Both the position numbers and the translations under genes were made by a program. From Fulvia fulva (Eukaryota; Ascomycota; Dothideomycetes; Mycosphaerellales; Mycosphaerellaceae): a DNA stretch of 64,000 bases. Location of the stretch: the NCBI RefSeq assembly GCF_020509005.1, contig NC_063023.1, positions 372,001 through 436,000 of the forward strand, read 5' to 3'. This document shows, in pieces, positions 1 through 64,000 of this stretch; position 1 is the first letter of the stretch; the number at the start of each line of letters is the position of its first letter. The notes under the pieces were generated by a model, which had not been told where the DNA came from, did not search any database, and saw only the letters and a list, made by a program, of their open reading frames with translations.

Positions 1-3000
1 AGCTGTTGTGGTGCCTCCTGGCCCATGCAGCTGTTCTACGTACTTCTGCCTTACGAAGGGGAAACCGCTCGCGGTGAAAACCCCTCTCCTCTCCTATGCT
101 ACTGTTGTCCGTTGTTTGCCTTCCCGCTTTCCTTATAGAGGGTGCACTAGTGTCATGGGCCTGCCCTGATGACTACCTTGTCTGCATTCCCTTGGTCTCC
201 CTCCTCTTCTCCATCCACTCCTCCGTCTCGTTAGCTAGTTTAAAGTGGGTGAGGTATCCTTGTCTTAGGACCTAACGTGCTATCCTCTATACGTCGCTCT
301 TGTTCGTAACGATCGACTAGTAGTCGCGTCTAGCTGCTCTCGCTCTCTACGTGCTCCGCCCTTCTACCTACTGTAGGCACCGTACGACCATGTGTTCCGG
401 GTTCTACGACGGGTAGCCACACTCGTACGCTAGGCTGTCTATGTCTAGGACGTTCCTCCTGTATAAGTAAGCCCTAAGCCCGATGTGTTCGGACCGGATT
501 TGGATTGTTACGCTTGCTTCTGCCCTTATAAGGTCGCGGTATAGGAGGTAGTTATGTCTCTAGAAGGTTCGTAGGGCTGGGGGGCCTGTTCTCGCTAGCG
601 GGTTGCTATTCCATTCCTGTTCCTATAGGCAGCCGGCTACCTACTCTACGAGGCTCTAGGACTTTCCCTTACTCCCCTTCTTTTCCCGGGTTCTTCGTTC
701 CTCCTCCTCCCTCGCTAGCCACTCCGGCGTTCCTTATACTTTCCTAAAAACCCGTAGGTCGTCCCGCTTCTAACTCCTCCTTACGTACGGTCCTATACGT
801 GGCCGGCTATATCTCTATGCGATTCGTACTGTCTTATCGTAGATAGTTTACTATACTAGGTACTCTATCGTCTTCGCCGTATATTAGATCCTTATCCCTT
901 AGATGTAGTGACGGATAGGTAGTAACCCGGTCTCTATCTCGGCTACTCTCGTCGGTATAGTCTTATACGCTCCGAGAATTCTCCTTAAGTTACCTACTTA
1001 GGTTCGATTAAGAGGCTGTTCGATCCGTCGCGGCACTAGCTTATCGACTCCCCCCGTGCCCTAGATTTGTGCCCGTAAAGCATCGCTAGTCGAACGATTA
1101 CTTTATACATTATTCTTGCTTTGTCGAAGGTCGCCCTCTACGTTGACTTAGTAAGACGTGTTATTGATGCCTCGTTTACTTGTGCCCTATTCTAGGCTTT
1201 CTTGATCGGTAGGTTCTAGCTTAGCTTCGGGTCTAGCTAGATTCCTAGTACTTAGAGTTCGGGGGAGAGCTTCGTCTCGTATCCCTAGATTATTATAGTT
1301 ACCTACATGTTGTAGTAGGTCCTCGCTTTACTAAAGTAGATTAGCTAGTATTTCTCTAGGGCAAAACGGACGCCGTGGCGTCTAGCCTAGTCCTCGTATG
1401 CTCTATATCTCTCCGTAAGTAGTCTATAGTTTTCCTCCGTTATCGCGGACTAGGCTAGGATGTTTGTGTCGTCTACGAAGCCTAACGCCGAAGTCTAAGG
1501 GGACGTAAGTAAGGGGATAAGGTCGGCCAGAAAGATCAGGAATAGGATCGGGGATAGCGTAGGTCCTTAGGGGATTCCGGTCTCTACGTATACCCTTTCG
1601 GATTTATACCTCCCGAGGACTATTCTCGTAGTCCTCTCTTTAAGGAAGGAGTGTATAAATTTCGTGGCCTATACGGGGACTCCCTTCTGTCGGAGTATAT
1701 AGAGTAGTCTTTCGTAGGAGACGTTATCGAATGCTCCGGAGATGTCTAGGGAGAGTAGCGATACTGTTCTATTCCGTCTATAGTACTAGAGGGTTTGGAT
1801 CTGTTCGGTTATTAGTTCTATTACCGTAAGGGTTAAGCGGTTACTTCTCCCTCCTATCTATATCTCCGGGAGGATGTTGTTCTCCTCGACTAGTTTTATA
1901 AGTCTCTAGGCTACTACCTTCTCTAGGATCTTCCCTACTATGTTTAGGAGCGCAATCGGTCTATATAACTTAAGCCTGTTATAGTCTTCCTTCTATAGCT
2001 TCCGGATGACTACTGTTAGGGAGTCTCTATACGGCTTCGGATAGTAGCCTTTCCGTAGATAAGCAGTAAAGAGCTTAGCTAGGCTCGGGGCGATTTCCTC
2101 TTTATATTCCTTTAGTAGGAGGTTTAGGATTTTATCGGGCCCTAGGGCCTTTCTTCCCTTAAGCTGTCCTATTACGGCCTTAACCTCGCCTAGCTAGACT
2201 GTCTAGTGTATGTCTAGTAGTTCCGGGTACGACGTGCCTACTATGTCCGTTAGGTCCGCGTCGACTTGTGTTAAGAAGAAGTGGTCCGCAAACGCCTTCG
2301 CTTTTGCCTCCGGCGTTAACCTTAGCGTCCCCGTTATGTCGACTATAGGTAGGAAGTAAGGCGTCTTCTCTGTCCCTCCGGCTCTCGCCCACCTCGCTAG
2401 TCGCTATATCTAGTTAGGATTCTCTATTACGAGCCCGACCGTCGTTCTCTAGTCTAGCTGTTTGTCCCGACGTATCTAGGCTTTCTTAGCTTAGCTAGCC
2501 CTTAGTATGCGTCCTATGTTGCTTGTGTGTGCTCCTTCGTCCACTCTCGTCTAGCCCTCCTCGCCTCCTTTACCCTTTCCGCGCACGCCGGGGTCCAGAA
2601 TAGCTTCTGTCTTTAAGAAGGTCGAATGTAGGGTGTGTGCCGACGAGCTGTCTCCTATACGACTGTCGTTATCCGTTCGGCTTCTTTGTCGAGCTTGGCT
2701 TCTTGTTCTGCTTCTGTTCCCGCTTCTAGTCCCGCATTTGCTCTGTTATCGTGTAGTCGTGCCGCTAGTTCGTCTCGGATTTCCTCCTACGGGGCCTTCT
2801 TCTAGTTTAGGCGTGGCTCCGCTATAGGTTCCTCCTCGACTCCTACCTCGATTGTTGTCTAGATCGGGATGTGGTCTGATCCTGCTTCGAGCGAGAGGTT
2901 CGGGCGGCACTTGTCTAGTCTCGTTACTAGCTCTCTCGAGAGGAAGTATAGGTCGATCGTACTTGCGCTTGATCTCGCCTTCCACGTCTCTGTGCCCTTT

Positions 3001-3384
3001 GGGGTCGCCAGTTCCATGTCGCGGCTCGCGGTGATTTCTAGCAACTTGCCTCCTAGGTATGCGTGTGGGGGGGTGAAGTCTAGACCCCATTGCGGGTGGT
3101 GAAGGTTGAAGTCGCCTACTAGGACTTGGTGTGTATCCCCTTGTTCGAGTATCCGGTCTAGCGCAGCTAGGGTTCCTAGGTCTCTGCTCGTTCGTCCTTG
3201 TGGGGGAGGGCTGTAGACGTTATGGATTCGGACGGTTCCCTGGCCTGTTGCTATTTCGATTGTCGTTATGTGCCCCTGGTAGCCCTCCGGCTGTGGCACG
3301 ACCTTCCATGCTTCTGTGCTTATGGCCTTACTTACGTAGGTGCATGTTCTTGGGGTGTGGCATGGCATAAGTATGTGACGCATC
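1..3384 (-). mobile_element. Tad-like LINE retrotransposon, 5'-truncated and partly RIP-mutated (LINE copy 1)
   Basis: Read on the minus strand this is ORF2 of a non-LTR retrotransposon. The endonuclease domain lies at 2859-3383, and the reverse transcriptase follows with a GIPxG motif near 1563-1580 and the catalytic FVDD near 1469-1480. The reading frame is broken by many TAG/TAA codons, as expected from RIP. The same protein is found in the plus-strand LINE at 40793-45920 (matching GDFNL and GGKLL blocks), so both belong to one family. The 5' end stops inside the endonuclease domain at about 3384, with no ORF1, which is the usual result of incomplete reverse transcription. The 3' end lies beyond the left edge of the window, so no target duplication can be checked. 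The first 200 bases resemble the 3' region of the LINE stub at 54518-54872. Confidence 0.85.
2859..3383 (-). pseudogene. LINE ORF2 fragment: AP-like endonuclease domain
   Basis: A 174-codon open stretch encodes most of an exonuclease-endonuclease-phosphatase (APE-type) domain that nicks the target DNA for LINE insertion. Visible blocks are VGDFNLHHPQWG, GGKLLEI and a terminal SDHIPI, where Asp and His are the conserved catalytic pair of the family. The N-terminal part of the domain, which would carry the first catalytic Asn and Glu, is missing because the element is truncated at about 3384. The frame ends at a TAG at 2859 and can be followed further left into the reverse transcriptase through more stops. 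This part is GC-rich and keeps normal CA/TG content, unlike 240-2600. Confidence 0.8.
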
Positions 3385-3547
3385 CACTATTGGACTCGGT
3401 GTGATAGCCAGCTCTCAGCGATACACGCCGCACTGATTAGCCGGACAGCGTCCCACTCGCACAGCCTGCCTTCAACATGCGTTGTGTTCTGCAATCTTGT
3501 GCGTTCTCCGTGTGTGCTCAGCCCGAGGCAGCTTTGCTGCTTCTGAT

Positions 3548-4122
3548 CTACGAGTCCATGCAACGCAGGGGAGGCTTACTGAGCCAAAAGTCCATTCTCT
3601 TGGACTCTTCGTCTCGTACAAGACGTACTCTTATCACGTCGGAAGTAGCTTTCGCCGAGATGTAGGTTGGATCCGAAGTAGCTTCCGCCGAGATGTAGGT
3701 TGGACGATCAGTTTCGAAGAACGATCTGTAATCGTCGACAGGCGTTGTGAAAGTGTCGAAGAGCGTTAAGAAAATGTCGAAGGACCGGTGGTTGTTGTCG
3801 AACGCCACCTTGTCCTTCCAAGCCTTCTCTTTTCCGCGACCTTGGTCTCGTCCAAGAGCTCGTCGAGTCGCTTCTTGTACGGGGCCAGGGCCTCATGCTG
3901 GATGGTGCGGCTCGTGCTCAGGAGAGACGGGAGGAACACGTCGCCGCCTACACATCTTGCGATCTTGTCATGTGCGGTGATGGTGAAGTCGGCAAAGACG
4001 TGCTCGTAGATCTCGAGTCAAAGCTCGGCGGGCAGCTTCTGCAGGATTCCGAGTGGCGATGCTGGCTCTGATTTGGCCGCAGGAGTGAGTTTGCTGGCGT
4101 GGGTGATGTCGTCGCCCGCCAT
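3548..4122 (-). pseudogene. Broken F-box-like (LPAEL-type) gene
   Basis: From an ATG at 4120-4122 the frame reads MAGDDITHAS and then LQKLPAEL, the start of the F-box-like/2EXR motif common in Dothideomycete gene families. It hits a TGA at 4018-4020 that replaces an expected Arg codon (CGA to TGA), then continues as LEIYEHVFADF in the same frame. Near 3826-3833 the coding continues in another frame (EKAWKDKVAFDNN), so there is also a frameshift. The tail holds two tandem 11-residue repeats. It resembles the three F-box-like genes at 61392-63973 in its first motif only. Function is unknown; with two lesions it is probably dead, unless they are consensus errors. Confidence 0.55.
3639..3704. repeat. 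Tandem duplication, two 33 bp units
   Basis: Units 3639-3671 and 3672-3704 differ at only two or three positions. They lie in the 3' part of the broken F-box-like gene and give an in-frame 11-residue repeat (PTYISAEATSD / PTYISAKATSD). Confidence 0.8.
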
Positions 4123-4678
4123 GGTATCTTTCCGCCGGGTCAGTGAGCCGTGCTCCATTGATGGAGAGTGGATGCTTAACTGGTGAGGTGGTTGCACGCA
4201 GAAAAGTGATCTGGAATGCTGTTTTGCAGAAGTTTTTGAAGATCTGCAATGCCGAGCCGCCGAGTTTGTCGAAATAAGTGAAGGTACAGTTACGCTCAAG
4301 CTTGACTGTCACATGCGGTGCTCGGCTCTCGGAATAAGACTGATGTCTGTTCACATCCTCGCGCTCGATGGAGAGCGAAGCTCGGCAAAATTTACAAGGT
4401 TCTACTTGAACCAGGAAACGGAAACATCCTCCACGCTCATAGACGCGTCCTGATCACCAGGCAAACGTCATGCGCCTTTCTTTTTTCATTTTTATTAGCG
4501 TGGGCGAAGGTGTCCTGGTGCACGCCGCAGCTTCCATCTCGCTCACATCATGAGAGTCCTTGCAGTGCAGTAAGCCCTTCTCTCGTTGACCCCAAAGACT
4601 TTGCATGGGTATAGGCATCCGGCTTGCAACCGTCGTACACGTAGACGGTCTGATGGAGGCCCTATCGGCGCAACACTC

Positions 4679-5014
4679 TCAGAGAAAGAACCACCTCCAC
4701 TCATCCTTCCTCCATACTCGATCCATCATATACGGATACCTCTCCAGCACTGCAGGGTGTCTCGGCGCCTTTATCACCCCTGGTCCGAATCGACTGGGAA
4801 CACTGAAGCTGGCTGTACTTCCGGGCGATCGCGGTGATAGAGATGGGCCTACTTTGTCGGAGACTGTGAGCCATGACCTGGCGCTTGGGTTGCGGCTGTA
4901 CGTTGGCGTTGAAGGATTGCTTGAAGATGATGAATTGTTGGGGGTGGAGAAAGCCCATGTAAGGAAGGGGTCACCGAGGAATGTGTCCTGTGTGGGAGTG
5001 CGTTGATCGTCCAT
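4679..5014 (-). CDS. Possible small Ser/Pro-rich hypothetical protein
   Basis: An uninterrupted ATG-started frame of 111 codons has a Ser/Pro/Asn-rich middle and an aromatic, charged C-terminus ending in EWRWFFL. I recognise no domain. A 133-codon frame on the other strand (4605-5006) overlaps it almost completely, and neither has independent support, so this is the more plausible of two weak candidates. It is divergent from the UFD2 gene. Confidence 0.25.
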   Translation of the reverse strand: MDDQRTPTQDTFLGDPFLTWAFSTPNNSSSSSNPSTPTYSRNPSARSWLTVSDKVGPSLSPRSPGSTASFSVPSRFGPGVIKAPRHPAVLERYPYMMDRVWRKDEWRWFFL

Positions 5015-6151
5015 AGTTCTCGAGGTTGCGGAGTAGAGGAATGCGGAATGCGTTGATTAGAGGGTGGTTTGGCAGATTTTTAGCCTGTGATGTTTGCTGC
5101 TGAGCAGCATGCCTGACTGCGTTATGGCACGTCGTGAGTCCACATGTTCTGTCGTGAACAGTTGGCCTAGGTCTAGCCTCGTTCATACAGGTTCTGCACT
5201 GTCTTGCTCCTGCTGCTCGACATAATACTGTTCCGGCGGGGGTGGAGGATGTTCCACTTCGTGTCTCACATCAAAGTATCGCTAAGCGTCCTGTTGATTA
5301 TACCAGGCGACATTGGACTTTACATCCTCGCCAGACAATGTAGGGCGGGCGTACCACATGGTGGGCCTATATCAATCAGCTGCATTGGGTTGTCTCACCG
5401 ATACTGAATCCTGTCATGACAAGATGCCGTGTCCCGCCCGAGGCGTTTCCTCTTTGCAGATGAACATTCTGGTTCCCTGGCATCTAAGGGCACACCTGCG
5501 GCCCTACGGTACACAAGTCATCATGGCGGAATAGTGTCATCAAACGACAACCCATGGTCAGGACACAGTAGATTCCTGCAGAAGTTCCATGGCAGCAAGC
5601 TCTTTCTCTTGGAACCATGGGTGGACGAGCCACGACTCGGGCTATTCGTTTCTCTAGACCCAGTATACGGCAACGATCTGTGCATAGCTCCATGGGTTCA
5701 CCACGATGATGGTGTTGTTGGCAAGGTCCATCTTGATCGGAAGATTCCTAAGACCTGTGAGTATATGGGTGCTGGACTCAGTCAGACCAGGCAGATGCAG
5801 GCAAGTGAACATTCCAAGAAGGTGTTAGGTGAATGTGAATAGGTAGAGTCTTTGTATGCCAGGTAGTAGATCATTCACTCGCGAAGTGACATGCATGTGC
5901 TTCGTGAACAGAGTGCAAGAGAAAGGACAGGGATGTTCGGAGTTAAGCTCGGCCCGCCATGCACGGTGATGTCGATGGTCCAAGCGCTTGCTTATTAAGG
6001 TAAGGCATCTGTTGCCTCATCGAACATCTCGCATTACTTTCGTGTTACTCGATCTGCCATCTCTTCTTCTACATCACCTCTTCATCCTTCAACACCGCCA
6101 CCTTCACCTCCACCTACTCCTGGACTGCAGGATATTCCACATACACACAAC
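5015..6151. other. Intergenic region upstream of UFD2
   Basis: About 1.1 kb with no convincing gene. Open frames exist (for example 5429-5842 on the plus strand, 137 codons) but show no recognisable domain or splice pattern. The last 150 bases are pyrimidine-rich (TCTTCTTC and CCACCTTCACCTCCACC tracts), typical of a fungal promoter and 5' leader just before the UFD2 ATG. Confidence 0.5.
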
Positions 6152-9100
6152 ATGGCGGACTCCACACAATCCGATGCCGACAAGGTACGATTCGGCTCAA
6201 CTATGACCAGTTCTTCGATCGTGTATGCTAACACCTGTGACAGATCCGTGCAAAGCGCCTGGCCAAGCTGGGTGGTCCGGCATCATCTAGCACGACAACA
6301 CCTCCCGCGCCAGCAGCAGAGAACGAGCAGCCCGCACCAGCGACAGCGCCACAGGCCAGTGATGCCACAGCAGAGAGCGATCCAGCGATCGCCAGCCAAC
6401 GAGCCAATTACTTTGCCCAGATGCCCGCGAAAGCGCCCGAGCCGAAGTCGACAACCCCTCAAATCACTGTCAAGCCCGCTCCCCGACCGGCGTCACCAGC
6501 GAAGCGAGAACGAGATGGATCGGAGAAGGCACAGTCGAGGACGGTATCACGAAGCGAGCGACCTCCGGAGAGCATCGAGAAGTGGCAGGACAGGAATCTA
6601 CGGCAGATCTACCGGGTCACACTGAAGCCGGAAGAAGTGACTGACGGGCATGGCAACAAGCTGATCTTCCTGAGCAACACTAAGGAAGAGCTGGAGGAAG
6701 CAGACTCGCCGCTGATGCTGGATGTCAACGGCTCAGATGGGATTTTATCAGAAGCAGCTGGACAGGCGCCGGGTGGCAAGGTTTTCGAATACTTCCTGCA
6801 GTGCTTCAAGCGCGTTTCTCGAGCAATCCGAGGCTCCAAGTACGATGGACCGGACGATCCGAAGCATGGCATCTTGAAAGAGGCAAGGAGATTCTGCATG
6901 AGCTACTGCATCTTTGCAGTCACGATGCCTGACATGTTCGAGAACAACGCGTCCACGTCCAATCCGTTGGTCGCCCACCTGAAGGCAGATCCGGAATGCG
7001 AGGTTGGTATTTGCACCGACTTCCTGAACGAGGCAACATCACGCTTCGAAGAGGACGACTCCATTAAAGAGGCGGTGGTAGGAGCAGCGGAAGAGCTGAG
7101 CAGACAGCTGGCGAAGCAGGACATGCTCGGAGACTATCAGAATTACGTTCGTGGGCTGAGAAATCTGCTAAGATACCCTAAGATCGTGGATGCAGTGACG
7201 GAATCGCCGCTGTGGGCACCAGGAGACGTTGCAGCACAGGAGATTGAGACGAAGACGATACTTGGTCCGTTCTTCCGGATATCACCCGCACAGCAAGACG
7301 TGGCAAACAGCTATTTCTCGGCGCCCAGGACAAGAGATTCAGGCTTTGTCAGAAATGGGCAGAACGCTATTCGCATGACCCTACGGACACACCAACATGA
7401 GCTCTTCGAGATTACCAACAGCATCGTCAAGTCAGGACCAGTCTCTCGCGGCCGGATACTGGACTGGCTCGCAATCTGTGTGAACAAGAACCACAAGAAG
7501 CGCGCGATGCGTCCTGATCCTCGCATCATCTCGACTGATGGGTTCATGATAAACGTCACGAATGTCCTCGACCAGCTATGCGATCCCTTTATGGACGCGC
7601 GATTTGGAAAGATCGAAAAGATTGATGTGGCTTACCTACGACGAAACCCCCGTGTTGACATTAGCGACGAGACCAAGATCAACGCCGATCAGAAGGCGGC
7701 TGATGAGTTTTACGCTGACAAGGTTGACGGGACGAACAACTTCATCTCCGAAGTCTTCTTTCTCACAGTCGCTGCGCACCACTATGGTACCGAAGCGGCG
7801 CAAGAACAGATCGGACCGATGCGGAAGACGATCAAGAGAGGTGAGGAGGAGCTCAAAGCCATGGAAGCAGAGCGACACAAATACGTGAACGACCCGCGAT
7901 ACCTGGTATGTAAAGCTTTCGCGTCTGATGGCGGCTGCTGGGGCGCTGGCTCGTGACGAATACTGACTCCATTCACAGGCTAAATACGAAGAGAGTCTCC
8001 AAAGGTACAAAAACCATCTCGACAACATGGCTAGCCGAATTCACGCAACCGAAGGTATTTTGCTGGACGATCTGAATCAAGCTCGGTCGATGCAGTTCAT
8101 GCGATACGTGATTGTGTGGCTGCTGCGTCTTGCCACCGGACAGAACCTCCCGACAGCACAGCTGCAGCTTCCTTTGCCGGAGACGCAAGCGGATGTGTTC
8201 AGATTCTTGCCGGAGTACTTCTTGGAGGATATCGTCGACAACTTCAAGTTCATCACACGGCACATGCCAAATATCATCACGCCACAGCAGTCCGAGGAGC
8301 TGGTGCAAGTCTGCATCACCTTCCTCAGGAGCACAGAATACGTCAAGAACCCTGGTGTCAAATCCGGACTGGTGACGATCCTCTTCACCGGCGTCTATCC
8401 ATGGGGTCACAACAGACGCGGAATTCTGGGCGACCAGCTGATTGGATCGTCCTTCGCCCACAAACACCTGCTTCATGCCCTAATGAAGTTCTACATCGAG
8501 GCCGAAAACACTGGAACGCATACGCAGTTCTACGACAAGTTTAACATTCGCTTCGAGATCTTCCAGGTCATCAAATGCATCTGGGTCAACACCATCTACC
8601 GCGAAAACTTGGCTAAAGAGGCCCGAGTGAATACCGAGTTCTTCGTTCGATTCGTCAACATGATTGTCAACGACGTCAACTTTGTACTGGACGAGAGTCT
8701 GGGAAGCTTACGCAAGATCAACGAGCTCACCAAGGAGCTTGCCGACCCTGTCCACATGCAAGGTCTCAGCGAGGAGCAGCGAAAGGAGAAGCAGGAGCTG
8801 CTTGACGATCAGAAGGGAAAGGTATGTACCGAAAGCCAGTGAGCCAGTGGAGCACGAAGCTAATATCCTATCAACAGGCCAGGAGCTACATGGGTCTCAC
8901 CACCGAGTCGATGGAGACTCTCGTACTTTTCACTGAGACACTACCCGATTCCTTCACAGCAAAGGAGATCGTCACACGACTAGTGGACATGTTGGACTAC
9001 AACCTCATGACACTCGTCGGACCCAAGAGCAAAGATCTCAAGGTCGACAACATGCAAGAAGAGTACAAGTTCAACCCACGACAGCTTCTCAGCGACTTCA

Positions 9101-9567
9101 TCACAGTCTACGTCAACCTCGGAGAGAAGCAGAACTTCATCGAAGCCATCGCCGACGACGACCGCTCCTACAAACCCGAACACTTCGACAAGGCCGCCAA
9201 CATCATGAAAGACAAAGCAATGAAGAGCCCAGAAGAGCTACGTGCGTGGGAGCGACTTGGCAAGAAAATCGCAGAGGTCAAACAAGCCAAGGCCGACGAA
9301 GAAGAGGACCTCGGAGAGATTCCAGAAGAGTTCCTCGATCCCCTCATCGGCGACCTACTCACTGATCCAGTGTACCTCCCGACCAGCAGAACCACTGTCA
9401 ACAGATCTACTATCCGACAACAACTGTTGAATGTACCCGAAGACCCCTTCAATCGCATGCATTTGACGATGGATCAGGTTGTGGCAGTACCGGAAGTATT
9501 GGAGAAGATCGAGAAGTGGAAGGCAGAGCGGCGCGCAGAGAAGGCCGAGAAGATGGACACCACTTAA
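6152..9567 (+). CDS. ufd2: Ubiquitin conjugation factor E4 (UFD2), U-box E3/E4 ligase
   Basis: UFD2 elongates ubiquitin chains on substrates handed on by Cdc48 for proteasomal degradation. Four exons join in frame: 6152-6184, 6244-7905, 7979-8821 and 8878-9567, giving about 1075 residues, the usual family length. All introns are GT-AG (59, 73 and 56 bp), and the first has a GCTAAC branch site. The protein opens with the UFD2-typical DKIRAKRLAKLGGP, followed by a Pro/Ala-rich linker, the long helical UFD2 core, and a C-terminal U-box starting IPEEFLDPLIGDLLTDPV and including the DPFNRMHL block. The ATG sits in a good context (ACAACATGG). Nothing appears broken, and base composition matches the neighbouring genes. 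Confidence 0.95.
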
Positions 9568-10042
9568 GGTTAAGTGAACTATACCACTCACGCTGATGCG
9601 CATACCAGATAGAAGCGGGCTCACATAGAGAGCTATAGCCAGCGCCACGATGCTACGAACCAGATAGAACATTACTTCTCATCCCCGCCTTAATTGATGA
9701 CCGAGACCGGGTTTCCAATGGAAACAGTGTCTCAAGCTTTGAACCTGAAGGATTGGGGAGCTTGAGTGGGGGATCATCGGCTTGGTACACGATTTCAAGA
9801 CATGCCCAAGAAGACTTGGATGACCTTGATGGTGTGGGACGAGCACGTTCTGGCGATAGGTTTCCTTATCTGATCAAAGGTTTCCCCGTGACACTGCATG
9901 GTGCGGGCGGGACTCGGGAGGCAGGCGGCACAGCACGAGGGGTGGTTCTATTAGATACTCAGTCTCGCTGCGTATCTGATCTGATCTGATAAATTTTATC
10001 TTTACTACCCTGATTCCTGACCACTATTACGCACGGTTCAGG
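9568..10042. other. Intergenic: UFD2 3' region and MFS promoter
   Basis: 475 bases between two plus-strand genes. I see no gene. A tandem TGATC motif (CTGATCTGATCTGATAA) lies at about 9976-9992, roughly 50 bp before the transporter ATG. Confidence 0.4.
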
Positions 10043-12112
10043 ATGTCTAACGAGAAAGATACCACAAAGGCAGACAACATCCTCGCAGCGCCCAAAGTCG
10101 AAGCCACAGCGCTCCGCTCCCACTCCATCGACGAACATGCCCAAGATGTGGCTGGTTACGACCACGACCTCATGTCCGCACGGACTCTCCTCTCCTACGA
10201 AGAAGAACGAAAGCTCCTGCGACGAGTCGATTGGCACCTCATGCCCCTCTGCGCGTTAATTTTCATGGTGAAGAACATCGACGCCAACAATGCTGCCAAT
10301 GCTCGCATCATGAATCGCGGCACTTCGAGGAACATCCTGACAGAATTGGGCATGACGGGGGACGAGTATAATTTTGTGAGTACGGTTTATTTTGTGAGTA
10401 TGACCAGAGAAAAGACTGGGAAGGGGAGGGTGGGAAGGTGGTGACGCTGATGAAGGAATGGCAGATTCCATTCATTGTTTTTGAGATTCCGAGCAACCTG
10501 GTTATGAAGAAGATGTTGCCGAGTCGGTTTCAGAGTAGGATTATGGTCAGTGTCCTTGATGTGAGAGAGGAAGTGAGGGAGGGAGGGATGGTATTGGAAT
10601 TCTGGCTAACATGAGGATAGGTGACCTGGGGCATTGCCCTAGCATTTCATGCTGCTGTATCGTCGAAGAATGGCTTGTATATGCGAGGTTCTTCCTGGGG
10701 TTGGTAAGTGGAGGAATCATGATGTATGCAGAGGAGACGTGCTGATGAAGAATCGTAGTGTGAGGCGGGAATGTTTCCCGGGATCATTTTGCAGCTGACG
10801 TATTGGTATCGGGCTGATGAGGTACGTACTAACGTCTAAGGAATACCGGTACTTCGGGCAGTGTGACGTGGATGACTTGCTGATGCTGAGACATGCAGAT
10901 GACGATGCGGCTTTTGATCTACTGTGAGTTCAGTGGTTGATGGAAGGTCCAGAGCGAGTAGCTGACTTTTCTAAGGCTCCTTGGAGTTCTTTGCCAACGT
11001 CGTCAGTGCTGTGTTGGCTTTCGGCTTCGACCACATATCTGGACGGGGAGGGCTGTCAGGATGGCAATGGCAAGTAATCTTCAGCATTGAATGAACACAT
11101 CCAACTGACGTGTCCCATAGGTTCTTCTTAGTCGAAGGGGTGATCACGATTGCATTCGGCGCCCTACTGTGGTTCGTCCTCCCAGACTGTAAGTGAAATT
11201 CATCCACCTGCGAACCCATCTTGTGGTAGGAACTGACCAGGTGTCTCAGTCCCAGAACAAGCCAAATGGCTCAGCGACAAGGAGAAAGCCTTTCTCCAGG
11301 CTCGACTTCCGGCCAACGCACCACGATCAAGTGAGATGAACTTCAACTGGAGAGAGGTTATTGAAACACTCAAAGATCAACGCCTCTGGCTTTTCACTCT
11401 GGTCTTCATCGCTAAGACCGTGGGCGCTTCTGATCTCACTTTCTACCTACCCACCATCGTCGCCGACCTGGGACTCACGTACGTTCACGCTCCTGTCCAC
11501 GGCTCCTCATGCCCCACTAACAATGTCTGCCTTAGCTCCATCGCCGAATCCCAGCTCCTGACAATCCCCGCCTCAGTCCTGCCCATAATCCTCATCGCAA
11601 TCGCCTCACTCCTCACCACCCGCTTCAACATCCCCCTCCCGTTAATCCCTCTAACCTACATGACCATAACCCTCGCCATGTACGCCATCCTCCACACCTA
11701 CCCCAACAACGGCGGTGTCTACGCCGCAACCATCATCGCCGGCGGTCTCGGCAACGCCTGGTATCCCTCCATGTGGCCGTGGCGTCTTCAGACCACCTCC
11801 AAGGCTACGGGGAACGCTTTCGCTATTGCGTTTACGAACTCGCTAGGGGGTATTGGGAGCTTGATTGGACCACAGATCTTTCGGATGAAGTATGCGCCGA
11901 AGTATGGGGTGAGCTTTGCGGTGGCGATGGCGTTTACGGGGTTCTGTGTAGTTATGACGGGGTGGACTTGGTGGGTTACGAGGCTTACGGAGAGGAGGAC
12001 GAGGGAGATTAGGAGAGAGAGGATGAAGGCTGGGTTGAAAGGGGAGGTTGTGTTGGGGGATGTGGATATTGGAGCAGATTTGGAGAGGAAGCGGAGAAGG
12101 GGTGATGCGTAG
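10043..12112 (+). CDS. MFS transporter of the Dal5/allantoate permease (anion:cation symporter) type, with a one-base frameshift
   Basis: Nine exons can be placed: 10043-10393, 10465-10545, 10621-10703, 10759-10821, 10899-10923, 10976-11069, 11121-11188, 11250-11478 and 11536-12112, about 523 residues. Family features are the N-terminal RRVDWHLMP segment before the first membrane helix, the ARFFLGL-CEAGMFPG block with its conserved Arg and Glu, and repeated hydrophobic helices up to a basic tail. Such proteins import organic anions (allantoate, nicotinate, other carboxylates) across the plasma membrane; the substrate cannot be told. All phases close except in exon 3, which is one base short: after GLYM the frame must shift to read ARFFLGL, so a base (probably G) is missing near 10683. 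The intron 11070-11120 is GC-AG. Either the gene is decaying or the base is a consensus error. Confidence 0.85.
11070..11120 (+). other. GC-AG intron in the MFS gene
   Basis: The donor is GCAAGT and the acceptor CATAG, with a CTGAC branch-like site just upstream. Joining TGGCAATG to GTTCTTC gives WQWFFLVE in frame with both neighbouring exons; no GT donor gives the same result. Confidence 0.8.
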
Positions 12113-12440
12113 GCTGGGATGTACGTAGGTGGGTCGATACGTACTTCGGCTGATACTATCCAGGTGAGCACGTACTTTGACAAGTACACAGAACGATGCA
12201 CACGTACTTAGGCTGATACGCATCCCGACTGGTGCGGTACACCAGATTCAAGTACAGGCTTGGTCCCACTGCCAGAACCGGATCTTACGAACACAGCGCC
12301 ATCGACGTTACCTTCTCGGATCTGAACGGAGATGGATGTGGCTACGTGCTTCGGAGCTCAATGCTCCAATAAGTCGGGCCACAGCCTCGAGTCTTGTCTC
12401 GCTATTCGCGGCATGTGTGATCTCTGTGGAGACTGGAGTT
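12113..12440. other. Convergent intergenic region
   Basis: About 330 bases between the 3' ends of the MFS gene (plus) and the ALDH fusion gene (minus). It contains near-repeats of a GTACTTNGGCTGATAC motif (about 12140 and 12206) but no gene that I can support. Confidence 0.4.
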
Positions 12441-14347
12441 TCAGCGGTGAGTCTTACACTGTGGGTCATGAGTTTGGTCAACCCACCAACACTCCCGCAG
12501 CCTCTCCAAACTCCCTTCTATTCTTCTCAGCCATCTGGCGTCGCTGCTCTGCATCTCCATCTGATCCACATCCATCTTCCGCAACATGTTCATCGCAGCA
12601 TCTCCCACCTCCCCAACACAGCCGCCACGCTCGAGTCTCGTCTGCAGCTGTGTCAGCATCCGCTCCTTCCAGATCTTCGGATACTTACCCATCGCCTTAG
12701 CATACCGAAACAGAAGCTTCTCATCACCAGCGATCAGCCGCTTAGGACCACAGAGGACAGTAGCCCAGACGAGAGTATCGTATTCTGGCTCTGAAATGTG
12801 ATCGATGGAGGCATAGACTCCGTCAGCTATAGCAAGGCTGACATCGAGGTGTGTCTGCGTGAAGACTCGGTGGGATAGACGGAGTCGAAAGTCATGCCCA
12901 TCTCTGCGTGGTACTTGCGTAACCACATGAGGTAGGCGTCCTCCTGCTCGGCGTTGTGGATCTTCAGGACGATCATGTTGTCGATGTCGCTGGCGTTGGT
13001 GGCTTTGTTCGCTAGAAGGCTTCCGAAGACGAAGCCGAAGACGAGGTTGTCGCCGAAGTGCTGAGTGATGAAGTCTGTGACGTCGCGTTGGATGCACTTC
13101 TGCTGGGCCGCTGATAGCTTTTTGGGGGTGGTCGAGATCGGGTTTTGTGCTTTTGCCTGGCCTTGGATGAACTCCGATATCTCCTTTGGCACTAAGATAG
13201 GACGCGGATCGGTCATACCGTTGCTAGCAACAAACGAGGCGCCGAAGGAGTAGCCGCCATAGGCATGATTGCCACGCTCGACATCAAGGATCGTCTGCTC
13301 GTGGTATACTATCGACTTGGTGAGAGTCTTGACATACGCAGACGTGCCGAACAACGAGACGTACATATCGTTAGCCTTGTACTGCGGCGAGTCGAAGTAA
13401 CGGGCAAGCTGATCGTCGTCGTCGAAGATGTTGATGTAGAAGATCGGGCTGAAGAATTCCTCGTAGTTGGTCTGCTCGGCAAGTGGTGCGACAATCGTAG
13501 TTGGCCAGACGATCGTGTTCGCGAAGTCGATGCCGTCTCCGTAAACGATCTTGTCTTGATGCTTGAGCAGGAAGGACGCGAGACGGACAAGAGCAGAATC
13601 TTCGGCGATTCGACCGACGAGGACATCGGGGTCACTGTAGGAACCTACCTTCGCCTGACTCACCTTATGTTGAAGCTGTGCTAGGAACTGGTCAGCGACA
13701 GACTTGTGGACCAGGATATTGTCAGGTCCAGCACAGTCTTGTCGAGCATTGAAGAGCTTAGCTTCTGCAGCTTTCGAAGCAGCCTTTGCAATATCGGCAT
13801 CTGCTGCTACTACGATCGGATTACAACCCCAGCCATTGAAGAGGAAGATGCTATTCTTCCTCGTCTTCTGCAAAACAAGTCTCACATTCGACTCCTTACC
13901 TGTGAAAATAGTCACGTCAGCATCTGCCACGAGTTCTCGAACGAACGTCTCTCGATCGCTGAACGACACGTGAATGTTCGGGAAGAATTCTGCCAGGCAT
14001 AGACTGCCGAGTAGCTGTCGGAACACAGGGATCATCTTCTGAGGGGGACGAAGGAAGACCTCGTCGCTGATGAGAGATGGCACCACGGCGAAGAGGACCA
14101 GAGAGTAGACGGGCAGATTCAAGGGGAAGAAAGTACAAACCCGCTTGGTACGACCAGTGACGAGGTGTCGTTTGATCTCGTCGATAGACGTCAAGCACTC
14201 GATGCTGCGCTCGATTTCGTCTGCTGTGACGGAGTAGCTCTGGTAGGCAGTCATGACGGTTGCGATGGCATGATGGTTCTTGTGGAGATGCTTGGCGTAG
14301 GCAGCGCAGAGCGCCTTCACCTGGTCGAAGGTCGATCCCTGGTCCAT
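12441..14347 (-). CDS. Aldehyde dehydrogenase-like domain fused to a pol-beta-type nucleotidyltransferase domain
   Basis: From the ATG at 14347 (context AACCATGG) the protein MDQGSTFDQV reads about 505 residues in one frame. Residues about 60-400 are an ALDH-superfamily fold: the NGWGCNPIVV segment, the putative catalytic Cys205 in ARQDCAGPDN, and the C-terminal block with EEFFSPIFYI. From about residue 440 a second domain starts with the nucleotidyltransferase signature GS-x9-SDID (Gly442-Ser443, Asp454, Asp456), with a further FD as a possible third carboxylate. At about 12866 a base is missing: the frame then continues as VFTQTHLDVSLAIADG for about 140 more residues to a stop at 12441. Without the missing base the protein would end early at 12827. 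ALDHs oxidise aldehydes or reduce acyl thioesters; minimal nucleotidyltransferases transfer NMP to proteins or small molecules. The joint substrate is unknown. Confidence 0.75.
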
Positions 14348-14986
14348 GGTTGCGAGGCGATCTGTGGCCACGGGGCGGATGTTGTTAGTTTGGTGAAACA
14401 GCTTGTGGAAGTCGATGTTCGTAGTGCGCTTGGTTTTGGTGAGCAGAGGCTTCGTTGCAATGTTGAGTAGAAGATGTAATTGAGTTCCCGTTGATTTGTG
14501 GGAATGTGTAAGAAGCAGGCAGTGCCTTATACTCACTTCGATCAGCCTGTGGAATAACACAACATAACACAATGTCTTTGTTTGCGAAGACGAAAGGCAT
14601 TGCTCTCTCTCTTCCACTCTCCCTCAAGCCATTCTTTGTTCGAACTCCTACCGAACGATCCTATTGGATCGTGCGAGATCGTCTGTAGCAGACAAAGGCT
14701 TTGTCGCCAACACATGCACTCGCATCCTAGTCGTGCCCGCAGTGATGCTGAGACTGGCAAGGTACTGGAGAAGGAAGTTAAGGTCCGACAGAAGGGAGAG
14801 CGATTGAAATCGGCATGATGTGGCATGTACAGATGGAGACGGCTTGAGTCGGCAGGGTCTGTCATGATCATTCAGCATTACTGGCGGCGTAGGTAAGAAC
14901 TACGTAGTACTACCAATGCCACCTCATCGTCATTCAAAGTCATGCCTCTCGCCCACCAACAAAGGTCCAAGCCTTGCGCCCAAAAG
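14348..14986. other. Intergenic: promoter of the ALDH fusion gene and 3' region of the R3H gene
   Basis: About 640 bases. A reading frame continues upstream of the ALDH ATG to 14617 but starts with GTG and has no domain, so I read it as 5' leader. No other gene seen. Confidence 0.45.
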
Positions 14987-17617
14987 TCACATCCGCCTGT
15001 TCCCACCAGTGTAGCTCCCATTGACGATCTGGCCAGGTCCCGGCTGTGGCATAGATCCGAAGGACGGGTATGCTGGTGACGGGACATTTGGCAGTCGTGC
15101 TGAGAATGCTGCCGCTGGGTTGCAGAAAGTCTGCCTTGGCATCTGCTGCGCCTTCATCGCCTCGTATTGCTCAGCGGATATAGATGGCTTCGCGGGCAGT
15201 GAAGCCGGAGTGCCCCACTTAGCAAGCAAGCTCTGGTTCTGCTGGTTGTTTGGTGGACTCATGCCGTTGGCAAAGGGGTGCTGCTGGGGTGTCGCACCTG
15301 GCTTAGGAGGGAGAGGCAGGCTCGGCGAAGGTTGTCTTGGGAAGACTGGCTGTGGCAGGGGATGCATCAAAGGCGCCTGGTTCTGCGGTCGATTCTGAAT
15401 TGCGTGCGGCGAGTGGTGGTGTGGCGAGCCGTGGTGTGGAGATCCGAAAGTCGAGCTTTGTGACTGAGCTGAGGTCTGACGTTGAAGCTGAGCCGGAGAG
15501 CTGAAGCTGGGCGTGAAGGCATTGTTACTGCCATTTAGACCTTGCTGAGGAGTATACGGTCTTCCAGTGTTGGCTTGACCCGGTATGAAAGATTGGCTCT
15601 GCGGGTTGAAGTGCTTGCCCTTGTAGCTTCCAGGCAGGGGATGCTCGGTCATGCTGGGCGCTTTGCCTGGGAAAGCTTGGCTTGGAAGTTGTCCAAATGC
15701 ATACGAATGCTCTTGTTGCTGTTGACTATACTGTGAAGGCGAAGTGATGTTGTACCCATACCCGGACTGAGGTGACTGCGTTGGGATCTCGTACTGCTGT
15801 TGTGGCCACGCTGATGCTCCGCCGTAGTATTGTGAACCGTAAGCTGTGTTGTGACCCATACTTGATGAGGTGGGAGCCGGAATCTGATTCTGGAACGTCA
15901 TGGATCGCTGAAAGTCCGCTAACAGATCGTATCCGCCAGGCTGCCCTTGCGCCCAGGCTTGTGCTGGGTCGAAAGACTGTTGTGTCCACGTTGTGTGTTC
16001 ACCCTGTTGCATAGGAGCTCGAACGTTCACACCCGCGGGCACGGGCGTTCCGTAAGGATCTGCATATTGTCCATGTGCGCCATCTGTGAAGTCCGGGTAG
16101 TTGTAAGACGATTGAGCTTGCTGGCCGTCGGAGCCGTATGGCGGAGTGTAGAAGTTAGCGTAAGCAGATCGTGCCTCGAAGCCGTCATCGTCATCGAGAC
16201 GTGCTTTATTCTTCTTCTTCTTGCCGGTGGTGGAACTGGCCCGCGAGTCTTGTTTCTCCTTTGGCACCTCGGTCACATCACCAGGCTTCGCAGAGCCCAT
16301 GATGCGCAGCCTGGCAGCCTCGTACCTCGCCTCTCTCTCCTCGCGCGACACGGGCCCTTTCGTCTTCTTCTCATCTCCACTGTCGCCATTCTCGGAACCA
16401 CTCTTGGAAGGCATATTGGAGCCATTTGCAATAGCAGGCCCGTTGTCTCGGCGCAGAATCTTCATCGCCGGCGCAGTAGGAGGCGGGGTACTGACTGCAG
16501 TGGAGGGAGCGGTGGCTGTCAAAGGTGGCGGAATACGACAATCTGGCGTCTTGTACAAACGTACTGCAGCCGATTGGTCTTCGATGTGATGACCAAGCAT
16601 GTAGTAGTCGGCCATCTTGTGGGCAAGCAATCGATAGAAGGAATGGCATTGTGGCAGTGTCATCGAGGATTCTTTCGGGTCCTTGACAAAGTCAATGACA
16701 TCCTGTTCCAGCTTCAAAACCCACACGCGATCTCGAGGGTTGTCCAAGGCCTCCAGAAGTTTCTGATCAGGTGGGCACTCCACGCCGACAGCGCCATCTT
16801 CCGGTATGCTTCGCACGACGTTCGGCACAGCGCCTATACCAGGTCCTTGAGGTGGAACATAGAGTACACCTCTGGACGAAGTACTGAGCATCTGAGGTCG
16901 TCCACGAGCTTCTGCGGATGATATCTCACGGAGCTGGTCCCTGAAAGCAGCTCGCACGCCATCATCCGATCCAATGCGAGAGTTGAGCAAGCCAGATCCA
17001 GGGGGTGAGAACATATCATCTTCATCCACCGCTTTGACACTGGCACTGTCGTCAGGTCGTAAGGAGTCCTTCTCATCGAGTGTGAAGTTGGTGCCAGAGG
17101 CGACGCTCTTCCCGTCCAGACTCTGAGGCTTGTTAGACCCGCTTGATGAGGATATTTGAGTGCCGCTGTCATCTGGTGCAGGCACTAGCGAGCCTTCTGG
17201 TGCATGATGCCGTTGCTGCTGTGGAACAGACTCGACCATCTGCACGTGCACTTCAGGGCTGCTCTTAGTAGCCATGTCCGACTTCTGTATATCCTGTGGT
17301 CCTCGCGATACAAGTTGAACAATTTTCTTGGGTTTAGGTAGATTCGGCGGTTGCGTGTGGCCGTTTGAAGGAGTGACAATAGGGGCGCCGTCTCGCGGCT
17401 GAGAAGTTATGTCTTGCTTTTGCTGAGCATTTGAGTTGGTATTGTTGTTGTTAGAGGTTAGCTGTGTACTTGGTGGCTTAATGCCTGCGGCGGCGATCTG
17501 CAAGATATCAGCTATGCGCCTTCCTGCCACCGCGCCTTCCTGCTCTTCGCGTACCTTTGCAAAAGAAAGCCTTTCCTTCTTGATGTCGGCTGAGGCCGAC
17601 GCTGGAGCAAACGCCAT
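14987..17617 (-). CDS. R3H and SUZ domain RNA-binding protein
   Basis: A single-exon gene of about 876 residues. The first in-frame ATG is at 17617 (MAFAPASASADIKKERLSF); the open frame runs back to 17776 but without an ATG. After a low-complexity N-terminus, an R3H domain lies at about residues 290-355, with the R-x3-H motif in FYRLLAHKMADYY; this fold binds single-stranded nucleic acids. It is followed by a SUZ segment (about 385-440) containing KILRRDNG and REEREARYEAARLRIMG, and a Lys-rich stretch. The C-terminal half is Gln/Pro/Ser/Tyr-rich and disordered, ending GGNRRM. Proteins with this R3H-SUZ order act in mRNA regulation in the cytoplasm; the specific role here is inferred from family only. 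Confidence 0.88.
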   Translation of the reverse strand: MAFAPASASADIKKERLSFAKVREEQEGAVAGRRIADILQIAAAGIKPPSTQLTSNNNNTNSNAQQKQDITSQPRDGAPIVTPSNGHTQPPNLPKPKKIVQLVSRGPQDIQKSDMATKSSPEVHVQMVESVPQQQRHHAPEGSLVPAPDDSGTQISSSSGSNKPQSLDGKSVASGTNFTLDEKDSLRPDDSASVKAVDEDDMFSPPGSGLLNSRIGSDDGVRAAFRDQLREISSAEARGRPQMLSTSSRGVLYVPPQGPGIGAVPNVVRSIPEDGAVGVECPPDQKLLEALDNPRDRVWVLKLEQDVIDFVKDPKESSMTLPQCHSFYRLLAHKMADYYMLGHHIEDQSAAVRLYKTPDCRIPPPLTATAPSTAVSTPPPTAPAMKILRRDNGPAIANGSNMPSKSGSENGDSGDEKKTKGPVSREEREARYEAARLRIMGSAKPGDVTEVPKEKQDSRASSTTGKKKKNKARLDDDDGFEARSAYANFYTPPYGSDGQQAQSSYNYPDFTDGAHGQYADPYGTPVPAGVNVRAPMQQGEHTTWTQQSFDPAQAWAQGQPGGYDLLADFQRSMTFQNQIPAPTSSSMGHNTAYGSQYYGGASAWPQQQYEIPTQSPQSGYGYNITSPSQYSQQQQEHSYAFGQLPSQAFPGKAPSMTEHPLPGSYKGKHFNPQSQSFIPGQANTGRPYTPQQGLNGSNNAFTPSFSSPAQLQRQTSAQSQSSTFGSPHHGSPHHHSPHAIQNRPQNQAPLMHPLPQPVFPRQPSPSLPLPPKPGATPQQHPFANGMSPPNNQQNQSLLAKWGTPASLPAKPSISAEQYEAMKAQQMPRQTFCNPAAAFSARLPNVPSPAYPSFGSMPQPGPGQIVNGSYTGGNRRM

Positions 17618-18247
17618 TGTGCCAAGAATAGCAAGTTGTGTGTGTGAGAGAGAATGCAGCGATTTTGCAGATCTTGGAGACGCAGAATCCGAGAGCCGCT
17701 GTTTCCTGAGGCTGGCGAGCTTTCCTCTTGCGGAAACTGCTTGCCAAACGGTGAATTGATTTGTGGTATAGACCAAATCTACCGGTGATGGAACTCAGGA
17801 AACTGGCGGCTCAAGGAAGATTGTCAAGTCGAGGGCCAGGAACTTGGACATTGTGCAGCGAGCACATCGAGTCGAAGTCGCAGGAGGTGAGGCTGATTTT
17901 GAGCGTGGCGCGTTGGGTGCGTGAGGTTCGGCGCGACCAGAGATGACGCGTGGATCTCGTGACGACGGGATATGGTCGAGTGAGCCAGGCTATACCAGCT
18001 CGAGGGTGCGCGATGTGTGCGCAAGTTCGGCGGTGAAGGGTGCAGTGACTGTGTCGTCAGTTGGAAAGGCCTGTGAGAAAGAGATCCGACCTTCGATCGG
18101 CGACCAAGAACGGGCTGGCCCGAACCCGAACCCTGTCACCGCCAAGAACTGTTCTTGGAGTATCGACATCCGACTTCACTCTTTCCTAGCAGACTTGCAC
18201 ATCGACAAGGCTGTACTGATCCGGGGAGCAGACTCGAGATCACCATC
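17618..18247. promoter_or_regulatory. Divergent promoter region, R3H gene and zinc-knuckle gene
   Basis: About 630 bases separate two genes transcribed away from each other. I see no TATA box that I would rely on and no gene. Confidence 0.4.
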
Positions 18248-19152
18248 ATGGATCGCTATCAATCTAACAGGCCGTCGCAAGCCAGTGCGACTACCACATG
18301 CCAGAAATGCTTGAAGAAAGGTACCGCCCATCGCAGAACCAGATTAAAGGCTGTAGCTGACATACATGGACACAGGCCACTACAGCTACGAATGCACAGC
18401 CCCTCGACAAGACAGACCATACGTCTCACGACCATCCCGAAGCCAGCAATTCTCAAACCCAAAACTTGCCCCAAAGCTCTCCGCTGTTCTTCCTCCCGCA
18501 GATCCCAAGCCAGAAGTCAAGTCAGTAGAAATGAAGGCATATTCCGTCCTGAGTACACATCTTAACATGCAATCATAGAAAGCCAGAACCAACTCTCGAC
18601 GAGTCGCGTAGTCGAAAGCGCAGCAGAGATGCTGCCACTGGTTCCTCCGCTCCCAAACGCAGGCGCTCAATCTCATCACATTCGTCCGACTCCGTCTCAT
18701 CAATCTCCACAAACCGCTCACGATCCAGAAGTCGTTCTCCAAGAAGCACACGAGACTCGAGAAAACGAAGTCCAGCTTTCAGAGCAGCGCCGACACGAAA
18801 CACGTACCGAAGGCGTGACAGCTCGGCAGACTCACGCAGACGACCGGCGAGACCCAGGTCCGTAACTCGTTCTCAGGACTCACCAGCTGTCTCTCGTCGA
18901 CGAAGAGATTCCTCTCCAAGGCATCTACGGAAGCGCAGCACTTCTCCACCAAGGCGAGAAGTGCGACGGTCACGCTCGAGGTCGCCTTATCGTGGAAATG
19001 GTCGACGTGAACAGGCTTCGACCAGCAGATGTGATGAGCGCGAAGCCCCGGCACCAAGACAGCCGGTTGAACCGCCTCGTCCAGCCCGGGAGCGTAGCCT
19101 CAGTCCTTATAGCCAGAGAGTGGCCATGAGCAGAGCGGCGAATGGGAGCTGA
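18248..19152 (+). CDS. CCHC zinc-knuckle protein with an arginine/serine-rich C-terminus
   Basis: Three exons, 18248-18320, 18376-18520 and 18579-19152, with 55 and 58 bp GT-AG introns, join to 263 residues. The N-terminus has one zinc knuckle split by the first intron: CQKCLKKGHYSYEC (C-x2-C-x4-H-x4-C). It is followed by a short linker and a long RS-rich tail with many RSRSRSP-type dipeptides, ending MSRAANGS. This architecture is like the ZCCHC10 family and suggests a nuclear, splicing-associated RNA-binding protein; the function is inferred. Frame and phases are clean. Confidence 0.85.
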
Positions 19153-21604
19153 GCTACTACAGCATGCTTCTACCTTCAGCGTAGGAGAATTCTCAAACAG
19201 CGAACCAAACCACTGGCACTGGTCCGTGACCTCAACCCCAATACAGCAAATGAGCACACGATCAATCTCCCCTCACCGCTACACCATCTATCAACTCGAA
19301 CAAATAACGATGCGCACAACTTCCCGGCTCTCAAAGTCGCCCACACCACTAGTCCCCGCCCGATCCAGATTCACGCAACCTCGCAATGGCGCATCACAAT
19401 GGCGCACGACTGAAACCACATTCCAGCACCGCAGTCGCAAGAACCAAATCCAGTCAACGAGCACACGACACAAAAGGCCTCGCAACAGCAACACTACCAG
19501 GTTTCCAGTACACTGTATCGATAGTCTCGAGGTACGTAGCTGAACACCAACCTTACTTTACCAAAGAAATTGCTCCGCTTGGATCAGTCTTGGAATGTGT
19601 TTCAGAAGTAGAGTGGAAAGTGGAACATTATTGTTAGACAGAAGGTCGTAATGTCCCTGCCACTTATGGACAGAAGTGTCGCGCGACTTCGTGTGGAAGC
19701 TCTTCTTCTTCTACGTAAGTTACGAGCAGTTCGAGAAGGCTGGAAGGTGTCGAAAAACGGTATATGAGCATACGATAGAGCGACCCCAACCACAACGTTT
19801 GTGGGGTGTTTGGTAGATGCGCATGTCTTTCTTTGGACGTTGCGGTTTGACAGCGAACCGAACAGCTGCGAGGACGTCGGGGGTGCCGGCGGCACGGCAA
19901 CGTCGTTGATCTGGGGATGTCTCAGTCCACCAGGGACATTCACCAGGGACAATGACAAGGACTGTTGATATTCGCTGCTGGATCATAGCGTTTCCATTGG
20001 CGAGTGCTGTAGCCGGCAGTTATTGAAGTTGGCTGTAGAGTCGTTTGAGCACCGTGCGAATGGATCCTCATCGAGCGCAGACAGCTTGACGACATTCGGC
20101 GCCGGACGTCTGCCGGTCCAGTGGTTTGCTCCACAGCTGGAGCGGGATGGGTCGAGCTAGGACGGAGACCCACGAGCTTGTCGGATCTTGACAGGCATGT
20201 GATGGGGAGCGTAAAGAAGTTTTGGAGTTTTGATAGTGTGGAGTTCATGCGTCTTGTGATATTGATGTCGTGTCGTGCTCTTTCTTACAGATGGCATGTG
20301 GTAGTGACACTACTGCATTGCTCGCGCGCGTGGCTCGCGTAGGAAGGAGTGCTCGCGCAGTAGCTCCCCGGTACTTCTGCTTGCGCGAAGCGGCAATTCT
20401 AGCAGTCAATAGTCAGCCGCGTCAGCGCGTTGAGACGCGCCTCTGCACGGGTAGCACGGCCTCTTTGCCCTTCGGCTGCAGGTCATCAAGCTGGATCCTC
20501 GATACGGCCCGATGGAGGATCAGTAGCCGTTCTTCGAGATTGTACACCTCCACTGGCGAAGGGAAAGCATGTCGCTGTTGTCAAGCCATTGGCTTGAGGA
20601 TGACGCGCAGGTCGCATATCATGCACATGCACGCTGCAGGACGTCCGAGAGGATGCGCTACCCTGAGGCCAGACGCCCGCAGCTCCGCTATCTTCACGAA
20701 AGACTTCTGCAGATGTGTCTAGAGGTATGTGCAGTAGTTTGGAAGACAGCTTGGAATCGTCTCGACGGTCTCGTAGACTCGGCTCCGCTTGGAGAGTTGG
20801 AGTCTGTCCTCTGGCGGCGGCGGGTAAACACGCCATTTAGACTTTGCTCGCGCCAACGTCCGCGGCAGTGAGCCGAGGAGCTCCTCGCCATCGATTTGAC
20901 CCGATGGTCGCGACGGTGCTGCGTTGATGAAGATGGGCGCAAGAAATGTCATTGTCAGACAGCTCAGCACGCTGCCATGGGGATGCCCTGGTCTGGCCCA
21001 GACGAGCGTTGGACGGCTGTGACATATGAGCATTGGGAGGTGCCTGCTGTACCTACCATTTGCGGTCGTGCGCCTCGGCTGTGCGGAGCGATACGGTTCA
21101 ACGACAGCAACGTCGGGGTGTGAAGGGTGTGCTGTAGACTGTAGTGGTGCGAGGCTCGTGTGACTGCTTTCCCAAAACGACTATGTTCTGCGCCAAGCGT
21201 ACCAGCGATCGCCCCGATTCCTGTTTCTCCCCAATCAACTTTTCGCTGCGGTGCGGATGCCAGATGGTGGGTCCGTTCCCTGCCACGTGCCTGCATGTGC
21301 TCGGCTTCCATGTCTGGTCGAGCGTTGGTGCAGGCTGGCAGCAGGCTTGACGTCGTTATCCTCGCCGACCAGGATTGTCGGACTTTACGAGATGAGACCA
21401 ATGGCATTGCACCGCCATTGAAGTAGACATGGCCTCCCCTCCGATGCTGACTTGAACGTGCACATGCACTGCCTGTCGTCCGCCCGCTTCCACTCACCGC
21501 GTGACGCACCAGCATGTCAACAACGCCGCTCAAGCTGGGCGCAGACGGGCTTCCACCAGCGATCGCCATAACATTCATTCCACTACCCGCCACAAGCGAC
21601 GAGG
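19153..21604. other. 2.45 kb region without a supportable gene
   Basis: Several open frames exist (for example 20270-20722 plus, 20964-21785 minus, the latter running into the first exon of the VTC5-like gene on the other strand), but none shows a domain or consistent splice sites. Base composition is ordinary, with no RIP signature and no repeats that I can see. It presumably holds the long promoter of the SPX gene and possibly a non-coding transcript. Confidence 0.4.
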
Positions 21605-24569
21605 ATGAAGTACGGAGAGACCTTGAGGCAGCGATCCATTCCTGCATGGAGTCACCGTATGTATAGCACCTGCCCGCTGCCATTCGTCGGTCACAGCGGG
21701 CATTCACCATCACCATGGCTCTGCTCGGCTTGCTTGCGCATACCAATACCATACTCACCGCTAACGATGCGACTGCAGACAACATAGATTACGACGACAT
21801 CAAGAACTTTATCAAGGAGAATACGACCCCAGGCAAGGGCAAGACGCTCTCCGTGCCCGGCCGAGGTGACGATAAACTTCTGCAGTTCGAGAATTCGCTC
21901 TTCCACATTCTGGTCGACCAACACCAACGAATCCATCTTTTTGTTAGAAGCAAAGCCGGAGAGATTCAACGGAGATTAGGTGAGTTTGCGATCTGTTTCG
22001 CCTGTCATCATAAGTGATGTTACATGCCAAGCTGTCATCGTTGATGATCAGCGTCATGTAACAGCTCCGTGCACTTTTCGCGTAAAGTGTCTGCATGATA
22101 ACGTGGTGTTCGGAATGTGCTACATGGACTGACAACATGCAGACCATTCGAAGAAACAGCTTCGTCAACTTGCAGCGCGACAGTCCAAAGCCGCAGACAG
22201 CCGCATACCAGTCGGCAGGTTAGAGAGATATGGCAAACTCGAAGACGACGTAATCAAGGCTGGGGAGGAGATCAAGTCACTCGCGAGGTTCGTTGCAACA
22301 CAGCGAACGGCGTTCCGCAAGCTGTTGAAGAAGTACAAGAGATGGACAGGCTCGACGGATTTGGACGACCGATTTCGGGACGAAGTGCTGGAGAACCCAA
22401 AGAGCTTTGCTAATCTCGATCTGGGGCCAATGCTGGACGATTACTCCGCCACTCAGCAAAGCGTCCGGACCTTGTATGAGCGTCAGATGAAGAAGTCGAA
22501 AGGCAACGAGTCAAGTTGTGAGGTCAAGCGTCCGGCTCCTGGGTCGTCTGCCATCAGACAATTGCGCGAGGCAGTGCAGACTGGATCAAAGGTCTTCTTC
22601 GATTCGAGCCTTGCAACGGTACCGCTGGGTGAGAATGGCACGTTCGCTAGTTACTTTGTGCATCCGGAGAATGTCGTCGAGTTGCAGATGCTTCTCCTGC
22701 AGTACTCGCACTTCTACCTGAGTCGCAGTCGACCCAGTTCACTGGCACCGCCAATCACACCGGACTCGCCGAATGCGTCTTTTGGTGCATCGGGAACCAA
22801 ATTCGTTGATTACCACATTCTGGCCGCTGATAATCTGGAACGGTTTGCAAAAGAGCAAAGCGCTCTCACTGTCAATGATCGCGAACATCTCCCAAACAGT
22901 TTCCCGCAACGAGCCAAGGCTTGTGTTCGATGGAACAACGACGAAGACGCTCTAGCTTGTTTGAGATCTAGGTCAGGACAGACAAAGAGCGCGTACCTCA
23001 AAAGAAAGCACATCCACGACTTCTTCGACCAGGGAGCTGAGTTCGCCGCGAAGCAGGAAGCTACACTTGCGGATAGCGCAGAGACTGTCGAAGAACTACG
23101 ACGGGAGCTCCTGAGAGATAATATCAAGCCTCTGTTCCAGTACTCGAGTTGTCGGACCAGACTGGTCGGTCTGGAAGATGAATCCGACAGCATGACCTTG
23201 GGTACGTATCCCGAGAGTGCGATTGATGGATCGGAGGGCAATACGGTTCTCATGATGGGCAATGCTTGTACTAATGACCTGGTTTGCAGCTACCCTCGAC
23301 ACCAGCATCACGATACAGGAGGCAGGCGCGGTTGACGGCAAGTCGAAATCGTCATTCCCCTTTGCGCTCCTGCTCGTACGACAAGAAGGCACCAAATCGC
23401 AACTACTTTCCGCACTTGACGCCAGCTACCTCGTAAGTTTCTTCATCTTGCTCGATTCCACATCTTCATCTGCTGAACACATTCATACAGGTCGAGCGCG
23501 TGCGCGGTTTCTCACTAGAATATCACTCCATTTGGCAAACACATCGTCCAGCAAACATTGCCCCACCATTATGGTTACCAATTCTCGACCGCGACATTCG
23601 AAAACTACCTCCACCTGCAATGAAGCGCACGAGCTCGGCTCACGGAAGTGGCGCGCAAACTGCCGGATCCAACGGCTCCATTACCGCTGGCACTGGTACT
23701 GATAGCGCCACTGCTGTTGAGACAACTTCGCAAGATGCGCCAGCCGAGTTCGAAGCGCCACCTCTCAAGTCTTTCCGCAAGAAGCGGAAGAGGCGTTCTT
23801 ACCCTCGCAATGAGGAACAGGTATGTATTGAATGAGTGGTTATCAGCAGTAGCTCAGACAGCGTGATGAGTTGGGAAGACACTTCGTGCAGCCACTCGCT
23901 CCGTGATCAGGGAACTGCTGAGACAGCCAATACAATGCACTGCTCTCGGATTAGCTGACACCTCTGTAGCAACCACAACGCTACTGGAACGAATTCGACC
24001 ACCCCGAAGACGGAGATGGCGACGCCTTCGTTATCTACATCGACCCCAACGAGCAAAACCGCTTCGATCGCTTCTTCGACAAACTCGGCTCCCTCTTCCG
24101 ACTACGCAGCAAGACCGCCGAGGAGGAACTTCTAATACCCTCATCCCCACCCGAAGAGGAATCTTCCGATGAGGAAACCGAAACCTCACCCGTCAAGAAC
24201 AAAATCAAGAAGAGCAACGCCCAGAGCTTCGGAACCTTCGCATCTTCATCGCAGTCACCAGCTCTCAACTCCAAACGCGAGCAGCGCGCTTCCTTCTTCG
24301 GCCAGGTTGCTGCGACGTGCTACGCAGCTGCCCTTGCGATACTGGTCGTGGCTTATATCCTCCGCCTTACCGGACGACACAAGTTCATCAACGAGGTGCA
24401 TTACGGTGTGCTCTTCGCAATGCTCAGCAGTCTTGCATTCGCGGCGATAGGCTTTATGAGCGTCCTTCGCAGCGGTGCGCGAGGGTACGTCACCTGGGCT
24501 ATATCGGCGGCTGTTTTGATCATCGACGTGGTCGGTAGTGGTGCTTTGCTTGCGTGGGTGCTGGGCTAG
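21605..24569 (+). CDS. SPX domain protein of the vacuolar transporter chaperone (VTC5-like) type
   Basis: Six exons, 21605-21656, 21779-21979, 22143-23201, 23290-23432, 23491-23820 and 23970-24569, join in frame to 794 residues. The N-terminal SPX domain (about 1-185) begins MKYGETLRQRSIPAWSHHN and contains the YDDIKNFIKENT block and a KKQLRQLAARQSKAA stretch typical of the inositol-pyrophosphate-binding region. A central VTC-like domain follows, with an acidic/Ser-rich linker and a C-terminal three-helix membrane domain of the DUF202 type (about 690-794). VTC proteins make polyphosphate at the vacuole; Vtc5 is an accessory subunit of about this length that stimulates the catalytic complex. 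I prefer VTC5 over VTC4 because I see no clear catalytic basic tunnel, but this is not certain. Confidence 0.82.
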
Positions 24570-24943
24570 GAGTTTGCACAGGAGGTTGGGGCTCAGTCGG
24601 GGGCATCTCGACGTAATTGGGGAATCGGTGATTTTGGGAGGGGCTTGATATGGTGGTGTCTAGTAATTTTTCTGATCCTGGCACTGTGCCAGTATCTTCG
24701 ACAGCTCGAGCGGAGACAGCCCAGGGCTCATGTGCGACGACGCAGACGGTCATGACTCATTGATAGAGATACATAGAGACGGCGGAGGTGTATTGTATAT
24801 TGTTATAATGGAATCGAGGAGAAGAGTTGCAATCGATCGATGTCCACTTGCTCAAATCAAATTCGACCCTGGAGCATGACCACCTCTCCCTCCCATCATC
24901 ACTCCTCCCACTTGGGGACCCCTCTCACCTCACAGAATCCCCC
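24570..24943. other. Convergent intergenic region
   Basis: About 370 bases between the 3' ends of the SPX gene and the carboxylesterase. It contains a TTGTATATTGTTATAA stretch (about 24792-24808) that could serve 3' end formation; no gene seen. Confidence 0.4.
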
Positions 24944-26571
24944 CTACTGCTTCAACTCCACCCCAATCCCCGCCAGGTATCCACACCTCTCCCTCTGCCC
25001 CTCCGGCACACTCTCCATCTCCATCGCTCCCGTCTCAAACTTCAACCTCCTCATCCCCGCAAACTGCTCCCACTCCGGCGTTCCTGGGACTCTCAACGTG
25101 TTCGGATTGAACGTCCTGATAAAACTCGTCCAATACCCCTGCACAATCTCCACAATCCCCCAATTCACTTGACCCGGGTAGTAGGATGCTGGAGCCTGGC
25201 CTTGCGTATTCTCCGGCCCGAAAATCGCGTTGACTTCAATGGTATGCCTGACGCCGTTGCCGTCAAGGTTTGAGGGCGGATCGATGACATTCCAGCGGTA
25301 ATTCCAAACCGGCACGCCCTGCCTCGCATACTCGGCGGACACGTTGATGCCGGGACATATATACCGTAACTCGCCGTATGCGTCACTCGCCTGTCTCCAG
25401 AATCTCCCCGTATCTGGGAAGTAAGGGGTATTCTCCACGGGGTAGAATTCCTGAATCTTTCCGAGATGCGAGAGCGTCAGGTCGGGAAATTGAGATTGCA
25501 GGAATTTTGTGGTTTCAGCGTAGGACGCCGTATCGTTGGGAACAAAGCCGGTACCTTCATTCGTGTCGTCGCCGTAGATTGCTGGGACTTTGATGAAGTT
25601 GCCCTGGGCGTAGGCGCGGTATGTGTAATCCGAAATGAAATCATAATCCAGGACGGGGCCGTACATGTATAGCGGTGGACTCTGCGCGGTGGGGAATTCC
25701 GTATTCACATTAACCTTCTGCAACGCCTTCGCGCTCAAATTTCGAAGACAGGCCAACGTATCCGCTTCAGTGTAGCATTCCGCGCGAATGACGAGGTTGT
25801 TGTATGCGAACTGGGACTCTTCGACTGTGCGGAGGGCGGAGAACGATTGTGATTCTGCTGCGATGGCGTGGAAGAGGTTGTCGTTGCGGCCGCCGTAGGC
25901 TGTCGTGTGGAGGGTTACGGATTGGGCGCCTGCGCTATCTCCAGCCAGCACGACGTGGGAGGAGTTGCCGCCGAAGAGGGGGATGTATTGTTGTACCCAC
26001 TCCAGAGCCTTTCTCTGATCGTGGAGACCATTGTTGATGTCGCCTACTTCTTTGCCGGCGAGGAAACCGTAGGGTCCTAATCCCACAAAGTCAGCCCTCC
26101 ATCCACACCATTCATTACCCCCAGACCAATACCAGGTTCAATACTCACCAACCCGATAATTAAAAACCACAACCACCACCTCCATATTCCCCGCCACCAC
26201 AATCCCACTCCCATTAAAATTCGGCCCAGCATTACTATTAAACCCACCCCCCTGCACAAAAAAGAACACCGGCGTCGTGCCCCTAATCGCAAGAACATCA
26301 GATCAGCCATTCCATCCAAACTCCAGCACAGCACCTCCTTGGCCTTCGTTCACGTTCTACAGTACTCACAAACCCGCCCCCGTCGGCGCATAAACATCCA
26401 AAAACAAACAATCCTCATCCATCTCGCTCGTCGGCGGGCCTCCCTTGGTCTTCAAACAATAGGCACCATGGCTATCCGCCATCTGGACGCCTTCAGTCAC
26501 CTCCGGGTCTTGAGGGCGCGCGAAGCGGATGGGCCCGAGGGGAGGTTTGGCGTAGCGGATTCCGATGTGCC
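24944..26571 (-). CDS. Type B carboxylesterase/lipase, N-terminal exon not found
   Basis: Exons on the minus strand: 26571-26370, 26282-26149 and 26076-24944, about 489 residues. Exon 1 encodes the type B signature HIGIRYAKPPLGPIRF and EDCLFLDVYAP; exon 2 the oxyanion-hole GGGF; exon 3 the nucleophile elbow GDSAGA, an acidic residue in NEGTGF and the His in HTIEVNAIFG. These form the Ser-Glu/Asp-His triad of alpha/beta-hydrolase esterases. The exon at 26571 begins with a one-base phase after CTGCAG, so an upstream exon with start codon and signal peptide is required. I cannot find it in the 190 bases before the porin gene ends. The gene may be truncated, use a distant exon, or be inactive. 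Confidence 0.8.
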
Positions 26572-26763
26572 CTGCAGAAGTTCAGCGGCAGAATTCGGAT
26601 ATGAAACAGAAAAGGGAAAAAGGGCAGTCGCGCATGACAGAGTAGTGTTTGTACAAGCGACCTGCTGAAGCGGGTATAGCATAGAAGCGCAGCGTTCAAC
26701 CCCCTCTATCTTCACATCATGCTCTTCGCAACATCATCCGGGTATCCTCCTGTTTCTAGAAAT

Positions 26764-28144
26764 CTAACCCTCGAAGGTGAGCGAGGTGCCGATCTTGTGG
26801 CCGGCCTCGTTGAGCTTGTTGGTGTCGAGCGAGAGACCGAGACCAATGGTGGTGCCGGCGTTGAGCTTGGTGCTGTAAGCAAGGGCGGCGATACCGCGGT
26901 CGTTGATCTTGGCCTGTAGCGAGTGTCAGTGCGGGACCAGTACCTGTTTAAAAGGTGGACGATCTCACCTTAGCGAAGGAAAGAGCATCAAGCTTGTACT
27001 TGGATGCGAGCTCGAGACCGTTGGCCTTTTGTGCCTGAACATCGTAGCCGGCCTTGGCGCCAACCTCGACGGCTGGGTTGACCTTCTGGTAGTAGCTGGC
27101 AGCGATGACTGAGAGGTTCTGGGTGCCGATGATGCTGGCGGTGTAGGTTGGGCTCTGGTAGCCGATACCCAAGCTGTACCTGGTGACGGCAGCCTTCTGG
27201 ACATCGTAGCCAGCCTCACCACCAACGAGGAAACCGTCAGAGCCAGCGGTCACGTCGATAACAGCATCGACGTTGCCCTTGGCGGTGGCGTAGTTGAGGA
27301 ATGCGCGGGAGTGGACGTTTGGGTTCTTGAAGGCAAGGTTGACTTTTTGCGCGGCGGAGCCCTCCTTGGCTGGGTTCCAGAGGTTCTGGAGATCGACCTT
27401 GACGCCTGGTGCAACGACGTCGGCGAGCTCAACCTTGCTGTCGAGGAGCGAGCCGGTGTTCCATGACTGGGTGATGGTGACGCCTTTGCGATGTCGTAAT
27501 GTCAGCCCGTATATGTTCTGCGCATCATCGCCGTTTGGTTTGCTCATGACGAACAGGGCGAGATGTGTGCGCAAAGGTGCAGGCAACCTCATCACCATTG
27601 AGTAGGATGTAAGGAAGCCCGCGTCCCTCTTTTGGCGCCTCGCGGGTGTTTGCACCACGTCGCTGTCATCTGAGTCGGATGGAGTGAGATAGGGTGTCTG
27701 CCTACCTTGAGGCTTGAGAGTGTGCTTGCCCTCAATCTGTGGTGTCTGTTAGGCTAGATGGCACAGAGTGTGTTTGCGCACGACTTACGGAGCCGCTGGT
27801 GACGCCGTCGAAGCCCTGCTTGCCCTTGACGTTGACGTTGGTGCCGTTTGGCGCCTTCAGCTTGACATCGAGGGTTGCTAGTGAGAGGTGTTAGCTGTCT
27901 GTCGTGTTTCCAATGCGCGCGGCTCTTTCAGCATACCCTGTGCGGTGTGGTAGAAGTCCTTGTTGATGAGCTGCCCGTGTATTAGTCCAGCACTCCCATC
28001 TGGCACCTCTCTTCTCTTTCGAGCTTATCTTGGATCGCGTACGTCGTTGGCGGCCTTGCTAATGTCGCCGAAAGCTGGGATGGGCAGCTGGAGCGCGGCC
28101 ACAGGTGCGTGGAGCTTGTCTGCGGACTTCTCGAAAAGCGACAT
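26764..28144 (-). CDS. por1: Mitochondrial outer-membrane porin (VDAC)
   Basis: VDAC is the beta-barrel channel passing ATP, ADP and other metabolites through the mitochondrial outer membrane. Six exons on the minus strand join in frame: 28144-28043, 27970-27937, 27877-27789, 27736-27706, 27483-26969 and 26913-26764, giving 306 residues. Recognisable are the N-terminal helix region PAFGDISKAANDLINKDFYH, repeated amphipathic beta strands, and a C-terminal LNEAGHKIGTSLTFEG. The fourth intron (27484-27705) is long for this genome at 222 bp. The protein is about 23 residues longer at the N-terminus (MSLFEKSADKLHAPVAALQL) than the usual 283-residue fungal porin; the ATG at 28144 is the first in frame. 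It lies about 370 bp from the edge of the transposon nest. Confidence 0.95.
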
Positions 28145-28517
28145 CTTGCGTGTATTCGGTGGAGACCGTGTATTTGGGCGATGTGATGCTGGAGATGGAT
28201 GCTGTGCCTAGTGATCGATGGTGGTGAGTATGGTGGTCGTCAGGAGGGACAAGTCACAAAAACATTCCATCCCGTCCTAAAGCTTCCGATCCGCGCTGCG
28301 GCGTCAAAGCTCCCTGGCTCTTGGCCTTCCTTCGGCAACAGCCACGAGGTCAAGTCGGCAGCGGCTGATTGGAGTGGACTTACCTCGTTAATACTGCTCC
28401 CATCGGTCCTCAGAGCATCGTGCTCGTGGTACAGCATCGTGCTCATCGCCATCTTGTTGAGTGATGTTTGTTTGCATCAGGCTTGAGGTGAAGAATGAAG
28501 TTATCGAGCGTGCAGTG
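28145..28517. promoter_or_regulatory. Porin promoter region up to the transposon insertion
   Basis: These 373 bases lie between the porin ATG and the left target duplication of pogo A. They are not RIP-mutated. The sequence continuing this promoter before the insertion is expected at 60637 and beyond. Confidence 0.5.
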
Positions 28518-28526
28518 CCTTGTTCA
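28518..28526. repeat. Left 9 bp target-site duplication of pogo A
   Basis: CCTTGTTCA directly outside the left inverted repeat; the same nine bases follow the right inverted repeat at 60628-60636. Confidence 0.75.
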
Positions 28527-28569
28527 CCCAGTGTCTAGGGACAGTGCCCTCGGACAGTGCCCTCCGGCT
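28527..28569 (+). repeat. Left terminal inverted repeat of pogo A
   Basis: Starts CCCAGTGTCTAGGGACAGTG and ends CCTCCGGCT. It contains a 13 bp direct repeat in tandem (GGACAGTGCCCTC twice), a possible transposase-binding site pair. Confidence 0.85.
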
Positions 28570-28678
28570 GAGAGAATTATATAAGCAAATTTCACCTAAC
28601 GTGCTTCACCACCGAGCGGGCCACACCACCGAGCGGGCCACTTTTGCCAAGAACTGTACCACTTCCACAGATATAGCT

Positions 28679-30480
28679 ATGCAACCACCATTACAGCGTG
28701 TATTGTCTTCAAACGAGGCCAAACTGACCTTAGCTGTCCAGGCCACGAAACGCGACGCGACAATCACGAATCGACTTGCTACAAAGGTATACGACGCGTC
28801 TCGAACTACACTAGGGTATCGATTGAATGGACGACCTCCTCGGGTTGACTGCGAGCCCAATTCGAAGAAGCTTACAGAGCTAGAAGAGAGGGTGATACTT
28901 GAGTACATACTCGAGCTGGATCTTAGAGGTTTCCCGCCATCAAAGGCTAGTGTACGAGCAATGGCCGATTCATTGCTACAAGAGAAGGGTCTCAAGCCCG
29001 CTGGTCTCAATTGGACAGACAGGTTCATTAGGCGGCATCGTGAGCTAAAGGTTCGCATAACACGTAGATACGATCGTCAGCGAGCCCTAATAGAAGATCT
29101 AGACGTTATCGAGAGGTGGTTCTTGCTTATACGTAATATAAAGGAGAAGTATAGTATCCTTAACTAGGACACCTATAACTTCGACTAGACAGGGTTTATA
29201 ATAGGTATTATTACGTCTTAGAGCGTCGTCGCGGGTTTAGAAAGGCGTAGTAGAAAGAGGAAGGTCGTTTAATAGGGTAATAGAGAATAGGTAATAGTAA
29301 TTAAGACTATCTATATAGACGGAATAGCGCTCCTACCCTACGTTATTCTTATAGGCAAACAGTACATTAGTACCTAGTACTAAGACGGTAACTTGGGTCT
29401 AGACTAGATAATCGGGCTAATAGAGAACGGCTAGACTAATAATAAGTTTGGTATACGGTAGCTAGAGTATTTCTAGAAGTATACTATAGCTCGTACGACT
29501 AGGGTATAGAGACTGCTTATTATCAATAGCTACGAGAGCTATAACTCGAAGGTATTCTAGAATCTATATAAGGAATAGAAGATCTCAGCTCTATATATAC
29601 TATCGTATGCCTCGTACTTACTCTAGCTATTAGATATAGGTTGCTATTTACCTTTAAAGAAGGTATACGGTACTTAGCTCTCGGGCTTAGTACGCTAGCG
29701 TATTACTTATATCGATAAAGTAGAGTTCCTACGCGCCTTCCGGGTAGGCTATAACGCTATATTTAGATAGGAGAACATCCTATCGAGCTTTAGAGGCGCT
29801 AGTTTAGTTCTATTTAATCTATAGGTAGTAATAGACAAGCTTAATATTAAGCTATATACGCTAACCCCTCTAGCTCCGGACTCTACCCCTTAGAAGTCGA
29901 AGATACTACGAACTATAAAAGAATTCGACTCTTAATCGATACTAGTAACGAACAAAATGCGTGCCCGGGTAGGTTTATCGCTAAACTCGTTATAGAATAG
30001 GGTATATTAGATTATAAAAGGGAGTAGAGAGATAGCGTATTAGATAGCTCTTATACAAAGCAAGATTAGTAAGCTACGTAAGTCTAACGAGGCCCTTATA
30101 TAGTAGAAAGTACGAAAGCGTAAGTACATTTAGTCTAGAGGGTCTCTAACCTTCGATAAGGCGTCGTAATTAATATCTCTAGAGGATACTAGGAGGTAGG
30201 AGTAAGTAGAGAGTCGCTAGATAGTGTTCGGCTAGTACTAAGGCTACGACGCTATAAGCGATATAGCGAGTCGGGGCATAACGTACGTACCTATTTAGTA
30301 GACTTACTAGATAGCGAAGAATCTAAAGAGGAATTGTCCTCCTAGTAACGATTCTATAGAATGTCGTCGTATTAAGATCCCGTCGTAATTAAAGTAGAAG
30401 TAGTATAGTTCTTAGTAAAAGTAGCCCGCTTGGTAGTATAGCCTACTTAGGAGTAAAGTACGTTATATATAAGGGCGTCT
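28679..30480 (+). pseudogene. Fot1/pogo transposase A (DDE type), RIP-inactivated in its C-terminal two-thirds
   Basis: The ATG at 28679 opens a frame with a psq/CENP-B-type helix-turn-helix region: LGYRLNGRPPRVD, LTELEERVILEYI and LNWTDRFIRRHREL. It is intact to a TAG at 29165-29167. The frame then continues through many TAG/TAA codons over the DDE catalytic domain: NFDxTGF near 29177 (first Asp), LLIINSYESY near 29510 where family members have a second catalytic Asp but Asn is read here, and LLxLLDIGCYLPLKK near 29620. The end is approximate. The N-terminal 490 bases have normal CA/TG content, and the mutation load rises abruptly at about 29.13 kb. Cut-and-paste transposase; this copy cannot encode a working enzyme. 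Confidence 0.85.
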
Positions 30481-31497
30481 AATCTTACGGCGGCGAGAAT
30501 TTTAAGGTATTACGACTATATTGTTACGAGACAGCCCTTTTACTTACTTTACGTACTACTCCGCGACATATCGACGTTATCGGCCGTAACTCCGCGCGCT
30601 AGCGGCCGCTAGCGCCCGCTAGCGCCCTTCCGATTTCTTTATCTATTCGCCTTCCCTTAGACCTCTTAGATAGCTCGCGTAACTATATATGTCTTTACCT
30701 AACTATACTATAGCCCCCTTACCCGTAATATATATCTAGTAGTATTAGACTATTACTAGCTTTTTAAGTCGGATTTTAAGGAGGAGCTATAGTACTAGCT
30801 CTCCTCCGACTACGCGTAGTAATACGGCTACTATAAATATCTATATAAAAATTTAATACCGGATTTAGATTTACTATATTAAGTTACTCTAATTAGGAAA
30901 TAAAAACGGTATACTCGTTATTTTAACCTAGATCCGGTTAGGATATTATATTTCCGGCTTTAGTAGTATTATCCTTATAGCTATTTAACTACTAGCTCTA
31001 TAACTACTCCGCTACTTAGGACTTAGCTATAACGTATTAAGTATTAGGAACCGCTATACGTTATTACAACTAGGCTTAGATCTTTATAGAGATGTCTCGA
31101 CTCGTTATAAAGGTAGTAATTCTAAATAGTATATAGTATATACTTAAAATAAGTCGAGCACGAGGCTCCTATCTACTTATAAAAGAGCGCCGTCTATATA
31201 GTACTATATCTTAGTATAGCTAATTAGACTAATTACTAAGTAGACTGGTTAAACTAATCACTAAGCTAATTGGTTTAGGTACGGTCGTCCTAATTAGTCT
31301 CGGTTCCTCCGGTAAAATAAGTAGCTATAGTCTTTTAAAATCTCGGACCGTAATACTATCTCCTCTTTAGCTTAGTTCCGTCCCAGAACTAGAACGCTAG
31401 TATAAACACCTAGTATACTCGGCTTCCGTATTAAACCGCGACGTTTTAAATAAAATAGTATATTAGGTAGTAATAAAGCGCTTATATATAGTAATAT
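30481..31497. other. RIP-saturated DNA of unknown origin
   Basis: About 1 kb between the transposase A gene and the 3' end of the minus-strand LINE. CA and TG are rare, CG and TA frequent. It includes a GC-rich patch with GCTAGCGGCCGCTAGCGCCC near 30598 and a possible LTR-like start TGTTACGAGACAG at 30522. Translation in six frames by eye gave nothing I recognise. Confidence 0.4.
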
Positions 31498-31570
31498 AGA
31501 TAGATAGATATTTTATTAAGCTATTATAGTACCCTTTAGTCTATATAGGCAAGCATTTTAGTATATATAT

Positions 31571-31805
31571 TGTTAAACAGGTACGGGTGGATAGTAGCGG
31601 AGTGGAGTAAGAGATCAATCTTTAACTGACTAATAGCACGAGCATGCAGCAATATATTAGGAACCAATATGTTGATTGTGTTGGATGTCTATCTAAGCTA
31701 AAGGGGAGAGAAGGTATCTCCCTACAAGCTGAGTCATCGTAGATGCCTCAGGCTGCCAGATCACTTCCTGATTGTTGACTCCCTTTGAGATGCTACATCT
31801 TAACA
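31571..31805 (-). repeat. 3' LTR of copia E1
   Basis: 235 bp, starts TGTTAAACAGG on the plus strand and ends ATCTTAACA. The bases just inside (31806-31820) read on the minus strand as GAGATGAGTGGGAG, the expected polypurine tract. Confidence 0.9.
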
Positions 31806-31870
31806 CTCCCACTCATCTCGTATAGGAGGTTACAGTCTGCTCACTTCCTGTCAATAGTACTTGGACCTTT

Positions 31871-34800
31871 TTATGACAGGTTCAGCTGGCTTACAAACCT
31901 CTGGAAGTGTGGACCAGTCTTTGGTTTTGTAAACCCGTCTGCAACCATCTCAGAGGTTGGGGTGTACTCAACAGCAATAAGCCTCCTCCACCAAAGTTTC
32001 CTAACAGCGTTATAGGCAATGTCAATGTGCTTCGACTTGTCATGAACATGTGCATCTTTCACTAGGGTGAGGGCAGCTTGATTGTCACCTCTTAATTGGA
32101 CTGGTCTCAAATTTGATACAGTCTCCTGGTTTCCAGTGATTCTTGGTTGATGGGAACAGTCTCCCACTAACTCTGGACAATCCATTTCCCTCAGCAGTGA
32201 AGCTAGGAATTGGGACTGCTTCGCACATGCATTCATAGCCATGTATTCAGCCTCCATTGTGGATGTTGCTACAGACTTTTGCTTCTTGCTCATCCAAGAA
32301 ACTGGTGCCCTACAGAGGAAGAAGACATACCCAAGGATTGAGACTCTGTCTGCTTTGTCCATTGCATAATCAGAATCACAGTATCTAATAAGGTGTCCTT
32401 TTCCAGACTTTGAGAACTGAAGTCCTAGATCAGGGTATGATCTTAGGTACCTAGTGATCTTCTTCAAAGCCTTCATGTGGTAGGTGGATGGGTCACTCAC
32501 AAATAAGCTCATCCTTCCTAGGGCAAAAGCAATGTCTGGCCTTGTGATTGTTGCTGGCCACATCCAAGTACTATTGATACTCTGGTACTCTGCCTTGTCA
32601 CACCTCTCATCTATGTGGCTTGAAGGTTTGAGGGCCTCATAGCTGTCCGTAGGTGAGTGTGTAGGTGCTGCCTTCTTATAGTTCATTCCTATCTTGGCTA
32701 GGCTGTCCCTAACAAAGTGTCCTTAGTCAAGTTTCAGGATTCCTCTCTTCCTGTCCCTTGTGACTCTCATGCCAAGGATCTTTTTAGGTTCACCTAGATC
32801 TTTGATCTTGAAGATCTTGCTAAGTTCTCTTTTGAACCAGAGAACATCTGTCAACTTTGGTGCAGCAATTGGAATGTCATCCACATGTATAAGGATTATG
32901 ATCTCCCTCTTCTTATAGATAAGTAGGCATGGATCCACTTCTGACTGTGTGAATCCAATCTCTCTGAGCTTTGACACACAGAGTTGATTCCAATCTCTAG
33001 CTGCTTGCTTAAGTCCATACAAGCTTTTGAGGATTTTGAACACCATGTTTGGTGGAAGCTCAACTCCTGGTGGTGGTAACATGAAGATGTCTTCATGGAG
33101 GGTGCTTTCTGTGAATGCATTGTTCACATCCACTTGGTGAAGATGAAGATCCTTCTTACACACAATAGCCATAAACACCCTAAGGGTGTCCTGTCTTACT
33201 GTAGGTGCAAATGTCTCCATAAAGTCAACACCAAACTTCTGTGAGAAGCCCCTTGCAACTAGTCTAGCCTTGAACTTTTCAATAGCTCCACTAATGCTTC
33301 TCTTAATATCAAAGACCCATCTTGATGTAACCAGATTTGCTCCTTTTGGTGGAACAGAATTTTCCTAGGTGTTGTTACTCTGTAGAGCATCTAGTTCCTT
33401 TTGGATTGCTTCCTTCCAAAGATGTCCCCATTTCTTATCATTCACAGCATCCTTGTAGGATTTTGGAATTGGGACCTCTTGCTTGTATGCAATAGCTTCT
33501 ACAGTTGCTGCAAAGGCCATTTCCTCAACTTCTTCCAGGAATTCGCTATCCCATGATATTGAACTGTCCACTGATTGCATGGCTGCAAAGAAAGCTTGGT
33601 GAAAAGCAGCAAGGTTCTCTAAGAGGTCCATTGCTTCTCCCACTTCAGTGGTTAGTTCGGGCTTAGGGACCATGGATTTTGGGGCTTTCTGTTTCATGTC
33701 ATAGCCCTCAACATCATAGTCAGCCTTTCTCTTTCCAAGGGATGATTTAGGGATCGTCACTTGTGACCTAGTAACGTCTATTTCCTGGGGATCTAGGGAG
33801 CTTCTCTCAATTGGCTGATCGATTTTCTGAAATTCCCCTACGTTCTCCGGAGGCTGGGGAAGTTGCACAAACAGCTTTCTCGGCTGAGCGACTTTAGGGC
33901 TCTCAATTGGCTGATCTATTTCGGGGGGGCTCTGATGGACGCCTGAATGGTGGGTAGATTGTCCTAAGGATACGTTCTTCCTCGGCCTTCCTAAGGGCTT
34001 CCTAGCTGGTGCACTGCTTGGTAGATTCAATGTTGGAACATTGAGACCCATATCACCTCCAGGCTGGTCCTCAAAGAAGTCTGCATGTGTGTGTTGTTTA
34101 ACAGCTCTCATGTCTGGTTCCCAAAAGAGCCAGGCTTTAGCTGTGTTTTCAACATACCCAATAAACACTGCTTCTTTACCCCTATTCATTAGCTTGTCAC
34201 TTCTTGCCCATTGAGGTTGGGATCTTGTGTCCATATAGACAACAGCTTTGCATCCCCAAACTTTCAAATGGTTGATGGTCGGTTTGATACCATCAAAAGC
34301 CTCATCTGGTGAAACCTTGAACCCATCGTAATCTGGGCCATTTGGCAGTTTGTTCCTCATATAAGTTTGGGCCTCTAGTGCTTCAGGCCAAAATTCAACC
34401 GGCATTTTAGCCTCTTCAAGCATTGCCCTTATAGAGTCCTCTGAGGTTTGTATTGACCTCTCAACTGGTCCATTCTGTAGAGAGTTGTATGCCTCAGTCG
34501 GCTCGAGCCCAATCCCCAAATCCTTCTCCCACTGCTTCACTGCTTCACTAATGCAATAAGTTCTTTTGCATTGTCAAGTCTTACTGCTTTCAGCTGCGCT
34601 GATGATTTCCTCTCTGCTTTGATCTTCCAGTTCTGGAGAGCAACTGGAGCATCTTCTCTTTTCCTAAGAGGAAAGGTCCACTTCTTCCTAGAGAAGTTGT
34701 CAACAATCTCAAGCCAGTATTTGAATCCTAGTCTTGAGATTGGTAGTGGGCCACATATGTCAATAGATACAAGGGCAAGTCTTTCAGGTCTTCTCTCTGT

Positions 34801-35334
34801 AACTTTGCCTTTATACTTCTTCATCTTTGCTATTGAGCATACTCTGCACTGGTGAAAGCCATCCTTAGGGATAGGAATGGGTTCTTTCAAGTCTGTTACC
34901 TTGTGAAGATTCTGGAGCAAATTCCTCCCAAAGTGTGCAAATCTTCTATGCCAAAGCTCCCACTGCTTCAGGTCGGTCTCTGATTGAGCAGTCACAAAGG
35001 CATTCTCCATTGGTGGTGCATATGATGAGTAATGTGCCCGTTCTTGTAGGAGAGGAGAAATCTCATCAATGAATGGAACCCCCCCAAGGAGCTTTGTCTG
35101 GACAACAGTCTCACCAGAGGGGGAAACAAGAGAAAATGATGGAGGTTGCACACCAAACTGCTTGCTAAACTGGTTCCATGAAACCAGGTTCACTCCTAGC
35201 TTGGGTACAAGCAGGACATCTTCCAAAACAACTTTTCTGCCAGCTCTCCCACTCATCTCTGCATTCCCAATATGAGTGGCCAATAAAAACCCACCTCCCA
35301 CTTTGATCCATTTCTTCCTTGTCAAGGGAGTCAT
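31871..35334 (-). pseudogene. copia E1 pol: integrase, reverse transcriptase, RNase H (protease active site deleted)
   Basis: In element order: a post-protease segment from ATG 35334; the integrase zinc-binding region with HRRFAHFG and CRVCSIAK; the integrase core with SIDICGP, RLDNAKE and the Glu in PVERSIQTSED; the copia RT with FMETFAPTVRQ, QVDVNNAF and IHVDD as the catalytic box; and RNase H with STMEAEYMAM, ending FVSQLNLS. The copia E2 element at 58930-58990 has LLDSCASSHMT, the aspartic protease motif, just before the matching position; E1 lacks this segment. Further lesions: an 8 bp duplication (ACTGCTTC twice, 34531-34546) shifting frame inside the integrase core, TAG for Trp at 33365 and TAA for Gln at 32723. 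RT catalytic box is HVDD, not YVDD. Confidence 0.88.
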
Positions 35335-36434
35335 AGATCTTGGACTTCTGCAGTTGAGTGAGCCACTTCATCATACTCATCATCATCAGACATTGTCTCT
35401 GGGGATGAGCTGCATGGTGACTCTTGGGCGGAGAAACCTTTTCCAGTCTTCTTTGCTTTAGAGGTATAAGACTGGGCCTGGTTCTTCTGGAGTGACAGCA
35501 TGTCAGAGCTGAGTTTCTTCACCATTTTCTTAAGTTCTTCCATAGAGGACTTCTCTCTTGGTGTCCTCCTTGAAGTGGGTGGTGGAGTTCTCTTCTTCTT
35601 GACATGTGTTGTATTCTGGGAAGATGGTGGTTGGGAATGAGATCTAAGGACCTTTCTTGCCTCAGGCAAACTAGGGCAGTCCTTGATCAGATGATCCTTC
35701 TCACAGAGAAGGCAGGAGATTGGTCTTGCTAGACCTGAGGGCTTGACCCAGGTGGCTGCCATGCCATACTCAGCCTTAGAGGGATCCAACCTGGCTTCTT
35801 GAGCTTCAAGGATCTTTAAGGTCCTTTCATGATCCATCTTTGGCTGAGCCATGATAGTATCCCTGGCTACATGGTAGTCAGGTGGCAGTGAGCTTAAGAG
35901 CTGGGTCATCCTCACATCAGCTTTCCTGTAATGCTGACCCTCTGGGTCAACATCAGCAATCCTTTTTCCAAGAGAAACTAGGTGTGTCCATGCAGATCTG
36001 ATGGTGAACTCTTCACTCATCTCAAAGGTCACAAATTGCTTTGTGAGCTCATGTGCATGGGTTGGTAGCACCTGGCTATACTTGTTCTAGAGATACACCC
36101 ACTTCTCAGCAGCTCTTCCAGATTCACATGAGCCCTCAAGCTCAAATTCATCTTCTTCTGTGATCCTACTAAGGATACTGAAGTTGCATACTGCATTGTG
36201 CCTTGTCCATGTTGGCGTATTGAGGATCTCTTTGGTTGTAGCCTCTTCTTGGAGTTTCAGAGTCTTGCCCTTGATGTTGTCAAAAGACACTTCCATTAGG
36301 TCATCAATTGCAAAGAATGCTGATTGGCTCTCCATCTTGTATCTCTGAAGGTTGAACCATCTCTTCCAATTGTCCCTCCCAAGAATTGGGATTTTGCCTC
36401 CCTTCTCCTCTGTCTTCTCTTGGTATGAATCCAT
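35331..36434 (-). pseudogene. copia E1 gag with zinc knuckle
   Basis: From ATG 36434 (MDSYQEKTEEKGGKIPILGR) the gag frame has a GRDNWKRWF block, one internal TAG at about 36084 (a Gln codon by context) and a zinc knuckle CLLCEKDHLIKDC near 35690. It ends EVQDL at 35331 where it overlaps the next ATG by four bases. The overlap is a by-product of the deletion rather than a designed gag-pol junction, judged from the E2 copy. Capsid-like role in particle formation. Confidence 0.85.
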
Positions 36435-36870
36435 AATAAATTGGATGTAATGAAACAAGGTGTGTATGTTCCAAGGTGGTGGCTCAGATCCTGCTGAGGC
36501 TTCTGGTGTAGAATGGGAAAGTTCGTAGGTGTGGATACCAAGGCCTGCTTGGTAAAGTAAAGAAGGAGCGGTGTGAGGTCTCGGGGCTAGGACACAGGTC
36601 TGTCTCTCCTAGCAGAGCTTCAAATGACTTACTTGAAGTCCTTCTTGATAGTATCTCGATGCAGTTCTGCCTACAGAGTATCTTCAAGGTATTGGCTTTG
36701 AGTAAGCCGCACAGAGTCCTTGTCTGGGTTACCTATCACTTAGTATCGAACTAAGCTCCTTGATAGGATAGACGGGGTAGACTTCTGATTCCCAGATGTT
36801 TTCTGCTACGATAGCAAGGGATACAAGTAACCTGTACTGATATAGGTTGCTCTTATTCCTGCACAAACCC

Positions 36871-36882
36871 GGGCTCATAACC
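36871..36882 (-). promoter_or_regulatory. Primer-binding site of copia E1
   Basis: Directly inside the 5' LTR the plus strand reads GGGCTCATAACC, the anticodon arm of initiator tRNA-Met (anticodon CAT). This is the half-tRNA priming known from Drosophila copia. The second copia element has the same site with one RIP-type change at 60108-60119. Confidence 0.8.
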
Positions 36883-37117
36883 TGTTGAACAGGTACGGGT
36901 GGATGGCAGCGGAGTGGAGTAAGAGATCAATCTTCAACTGACTAATAGCACGAGCATGCAGCAATATATCAGGAACCAATATGTTGATTGTGTTGGATGT
37001 CTATCTAAGCTAAAGGGGAGAGAAGGTATCTCCCTACAAGCTGAGTCATTGTGGATGCCTCAGGCTGCCAGATCACTTCCTGATTGTTGACTCCCTTTGA
37101 GATGCTACATCTTAACA
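36883..37117 (-). repeat. 5' LTR of copia E1
   Basis: 235 bp, plus-strand start TGTTGAACAGG and end ATCTTAACA; same length as the 31571 copy, differing by transitions only. Confidence 0.9.
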
Positions 37118-40100
37118 GATACGATAGATATAAGAGGAGAGGAGAGTACTCCGGAGCGTACTCTAGGAGGGGGGGGGTAGTATTACCGTACCGGCGTATA
37201 TTTACTTAAACCCGTAGGTACGTACCTAGACCCCGTGCCCGCTAACTAATCCGACTAGCGGCTTAGCGCCCGTATATAACTCTCGCGCCCTCCGCGCCTC
37301 TCTTAGATAGAATATCTATTCGACTTATACCTTACCCGACTACGTACTTATACCTACTTATAATAACTCGGAACTTTACTATCGGGGTTTATTACGTATC
37401 TAGCTACCGCTAGGCCTATAATCCTATCTTCTTTTTAGGCGCTATAGATCGAAGGCGTGTCGTAATCGCCTAGTACGCCGCGCGATATTACTCCCTACCT
37501 TACTATTCGCCGTCTAGAGCGTATAGCCTATAGCGAGCTATTAGAGGTAAAGGTCTAGTAGCGCGATCTACGTATCTACTTCTAGGACCTACGTCGGTAT
37601 AGTACGGTATACCCTAGTCGCCCTACGTAAATATTCGTTCTATACGTTTTAAATCTACTTTATCTAGCTAGTCGGGTAGGAAAGATACTAGACTAGTACC
37701 CTAAAGGTAATCGCCGGTCGGACGATAGAGCTATATAGCTAGCGTATCTTTACGAAGGCTAGGCCCTATATAGAGGCCGCGAGGCGTATAACTAAGGCTT
37801 TATTCTAGTCTCCCCGCTACCGGAGCTACTTTAGGTAGGCGTACTACCGGAGTTACGTATCTACTTAGAATTATAGGACCCGGATAGATAGCTATAGAGT
37901 AATCTAGCTTACGCCGGTCCCGGCCTCGATCGTAGCTTAGAGGTTATACTTCTTCGGGGTCCTCGTAAGGTAGATTATCTAGTACTTCTTAGGTACGAAG
38001 ACTACCCTATATCGCGCTACCTAGTCGTTATATACCTCGAGCGCCGCTTCGAGTTAGCGGTAATTAGTCTCGGTTAAGTCGCTATATATTAGGAGATTTA
38101 TATCGTCGATAAAGCCTATATAGGAGTTAGTACTACCGACGCTTCCTCTAAGTAGCGGGAGGAGCGTAGAGGCGAAGAAAAGGAAGAGAATCGGAGAGAG
38201 TAATAAGCCCTACGGGATCTCCGTTTCTATAGGCCGTATCTAAGGTTTACGCTACTCCTTTAGGACGAGCTACGTAGACCGGTTACTAAGGAAGGACTTA
38301 ATAAACGTAACGAGCTAGCTAGTTAGACCTTTCGCCCGGAGGTTATAGAGTAGTTAGGCGTAGGATACCTTATCGAACGCCCCCGAGATATCGAGGGATA
38401 GTAGAGTAGCGACCTGTTATCGGCGTATTACCTAGACTATATAAACCTATTCCGTAACGAGTTCTAGGGCGGTCGTCGTAGACCGCCCTAGTCGGGCTCC
38501 TATCTACTCGGCTAGGAGGAGCTAGTACTCCTCGGCTAGCTTAGAGATATAATCGGCTACGATACGCTCTAGCGCCTTACCGATCGTACTAAGTAGGGCT
38601 ATCGGGCGGTAGGCCTTCCTAACGTCGTATCTAGCCTTACCCTCCTTATAGAGAACGACTATACTCGAGTACCGGAAGAGGGTTAGTACTTATAACTACT
38701 AGAGGTATACCGTAAATAGCCCCGCGAGGTACGGGGCGAGCGTCTAGCGGTAGTACTTAAGGAATTAGTTAGGGATCTTATCTAGTCCTAGGGACTTATC
38801 TAGTAGCGCCGCTTTTAGTACTATTAGTACCTCCGCCTCCGTTACTTCTTAGCTAGTCTCGAGCTCCGTTAGGTATACGAAGCCTTCGATATTATCGAGT
38901 CGGGTAGTAACCGGAGGAGGGAAGAACGCCTCTACTAGCGCGTCGGCGCTACCTTACTAGGCTTCCTAGAGGACCCCTTATCTATTACGGATAGGTAGGA
39001 ACTATAGTAGTAGTAGCGGCGTCTCCGGCTTCCTCGTACGCGTCTATTTAGCGAGCTTCTAGACCTTACTTCGGTCTCCTATATTTTTACGAACGGCGTT
39101 ACGCTACGTAATATTACCCTAGCGCCTAATAATCTTACCCTTCTCGTTATCTAGTCGGCGGTATTAGGCGTATATAGCGTCCTATTTTATCTCGTTCTAC
39201 CGGCGCCGCGCCGCTACCGTTATACGGACTACGTCTACGTATTTCTACGACTAGGCTAGCGACGCGTACTTCGAGGGTCGGGTATAGGGGATCTTATCCT
39301 AGATTACTCCTACTATATACTACTATAGGCTCCCTACCGCCGCGTTAATTTCCGCCTCTAAGCGGAGGGGTACCGGCGGTACGAGGGCCGTTATTTATTC
39401 TTTTAGTACTTTATTAATCTCCTTCTAGTCCGCTATCTTCTACTAAGGCCGTAGTTCTAGGGCTAGTAGCGCCTATAGGTATATTACGTTAAACGTCGTA
39501 CGGATAGCTAGGTAGTCTAGATAGCCGGTATCGAGTTCTAGGTCCGTATTATAGAAGATAGTCCGCTAGGCTATCTACTATATCTAGAAGGTTAGACTAA
39601 GCGTCTAGGTCGTATTTTTCTACTAATACGTAGCCGTACCTACGGGAAGTACTAGACTAAGGCCGGATACCTCTACTAGACCGATAAGCGCGTCTACGGC
39701 GCGATAGGCCGAGAGTACGCTATCGCCTCCCTATCTTAGGTAGTAGAGGTTAAGATCGCCGACTAGGATATATATATTAGCTTCCTCTTAGAGAGCTTCT
39801 TAGAGCTAGTAGAGGGTAGCCGACTAGCTATTATCTTCTATCGAGTCCGGTACTAAGTACGGATTATAGGCGTTATAGATAGCTACTATCTTACCGTCGG
39901 TAAGGCGTAGCCGTAGAGAGGCTATATCGCTAGAGTAGGTATAGGTTATCTACGTTATTATCGAGATTTCTTTACTTACGTAGAAGTAGACCCGCGCTAC
40001 CGGCTAGTTACCTTAGAGTACTATAAGGTAGTATCTCGGGTCTACGAGTATTATCTTTCCGTTTATCTACTACTCTTAGATAGCGACTATATAGTACCGG

Positions 40101-40777
40101 CTAGGGTATAGTAGGCTAAGGAGTAGCTTCTAGGCCTTATCCTTACTCTTATTAGCGTTATACTATACGATAGTTAGCTAGGTAAGCGTACTATTTATAG
40201 TTAGACTATTATATTAGCTATAGCTCCCTATTCTACCTCCGTAGGTTTACTACTATATTATCGTCCTTATCGCCCTCGCCCTCGCCTTCGCTATCCTATC
40301 GCGGGGCCGGCGTCGCTAGCGTAGCTACTAGTAAGGACGCGCTACCTCCGTAAGGGCGGAATATCCTCGTATCGAGGCGCGTCTATCTAAGGCCCTACGC
40401 CCGGGGGTCGGTAAGCGCTAGTCGGCCCGCTCCGTATATTAAGCGTCTATCGCTATTTAGCCGCCTCTTCTTACTCCTATATATAATCGGCTAGAAGCCG
40501 TCGGCGTCGACTCTTAGACGGTATAGTACTATCGCTATTCCTCCTCTTTCCTAGCGTATATCTAGGCGCGCTCCTACCGCCTATTCCGCTACCTACCTCT
40601 TTACTCTATATCCGCCTATCTACGCCTTATAGTCTCCGCCGTAGTTAGCGTACTTACTGTTATTAGGTTAGGGGTATTCGCGGGTATTATATACCTTCGC
40701 GTAGTAGCCGTAGTAGGTCACCTACCGATAATACTTTATAGTATACCCGAATCCCTAGTACCGGAAGTACTAGGTTA

Positions 40778-40792
40778 CTATATAGGTATAGT
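40778..40792. repeat. Target-site duplication, left copy, of the plus-strand LINE
   Basis: CTATATAGGTATAGT, repeated exactly at 45921-45935. Confidence 0.8.
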
Positions 40793-43700
40793 TATAAAGG
40801 AATTAATTAGAGGGAGAGCGGAATATCGACGAGGACTATTTATTTAATAGCCCTTATTAAGACGAGTAATCTACTTAAGTAGTAGCGACCCGCCTACGCT
40901 AGCGGCGGCGTAATCGTAGTATAAAAAACCCTAAAACTAAGGTCCCTTTCCTCTAAAGGCAGACCCTAGAATTACGGAGTTACGGAGGACAACTACCTAA
41001 TTAGGAAGCGCGACCCTAAATAGTAGCGAAGGATAGTAACTAACGAGAGCTATAGCCTTACGAACATTCTATACTAAGAACTAAACCGGGGAATAAACTA
41101 AGAAAAAGCCTAGGACATAAGCTAAGGCCTACTATATAGAAAGTAGAGGCTAACGATAAACAATATAGCGTAGACGACCCTATATACGGAGGCGGAAAAC
41201 TTACTAGGGGATAACGAATACCTAGCCCGGATATATAAGAACACTATAGTATAGCTACTAGGAGCGCTAAAAGCGCTGTTATACTAAATCCCGAAGACAA
41301 TCTAATAAGTAATATAGAAGGTAGCCTAGAGACTAACTATATAGGTAATAGTAGTAGTAGGTAAGAATTAACCCCCTCCGAAGGTAAGTAAGGCGGTACG
41401 CCTATATATTACTAATCCGGCGGAGAAACAAGAAATCGTAGCCCTAATAAGCAAGGAGATTGTCGATAGAATCGGCTAAAAGGAGGTAGTTAGAGCGAGG
41501 GTAGAGGCAATAGGCGTAGTAAGACTCTTTACCGTATAAGAGTCTAATAGACGAAAGCTAGAGACCTATAAGGAGTAGACTACTAAAGTCGCGAAGTCGG
41601 TACGAGTCTCCTACTAATAGTATACCGTTATCGCCTACGGGGTCCCTAGGACATTTAAGGTCGAAGACCTTCCCTACCTCTAAGTATAGAACTAGAACAC
41701 CTCCCTAGGAGTACGACTAACGAAGGCGGTATAGCTATATAAGATAGTAGACCGAGAGAAGACGTATTTATCGCTTATTATCTAGGTAGAGATAGCGGAA
41801 CAAGCTAACTAGATACTAGATAATAGGCTATTCTAGAACTATAAGAGAATAGATACGGAGATCTATTAGAGTAGCTATAGGGTACTATAATACTTCTAAT
41901 GCTAATAGTACGGTTATATAGCCCTAAAATACGGGGAGAAGACCCTAAGGTATCCTTACTACGTAGGCCTATACTAGGGAAGGGAATGCCTAAAAAAGGA
42001 GAGTAGGTATATATACTACGGTAGAAGGTACCTAGCGTATTCAAACTAATGCCTAGCTAGAATAGTAGTATAAGAACGAGCGAGACAAGTAAGGATCTCT
42101 ATACTAGCTAGGTACCCCTAACGATAGTAGGAGGGACCTACCGTATATAAGGGCTTCGAGCCGAGTAAAAGGAAGAGGGTAGAAGAGACGAATAAGGGAA
42201 CCTAACCCTAAACGTATCTACCTCCCGGTAGGCCTCGACACCTTAACCGGGCCGCTAATAAACTAGGCTAAATACGAATCTTTAGGGCGCCCTAGCGGCC
42301 CTCGGGCTAGCCGGATAGCGGGATATAGGCTTAGGAGATATAGTAAATTAGTACGGAAATAGACCTTACGGATAACGAATAATACTATACGACGACATTA
42401 CTATCGTATAGTATAACGTAAACAGAAGTAGGGATAAGGTCTAGCGCTACTTTCTATAAGAGCTAGACCCGCTATAGTACTACGTTATTACGGTATAGGA
42501 ACTATAGATTAACCTATACGTAGGACTCCTAGCTACTTATTATGACCGGAGATACTATACCGTAATCGCGGGCTAACGAGGCGTTATCCCGAGGATATAT
42601 ATATACGTAAGTAAGACTATAGACCTTAAGTCGTAGAAGGTTATACTACCGTAGTAGGGTAACCTAGGAGACATAATATTAATCTAGATCGACACGATAT
42701 AAGGCTCTATCTAGATCTATAACGTTTATAACCCGCTACTACGGGGTCGGACGAGTAGAGAACTAGGAACCCTCGCCTACCTAGAGCGGACCCTAAGCTA
42801 AGACACAAAGTAAGTACTCCTCGGCGACTTTAACCTCTACTACCTATAGTAGGGACTCGAATTCACTCCCCCGTACGCGTTTCTAGGGGGAAAGCTACTA
42901 GATATAACCGTACGCTACGGAATGGCCTTAGTAATACTAAAGGGAATAGAGACGTAGAAGGCTCGTATAAGTATAAGTATAATCGACCTATACTTTCTAT
43001 TACGAGAACTTGAAGAGAGACTAGTCTAATACCGACCGAACTACGCGCTAGAAGCCTCCTTAGACTATATCCCTATTTAAACGACGCTAGGGGTAAAGGC
43101 GATAGAGGAGCTAGTAAGCGAACTACGCCGTAACTAGAAGAAGGTACGCTAGGACGATATAAGAGGCTTCCTAATAGCGAACCTACTATAGTATAGAGAA
43201 CTCGAGACGATAGCTTAGCTAGATTAAGTAGCAGAACAGATTACCTCGGTTATATAGTAAGTAGCGGAATAATATACGCCGTTACTCCGGCCCTTAACGT
43301 AGTAGAAGGCCTTCTAGACCCCTAAATACTCTACGAAGGTAAAGGAGGCTAGAAGGGCAAGGCGATAGTAGACGAAGGAGTATACCTAAGAGACGTAGGA
43401 GCAATACTGTCGCGCGACATAAGAGAAGAAGGTATAGATAAGACGCGATAAGCTATAGGACTAGAGAGCGACGATCGGGCGCGTTATAGAAAACCCGGAA
43501 TAGATATAGAGACTTACTAAATAGGTACGACTACCTAAAGAGCAACAAACCCCTTACTTCCCTCTAATTATAGACCGCGAAGGGATTGCCTAGGCTACGC
43601 CCCGGGGTAAGGCAAAAGTATTAGCCGACTATTTCTTTTCGACGTAAGTAGAGGTAGACCTTACGGATATCGACCCGAGTATATACCCGGGACCCCTAGA

Positions 43701-45920
43701 CATAGATTAGGCGGTTAGCTCTAATATAGTAATAGGAGTTATAAGTAAGCTAAAAGGACGAAAAGCCCTAGGCCTAGATAGGATACTAAATATACTACTA
43801 AAATAGTATAGAGAAGAGATCGCGCCGAGCCTTATAAACCTATTTACCGCATACCTACGGCTAGGGTATCACCCGAAGCCGTATAGAGAGTCTATAATAG
43901 TAGTGCTATATAAGCTATAGAAGGAGGACTATACTTTACCTAAATCGTATAGACTAATCGTACTTCTAAATACGATAGGGAAGGTCCTAGAAACGATAGT
44001 AGCCTAGAGACTTACGTAGCTAGCCGAGGATAACTACGTACTCCTAGTAATATAGATAGGGGGAAGAAGCTAGCGATCGATACTAATAGTAATAGAGCTA
44101 ATTACGGAGTAAATTTAGACCCTCTAGTACTACGGTAGGAACCGAGCGGCGTCCTTACTATCCCTCGATATTATAGGAGCCTTCGATAACGTCTTATACT
44201 AAAGGCTAATATATATCCTATAGTAGAAAGGTATCCCCTAGTAGGTAACGAAGTTCGTCTACTCCTTTCTCGAGGAACGGACGATATACCTAGTCCTAGG
44301 AAGGTATACGTCCGACCCGGTAAAGGTAGAGGCTAGAATACCTTAGGGATCTACTCTCTCCCCTATCCTATTTCTAATATTTATGTCTAATCTAATCCCT
44401 CTACTCACCTCTACGTAAACCTTAGTATTAGGATTCGTAGACGATATAAACATTCTAGCCTAGTTAGACTCGATAGAAGAGAACTGTCGCCTCCTTAAAG
44501 ATAGGTATAAGAAATACGAGGAGTAGGTAAAGAAGTATAGTGCCCGGTTCGCCCCTTAAAAGTACTAACTTATACACTTTAGTAAAGCGAGAACATACTA
44601 TAATATAAAGGCGGCGGTAAGAATCTAAGGCTACGAGACTAAGCTATTAGCGGAGCTACGAGTACTAGGGATCTAGCTCGACCCGAAGCTAAGCTAGAAT
44701 GTATAGATTAAGAAAGCCTAGAGTCGAGCGTAAGTTAACGAAGCCTCGATAAAGAGGCTTACGGCGTCTATATAGGGAGTAATATTCGATAAGGTAAGAG
44801 TAATATATAAGGCGATCGTTAGACTAGCTATGTTATACGGGGTATAGATTTAGGGAATAGGAGGCGTAGGTAAGCCGATCCCGAAACGGATAGGGTAACC
44901 CCTAAATAGGATATAGGTAGGCAACCTACGTAGGGTACTAGGCGTATATAAGACAACGTTAATAAGCACGGTAGAAATGGAGATAGGAACACTACTAATC
45001 GGCTAATATATCCGGGGAATAAGAATTTAATACGCGGTAAAGACGATAGATTACCTAGTATAAACTACGATCTAGGAGGTAAAGAATAAGATAGAAAGCC
45101 GCTACCGGAGAGGGGCCGGACATAAGATAAGCTAAAAAGAGGATGACCTTACTACCTTTATAGCCGTATAGATAAGCACCGAATAGCTAGCACAAAAAGA
45201 GGTGGAGCGTAGGACTCGCTAGGCCGGCGGGAGTAAGGCTAAGACCTAAAGCCTAGCGGAATAGATAGCGAGCTACCTATAGGAGTAGGACTAGAAAAGG
45301 AAGCCCCCTAAGACAATAGGCCCGATAGTACTCCGAGCCTTCTAGAGACATAATTACTAGCTATATAGGGACCTAATAAGGGCCGAAGTAAGTATAGCGA
45401 TCTAAATTAGGTCCGAGTATATTAGATTAAGGGCCTACCTATTTAGGAGACGCGTACTAGATATCTATAGCCTAGCCTACTAGTATAGCTACCTATCGTA
45501 AAACCTAGAATATCTACTACTACGATACCCGTAGTAGGCGAGAGGTAGGGGAAATTAGAGGCACTAAGCGGGAAGGAGAGACTATAAGTCAATTATTAGG
45601 GACAAAGGTAATATTCGCCAAATCTCTCGGTAGATACTATAGTAGGGATACCTCTAGTAGTTTAGCCTCGCTAGCGAGACGGAGGAGTAGATAGACAAGA
45701 GGCGGAAGCTAGAGGGGTTATAGATAGGGTAGTTATTAGGGTAGGCCTATAATACTAGCATACCCTTAATAAGGGAAATCTAAGACGAGAACAAGGGGGG
45801 AAAGATAGGCGGGAAAGAGGAGGGGTTTTACTAACACAGTTGCCCCTCTATATATACGAAAACAAGATAGTATAGCTATATAGGCTAAAGGGCACTATAT
45901 TAGCTTAATGAAATATCTAT
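40793..45920 (+). mobile_element. Plus-strand Tad-like LINE, near full length, RIP-saturated
   Basis: 5128 bases inserted into ORF1 of the minus-strand LINE, flanked by a 15 bp exact duplication. ORF1 (about 41.1-42.2 kb) has zinc-knuckle remnants near 41900-42050. ORF2 carries the endonuclease (GDFNL at 42823-42837) and reverse transcriptase (IPxGSTLSPILFLIF near 44340, GFVDDI at 44431-44448). Endonuclease and RT stay in the same frame across 1.6 kb, so the damage is point mutation (TAG/TAA) rather than indels. It is the same family as the LINE at 1-3384. The 3' end finishes in a CTAT-type repeat, not poly(A). Confidence 0.85.
42560..45800 (+). pseudogene. ORF2 of the plus-strand LINE: endonuclease and reverse transcriptase
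   Basis: Recognisable blocks in order are LGDFNLYYL, GGKLLDIT, IDLYFLLREL, the RT palm with LSLDIIGAFDNV near 44160 and GFVDDINILA at 44431, then LRVLGI and LDPKL. Dozens of TAG/TAA codons lie at Gln and Trp positions. Both catalytic Asp codons of FVDD survive. Start and end are approximate because no intact start or stop can be trusted. Confidence 0.8.
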
Positions 45921-45935
45921 CTATATAGGTATAGT
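45921..45935. repeat. Target-site duplication, right copy, of the plus-strand LINE
   Basis: CTATATAGGTATAGT, identical to 40778-40792. After it, ORF1 of the minus-strand LINE continues. Confidence 0.8.
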
Positions 45936-46093
45936 CGTACTTTTTAACGTAGTAGTACGAGTAGGCTAGGACTAGTCCCTTCTCTATAGCCTAGATCCTC
46001 TAACTATTATACTTTAACGCGAGTACGAGCGACGAGTATTTCCGCTCTATTCGTTCCGGCTTCTTTAGCTAGTATACCCGGGTAATAACGAGG

Positions 46094-46098
46094 CCTAG
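46094..46098. repeat. Target-site duplication of the gypsy element (left)
   Basis: CCTAG, matched by CCTAG at 52389-52393 directly after the 3' LTR. Confidence 0.85.
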
Positions 46099-46618
46099 TG
46101 TCATGGTCTCCCCACAGAGTGTACAGAAGGTGGGGACAGAAGAGCCTTAGAGTGCTCAGAAGTCGTCAAGAAGTGACAGTCCAGCTTAGTGTGTAAGCGC
46201 CAAGAATCACATGCCCCGCAATATTCACTACGGGACCCAGCCCTCCAAATTCACCCCTCTACCAAACCTTGACAGATTTACTTCGGCTCGTGACTATGTG
46301 ACTCACGGCACTCCCGCGAGCACCCGCGACTGCGCTGGACCCTAGAAGAAGCACGTGGAAGACTCGGAACGTAGGGCAGGTTAGAATAAGGTTTTGAGCA
46401 AAGCTACTAAGCGCGGCTCCGTACGGGTTAGCCCTGTTGATGCGGGGACACGCACTCGCGAGGGTCGCGTATAAATATCTGGCCTTCCCTAGGCCTCTCT
46501 TGCTTTCTTCGTATTTTGTTTTGTGTAGTAATCATACTATACCCTTTTATATCTACACTTCGTACCTACATTCTCGCTTTTACCCTTACATCTCATAGGC
46601 CAGGCTCTCGCCCTAACA
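46099..46618 (+). repeat. 5' LTR of the gypsy element
   Basis: Begins TGTCATGGTC and ends GCCCTAACA. The 3' LTR begins TATCATGGTC and ends GCCCTGACA; differences between the two are C/T and G/A transitions, as RIP would leave. Confidence 0.93.
46470..46477 (+). promoter_or_regulatory. TATA box in the gypsy LTR
   Basis: TATAAATA in CGCGTATAAATATCTGG, conserved in the 3' LTR at about 52240, located 140 bp before the LTR end; a plausible Pol II promoter of the element. Confidence 0.55.
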
Positions 46619-46639
46619 TCACAAAAGACCAACAAACCG

Positions 46640-47872
46640 TCAACCACTCGAGTCATCCTTATAGGTGACCACGCTACCGATAGAGGTGTCAACCTCGACA
46701 ACTAAGACACTCTATTCCACTTCAGTAAGTAGACTAACATCCCCTTCTCGAACGCCGCTGCCTTCGGTGCCTAGGCAAACGCTGACCCCGACACCGCCTA
46801 CGCTCTTATCAACCGCACCGTCTCCTCTTTCCGCGAGACCGCCTAGTAGGTCGAGCAAGCAAACAACTAAGCAATATACCTTTAAGGTATTATAAACACC
46901 TTCTAGAACCTCGCCCCGTACGCCGACGACAACCACCGCCAGTACTTCTCTAAGAAGGTCAACGACCTAGACGAGTTCGACGGTAATAAGAGTAAGTTTG
47001 AGGCATTTAAGACACAGCTCACTATCAAGCTGTTAGCTAATGCCGACCACTTTCCGTAAGAGAAGGACAAAGTCACGTACGTCTTCTCCCTCCTTCGGGG
47101 AGACGCCGCGGCTTAGGTACAACACTATATCGACAACGCCACGCAGACTATCGGCTGCCCGGACGTCCTCACCTTGATACAGGACCTCCGTGCTGCCTTT
47201 AGTGATCTAGACCGTAGAGCTACCGCCTAGAACGCTATCTACAACCTCCTCTAGAAGAACAAGAGCTTCGCCGAGTACCTCGCGGCCTTCAATCGCGACA
47301 TCGGGTTTACCGGCTATAACGAAGAGACTAAGAAGAGCACTCTCCGCCGTGGTTTGTTAGTAGAGCTTCTTCGAGCCCTCGAGGACAAGGACGTCGGTGC
47401 TATAAGCTTCCGTAAGCTCGTCGAGACCTACTAGCGCCTCGACTCTAACATAAAACACACCGCCTCTCTCCTCGCTTCCCGTTCTTAAGGTCGTCAGCCT
47501 CGTAGTCCCGGAAGCCACTTCGCTACTCTACTAGGCGCCGCCGCTCCTACGGCTCTCCCTCCCGTCTCTATAGGTAACGCTATAGATCTCAGCGCTAGTG
47601 CCGCCGTCCCTCGAGTCTAGGGCCTCGTTAACGGTAAGCTCACTCCCGAAGAGAAGCTTCGCCGTCGCTAGGCCGGACTCTACACCTACTGCGGCGGTCT
47701 AGGCCATATCGTAGCTAACTGTCCGTAGCTCGCTACCCGTAACGCCCGTAACCCGGTTCGCGGCGCTATCGGCGCTATCGAGCCTACTCCTACTGCTCCC
47801 GCTAAGCAGGAAAAAGCCTAGGTCTTCCTTATCGACGCGATGAAGACTAAGAATAACGTTTACCGAAAGTAA
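46640..47872 (+). pseudogene. gypsy gag
   Basis: The frame reads through stops with clear gag blocks: LDEFDGNKSKFEAFKTQL near 46970, VFSLLRGDAAA and SFAEYLAAFNRDI. A zinc knuckle near 47680-47730 reads YTYCGGL-GHIVANC, where the first Cys has become Tyr (TGC to TAC), a RIP-type change. The frame ends at TAA 47870-47872. pol starts in the -1 frame relative to it, the common gag-pol arrangement. Confidence 0.85.
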
Positions 47873-47880
47873 AGAGAGGA

Positions 47881-50800
47881 AAGAAGTTGAGGATCAATAC
47901 AGTATAGCTAGACCTATACGACGAGACGGGTAAGGACCACGCTTATAAACCGTTCGTCACGAATGTAAATATCGGCTCAAAGAAACTCTCTTCTTCTAAT
48001 CTCACTCTTATGGACACTGGCGCACTAGGCGAGTCTTTTATAGACTATAAACTCGCGACCTCTCTCAACCTCGAACCCTAGGAACTGAAGTACCCTCGCA
48101 CCCTTAAACTCTTTGACGGCACGGAGACTACCACTAGTAAGATTACTCATGTTATACATACGTCAATCACCCTCGGAGGCAAGCGTATATCGATCACCAG
48201 CTTCCTTACGTCCCTACCGCATCAGAAGTTTATCCTCGGCCTCCCCTAGTTTAGACGACACCGACCTATCATCGACTAGACTTCCCTTACTATCAGCTTC
48301 CCTCTAGAAGTTCCTCCGGCACCTCCGCCTTCTCCGCCGCCTTAGCGCGGTCCTGAGTATACTAAGATCTTCTAGGTGAACGCCGCTGCCTTCACCACTA
48401 CTACTAAGCAGCCCAAAGCTCAAGTCTTCGCCGCCTCTCTCCGCGATATCGACATCGCCCTCGAGAAGCTCGACAAGAAGCGTACACCTACCGACCCTGC
48501 TACGAAGGTCCCTCCTTAGGCACACTACATCCTCTACGTATTCGATACTAAAGCCGTAGACGAGCTGCCTCCTCATCGCCCTCACGACTACAAGATTGAG
48601 CTAGAAGAAGGTATAGAGACACCGTTCGGACCGTTATATTCTATGTCCCGAGAAGAGCTTATCGTCCTTAAGAGATACCTCGAAGAGAACCTAAAGAAGG
48701 GGTTTATTCGAGCGAGCCGTTCTAGCGCTAGCAGTCCCGTCATGTTCGTTAAGAAGCCCGGCGGTGGTCTACGCTTCTACGTAGACTACCGAGGCTTGAA
48801 CGCTATTATAAAGAAGAACCGCTACCCAATACCGTTGATTTAGGAGACGCTCGAGCGCCTCTCTAAGGCCAAGTACTTCACCAAGCTCGATGTCATCGCT
48901 ACGTTCAACAAGTTACGAATGGCAGAAGGACACGAGTATCTTATAGCCTTCCGTACTCGCTACGGGCTGTTCGAGTCGCTCGTTATGCCCTTCGGCGTTT
49001 GTAACGGGCCTAGTACCTTCTAGAACTTTATTAACGACATCCTTTAGGAGTTCCTCGATCAGTTCTACACTGCCTACATCGACGACATCCTAGTCTATAG
49101 CGAGACTAAGGAGGAGCACCGCGAGTACGTCTATAAGGTCCTTCAGAAGCTCGTAGACGCCGGCTTGTAGCTCGATATCGACAAGTGCGAGTTTAAGAAG
49201 ACCGAAGTCAAGTTCCTTAGTTTGATCATTACCGTAGACGGCATCAAGATGGACTAAGAGAAGATCGACGCTATCGTCGAATAGGATGCTCCTACGAACG
49301 TCAAAGAGGTCCAGGGTTTCCTAGGCTTTACCAACTTCTACCGCCGCTTTATCTACGCATTTTCGGGCGTGGTACGCCCTTTGACGAAGCTCACGCGTAA
49401 GGGTGAGAAGTTCGCCTAGACCGACGAATGCTAGGAGGCTTTTGACTTGCTTAAAGCGAAGTTTGTTAAGAACCCGCTTCTACGGCACTTCGATTTCGAA
49501 CTAGAGACCCGTATAGAGACCGACGCATCCGACGGCGTAGTAGGCAGTGTCCTGCTATAACGCCGCTCGCCTGAATCCCCCTGGTTACCTGTCGCCTTCC
49601 TCTCTAAGAAGATGACCGCTACGGAGTATAACTACGAGATCTACGACAAGGAGCTTCTCGCTATCGTCAAAGCTTTCGAAGAGTAGCGCCCCGAGCTCGA
49701 AGGCTCTACTATGCCCGTCTAAGTAAGCTCCGACCATAAGAACCTCGTCTACTTTATGAAGAGCAAGCTGCTTAATCGTCGCTAGGCCCGCTAGAGCGAG
49801 TTCCTCTCCCGGTTCAACTTCGTGATCTCGTACACGCCCGGCAAGGCCAACTCGATAGCCGACGCCCTTACCCGCCGCCCTAGTAACTCTCTAGTTGATC
49901 GAAGAGGGGGCCGGTAAATCGTAGGGCAACAAGTCATTAAAGAGCACAACCTCTCTTCCGAGCTTCGAGAGTACCTATCGAACGGCTAGCCTACGCTCGC
50001 CGCTTCCTTTGCTACTCTCGTGCTCGCTCCTACCTACCTTGACGAGAGTGACGATGAATCCGAGCCTGAAGAATACGCCTCGGACGCTAAGGACTTGAAC
50101 GACGATAAAGAGGGCTTAGTAACGACCGACGGCTCATCCGAATTAGACTTTAAGGGGTTTGATAATAAGGAGCAGCCCGAAGGCATTATAGCACGAGTAC
50201 GAACAGCGTACGATGCCGACATAGACGCCTAAGAGTTAGTTCAGGCCCTTGAATCTGGCGCGAGGACATTCCCGGGCTTCTCGCTATCCGAGTGCGAGCT
50301 CTAGGAAGGTGTCGTCTACTTCCGTAAGAAGCTTTACGTACCGCAGCCCGAAGGCTCTAATATCCGAGCTAAGATTCTTCAAATCATCCACGACTCCGCC
50401 TCTAGGGGTCACCTAGGCGTAGCCAAGACCTATAAGCTCCTCGCTAGGTATTACTAGTGGCCGCATTCCTAGAAGGACGTCCGCCGCTACGTGCTAAACT
50501 ACGCTACTTACCGAAGAGCCAAAGCTAACGGCCACCGTCCCCACGGTCTCTTACACCCTCTCCCGGCTCCTAATCGTCCGTGGAAGCACATCACTATAGA
50601 CTTTATCACCGATCTTCCTCACGGCAAGACCTTTAGCGGCGTGAAAGCAAAGGCCCTTCTAGTGATCGTGGACCGTCACTCTAAGGACCGGTACATAATC
50701 CCGTGCTAGAGTATGACCGCAAAGGAGACTACTCGCTTGTTCTACGAATTCGTCTAGCGCTTTTAAGGCCTCCCGGATAGCATCACCTCTGACAGAGGCA

Positions 50801-51759
50801 CCTAGTTCATCTCGTACTTCTAGAAGCGTCTGTGTGCTATCCTAGGCATTAAGCATAACCTCTCGACCAGTTTTTAGCTACAGACCGACGGCTAGACCGA
50901 AATTACGAACGCTATCCTCGAGTAGGTCCTTCGTTACTTCGTCGACTACCACTAGAAGGATTGGCCTTAGCATATCCCTACGGTGGAGTTCGCTACTCGT
51001 AACTAGGACTCGGAGACTACTAGCTACTCTCCCTTCTATACTACGAGAGGTTACCACCCTCGTATAGGCATAGAACTAGAAGAACCTCTCCCGCCTACCG
51101 AAGACGTAAACGAGCAAGTAGCAGACGAGTTCGCTACTATACTCTTATAGATCTATAAAGAAGTTCACGACGAGATAGTGTACGTATAAGCAATCTACGA
51201 GGATCAAGCCAATCGTCGTCGCTAGCTAGCTCCCGACTACTAAGTAGGCGATATAGTCTACCTTAACTCTAAGAACATCAAGACAGACCGCCCCTCTAAG
51301 AAGCTGAACTGGAAGAACCTAGGTCCTTTTAAGATCACCGAGCGTATCAGTTCACACGCCTACCGTCTAGCTCTTCCTACGAACATAAAGATCCACGACG
51401 TCTTCTATCCCGTACGCCTTCGGCCGTCGGCTAAGGACCCATTCCCGAACTGAAACCAAGACATGCTAGGTCCTCCCGATAAAGTAGAAGTCGACGAGCC
51501 TGTTAACCTACCTTCTAACGACTATGCCGTCCGTAAGATCCGGGGAATCCGCGTAGAGCCTAACGACGTTAAAGGACTACCGCCGATCAAGTATAAAGTC
51601 GAATGGCAAGGTTGCCCTAAGTAGGATACCTTATAGGAACCTATCTAACATATCATCTTCAATCGTCAAGCAATCGAAGAATACTACGCCCGCGCAGACG
51701 GCCTAGAAGTCAACATCGGCAGGCTCTTCGAATCTGAGCTCTTCGACGGGGCTTACTAA
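47881..51759 (+). pseudogene. gypsy pol: protease, RT, RNase H, integrase, chromodomain
   Basis: One frame holds throughout. Protease LMDTGA at 48007-48024; RT with [15 protein letters not shown] near 48730 and catalytic YIDD at 49075-49086; RNase H with ETDASDGVVG near 49520; integrase with RGHLG near 50405, TIDFITDLP near 50595, TSDRGT near 50790 and the following Glu; then a chromodomain near 51520-51700 (YAVRKIRGIRVE, KYKVEWQGC). The integrase zinc-binding cysteines near 50500 both read Tyr (NYATYRR). The chromodomain is the part that directs such elements to heterochromatin by reading methylated histone H3. Many TAG/TAA codons make this copy inactive. Confidence 0.9.
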
Positions 51760-51868
51760 TGGTGTATCGACTATAACATCAGGCCTAGGCCTAGTACTGA
51801 AGCTAAACATCCTCGATATATAGAACTACTACGGCTTCGTAGGAACTTAGCTTTGTTCGGGGGGCTAC

Positions 51869-52388
51869 TATCATGGTCTCCCTACAGAGTGTACAGAAGG
51901 TGGGGACAGAAGAGCCTTAGAGTGCTTAGAAGTCGTCAAGAAGTGACAGTCTAGCTTGGTGTATAAGCGCCAAGAATTATATACCCCGTAACATTCACTA
52001 CGGGACCTAGCCCTCCAAATTCACCCCTCTACTAAACCTTGACAGATTCACTTCGGCTCGTGACTATGTGACTCACGGCACTCCCGCGAGCACCCGCGAC
52101 TACGCTGGACCCTAGAAGAAGCACGTAGAAGACTCGGAACGTAGGGCAGGTTGGAATAAGGTTTTGAGCAAAGCTACTAAGCGCGGCTCCGCACGGGTTA
52201 GCCCTATTGATGCGGGGACACGCACTCGCGAGGGTCGCGTATAAATATCTGGCCTTCCCTAGGCCTCTCTTGCTTTCTTCGTCTTTTGTTTTGTGTAGCA
52301 ATCATACTATACCCTTTTGTATCTGCACTTCGCACCTACATTCTCGCTTTCACCCTTGCATCTCATAGGCTAGGCTCTCGCCCTGACA
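51869..52388 (+). repeat. 3' LTR of the gypsy element
   Basis: 520 bp, same length as the 5' LTR; preceded by a G-rich tract (TTCGGGGGGCTAC) that probably serves as polypurine tract. Confidence 0.93.
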
Positions 52389-53239
52389 CCTAGGATAGTA
52401 GCCTAGTTGTCCTTTACGATAGCCTCTCCTATCGCTACCGGGCTAGTATCTACTAGGAAGGTATTAACTCGGACACCGTATAGAAGGGCCTAGTATACTA
52501 GCGCGACCGGCGCTACGCTCTTCGCGTTTAGTACCTCGACCGCCTAGGCTACGCTCTATAGTAGCGTCGGTCTCCCCGCTATAGTTACGAGCGTATAGCG
52601 TACGTCTCTACTCTTTAGCTTCTAGGCTATAATTATGTCTTATTTACTAGCCTAGCGCGCCTACTCTACGAGGCGTTAGTACGATAGTACCGCTACCCGC
52701 TCTCTTTCTTTAGGGTTGTCTATATATATCGTAACCTCGCGCTAAACTAGCCTAACGCGGTACGTTAGTTACTCTACGGCTACTATAGCCGCTTAGGTAT
52801 ATATCGCCGGCCTAGCTCTTCCTAGCGCCTAGATCTCCTATAGGAGGTCCGCGTTCGTCACTTCCTTTACTAGCGCTAGCGCCTTCGTCGCCCGTAGTAG
52901 CTCCTAGATCGCTTTAGCTAAGCTCTCAAAGAGGCTACGGATCGCGCGTTCGTAGGGTAGATTAGCGCTCGCGAGGGTAGCTATAATTTCGTATATAATC
53001 GCGGTATATTCTACCGTATCTATACCGTGTTTCGTATACTAGTTCTTCTAGTTAGCAGCTTATAGTTATTATAGTCGTTATAGTAGATAGTCTTCGTGTT
53101 CCGTTTCTCCCGGGCGCGTCGTCGCTCCGCGCGTCCCCCTTTATTCGCCGCCCTTCGAGGGCGCTCTTTACTTTAGCGACGCTATCGCCCCTTCGTTTAT
53201 TATCGTATTTTGTTATCCTCGTCTTTAAGTCCTTCTTCG

Positions 53240-54300
53240 CCTTAGATATCCTCGTTACTATATTAGCAAAGTAATACTTTATCTAATATATAGCGTATAT
53301 AATTAGGATATCTATAACTTCGATAAGACGGACTTTTTAATAGACGTAATTAGCTCTATAAAAGTCGTTACTAGCTTAGAACGACGCTCTCGCCCTACGG
53401 CTATTTAGCCTAGTAGTAGAGAGTAGGTTATAGTTATTTAGAGTATCTATACTACTAGCTACTCGACCCCGCCCTTTATTATCTATAAAGGGCGCGTCTA
53501 CATTTTAGTATAGTATAAAGAGGTAGACATACCGCGGAATTAGAAGCTTACGGTCTCCGAGAATAGATAGACAAATAACGTACTTAGTCTCGAGTAGTTA
53601 AAGCACTTTAACGCGTATATAGAGGCGCGTTCTACGGGTAGCTATAGGTTGCTTATTTTAGACGGCTATAAGAGCTATTAAAACTAGGGTTTTAAAGACT
53701 ACTATCTAGACTATAAGATCCTTACGCTCTCTCTACCGGCGTATTCGTTGTATATCCTATAGCCTCTTAACGTAGTTTGTTTTATACCGTTAAAGCTAAA
53801 GTACTTATAACGCGTATAGGACTTAGCGCGTTAGCGCGTCTTCTATATTAATAAAGAAACCTTCCTTCCGGCGTTTAAAGACGCGTTTTTCGACGTATTT
53901 ACCGCGTTAAACTATAAGAAGGCCTTTAAGGCTATAGGGTTAGTTCCTATTAATACGTAAGTAGTACTAAATCGCCTTAATATACGCCTACGAACCCCGC
54001 TAGGACTATCTCCGCCTTAGACGACATTATAGTAGTCTTAAACTCCGAGTAATTCGAAGGAGTTTACGTTATAATCTAAGCTTATATACGACGCTATACT
54101 AAGCAACTCTAAAACAGCTTATAATAGCTTCTCTTAGCTTATAAAAGGCGGCGAAGTAATACTATAAGAGAATACGCTTCTTAGAGCTCGTAACTCTAGG
54201 CTTAAACAATAAGTTAAGACTCTTATAAAGCGCCGATCTTATAAATTAAAGCGTCTCTAGTACAGCGGGGTCTTAGAGTATAGAGTTAGCTTATTATAGG
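53240..54300 (+). pseudogene. Second Fot1/pogo transposase (transposase B), N-terminus not found, RIP-inactivated
   Basis: Read through TAG/TAA stops the plus strand gives the pogo catalytic domain: DIYNFDKTDFLID near 53310 (first Asp), LLILDGYKSY near 53650 (second Asp retained), and a PLNVVCFIPLKLKYL block near 53765 corresponding to the PLDVGxFxPLK motif. The C-terminal part runs to about 54.3 kb. It is similar to but distinct from transposase A. The N-terminal helix-turn-helix part should lie left of the LINE insertion, near or before 31.5 kb, but I cannot recognise it there. Boundaries are approximate. Confidence 0.75.
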
Positions 54301-54517
54301 TAGTCGTCGAGTTGTTAAAGGCTATAGAATAGTCAAAGAAGAGTCGTAGGTCAGAGGGTACGAAAGAGGGCTAGCTAAGTAGACGGCGGTATAGTAACTA
54401 CGGTTAGACTAGCTATAACGTACGAACGTACTAGGAATATAAAGAGAATAATTCTAAATCGGATAAGAGTATTAAGTTCACTAGTTCTCTCTTTAATAGT
54501 AGTGAAAACGATCAATA

Positions 54518-54872
54518 GATAGATAGATTTGTCATTCCCCTGTTCTAGGACCCTATCCGGCCTATATAGGTATATATCTATTGTTATATACAAAGGGAAA
54601 CCCGAATAGGTGAAAACCCTTCCCGCCCCCGACTACTCCTTATCTATGTTAGCTTTCCCTCTAAACGCGCGTAGTCTATGTTACTACCCCGTTAGCCCCC
54701 GCTCCTAGCCGGTCTCGTCGCGCTACGTCGTGTCCTCTCTTCCTATACTACTCCTACTAGGCGGTACTGTTCTAGCTAGCCCTTCTCTAGTATCTAGTTC
54801 GTAATGCGCCGTAGGTCCTTAGCGTTATTAAGAAGTGCCCTAATCGTCCGGTTCCTCGCCTTTACTATCTAC
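54518..54872 (-). mobile_element. LINE 3'-end stub, 355 bp
   Basis: A severely 5'-truncated LINE insertion. It is flanked by GAAAACGATYAATA (54504-54517 and 54873-54886, one C/T difference). It starts with a GATAGATAGAT tail like the other LINEs and shares the GTGAAAACCC region found at about 75-95 of the window in LINE copy 1. Confidence 0.75.
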
Positions 54873-54917
54873 GAAAACGATTAATAAAGAATATAAGTTA
54901 GCCGTACTAAGACAAAA

Positions 54918-54968
54918 TTCCTAGCTTACTAGTGTTCCTAGCTTACTAGTATTCCTAGCTTACTAGTA
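54918..54968. repeat. Three tandem copies of a 17 bp unit
   Basis: Unit TTCCTAGCTTACTAGTR, at 54918-54934, 54935-54951 and 54952-54968. Lies between the LINE stub and copia E2; possibly a subterminal repeat of the second pogo element. Confidence 0.85.
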
Positions 54969-55134
54969 CTTTACGTTAGTATTACTAAGCTACTTAGAAA
55001 AGAATTTAAGTTTAGGAGGGCTTAGTATAAAATAAAGTAGTAAGATTTCTAAATACTAGTAAAGGAAAGCTTTAGTAAAGCTTTAGCTTTATAACCTTAA
55101 TATTAATACGATAATATACCGCTATATAGATATA

Positions 55135-55473
55135 TATTAAACAGGTATAGTATGTGTGTGCACGGAAGTCAGGACACGTAATAGGGAAGGAGGAAGGACC
55201 AATATAGTATACGAAGGTATATAGTAGAACAGTATTTAGTACTAAAGGTGTCTCTACTATCGGTATAGAGACTACGTCTCTTATACCTACATAGAGGGAT
55301 ATTACTCTAGTCCTAGTTCTATTTCACTACGCCTTATCGGTTTCACCTATATCTTATCCTACGATTTGTACGGTGTTATAATAGTATTGCCGTACTATTA
55401 TCTCGACTAGCTTAGTATGTACTAAGTTAGTCTTAGTACCGTGCGATATGTCTACTAACCTATATTCGTAACA
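55135..55473 (-). repeat. 3' LTR of copia E2
   Basis: 339 bp, begins TATTAAACAGG and ends CGTAACA. Compared with the other LTR it carries more C-to-T and G-to-A changes (for example GTAATAG for GTGACAG). Confidence 0.9.
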
Positions 55474-58400
55474 CTCCTACTTAGGTCGTAAGGCAAGGAA
55501 CGATTGTTCCTACTATACTAGCTATAGCTATCGTACGAAGCCCTAGAACTAGGGACCGGCTAGCGGCTTGGTCAAACCGTCTACTACTATCTCCTTAGTA
55601 TAGTAGTACTCTACTTTAATCTTCCTCTGCTACTAGAGGTGCCTAATGTAGTTATAGGCAACATTAATATGCTTAGATCTTTCGTAGATATAGGCGTCCT
55701 TAACTAAGGTTAGAGCCGCCTAGTTATCCCTATAAGGCGTACTAGTCTCAGTTCGTCGACGGTGCTCTTATTAGCTAGGACTGTTAGTTAGAAAGAGCAG
55801 TCTCCTACTAGCCCCGGGTAGTTCATCTCTCGGAGGATAGCCGCTAGGAACTAGCATTGTTTTACGGCGGCGTTTATCGCTATAAACTCTGCCTCTATAG
55901 TAGAGGTTGCTATAGACTTTTGCTTCTTACTTATCTAGGATATAGGCGTACCGTATACTAGCTAGACATGTCCTAGAATCAAGACCCTGTCTACTCGATC
56001 TATCGCGTAGTCGGAGTCTAAGTATCCGGTTAGGGTACCGCTACTACGTCTAAATATTAACCCTAGGTCGGGGAACGACCTTAGGTATCTCGAGACCTTC
56101 TTTAGTACTTTTATATACCGCTTTGTTAGATCCGCGACATATGTGCTAGTTCTCCCGAGTAGGCAGGCTAGGTCCGGTCTCGTTATAGTCATTAGCTATA
56201 TCTAGGTCCTATTGTCGCTCTAGTAGTCATCCTTACTACATCTCTCGTCGTTTAGGGCTATAGGACGGAGATTATCGTAACTATCTATTAGCGAGAGTGT
56301 TAGGCTTGCCTTTTCTTTTACTATATCTATTTTAGTAAGGGCCTTACGGATGTAATAGCCCTAGTCGAGTTTTAGGGTACCGTTACGCCTATCGCGAGTG
56401 ATCTTCAGTCCTAGCAGTTTCTCCGGTTCCCCGAGGTCCTTAATCTTGAAGTGTTACGCAAACTGCTTCTTGAACTATTAGATGTCGGCCAACCTTAGTA
56501 CTATAATAGGTTTATCGTCTATATAGATAAGTAGTATAATGTCTCTCTTAGTATAAGTCAGGAGACATAGGTCTACCTCGGACTAGTAGAATCCCATTTT
56601 GACTAACGTAGCGACACAGAGCTTATTCTAGTCTCTAGCTACCTACTTTAGGCCGTAGAGACTCCGGAGTACCTTAAGGACCGTGTTCGGTAGGGTTTCG
56701 ACTCCTAGTAGGGGTTTTATATAGATATCTTCGGCTAGGTAGCTTTTAGTAAACGCATTGTTAACGTCGACCTAGTACATCTCGAGATCCCGCCCGCAAA
56801 CTACTGCTATAAAGACCCTTAGGGTGTTATAGCGTACTATAGATACGAATGTCTCTTCGAAGTCAACGCCGAATTTCTATAAAAACCCTCTAGCGACAAG
56901 TCTTGCCTTGAACTTTTCGATTACTCCGCTAACAAGTCTCTTTACGTTAAAGACCTACTTAGAGGTGACTATATTCGCCCCCCTTAGAGCGATAGCCGTT
57001 TCCTAGGTGTTGTTACTTAATAACGAGAGTAGCTCGGCATCGATAGCGTCCTTCTATAAGTGGCCCTATTTAGGATCCCCTACCGTAGCCTTATATGTCT
57101 TCGGGATAGGTACTTCCTATTAGTAGGCGATACCGGGTCCGAATGTAGTAAAGGCGTGTTCTTAGACTTCGTCGAACAGTTCCTCTACCATAGCTATAAA
57201 CATACGTTCGTCGGCATTAGTAAGTCTATTATTCACCTAGGGCAGTTAGTAGAACAAAGCTATTATAGCTTTGTAGTGCTTAGCCTTATAGTCCTAGTCC
57301 TAGCCGTAGTTATCGTTAGGATCCCTAGTCCTTTTCCTCCGGACGATTAGTTCCGGTAGCTCCGGGGTTTCCTCGATCTTCTTATAGTCCGCGATATTAT
57401 CTAGTCTACTAGGAAGTTGGATATAGAGTGGTCTCAAGACAGTTAGTCCTTTATCCTTAGCCGTAGCGGGTTCGGTCTCTTCTATAGAGGAGTCACTCTC
57501 GTTAGGCCTAGGTATTATACTACCCGAGGATCGTGAGATTGCTATCGGGGTATCCGCTAGTCGCTATAGTAGTGGTCGCGAGACCGCCGGTAGTCGACCG
57601 ACTGGCCTTCGTTCGGGTGCCTTACTAGGTTAGTTCGTAAAGGAGACACCTAAATCTAGATCTCCCCCCTTCTCGTTTTCGAACTAATCTACTTAGCTAT
57701 ACTGCCTAATAGCTCGTATATCTGGCTCCTAGAACAACTATTACTTAGTCGATTGACCGTATCTAACGAAAATAGCTTCCTTACCCTAGTTTATTAACTT
57801 ATCCTATCGTAGCCCTTTTAGATATAATTTCGGTTCTACGTAAACCACTGCCCTACAACCCTATACTCTTAGGTGATCTACCGTCAGTACTTTGCTAGTA
57901 AATGCTTCTTCCGGTAAAAGTTAGACACCGTTAAGTAACGGTCCGTTTAGTAGTAGGTTACGTATAACCGCCTATACCTCTAGCGCTTTAGGCTAGAATT
58001 CCACCGGCATCCCCGATTCTTCGAGCATTACGCGGATCGCGTTCTCCGATACCTAGATTGACCTTTCTACTACTCCGTTTTGTATAGAGTTATAAGCATC
58101 CGTCGTATCGTATTGAACCCCCGATTCTTTCTCCTGTCTTTTAGAACTATTAGTAGCTTAGGTACATTGTTACTCCGTACTACTCTTACGGAGCATTTCG
58201 ATACTTTCTCTATAGTTAGCCGCTATTGTCGTAGTGCTTGCGGTGCGTCGGATCTGTTCTTAAGCGGGATCACCTACTTCTTTCTTAAGAAGTTATCTAC
58301 GATCTTTAGCTAGTATTTGAAACCTAGCCTAGATATCGCATTTTCGAAGGGTCCGTAGATGTCGATAGATATAAGCGCAAGTCTTTCGTTCTTTCGTTCT

Positions 58401-60119
58401 ACGATAGCGCCTTTGAACTTTCGTATGTTCGCGATAGAGCATACCTTATAGTTATGCTCGTCCGGGATAGGGATCGGGTCCTTCTTATTACTTACCCTAT
58501 AGACGTTCCGGAGCAACCCTTTTCCTAGGTATGCGAATCCTCTATACTAAAGCTCCTACTGATCCTCGGTAGTTACCGCGGCTAGAGCTTCCTCGTGTAG
58601 CACCTCCGGTAGTCTGTTATCTACCTAGTTTAGGGAGTCGGATATCGAAGATACTACCGGCACCCCCCCTCGTAGTATTGTTCGTACGACAGGCTTTCCG
58701 CTCTTATACTTAAGTATGAAGTTTAGAGGTTCGATATCGAATTGCTTACTAAACTGCCTCTATAAAACTAGATTAACTCCGAGATTAGGAACAAACAAGA
58801 CTTTCTCTAGCGCAATTTGTTTCCCCGTTAGGCCTCCTATAGTTACTGTTCCTTTATAGAATACATCTAGGTACCCCCTACCGACTTTGATCACTTTCCT
58901 TCTCGCTAGTTTCCTAAGCGATCTGAATAGAGACTTATTGTTAGTCATGTGTGAGGAGGCACAGGAGTCTAGTAGCTATTCGGAGGCGGGAAACTTGCCT
59001 TTTGCTTCGGTGGTAGAATGGGCGACTTCGTCGTCGTATATTTCCTCGGCATCGCTCTCTCGTAAGGCATAGGCTCGTATCGCCTTTGCCTTTGTCTTGT
59101 TGTCGGATTGGCTTCTCCTATCCTTCTGCTGTTTCTTAGACTTCTTAAGGGCGTGTTAGGCCTTCTCTAGATCCCGGACCAGCTCTTCGTAGGACTTCTT
59201 TTCCGGTTGCTTCTAGGTGTTCTTCTTTTTGACAAACTCCTTTGCGGAATCTAGTTCCGGGCACGATGTAACCAGGTAGTTACTATCGTAGATGAAGCAG
59301 CCGCTCTTGCCCCCTTGCCTCTAGGAGTATAGAGCGGTCTCGCCCTTACTCTCTTAGATCCGTAATTCGTAGGATTCAAGCAAGGTCATAGCGGATTCCT
59401 AGCCTAGGTTTGGCTAGGCTAGGATAGTGTCCCTAGTGCTAGCGTAGACGTCCGGGAGGCTGCTTAGTAGGTGCTTGAACCTTCGGATAGGGTCCTTATA
59501 GTGGGTCTCTTTGCTGTCTGTTTCGGCAATCTGTATAGATAGGTTACCTAGATATGTCCACCCTTGTCTAATTGTCTAATCGTCCGGCAGCTCAAACGAC
59601 ACTAGCTGTTTTATAAGCGCTACTACGTATGCCTTATAGACCTTGCTATACTTCTTCTACAGAAGTTTCTAGATTTCTTTCGCATCTCGTATGTCCAAGA
59701 TTTCTTAGTTGTCCTCCTCGGACAAATATACTAAGATAGTATATCTCGCTATACCGTTCGCCTTCGAAGTGATCTTAGGCGTAACGGATTCTAGGAGATC
59801 AGCCGACGAGTCGTCGATGACCTAGAATACCTCCCGGCTTTCGAGATAGTCTCGTAGTGTAACGAACTAGCGCTTCCAGTTCTTACGAGTAAGGGTAGGG
59901 CCGATCTTCCGGGGGCCCTCGTAACTCGTTAAGTCTTCTATAGCGAAGGTAGCCTTAGATGTGTAGCAAGCTCTACTTGACTACGGTGGTTAGAATAAAC
60001 TTAGACTCCCCGAGTCTATTAGTACGTCACCGTGCGGATTCCGGGTGTAGGGTACAGTACCCTACGTCGTACTTCCTTAATATATCGATGTCCTGTTGAG
60101 CAAACTCGGGCTTATAACC

Positions 60120-60458
60120 TATTAAACAGGTATAGTATGTGTGTGCACGGAAGTCAGGACACGTGACAGGGAAGGAGGAAGGACCAATGTGGTATACGAA
60201 GGTACACAGTAGAACAGTGTTTAGTACTAAAGGTGTCTCTACTATCGGTGTAGAGACTGCGTCTCTTATACCTACACAGAGGGATATTGCTCCAGTCCTA
60301 GTTCTATTTCACCACGCCTTATCGGTTTCACCTATGTCTCGTCCTGCGATTCGTGCGGTGTCATAATAGTATTGCCGTACTATTGTCTCGACTAGCTTAG
60401 TATGTACCAAGTCAGTCTTAGTACCGTGCGACATGCCTACTGACCTGTATTCGCAACA
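60120..60458 (-). repeat. 5' LTR of copia E2
   Basis: 339 bp, begins TATTAAACAGG and ends CGCAACA; the less mutated LTR of the pair. Confidence 0.9.
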
Positions 60459-60584
60459 ATATAGAGATAATTATTTCTATATTGTATATACCTATCTAGA
60501 AGTGCCCAAAGATCTAGTATTAGTTAAGCGTGTAGTTGAATTAATACAACACCTCGAAGAAGCTCGTCCGCATTGGGCTTCAAT
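60459..60584 (+). mobile_element. Right internal end of pogo A
   Basis: 126 bases between the copia E2 target duplication and the right inverted repeat. Ordinary CA/TG content, no coding seen. Confidence 0.6.
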
Positions 60585-60627
60585 AGCCGGAGGGCACTGT
60601 CCGAGGGCACTGCCCGCAGACACTGGG
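60585..60627 (-). repeat. Right terminal inverted repeat of pogo A
   Basis: Begins AGCCGGAGGGCACTGTCCGA and ends GACACTGGG; reverse complement matches 28527-28569 at 40 of 43 positions. Confidence 0.85.
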
Positions 60628-60636
60628 CCTTGTTCA
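60628..60636. repeat. Right 9 bp target-site duplication of pogo A
   Basis: CCTTGTTCA directly after the right inverted repeat, as at 28518-28526. Confidence 0.75.
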
Positions 60637-61391
60637 CTTCCACGGACGTCACGTCGGAAGCAAACGCGCGAGACGCGCACCGACAGGGATCACAACAACG
60701 TCCCAGAAAAGGAAGACGAGAAGCAGCGACTGCAAACGTGATCGTGTGCCACCAATCAACATCGAACCTTCAGAACTAGACATGGCAGAAGTCACCAGAG
60801 AACTCGCCAAACAGTCTGCCATGGGATTGACAGTGCGAGCAGAAAGAGACCAAGGTAACAGTGGGCGTGTACAAACGCTGTCAGCCGGACTCAGCAGGGA
60901 GGCAATCTTGATTCTGCCAGATGCTATAGCAACCATTGGTGTTACACGACCCCAGATGGCTATGCGCTGTTGGAGCAAGGGCTAGTGACTTCGCTTCTAC
61001 GGAGTTGCTGAAGCGCTGCTAAAAAGACATATGGCTGTGAACAAGACACACGGCGTCGCGCCGTGAGCTCGACTTTATCGGCACGATCTCGCCACATCGC
61101 CACCTGCCCGCGTGTTCAAGCAAAGGCTTTGCCCTCGATGAGAAGTCGAAGCGCTTGGCGGCAATCAACTTTGTCACCAGCCCTCGCATGGTCTTGGACC
61201 AAACATCGAACCGGACGGTGTTGTGTGAAGCAACGCTGCACTATCTCTTCACTCCCATCTGCGGAGACAACGCTGGCTCCGGCGCCCAACGTGGCAGGAC
61301 AGCTCAAGCAGTATGGGACACCTTCCTTCAGCTCCACCATGAATGTGCCACCATACTGTTGGGTTGTCACCTTCTCAATCCGTTGATCGCC
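60637..61391. other. Flank right of the nest; possible small plus-strand gene
   Basis: Ordinary, un-RIPped DNA. A plus-strand ATG frame at 60746-60985 (79 codons, MPPINIEPSELDMAEVTREL) has gene-like composition and GT-AG options but no recognised domain; I give it about one in five. Upstream of it an Arg/Lys-rich frame runs out of the transposon end, so any such gene may have been cut by the insertion. Confidence 0.3.
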
Positions 61392-62041
61392 TCAGTCCCT
61401 GAACCACTCCGGCAAGACCGCCTGCAACAGAGCAGACTTCTCATCCAACAACTCCTCCACCAGGGACCACGGCTGCTCACGCAGGCGAGTAGCCGTCCAC
61501 AGCACCTCCACGATGGCCACTTCAGCAGGTGTCCTACCACCATGAGCCATCCACCTTGGAGTCACCTTAAAGGACGGCGCCTCCCGGGCGTGGACACGCT
61601 CGCCCCAGACCTTGATGTGCTTCCAGCGGATCAAATCTCCATGACCAATGTCCGGGTTCGCGCGCATACTTTCCATGTCCAGCTGGAGTGCGCGTAACGT
61701 ATCGCACCACTTCATCAGAGCGTCTGAGTCGCAGTCGGGCATGTGAATGGAGAAGGTGTTTTCGCAGTAGAAAATGATCAAGGCTTCTGAGCGGATACGC
61801 TTGCAGGTTCCCAGAAGCGCTGGGCGATCATAGCCGTGGGACGTGACGTGGATTTTGTCGGTGTCTTGTACGAGGACCTGCGAATATTAGATAATGTCGC
61901 ATGAGTTAGCTGCTCACTCGAGTCCAAACTAACCAGACGGTAGATGTTGTTGCGTAGTTCAGCAGGTAGTTCCAAGAGGCGACATGGCGGGACAGCATCA
62001 TCGCTTGTCTGCGGTGGTGGTGGTGGTGGTGGTGCGCTCAT
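61392..62041 (-). CDS. F-box-like (2EXR-type) protein 1
   Basis: Two exons on the minus strand, 62041-61934 and 61877-61392, with a 56 bp GT-AG intron (GTTAGT donor, GCTAAC branch, CGCAG acceptor), give 197 residues. A Pro-rich start MSAPPPPPPPQ is followed by LLELPAELRNNIYRLV, the F-box-like helix pair, then the family blocks RPALLGTCKRIRSEAL, IFYCENTFSI and LIRWKHIKVW. Such proteins are numerous in Dothideomycetes; some act as SCF substrate adaptors, most are uncharacterised. It is intact. It is the first of three similar genes in the same orientation. Confidence 0.8.
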
Positions 62042-62314
62042 ATTGCCGGTTGTGAGGAAGCATGGATTCGGCTGTTACTTGCAGAGGCTAAGTGGAGCGA
62101 GAAAAAGAAATGCCTGAAGAGCGACATTTGGTCAGTGCACCACAGAGGACCCACAGTGCGGAGCTAAAACTCCAGATCTTCATGTGAACAGTACATTCAC
62201 CCTCTTACGCCCTCGTGTACGATATCTAATCACAGCGAACGCCCACGGCTTCGGGGTCGACTTCGTCGCCTCATAATGCAACAACACGCTCCTGCCCACC
62301 ATCCGCCTCAATCC

Positions 62315-62880
62315 TCAAACCAAAGCCTCAGTAATAACAACCTGCTCCTCCAACAACTCCTCAACCCGCTCCCACGGCAGATCCCCCAGACGACTCGCAG
62401 TACAGATCGCATTCGCCATCGCAATCAGCGCACAAAACCCCGGCTGCCTACATCTCTCCGTTGACACGACTTTCATCAGCGCGCTCGGGGTCACATTCGC
62501 CGTGCTCAACTGCTTCCCATGGCCTCGCTTCGTCCAGAGCCTGAAGTGTCTCCAGCGAATCAAACCGTCATCTAGACCCATATTCGGCGTCGCATGCGCT
62601 TGAACCCCGTCAAACCCATAGCTGCTATCGTGATGTACCACTTCAGCAGGACGTTCGAGTTGTCGATGCTGAATTTGTTCTCGTGGTAGAACATCTGGAG
62701 GCTTTCGGATCGGATTTGTTTGCAGGTGTTGACGAGAGGTGGGCGTGGGTGGCCGGTTGGTGTTATCTGGATTTTCGTGTCGTTGTTACTGACGATGACC
62801 TGCGGATCACTCACTAAGCGGTAGATCCTATACCGCACCTCCGCGGGCAGGGCCAGGAAGCGGGATGTTGGGTTGGCCAT
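62315..62880 (-). CDS. F-box-like (2EXR-type) protein 2, with a frameshift
   Basis: From ATG 62880 the frame reads MANPTSRFLALPAEVRYRIY, then RPPLVNTCKQIRSESL and MFYHENKFSI, to FKRMR near 62590. The match to protein 1 then continues in another frame as TPNMGLDDGLIRWRHFRLW to a stop at 62315. One base is missing near 62580 (protein 1 has SMRANPDIG at this point). Fifteen bases at 62800-62814 have no counterpart in protein 1 and look like a shrunken intron. The protein would be about 188 residues. It may be a pseudogene or carry a consensus error. Confidence 0.7.
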
Positions 62881-63538
62881 GTTCGCTGTGTACAATGTCT
62901 CCACGTTGGAGTGGCGGAATGTGTGTTCGCGACGAAGCCGGAGAGCTGCCAATCTTCACGTCCAGAAAAAGTGTGGATGGAGCAGAAAGCGCAACCCGGT
63001 CAGTGCACTAAATGTCACAGAGCAATCGCATTCACCAACGGTGAACAGCTACCACATGTGCCAGGCTATGCATATTATACGAACCTTTGGAGTGAGAATG
63101 GTCTTGTCTAGTGAGGCTAAAGAGGTTCGGGCACGTGCTTTGCTAGGTCTGAAATCATAGACTCTGTCTGCTCTCGAATACCGCGCTCTGCCGCTCCCAT
63201 CACAACACCATACCTATCTGTCATATCCTGTGTAGCGTACCGCCCCTCCAGCTCTGGCGCCACCGCCTGGCCCCTCTGGCCTTGGCACTGAGGCACTACT
63301 CTTCGTACGCAGAGGAGCCTCTTGCTGGAAGAAGGCGCCGATGTCGAGGAGCTGAAGTGGCGTAACCGTCTCGAGATCTTGGGTGAGTGTGACTTTGGTG
63401 ATTTACGGAGGTCGAGAAGTGGTGCATGCAGATGAGTAGCATCTTCTGAGAGGGTTGGTGAGGAAATGTAATCGTGGCTAAGCGCAAGTACCAGTGAAAC
63501 GTCAGGAAGCTTCTCACCCGTTGCTGTGATACCCTATG
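62881..63538. other. Intergenic region in the F-box-like cluster
   Basis: About 660 bases. Open frames (62873-63160 plus, 63296-63517 minus) show no domain and I do not support them. Contains the promoter of F-box-like gene 2. Confidence 0.4.
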
Positions 63539-63973
63539 CTAGACTCCCGCAAGCCAATCAATTATCGATTCCGTCCAGGTTGGGTCTAAAAACTGCTCAC
63601 ACTTCTCCAGCTCCATTCCGTACGCCTGATCGCGAAGCACGACGTAGGCAAGCTGACGGTGGAAGCTATCCAAGTCCGTCACCCGTTGCAGGTCCCGTGT
63701 GCCGTAGCTCTGGGCGGACCCGTTCCAACCTGACTGGCGCAGAGCTTCCAAATGCTTCTTGTAAATCGAGACACCTTCACTCCTGCTCGTGGTGCATGTT
63801 TTGAGAAGAGCGGGCTGAAAGCTTTTTGGCTTCGTGTTCATGAAGCGTTGCGCATCTTTGGGTGACCACTGTGCTAAGGCAGAGAAGTAGTACTCGTAGA
63901 TCATGAGGCGCAGTTCTGGGGGTATGGCGAGCAGGTGGCATTTGGTGCTGGTTGCGGTTTGCTCTGAGGTCAT
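63539..63973 (-). CDS. F-box-like (2EXR-type) protein 3
   Basis: A single-exon frame of 144 residues from ATG 63973. MTSEQTATSTKCHLLAIPPE is followed by LRLMIYEYYF, the F-box-like motif; the middle has FQPALLKTCTTSRSEGVSIY, parallel to the TCKxIRSEAL block of proteins 1 and 2. It is more divergent than those two are from each other and lacks their intron. Function unknown. Confidence 0.7.
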   Translation of the reverse strand: MTSEQTATSTKCHLLAIPPELRLMIYEYYFSALAQWSPKDAQRFMNTKPKSFQPALLKTCTTSRSEGVSIYKKHLEALRQSGWNGSAQSYGTRDLQRVTDLDSFHRQLAYVVLRDQAYGMELEKCEQFLDPTWTESIIDWLAGV

Positions 63974-64000
63974 AGTGCCGGTGATGTTGTTGGTGGAGGG

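What the first reader, a model, noticed from the sequence alone, without database searches (positions are those of the whole stretch)
28518..60636. A 32 kb transposon nest bounded by the ends of a single DNA transposon
Seen: 43 bp inverted repeats at 28527-28569 and 60585-60627, both flanked by CCTTGTTCA, with at least six later insertions between them. Four of these have their own target duplications or continue a host element's translation on both sides. This allows an order: pogo A, then the inner pogo and minus LINE, then plus LINE, then gypsy and copia elements. Inference: the apparent locus-long island is one insertion event grown by nesting.
Basis: partly seen in the sequence, partly recalled or inferred. 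Interest (0 to 1): 0.75.

Follow-up and report, generated by a model that had tools for sequence, protein, structure and literature searches.

The report
Transposon nest inside one small transposon
A 32-kilobase block of transposon debris in the tomato leaf-mould fungus is framed by the two ends of one DNA transposon, and a second copy of that transposon on another chromosome has swollen in the same way; this is ordinary repeat biology, but unusually well documented here.

Summary
The framing inverted repeats are real: 28527-28569 and 60585-60627, 40 of 43 bases paired, each bordered by CCTTGTTCA. The genome is Cladosporium fulvum (Fulvia fulva) Race 5, Chr12. The frame is not pogo: pogo-1 is a complete 1.87-kb element starting at 28599, 72 bp inside the frame, with its own TA ends. 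The frame belongs to another family with 9-bp target duplications (Mutator-like in form; transposase not found). About 767 of 32,101 bp are recognisable frame DNA. A second copy spans 37,106 bp on C10 between matching 9-bp duplications, and 18 of 50 matches to its joined flanks run across the junction: empty sites. Comparison with other copies shows nesting for pogo-1, pogo-2 (right end), outer copia, plus LINE and gypsy. Growth was not pure nesting: minus LINE and pogo-2 are truncated, LTR-A lacks a target duplication, about 87 bp of frame is missing beside pogo-1. The window's own empty site could not be tested (flanks single copy). Verdict: single founder supported, pogo identity wrong, order partly right.

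The parts
28518..28526 (.). 9-bp target duplication CCTTGTTCA, left copy
28527..28598 (+). Frame transposon, left arm: 43-bp terminal inverted repeat plus 29 bp, the last two being the TA target of pogo-1; runs on without pogo in L031 and L057
28599..30463 (+). pogo-1, complete 1.87-kb pogo/Fot-type element, TA on both sides (28597-28598, 30464-30465); Tc5-type DNA-binding domain
   Evidence: full-length copies L038, L043, L046
30466..30526 (+). Frame, left arm continued (about 87 bp present in L031 are missing at the pogo-1 site)
30527..30732 (.). Short dispersed repeat absent at this site from L031 and L057; reads by eye as a solo LTR (TG start, TATAT on both sides)
30733..31041 (+). Frame, left arm continued
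31042..31390 (.). Fragment of another repeat, probably an LTR: several genome matches come in pairs 2.0-2.2 kb apart
31390..31496 (.). Fragment resembling a terminal repeat of another DNA transposon (inverted pairs in L041 and L046)
31497..31570 (-). LINE 3'-end-like fragment
31571..37117 (-). LTR-A: copia element, 235-bp LTRs (7 differences), hardly RIP-mutated, no matching target duplication (TATAT / GATAC)
37118..37365 (.). Fragment Z (37126-37366 also in L038); origin unresolved
37366..40792 (-). Minus LINE, part 1; cut off at 37366, where copies L063 and L045 continue
40793..45920 (+). Plus LINE with 15-bp target duplication CTATATAGGTATAGT (40778-40792 / 45921-45935); 39 other long matches begin at 40802-40831
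45936..46098 (-). Minus LINE, part 2, ending in the gypsy target CCTAG
46099..52388 (+). LTR-C: gypsy element (domains named from copy L042), 5-bp duplication CCTAG (46094-46098 / 52389-52393)
52394..53210 (-). Minus LINE, part 3, with the family's 5' end (39 of 39 other scored matches end at 53203-53223; 40 of 168 candidates scored)
53211..53282 (.). Unassigned 72 bp
53283..54517 (+). pogo-2, part 1, lacking its left part
54518..54872 (-). 5'-truncated LINE with 14-bp duplication GAAAACGAT(C/T)AATA (54504-54517 / 54873-54886)
54873..54976 (+). pogo-2, part 2, right end followed by TA (54977-54978)
54979..55134 (+). Frame, right arm; 83-88% identical to L032, L061 and L062, likeness falling to 46-54% inside pogo-2
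55135..60458 (-). LTR-B: LTR element related to LTR-A (62% over 55526-57191; the one piece given to Pfam had no match), LTRs about 334-339 bp, flanked by ATATA; left boundary good to 2 bp
60459..60627 (+). Frame, right arm end with terminal inverted repeat 60585-60627
60628..60636 (.). 9-bp target duplication CCTTGTTCA, right copy

Best explanation
One cut-and-paste DNA transposon with 41-43 bp terminal inverted repeats inserted into single-copy DNA of what is now Chr12 and duplicated 9 bp (CCTTGTTCA). Its interior then received two pogo elements, two related LTR elements (one shown to be copia), two long LINEs, a gypsy element and several fragments, and parts were deleted. RIP mutated most of it, sparing the youngest copia and the outermost stretches. 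Shown: the frame and its duplication, pogo as a guest, copies of the left arm, right arm and minus LINE elsewhere without the window's guests, and a second nest from the same family with empty sites. Inferred: that all of 31042-54978 arrived after the founding insertion, and that the founder used a Mutator-type transposase.
For: Terminal repeats and 9-bp duplication. Left arm without pogo-1 in L031 and L057. Right arm without LTR-B in L032, L061 and L062; right arm without pogo-2 in L061 and L062, which agree with each other at 63 of 77 positions past the junction where the window falls to 50 of 93. The window's left end carries the left-arm type and its right end the right-arm type, in the same relative orientation as in C10. 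C10 copy: TGAGAGGAC on both sides of 3135691-3172796; 18 of 50 matches to the joined C10 flanks run across the junction, 40 of 56 candidates scored. The guests nearest the ends sit at different sites in the two nests. Minus LINE uninterrupted in L063. 9-bp duplications also in the short relatives L016 and L017.
Against: No empty site for the window itself: its joined flanks match only the two flanks (2 of 2). The middle is not a clean matryoshka: minus LINE cut at 37366, pogo-2 cut at 53283, LTR-A without target duplication, about 87 bp of frame missing at pogo-1. Of six family members whose two ends were read, four have a 9-bp duplication, L014 has 8 (9 if one repeat base is moved) and L019 has none. 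L032 also departs from L061 and L062 past the pogo-2 junction (28 of 76), so it does not help there. No complete unswollen copy with these arms was found, so the native length is unknown: 780 bp of left arm are shared by L031 and L057, about 0.4 kb of right arm by L061 and L062.
Confidence: 0.9

Rival explanations
1. One reading: the frame is the pogo element itself, split by later insertions.
For: pogo-1 lies next to the left frame end, and both have inverted repeats.
Against: None of the 41 other scored matches reaches the frame repeat; pogo-1 is complete at 1.87 kb with both of its own ends and TA flanks; the frame has a 9-bp duplication, whereas pogo-type elements duplicate TA (recalled; TA is seen at both pogo-1 ends here).
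Confidence: 0.02
2. The frame element is natively large and carries the other elements as cargo, moving as one 30-40 kb unit.
For: The two copies with these arms and two readable ends are 32 and 37 kb.
Against: The guests nearest the ends differ in position between the two nests, and other copies of the arms lack the window's guests. Plus LINE, gypsy, LTR-B and the short LINE have their own target duplications.
Confidence: 0.05
3. The locus is a chimera: recombination joined a left end and a right end that had inserted separately.
For: Internal joins at 37366 and 53283 and the missing duplication of LTR-A show rearrangement inside.
Against: The same 9 bp flank both ends, about 4 in a million by chance (4 to the minus 9, equal base frequencies), and both flanks are single copy.
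Confidence: 0.03

Closest known systems
Mutator-like elements (MULEs)
   Same: 9-bp target duplications; terminal inverted repeats of tens of bp; short relatives of roughly 350 bp with similar ends. Passages of PMC6446971 give 8-11 bp for MULEs, and 9 bp with 34-bp repeats for the Ascomycota group Phantom-Ca.
   Different: No transposase tied to the family: 21 PF10551 matches in the genome, none within 20 kb of a frame end that I had located.
pogo/Fot-type Tc1-mariner elements
   Same: pogo-1 is a guest of this kind: TA ends, Tc5-type DNA-binding domain. pogo-2 is related to it (61% over 53289-54021).
   Different: They are not the frame.
Nested insertions in MULEs of maize and rice (PMC3903597, abstract seen)
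   Same: Over a third of candidate coding MULEs hold nested insertions, in maize mostly LTR retrotransposons.
   Different: Plants; here the guests outweigh the recognisable host DNA about forty-fold.
Large RIP-affected regions of C. fulvum Race 5 (PMC9453070, passages seen)
   Same: 1532 such regions over 4 kb, averaging 16.7 kb, are reported; this nest looks like one of that sort.
   Different: The passages seen do not treat how single regions grew. 'nested', 'pogo' and 'MULE' do not occur in its main text nor in that of PMC10823647.

Membership tests
Mutator-like element (frame) | 8-11 bp target duplication | tested here: met
   9 bp in window, C10, L016, L017; 8 or 9 in L014; none in L019
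Mutator-like element (frame) | terminal inverted repeats | tested here: met
   43 bp, 93%; same or similar repeat in relatives
Mutator-like element (frame) | MULE transposase in an autonomous copy | tested here: inconclusive
   21 PF10551 matches (14 over cut-off), none near a located frame end; no autonomous copy identified
pogo/Fot element (pogo-1) | TA target duplication | tested here: met
   TA at 28597-28598 and 30464-30465
pogo/Fot element (pogo-1) | Tc5-type DNA-binding domain | tested here: met
   PF03221, E 3.5e-10
pogo/Fot element as the frame | family copies end at the frame repeats | tested here: not met
   0 of 41 other scored matches reach the frame repeat
Copia (LTR-A) | copia-type reverse transcriptase and LTR pair | tested here: met
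   RVT_2 E 1.4e-46; LTRs 97% identical
Gypsy (LTR-C) | gypsy-type integrase and reverse transcriptase | tested here: met
   SH3_Tf2-1 E 1.4e-18 and RVT_1 E 4.3e-12 in pieces of copy L042; the two window pieces of LTR-C tested had no match
Non-LTR LINE (plus and minus) | reverse transcriptase plus endonuclease | tested here: inconclusive
   RVT_1 E 1.7e-24 and 3.7e-27, over cut-off; endonuclease matches (0.00012 and 0.0011) below Pfam's cut-off; read with stops as residues

The most novel reading that the evidence does not exclude
Small DNA transposons that land in gene-rich DNA act as founders of the fungus's large RIP-affected regions: once one insertion exists, later elements land inside it rather than in the flanking single-copy DNA, so each region grows from one traceable founder whose ends stay readable because RIP spares the outermost bases.
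Probability: 0.25. Interest if true: 0.55.

Novelty: new member of a known kind. Interest (0 to 1): 0.35.

Why it matters
It is a worked example, ordered by nesting, of how a repeat-rich, RIP-mutated block forms in a crop pathogen with alternating gene-rich and repeat-rich regions: from one insertion whose ends and target duplication survive. If founders can be found for many such blocks, the origin of that checkerboard can be tested block by block.

Tried and rejected
Rejected: pogo as the frame. Rejected: 37366 as the true end of the minus LINE, because L063 and L045 continue together past it. Led nowhere: identification of the frame's transposase through PF10551. Nothing found: tRNAs or Rfam families at gathering score in the window. 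A possible third nest on C3 (3879661 to at least 3902094): right end and a 52-bp left-arm piece in matching orientation, left end not found. LTR differences were not used as a clock because they are RIP-type: transitions make up 7 of 7 in LTR-A, 28 of 28 in LTR-B, 27 of 28 in LTR-C. The idea that RIP stops at nest edges was looked at on 8 edges and 12 pogo copies. The pogo copies were chosen by likeness to an unmutated left end, so they cannot settle it; against a simple rule, L037 and L039b have mutated right ends beside less mutated flanks (0.17 against 0.62, 0.09 against 0.91), and at L062 the 150 bp outside the frame have index 0.16, so RIP reached the flank there. Paper searches: (nested transposon, RIP, fungal genome, target site duplication, insertion order; at least 4 of 5) listed no paper. 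In PMC12543289 the passages with 'edges' are about tree edges, not repeats.
Full report
Source. A flanking gene (window 14990-17794, minus) is 98% identical to a Fulvia fulva R3H-domain protein whose longest contig has 2,606,583 bases, the length of C12. C1 has 11,362,290 bases, the size given for Chr1 of C. fulvum Race 5 in PMC9453070 (passages). The window is therefore taken as Chr12:372001-436000 of that assembly.

Observation. Base composition falls from about 55% G+C in the flanks to 38-52% between them. [quoted passage not shown]

The frame is not pogo. A search with 28527-28700 gave 42 matches, the window itself and 41 others. All 41 start at query position 51 or later, 35 of them at 70 or 71 (40 of 521 candidates scored; recount). 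Full-length pogo copies match in one alignment each: L038 28597-30465, L043 28596-30472, L046 28577-30466. The L038 copy shows the same inverted repeats at both ends. Pogo-1 is thus a whole element inside the frame. The frame repeat is rare: 12 places with up to 3 mismatches, the window's two included, and none for the reversed control.

The frame family. L031 and L057 hold the left arm without pogo-1 and share about 780 bp at 83%. L032, L061 and L062 hold the right arm without LTR-B. At the pogo-2 junction the window is 83-88% identical to these three over the frame side and 46-54% inside pogo-2, while L061 and L062 go on agreeing with each other (63 of 77); L032 departs from them there (28 of 76) and is no witness. 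The window holds the left arm in three stretches (28527-28598, 30466-30526, 30733-31041) and the right arm in two (54979-55134, 60459-60627), 767 bp of 32,101. About 87 bp of left arm are missing at the pogo-1 site compared with L031 (alignment positions). Short relatives of roughly 350 bp with similar ends occur (L014, L016, L017, L019). Of the six members whose two ends were read, the window, C10, L016 and L017 have 9-base duplications, L014 has 8 or 9, L019 none. The form matches Mutator-like elements, 8-11 bp (PMC6446971, passages), but no transposase was tied to the family.

A second nest. In C10 the right arm begins at 3135691 and the left arm ends at 3172796, same relative orientation, with TGAGAGGAC outside both. 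The joined flanks have 50 matches in the genome; 18 of them run across the junction unbroken, at 75-88% identity (40 of 56 candidates scored; the C13 site is also seen). The element had landed in a member of a short dispersed repeat, and the other members act as its empty sites. For the window, the joined flanks match only themselves (2 of 2). Pogo copies lie near both C10 ends at sites different from the window's. About 11.6 of the 37.1 kb were read.

Inside the nest. L063 carries the minus LINE across both breaks: 37366-40792, 45921-46098 and 52389-53210 follow on from one another there. This places the plus LINE (15-bp duplication) and the gypsy LTR-C (CCTAG) as insertions in it. The short LINE in pogo-2 has a 14-bp duplication differing by one C/T change. 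LTR-B sits in the frame's right arm with ATATA on both sides, a weak duplication because the site is rich in A and T. Not explained by nesting: the cut of the minus LINE at 37366; the cut of pogo-2 at 53283 in comparison with L032 and L045, whose copies go further; 72 unassigned bases at 53211-53282; fragment Z; and LTR-A with unlike flanks TATAT and GATAC.

RIP pattern. LTR pairs start identical. LTR-B differs at 28 of 334 compared positions, all transitions, and in all 28 the inner LTR has A or T where the outer has G or C. Pogo-1 has 1 C-to-T or G-to-A change and 3 others in its first 442 compared positions against the majority of L038, L043 and L046, and 7 to 20 C-to-T or G-to-A changes per 150 in the bins after that. 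Across 8 frame edges the substrate index is 0.50-1.60 in the first 50 bp (5 to 10 counts each) and 0.00-0.57 at 300-450 bp in 7; the window's left edge stays at 1.14. At L062 the flank itself is mutated (0.16 in the outer 150 bp). RIP therefore tends to spare the rims, by different widths and not without exception, and the cause is open: short pairing length at the rim, chromatin, or gene conversion would fit. PMC10823647 notes that repeats under 400 bases often escape RIP (passage).

Verdict. A single-founder nest is well supported. The founder is a transposon of Mutator-like form with few readable copies, not pogo. This is a clear case of a known process.

Noticed in passing
28599-29150 versus 29150-30463: Pogo-1 is a mosaic: first about 450-550 bp almost free of RIP changes, the rest heavily mutated. 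Several 1.13-kb pogo derivatives elsewhere (L037, L039a, L040, L042, L044, L045) lean the same way, but they were picked by likeness to the unmutated end.
   Followed up: partly
L057, L061 (G000:C10:3135691-3172796): A second, 37-kb nest framed by the same transposon family, with 18 junction-spanning matches that act as empty sites.
   Followed up: yes
L062, L066 (G000:C3:3879661 to at least 3902094): Possible third nest: right end and a left-arm piece in matching orientation about 22 kb apart; left end not found.
   Followed up: partly
window 37118-37365 and L038 4935-5173: Fragment Z joins the truncated minus LINE here, and in L038 it follows a piece matching the plus LINE at 42591-42848: perhaps a chimeric LINE or a recombination joint.
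   Followed up: partly
window 1-3354: A stretch 66% identical, in inverse orientation, to the plus LINE (42588-45905) at the window's left edge: another repeat block.
   Followed up: no
window 61437-61885 and 62342-62807: A direct repeat of about 59% identity in the right flank, perhaps an old gene duplication.
   Followed up: no
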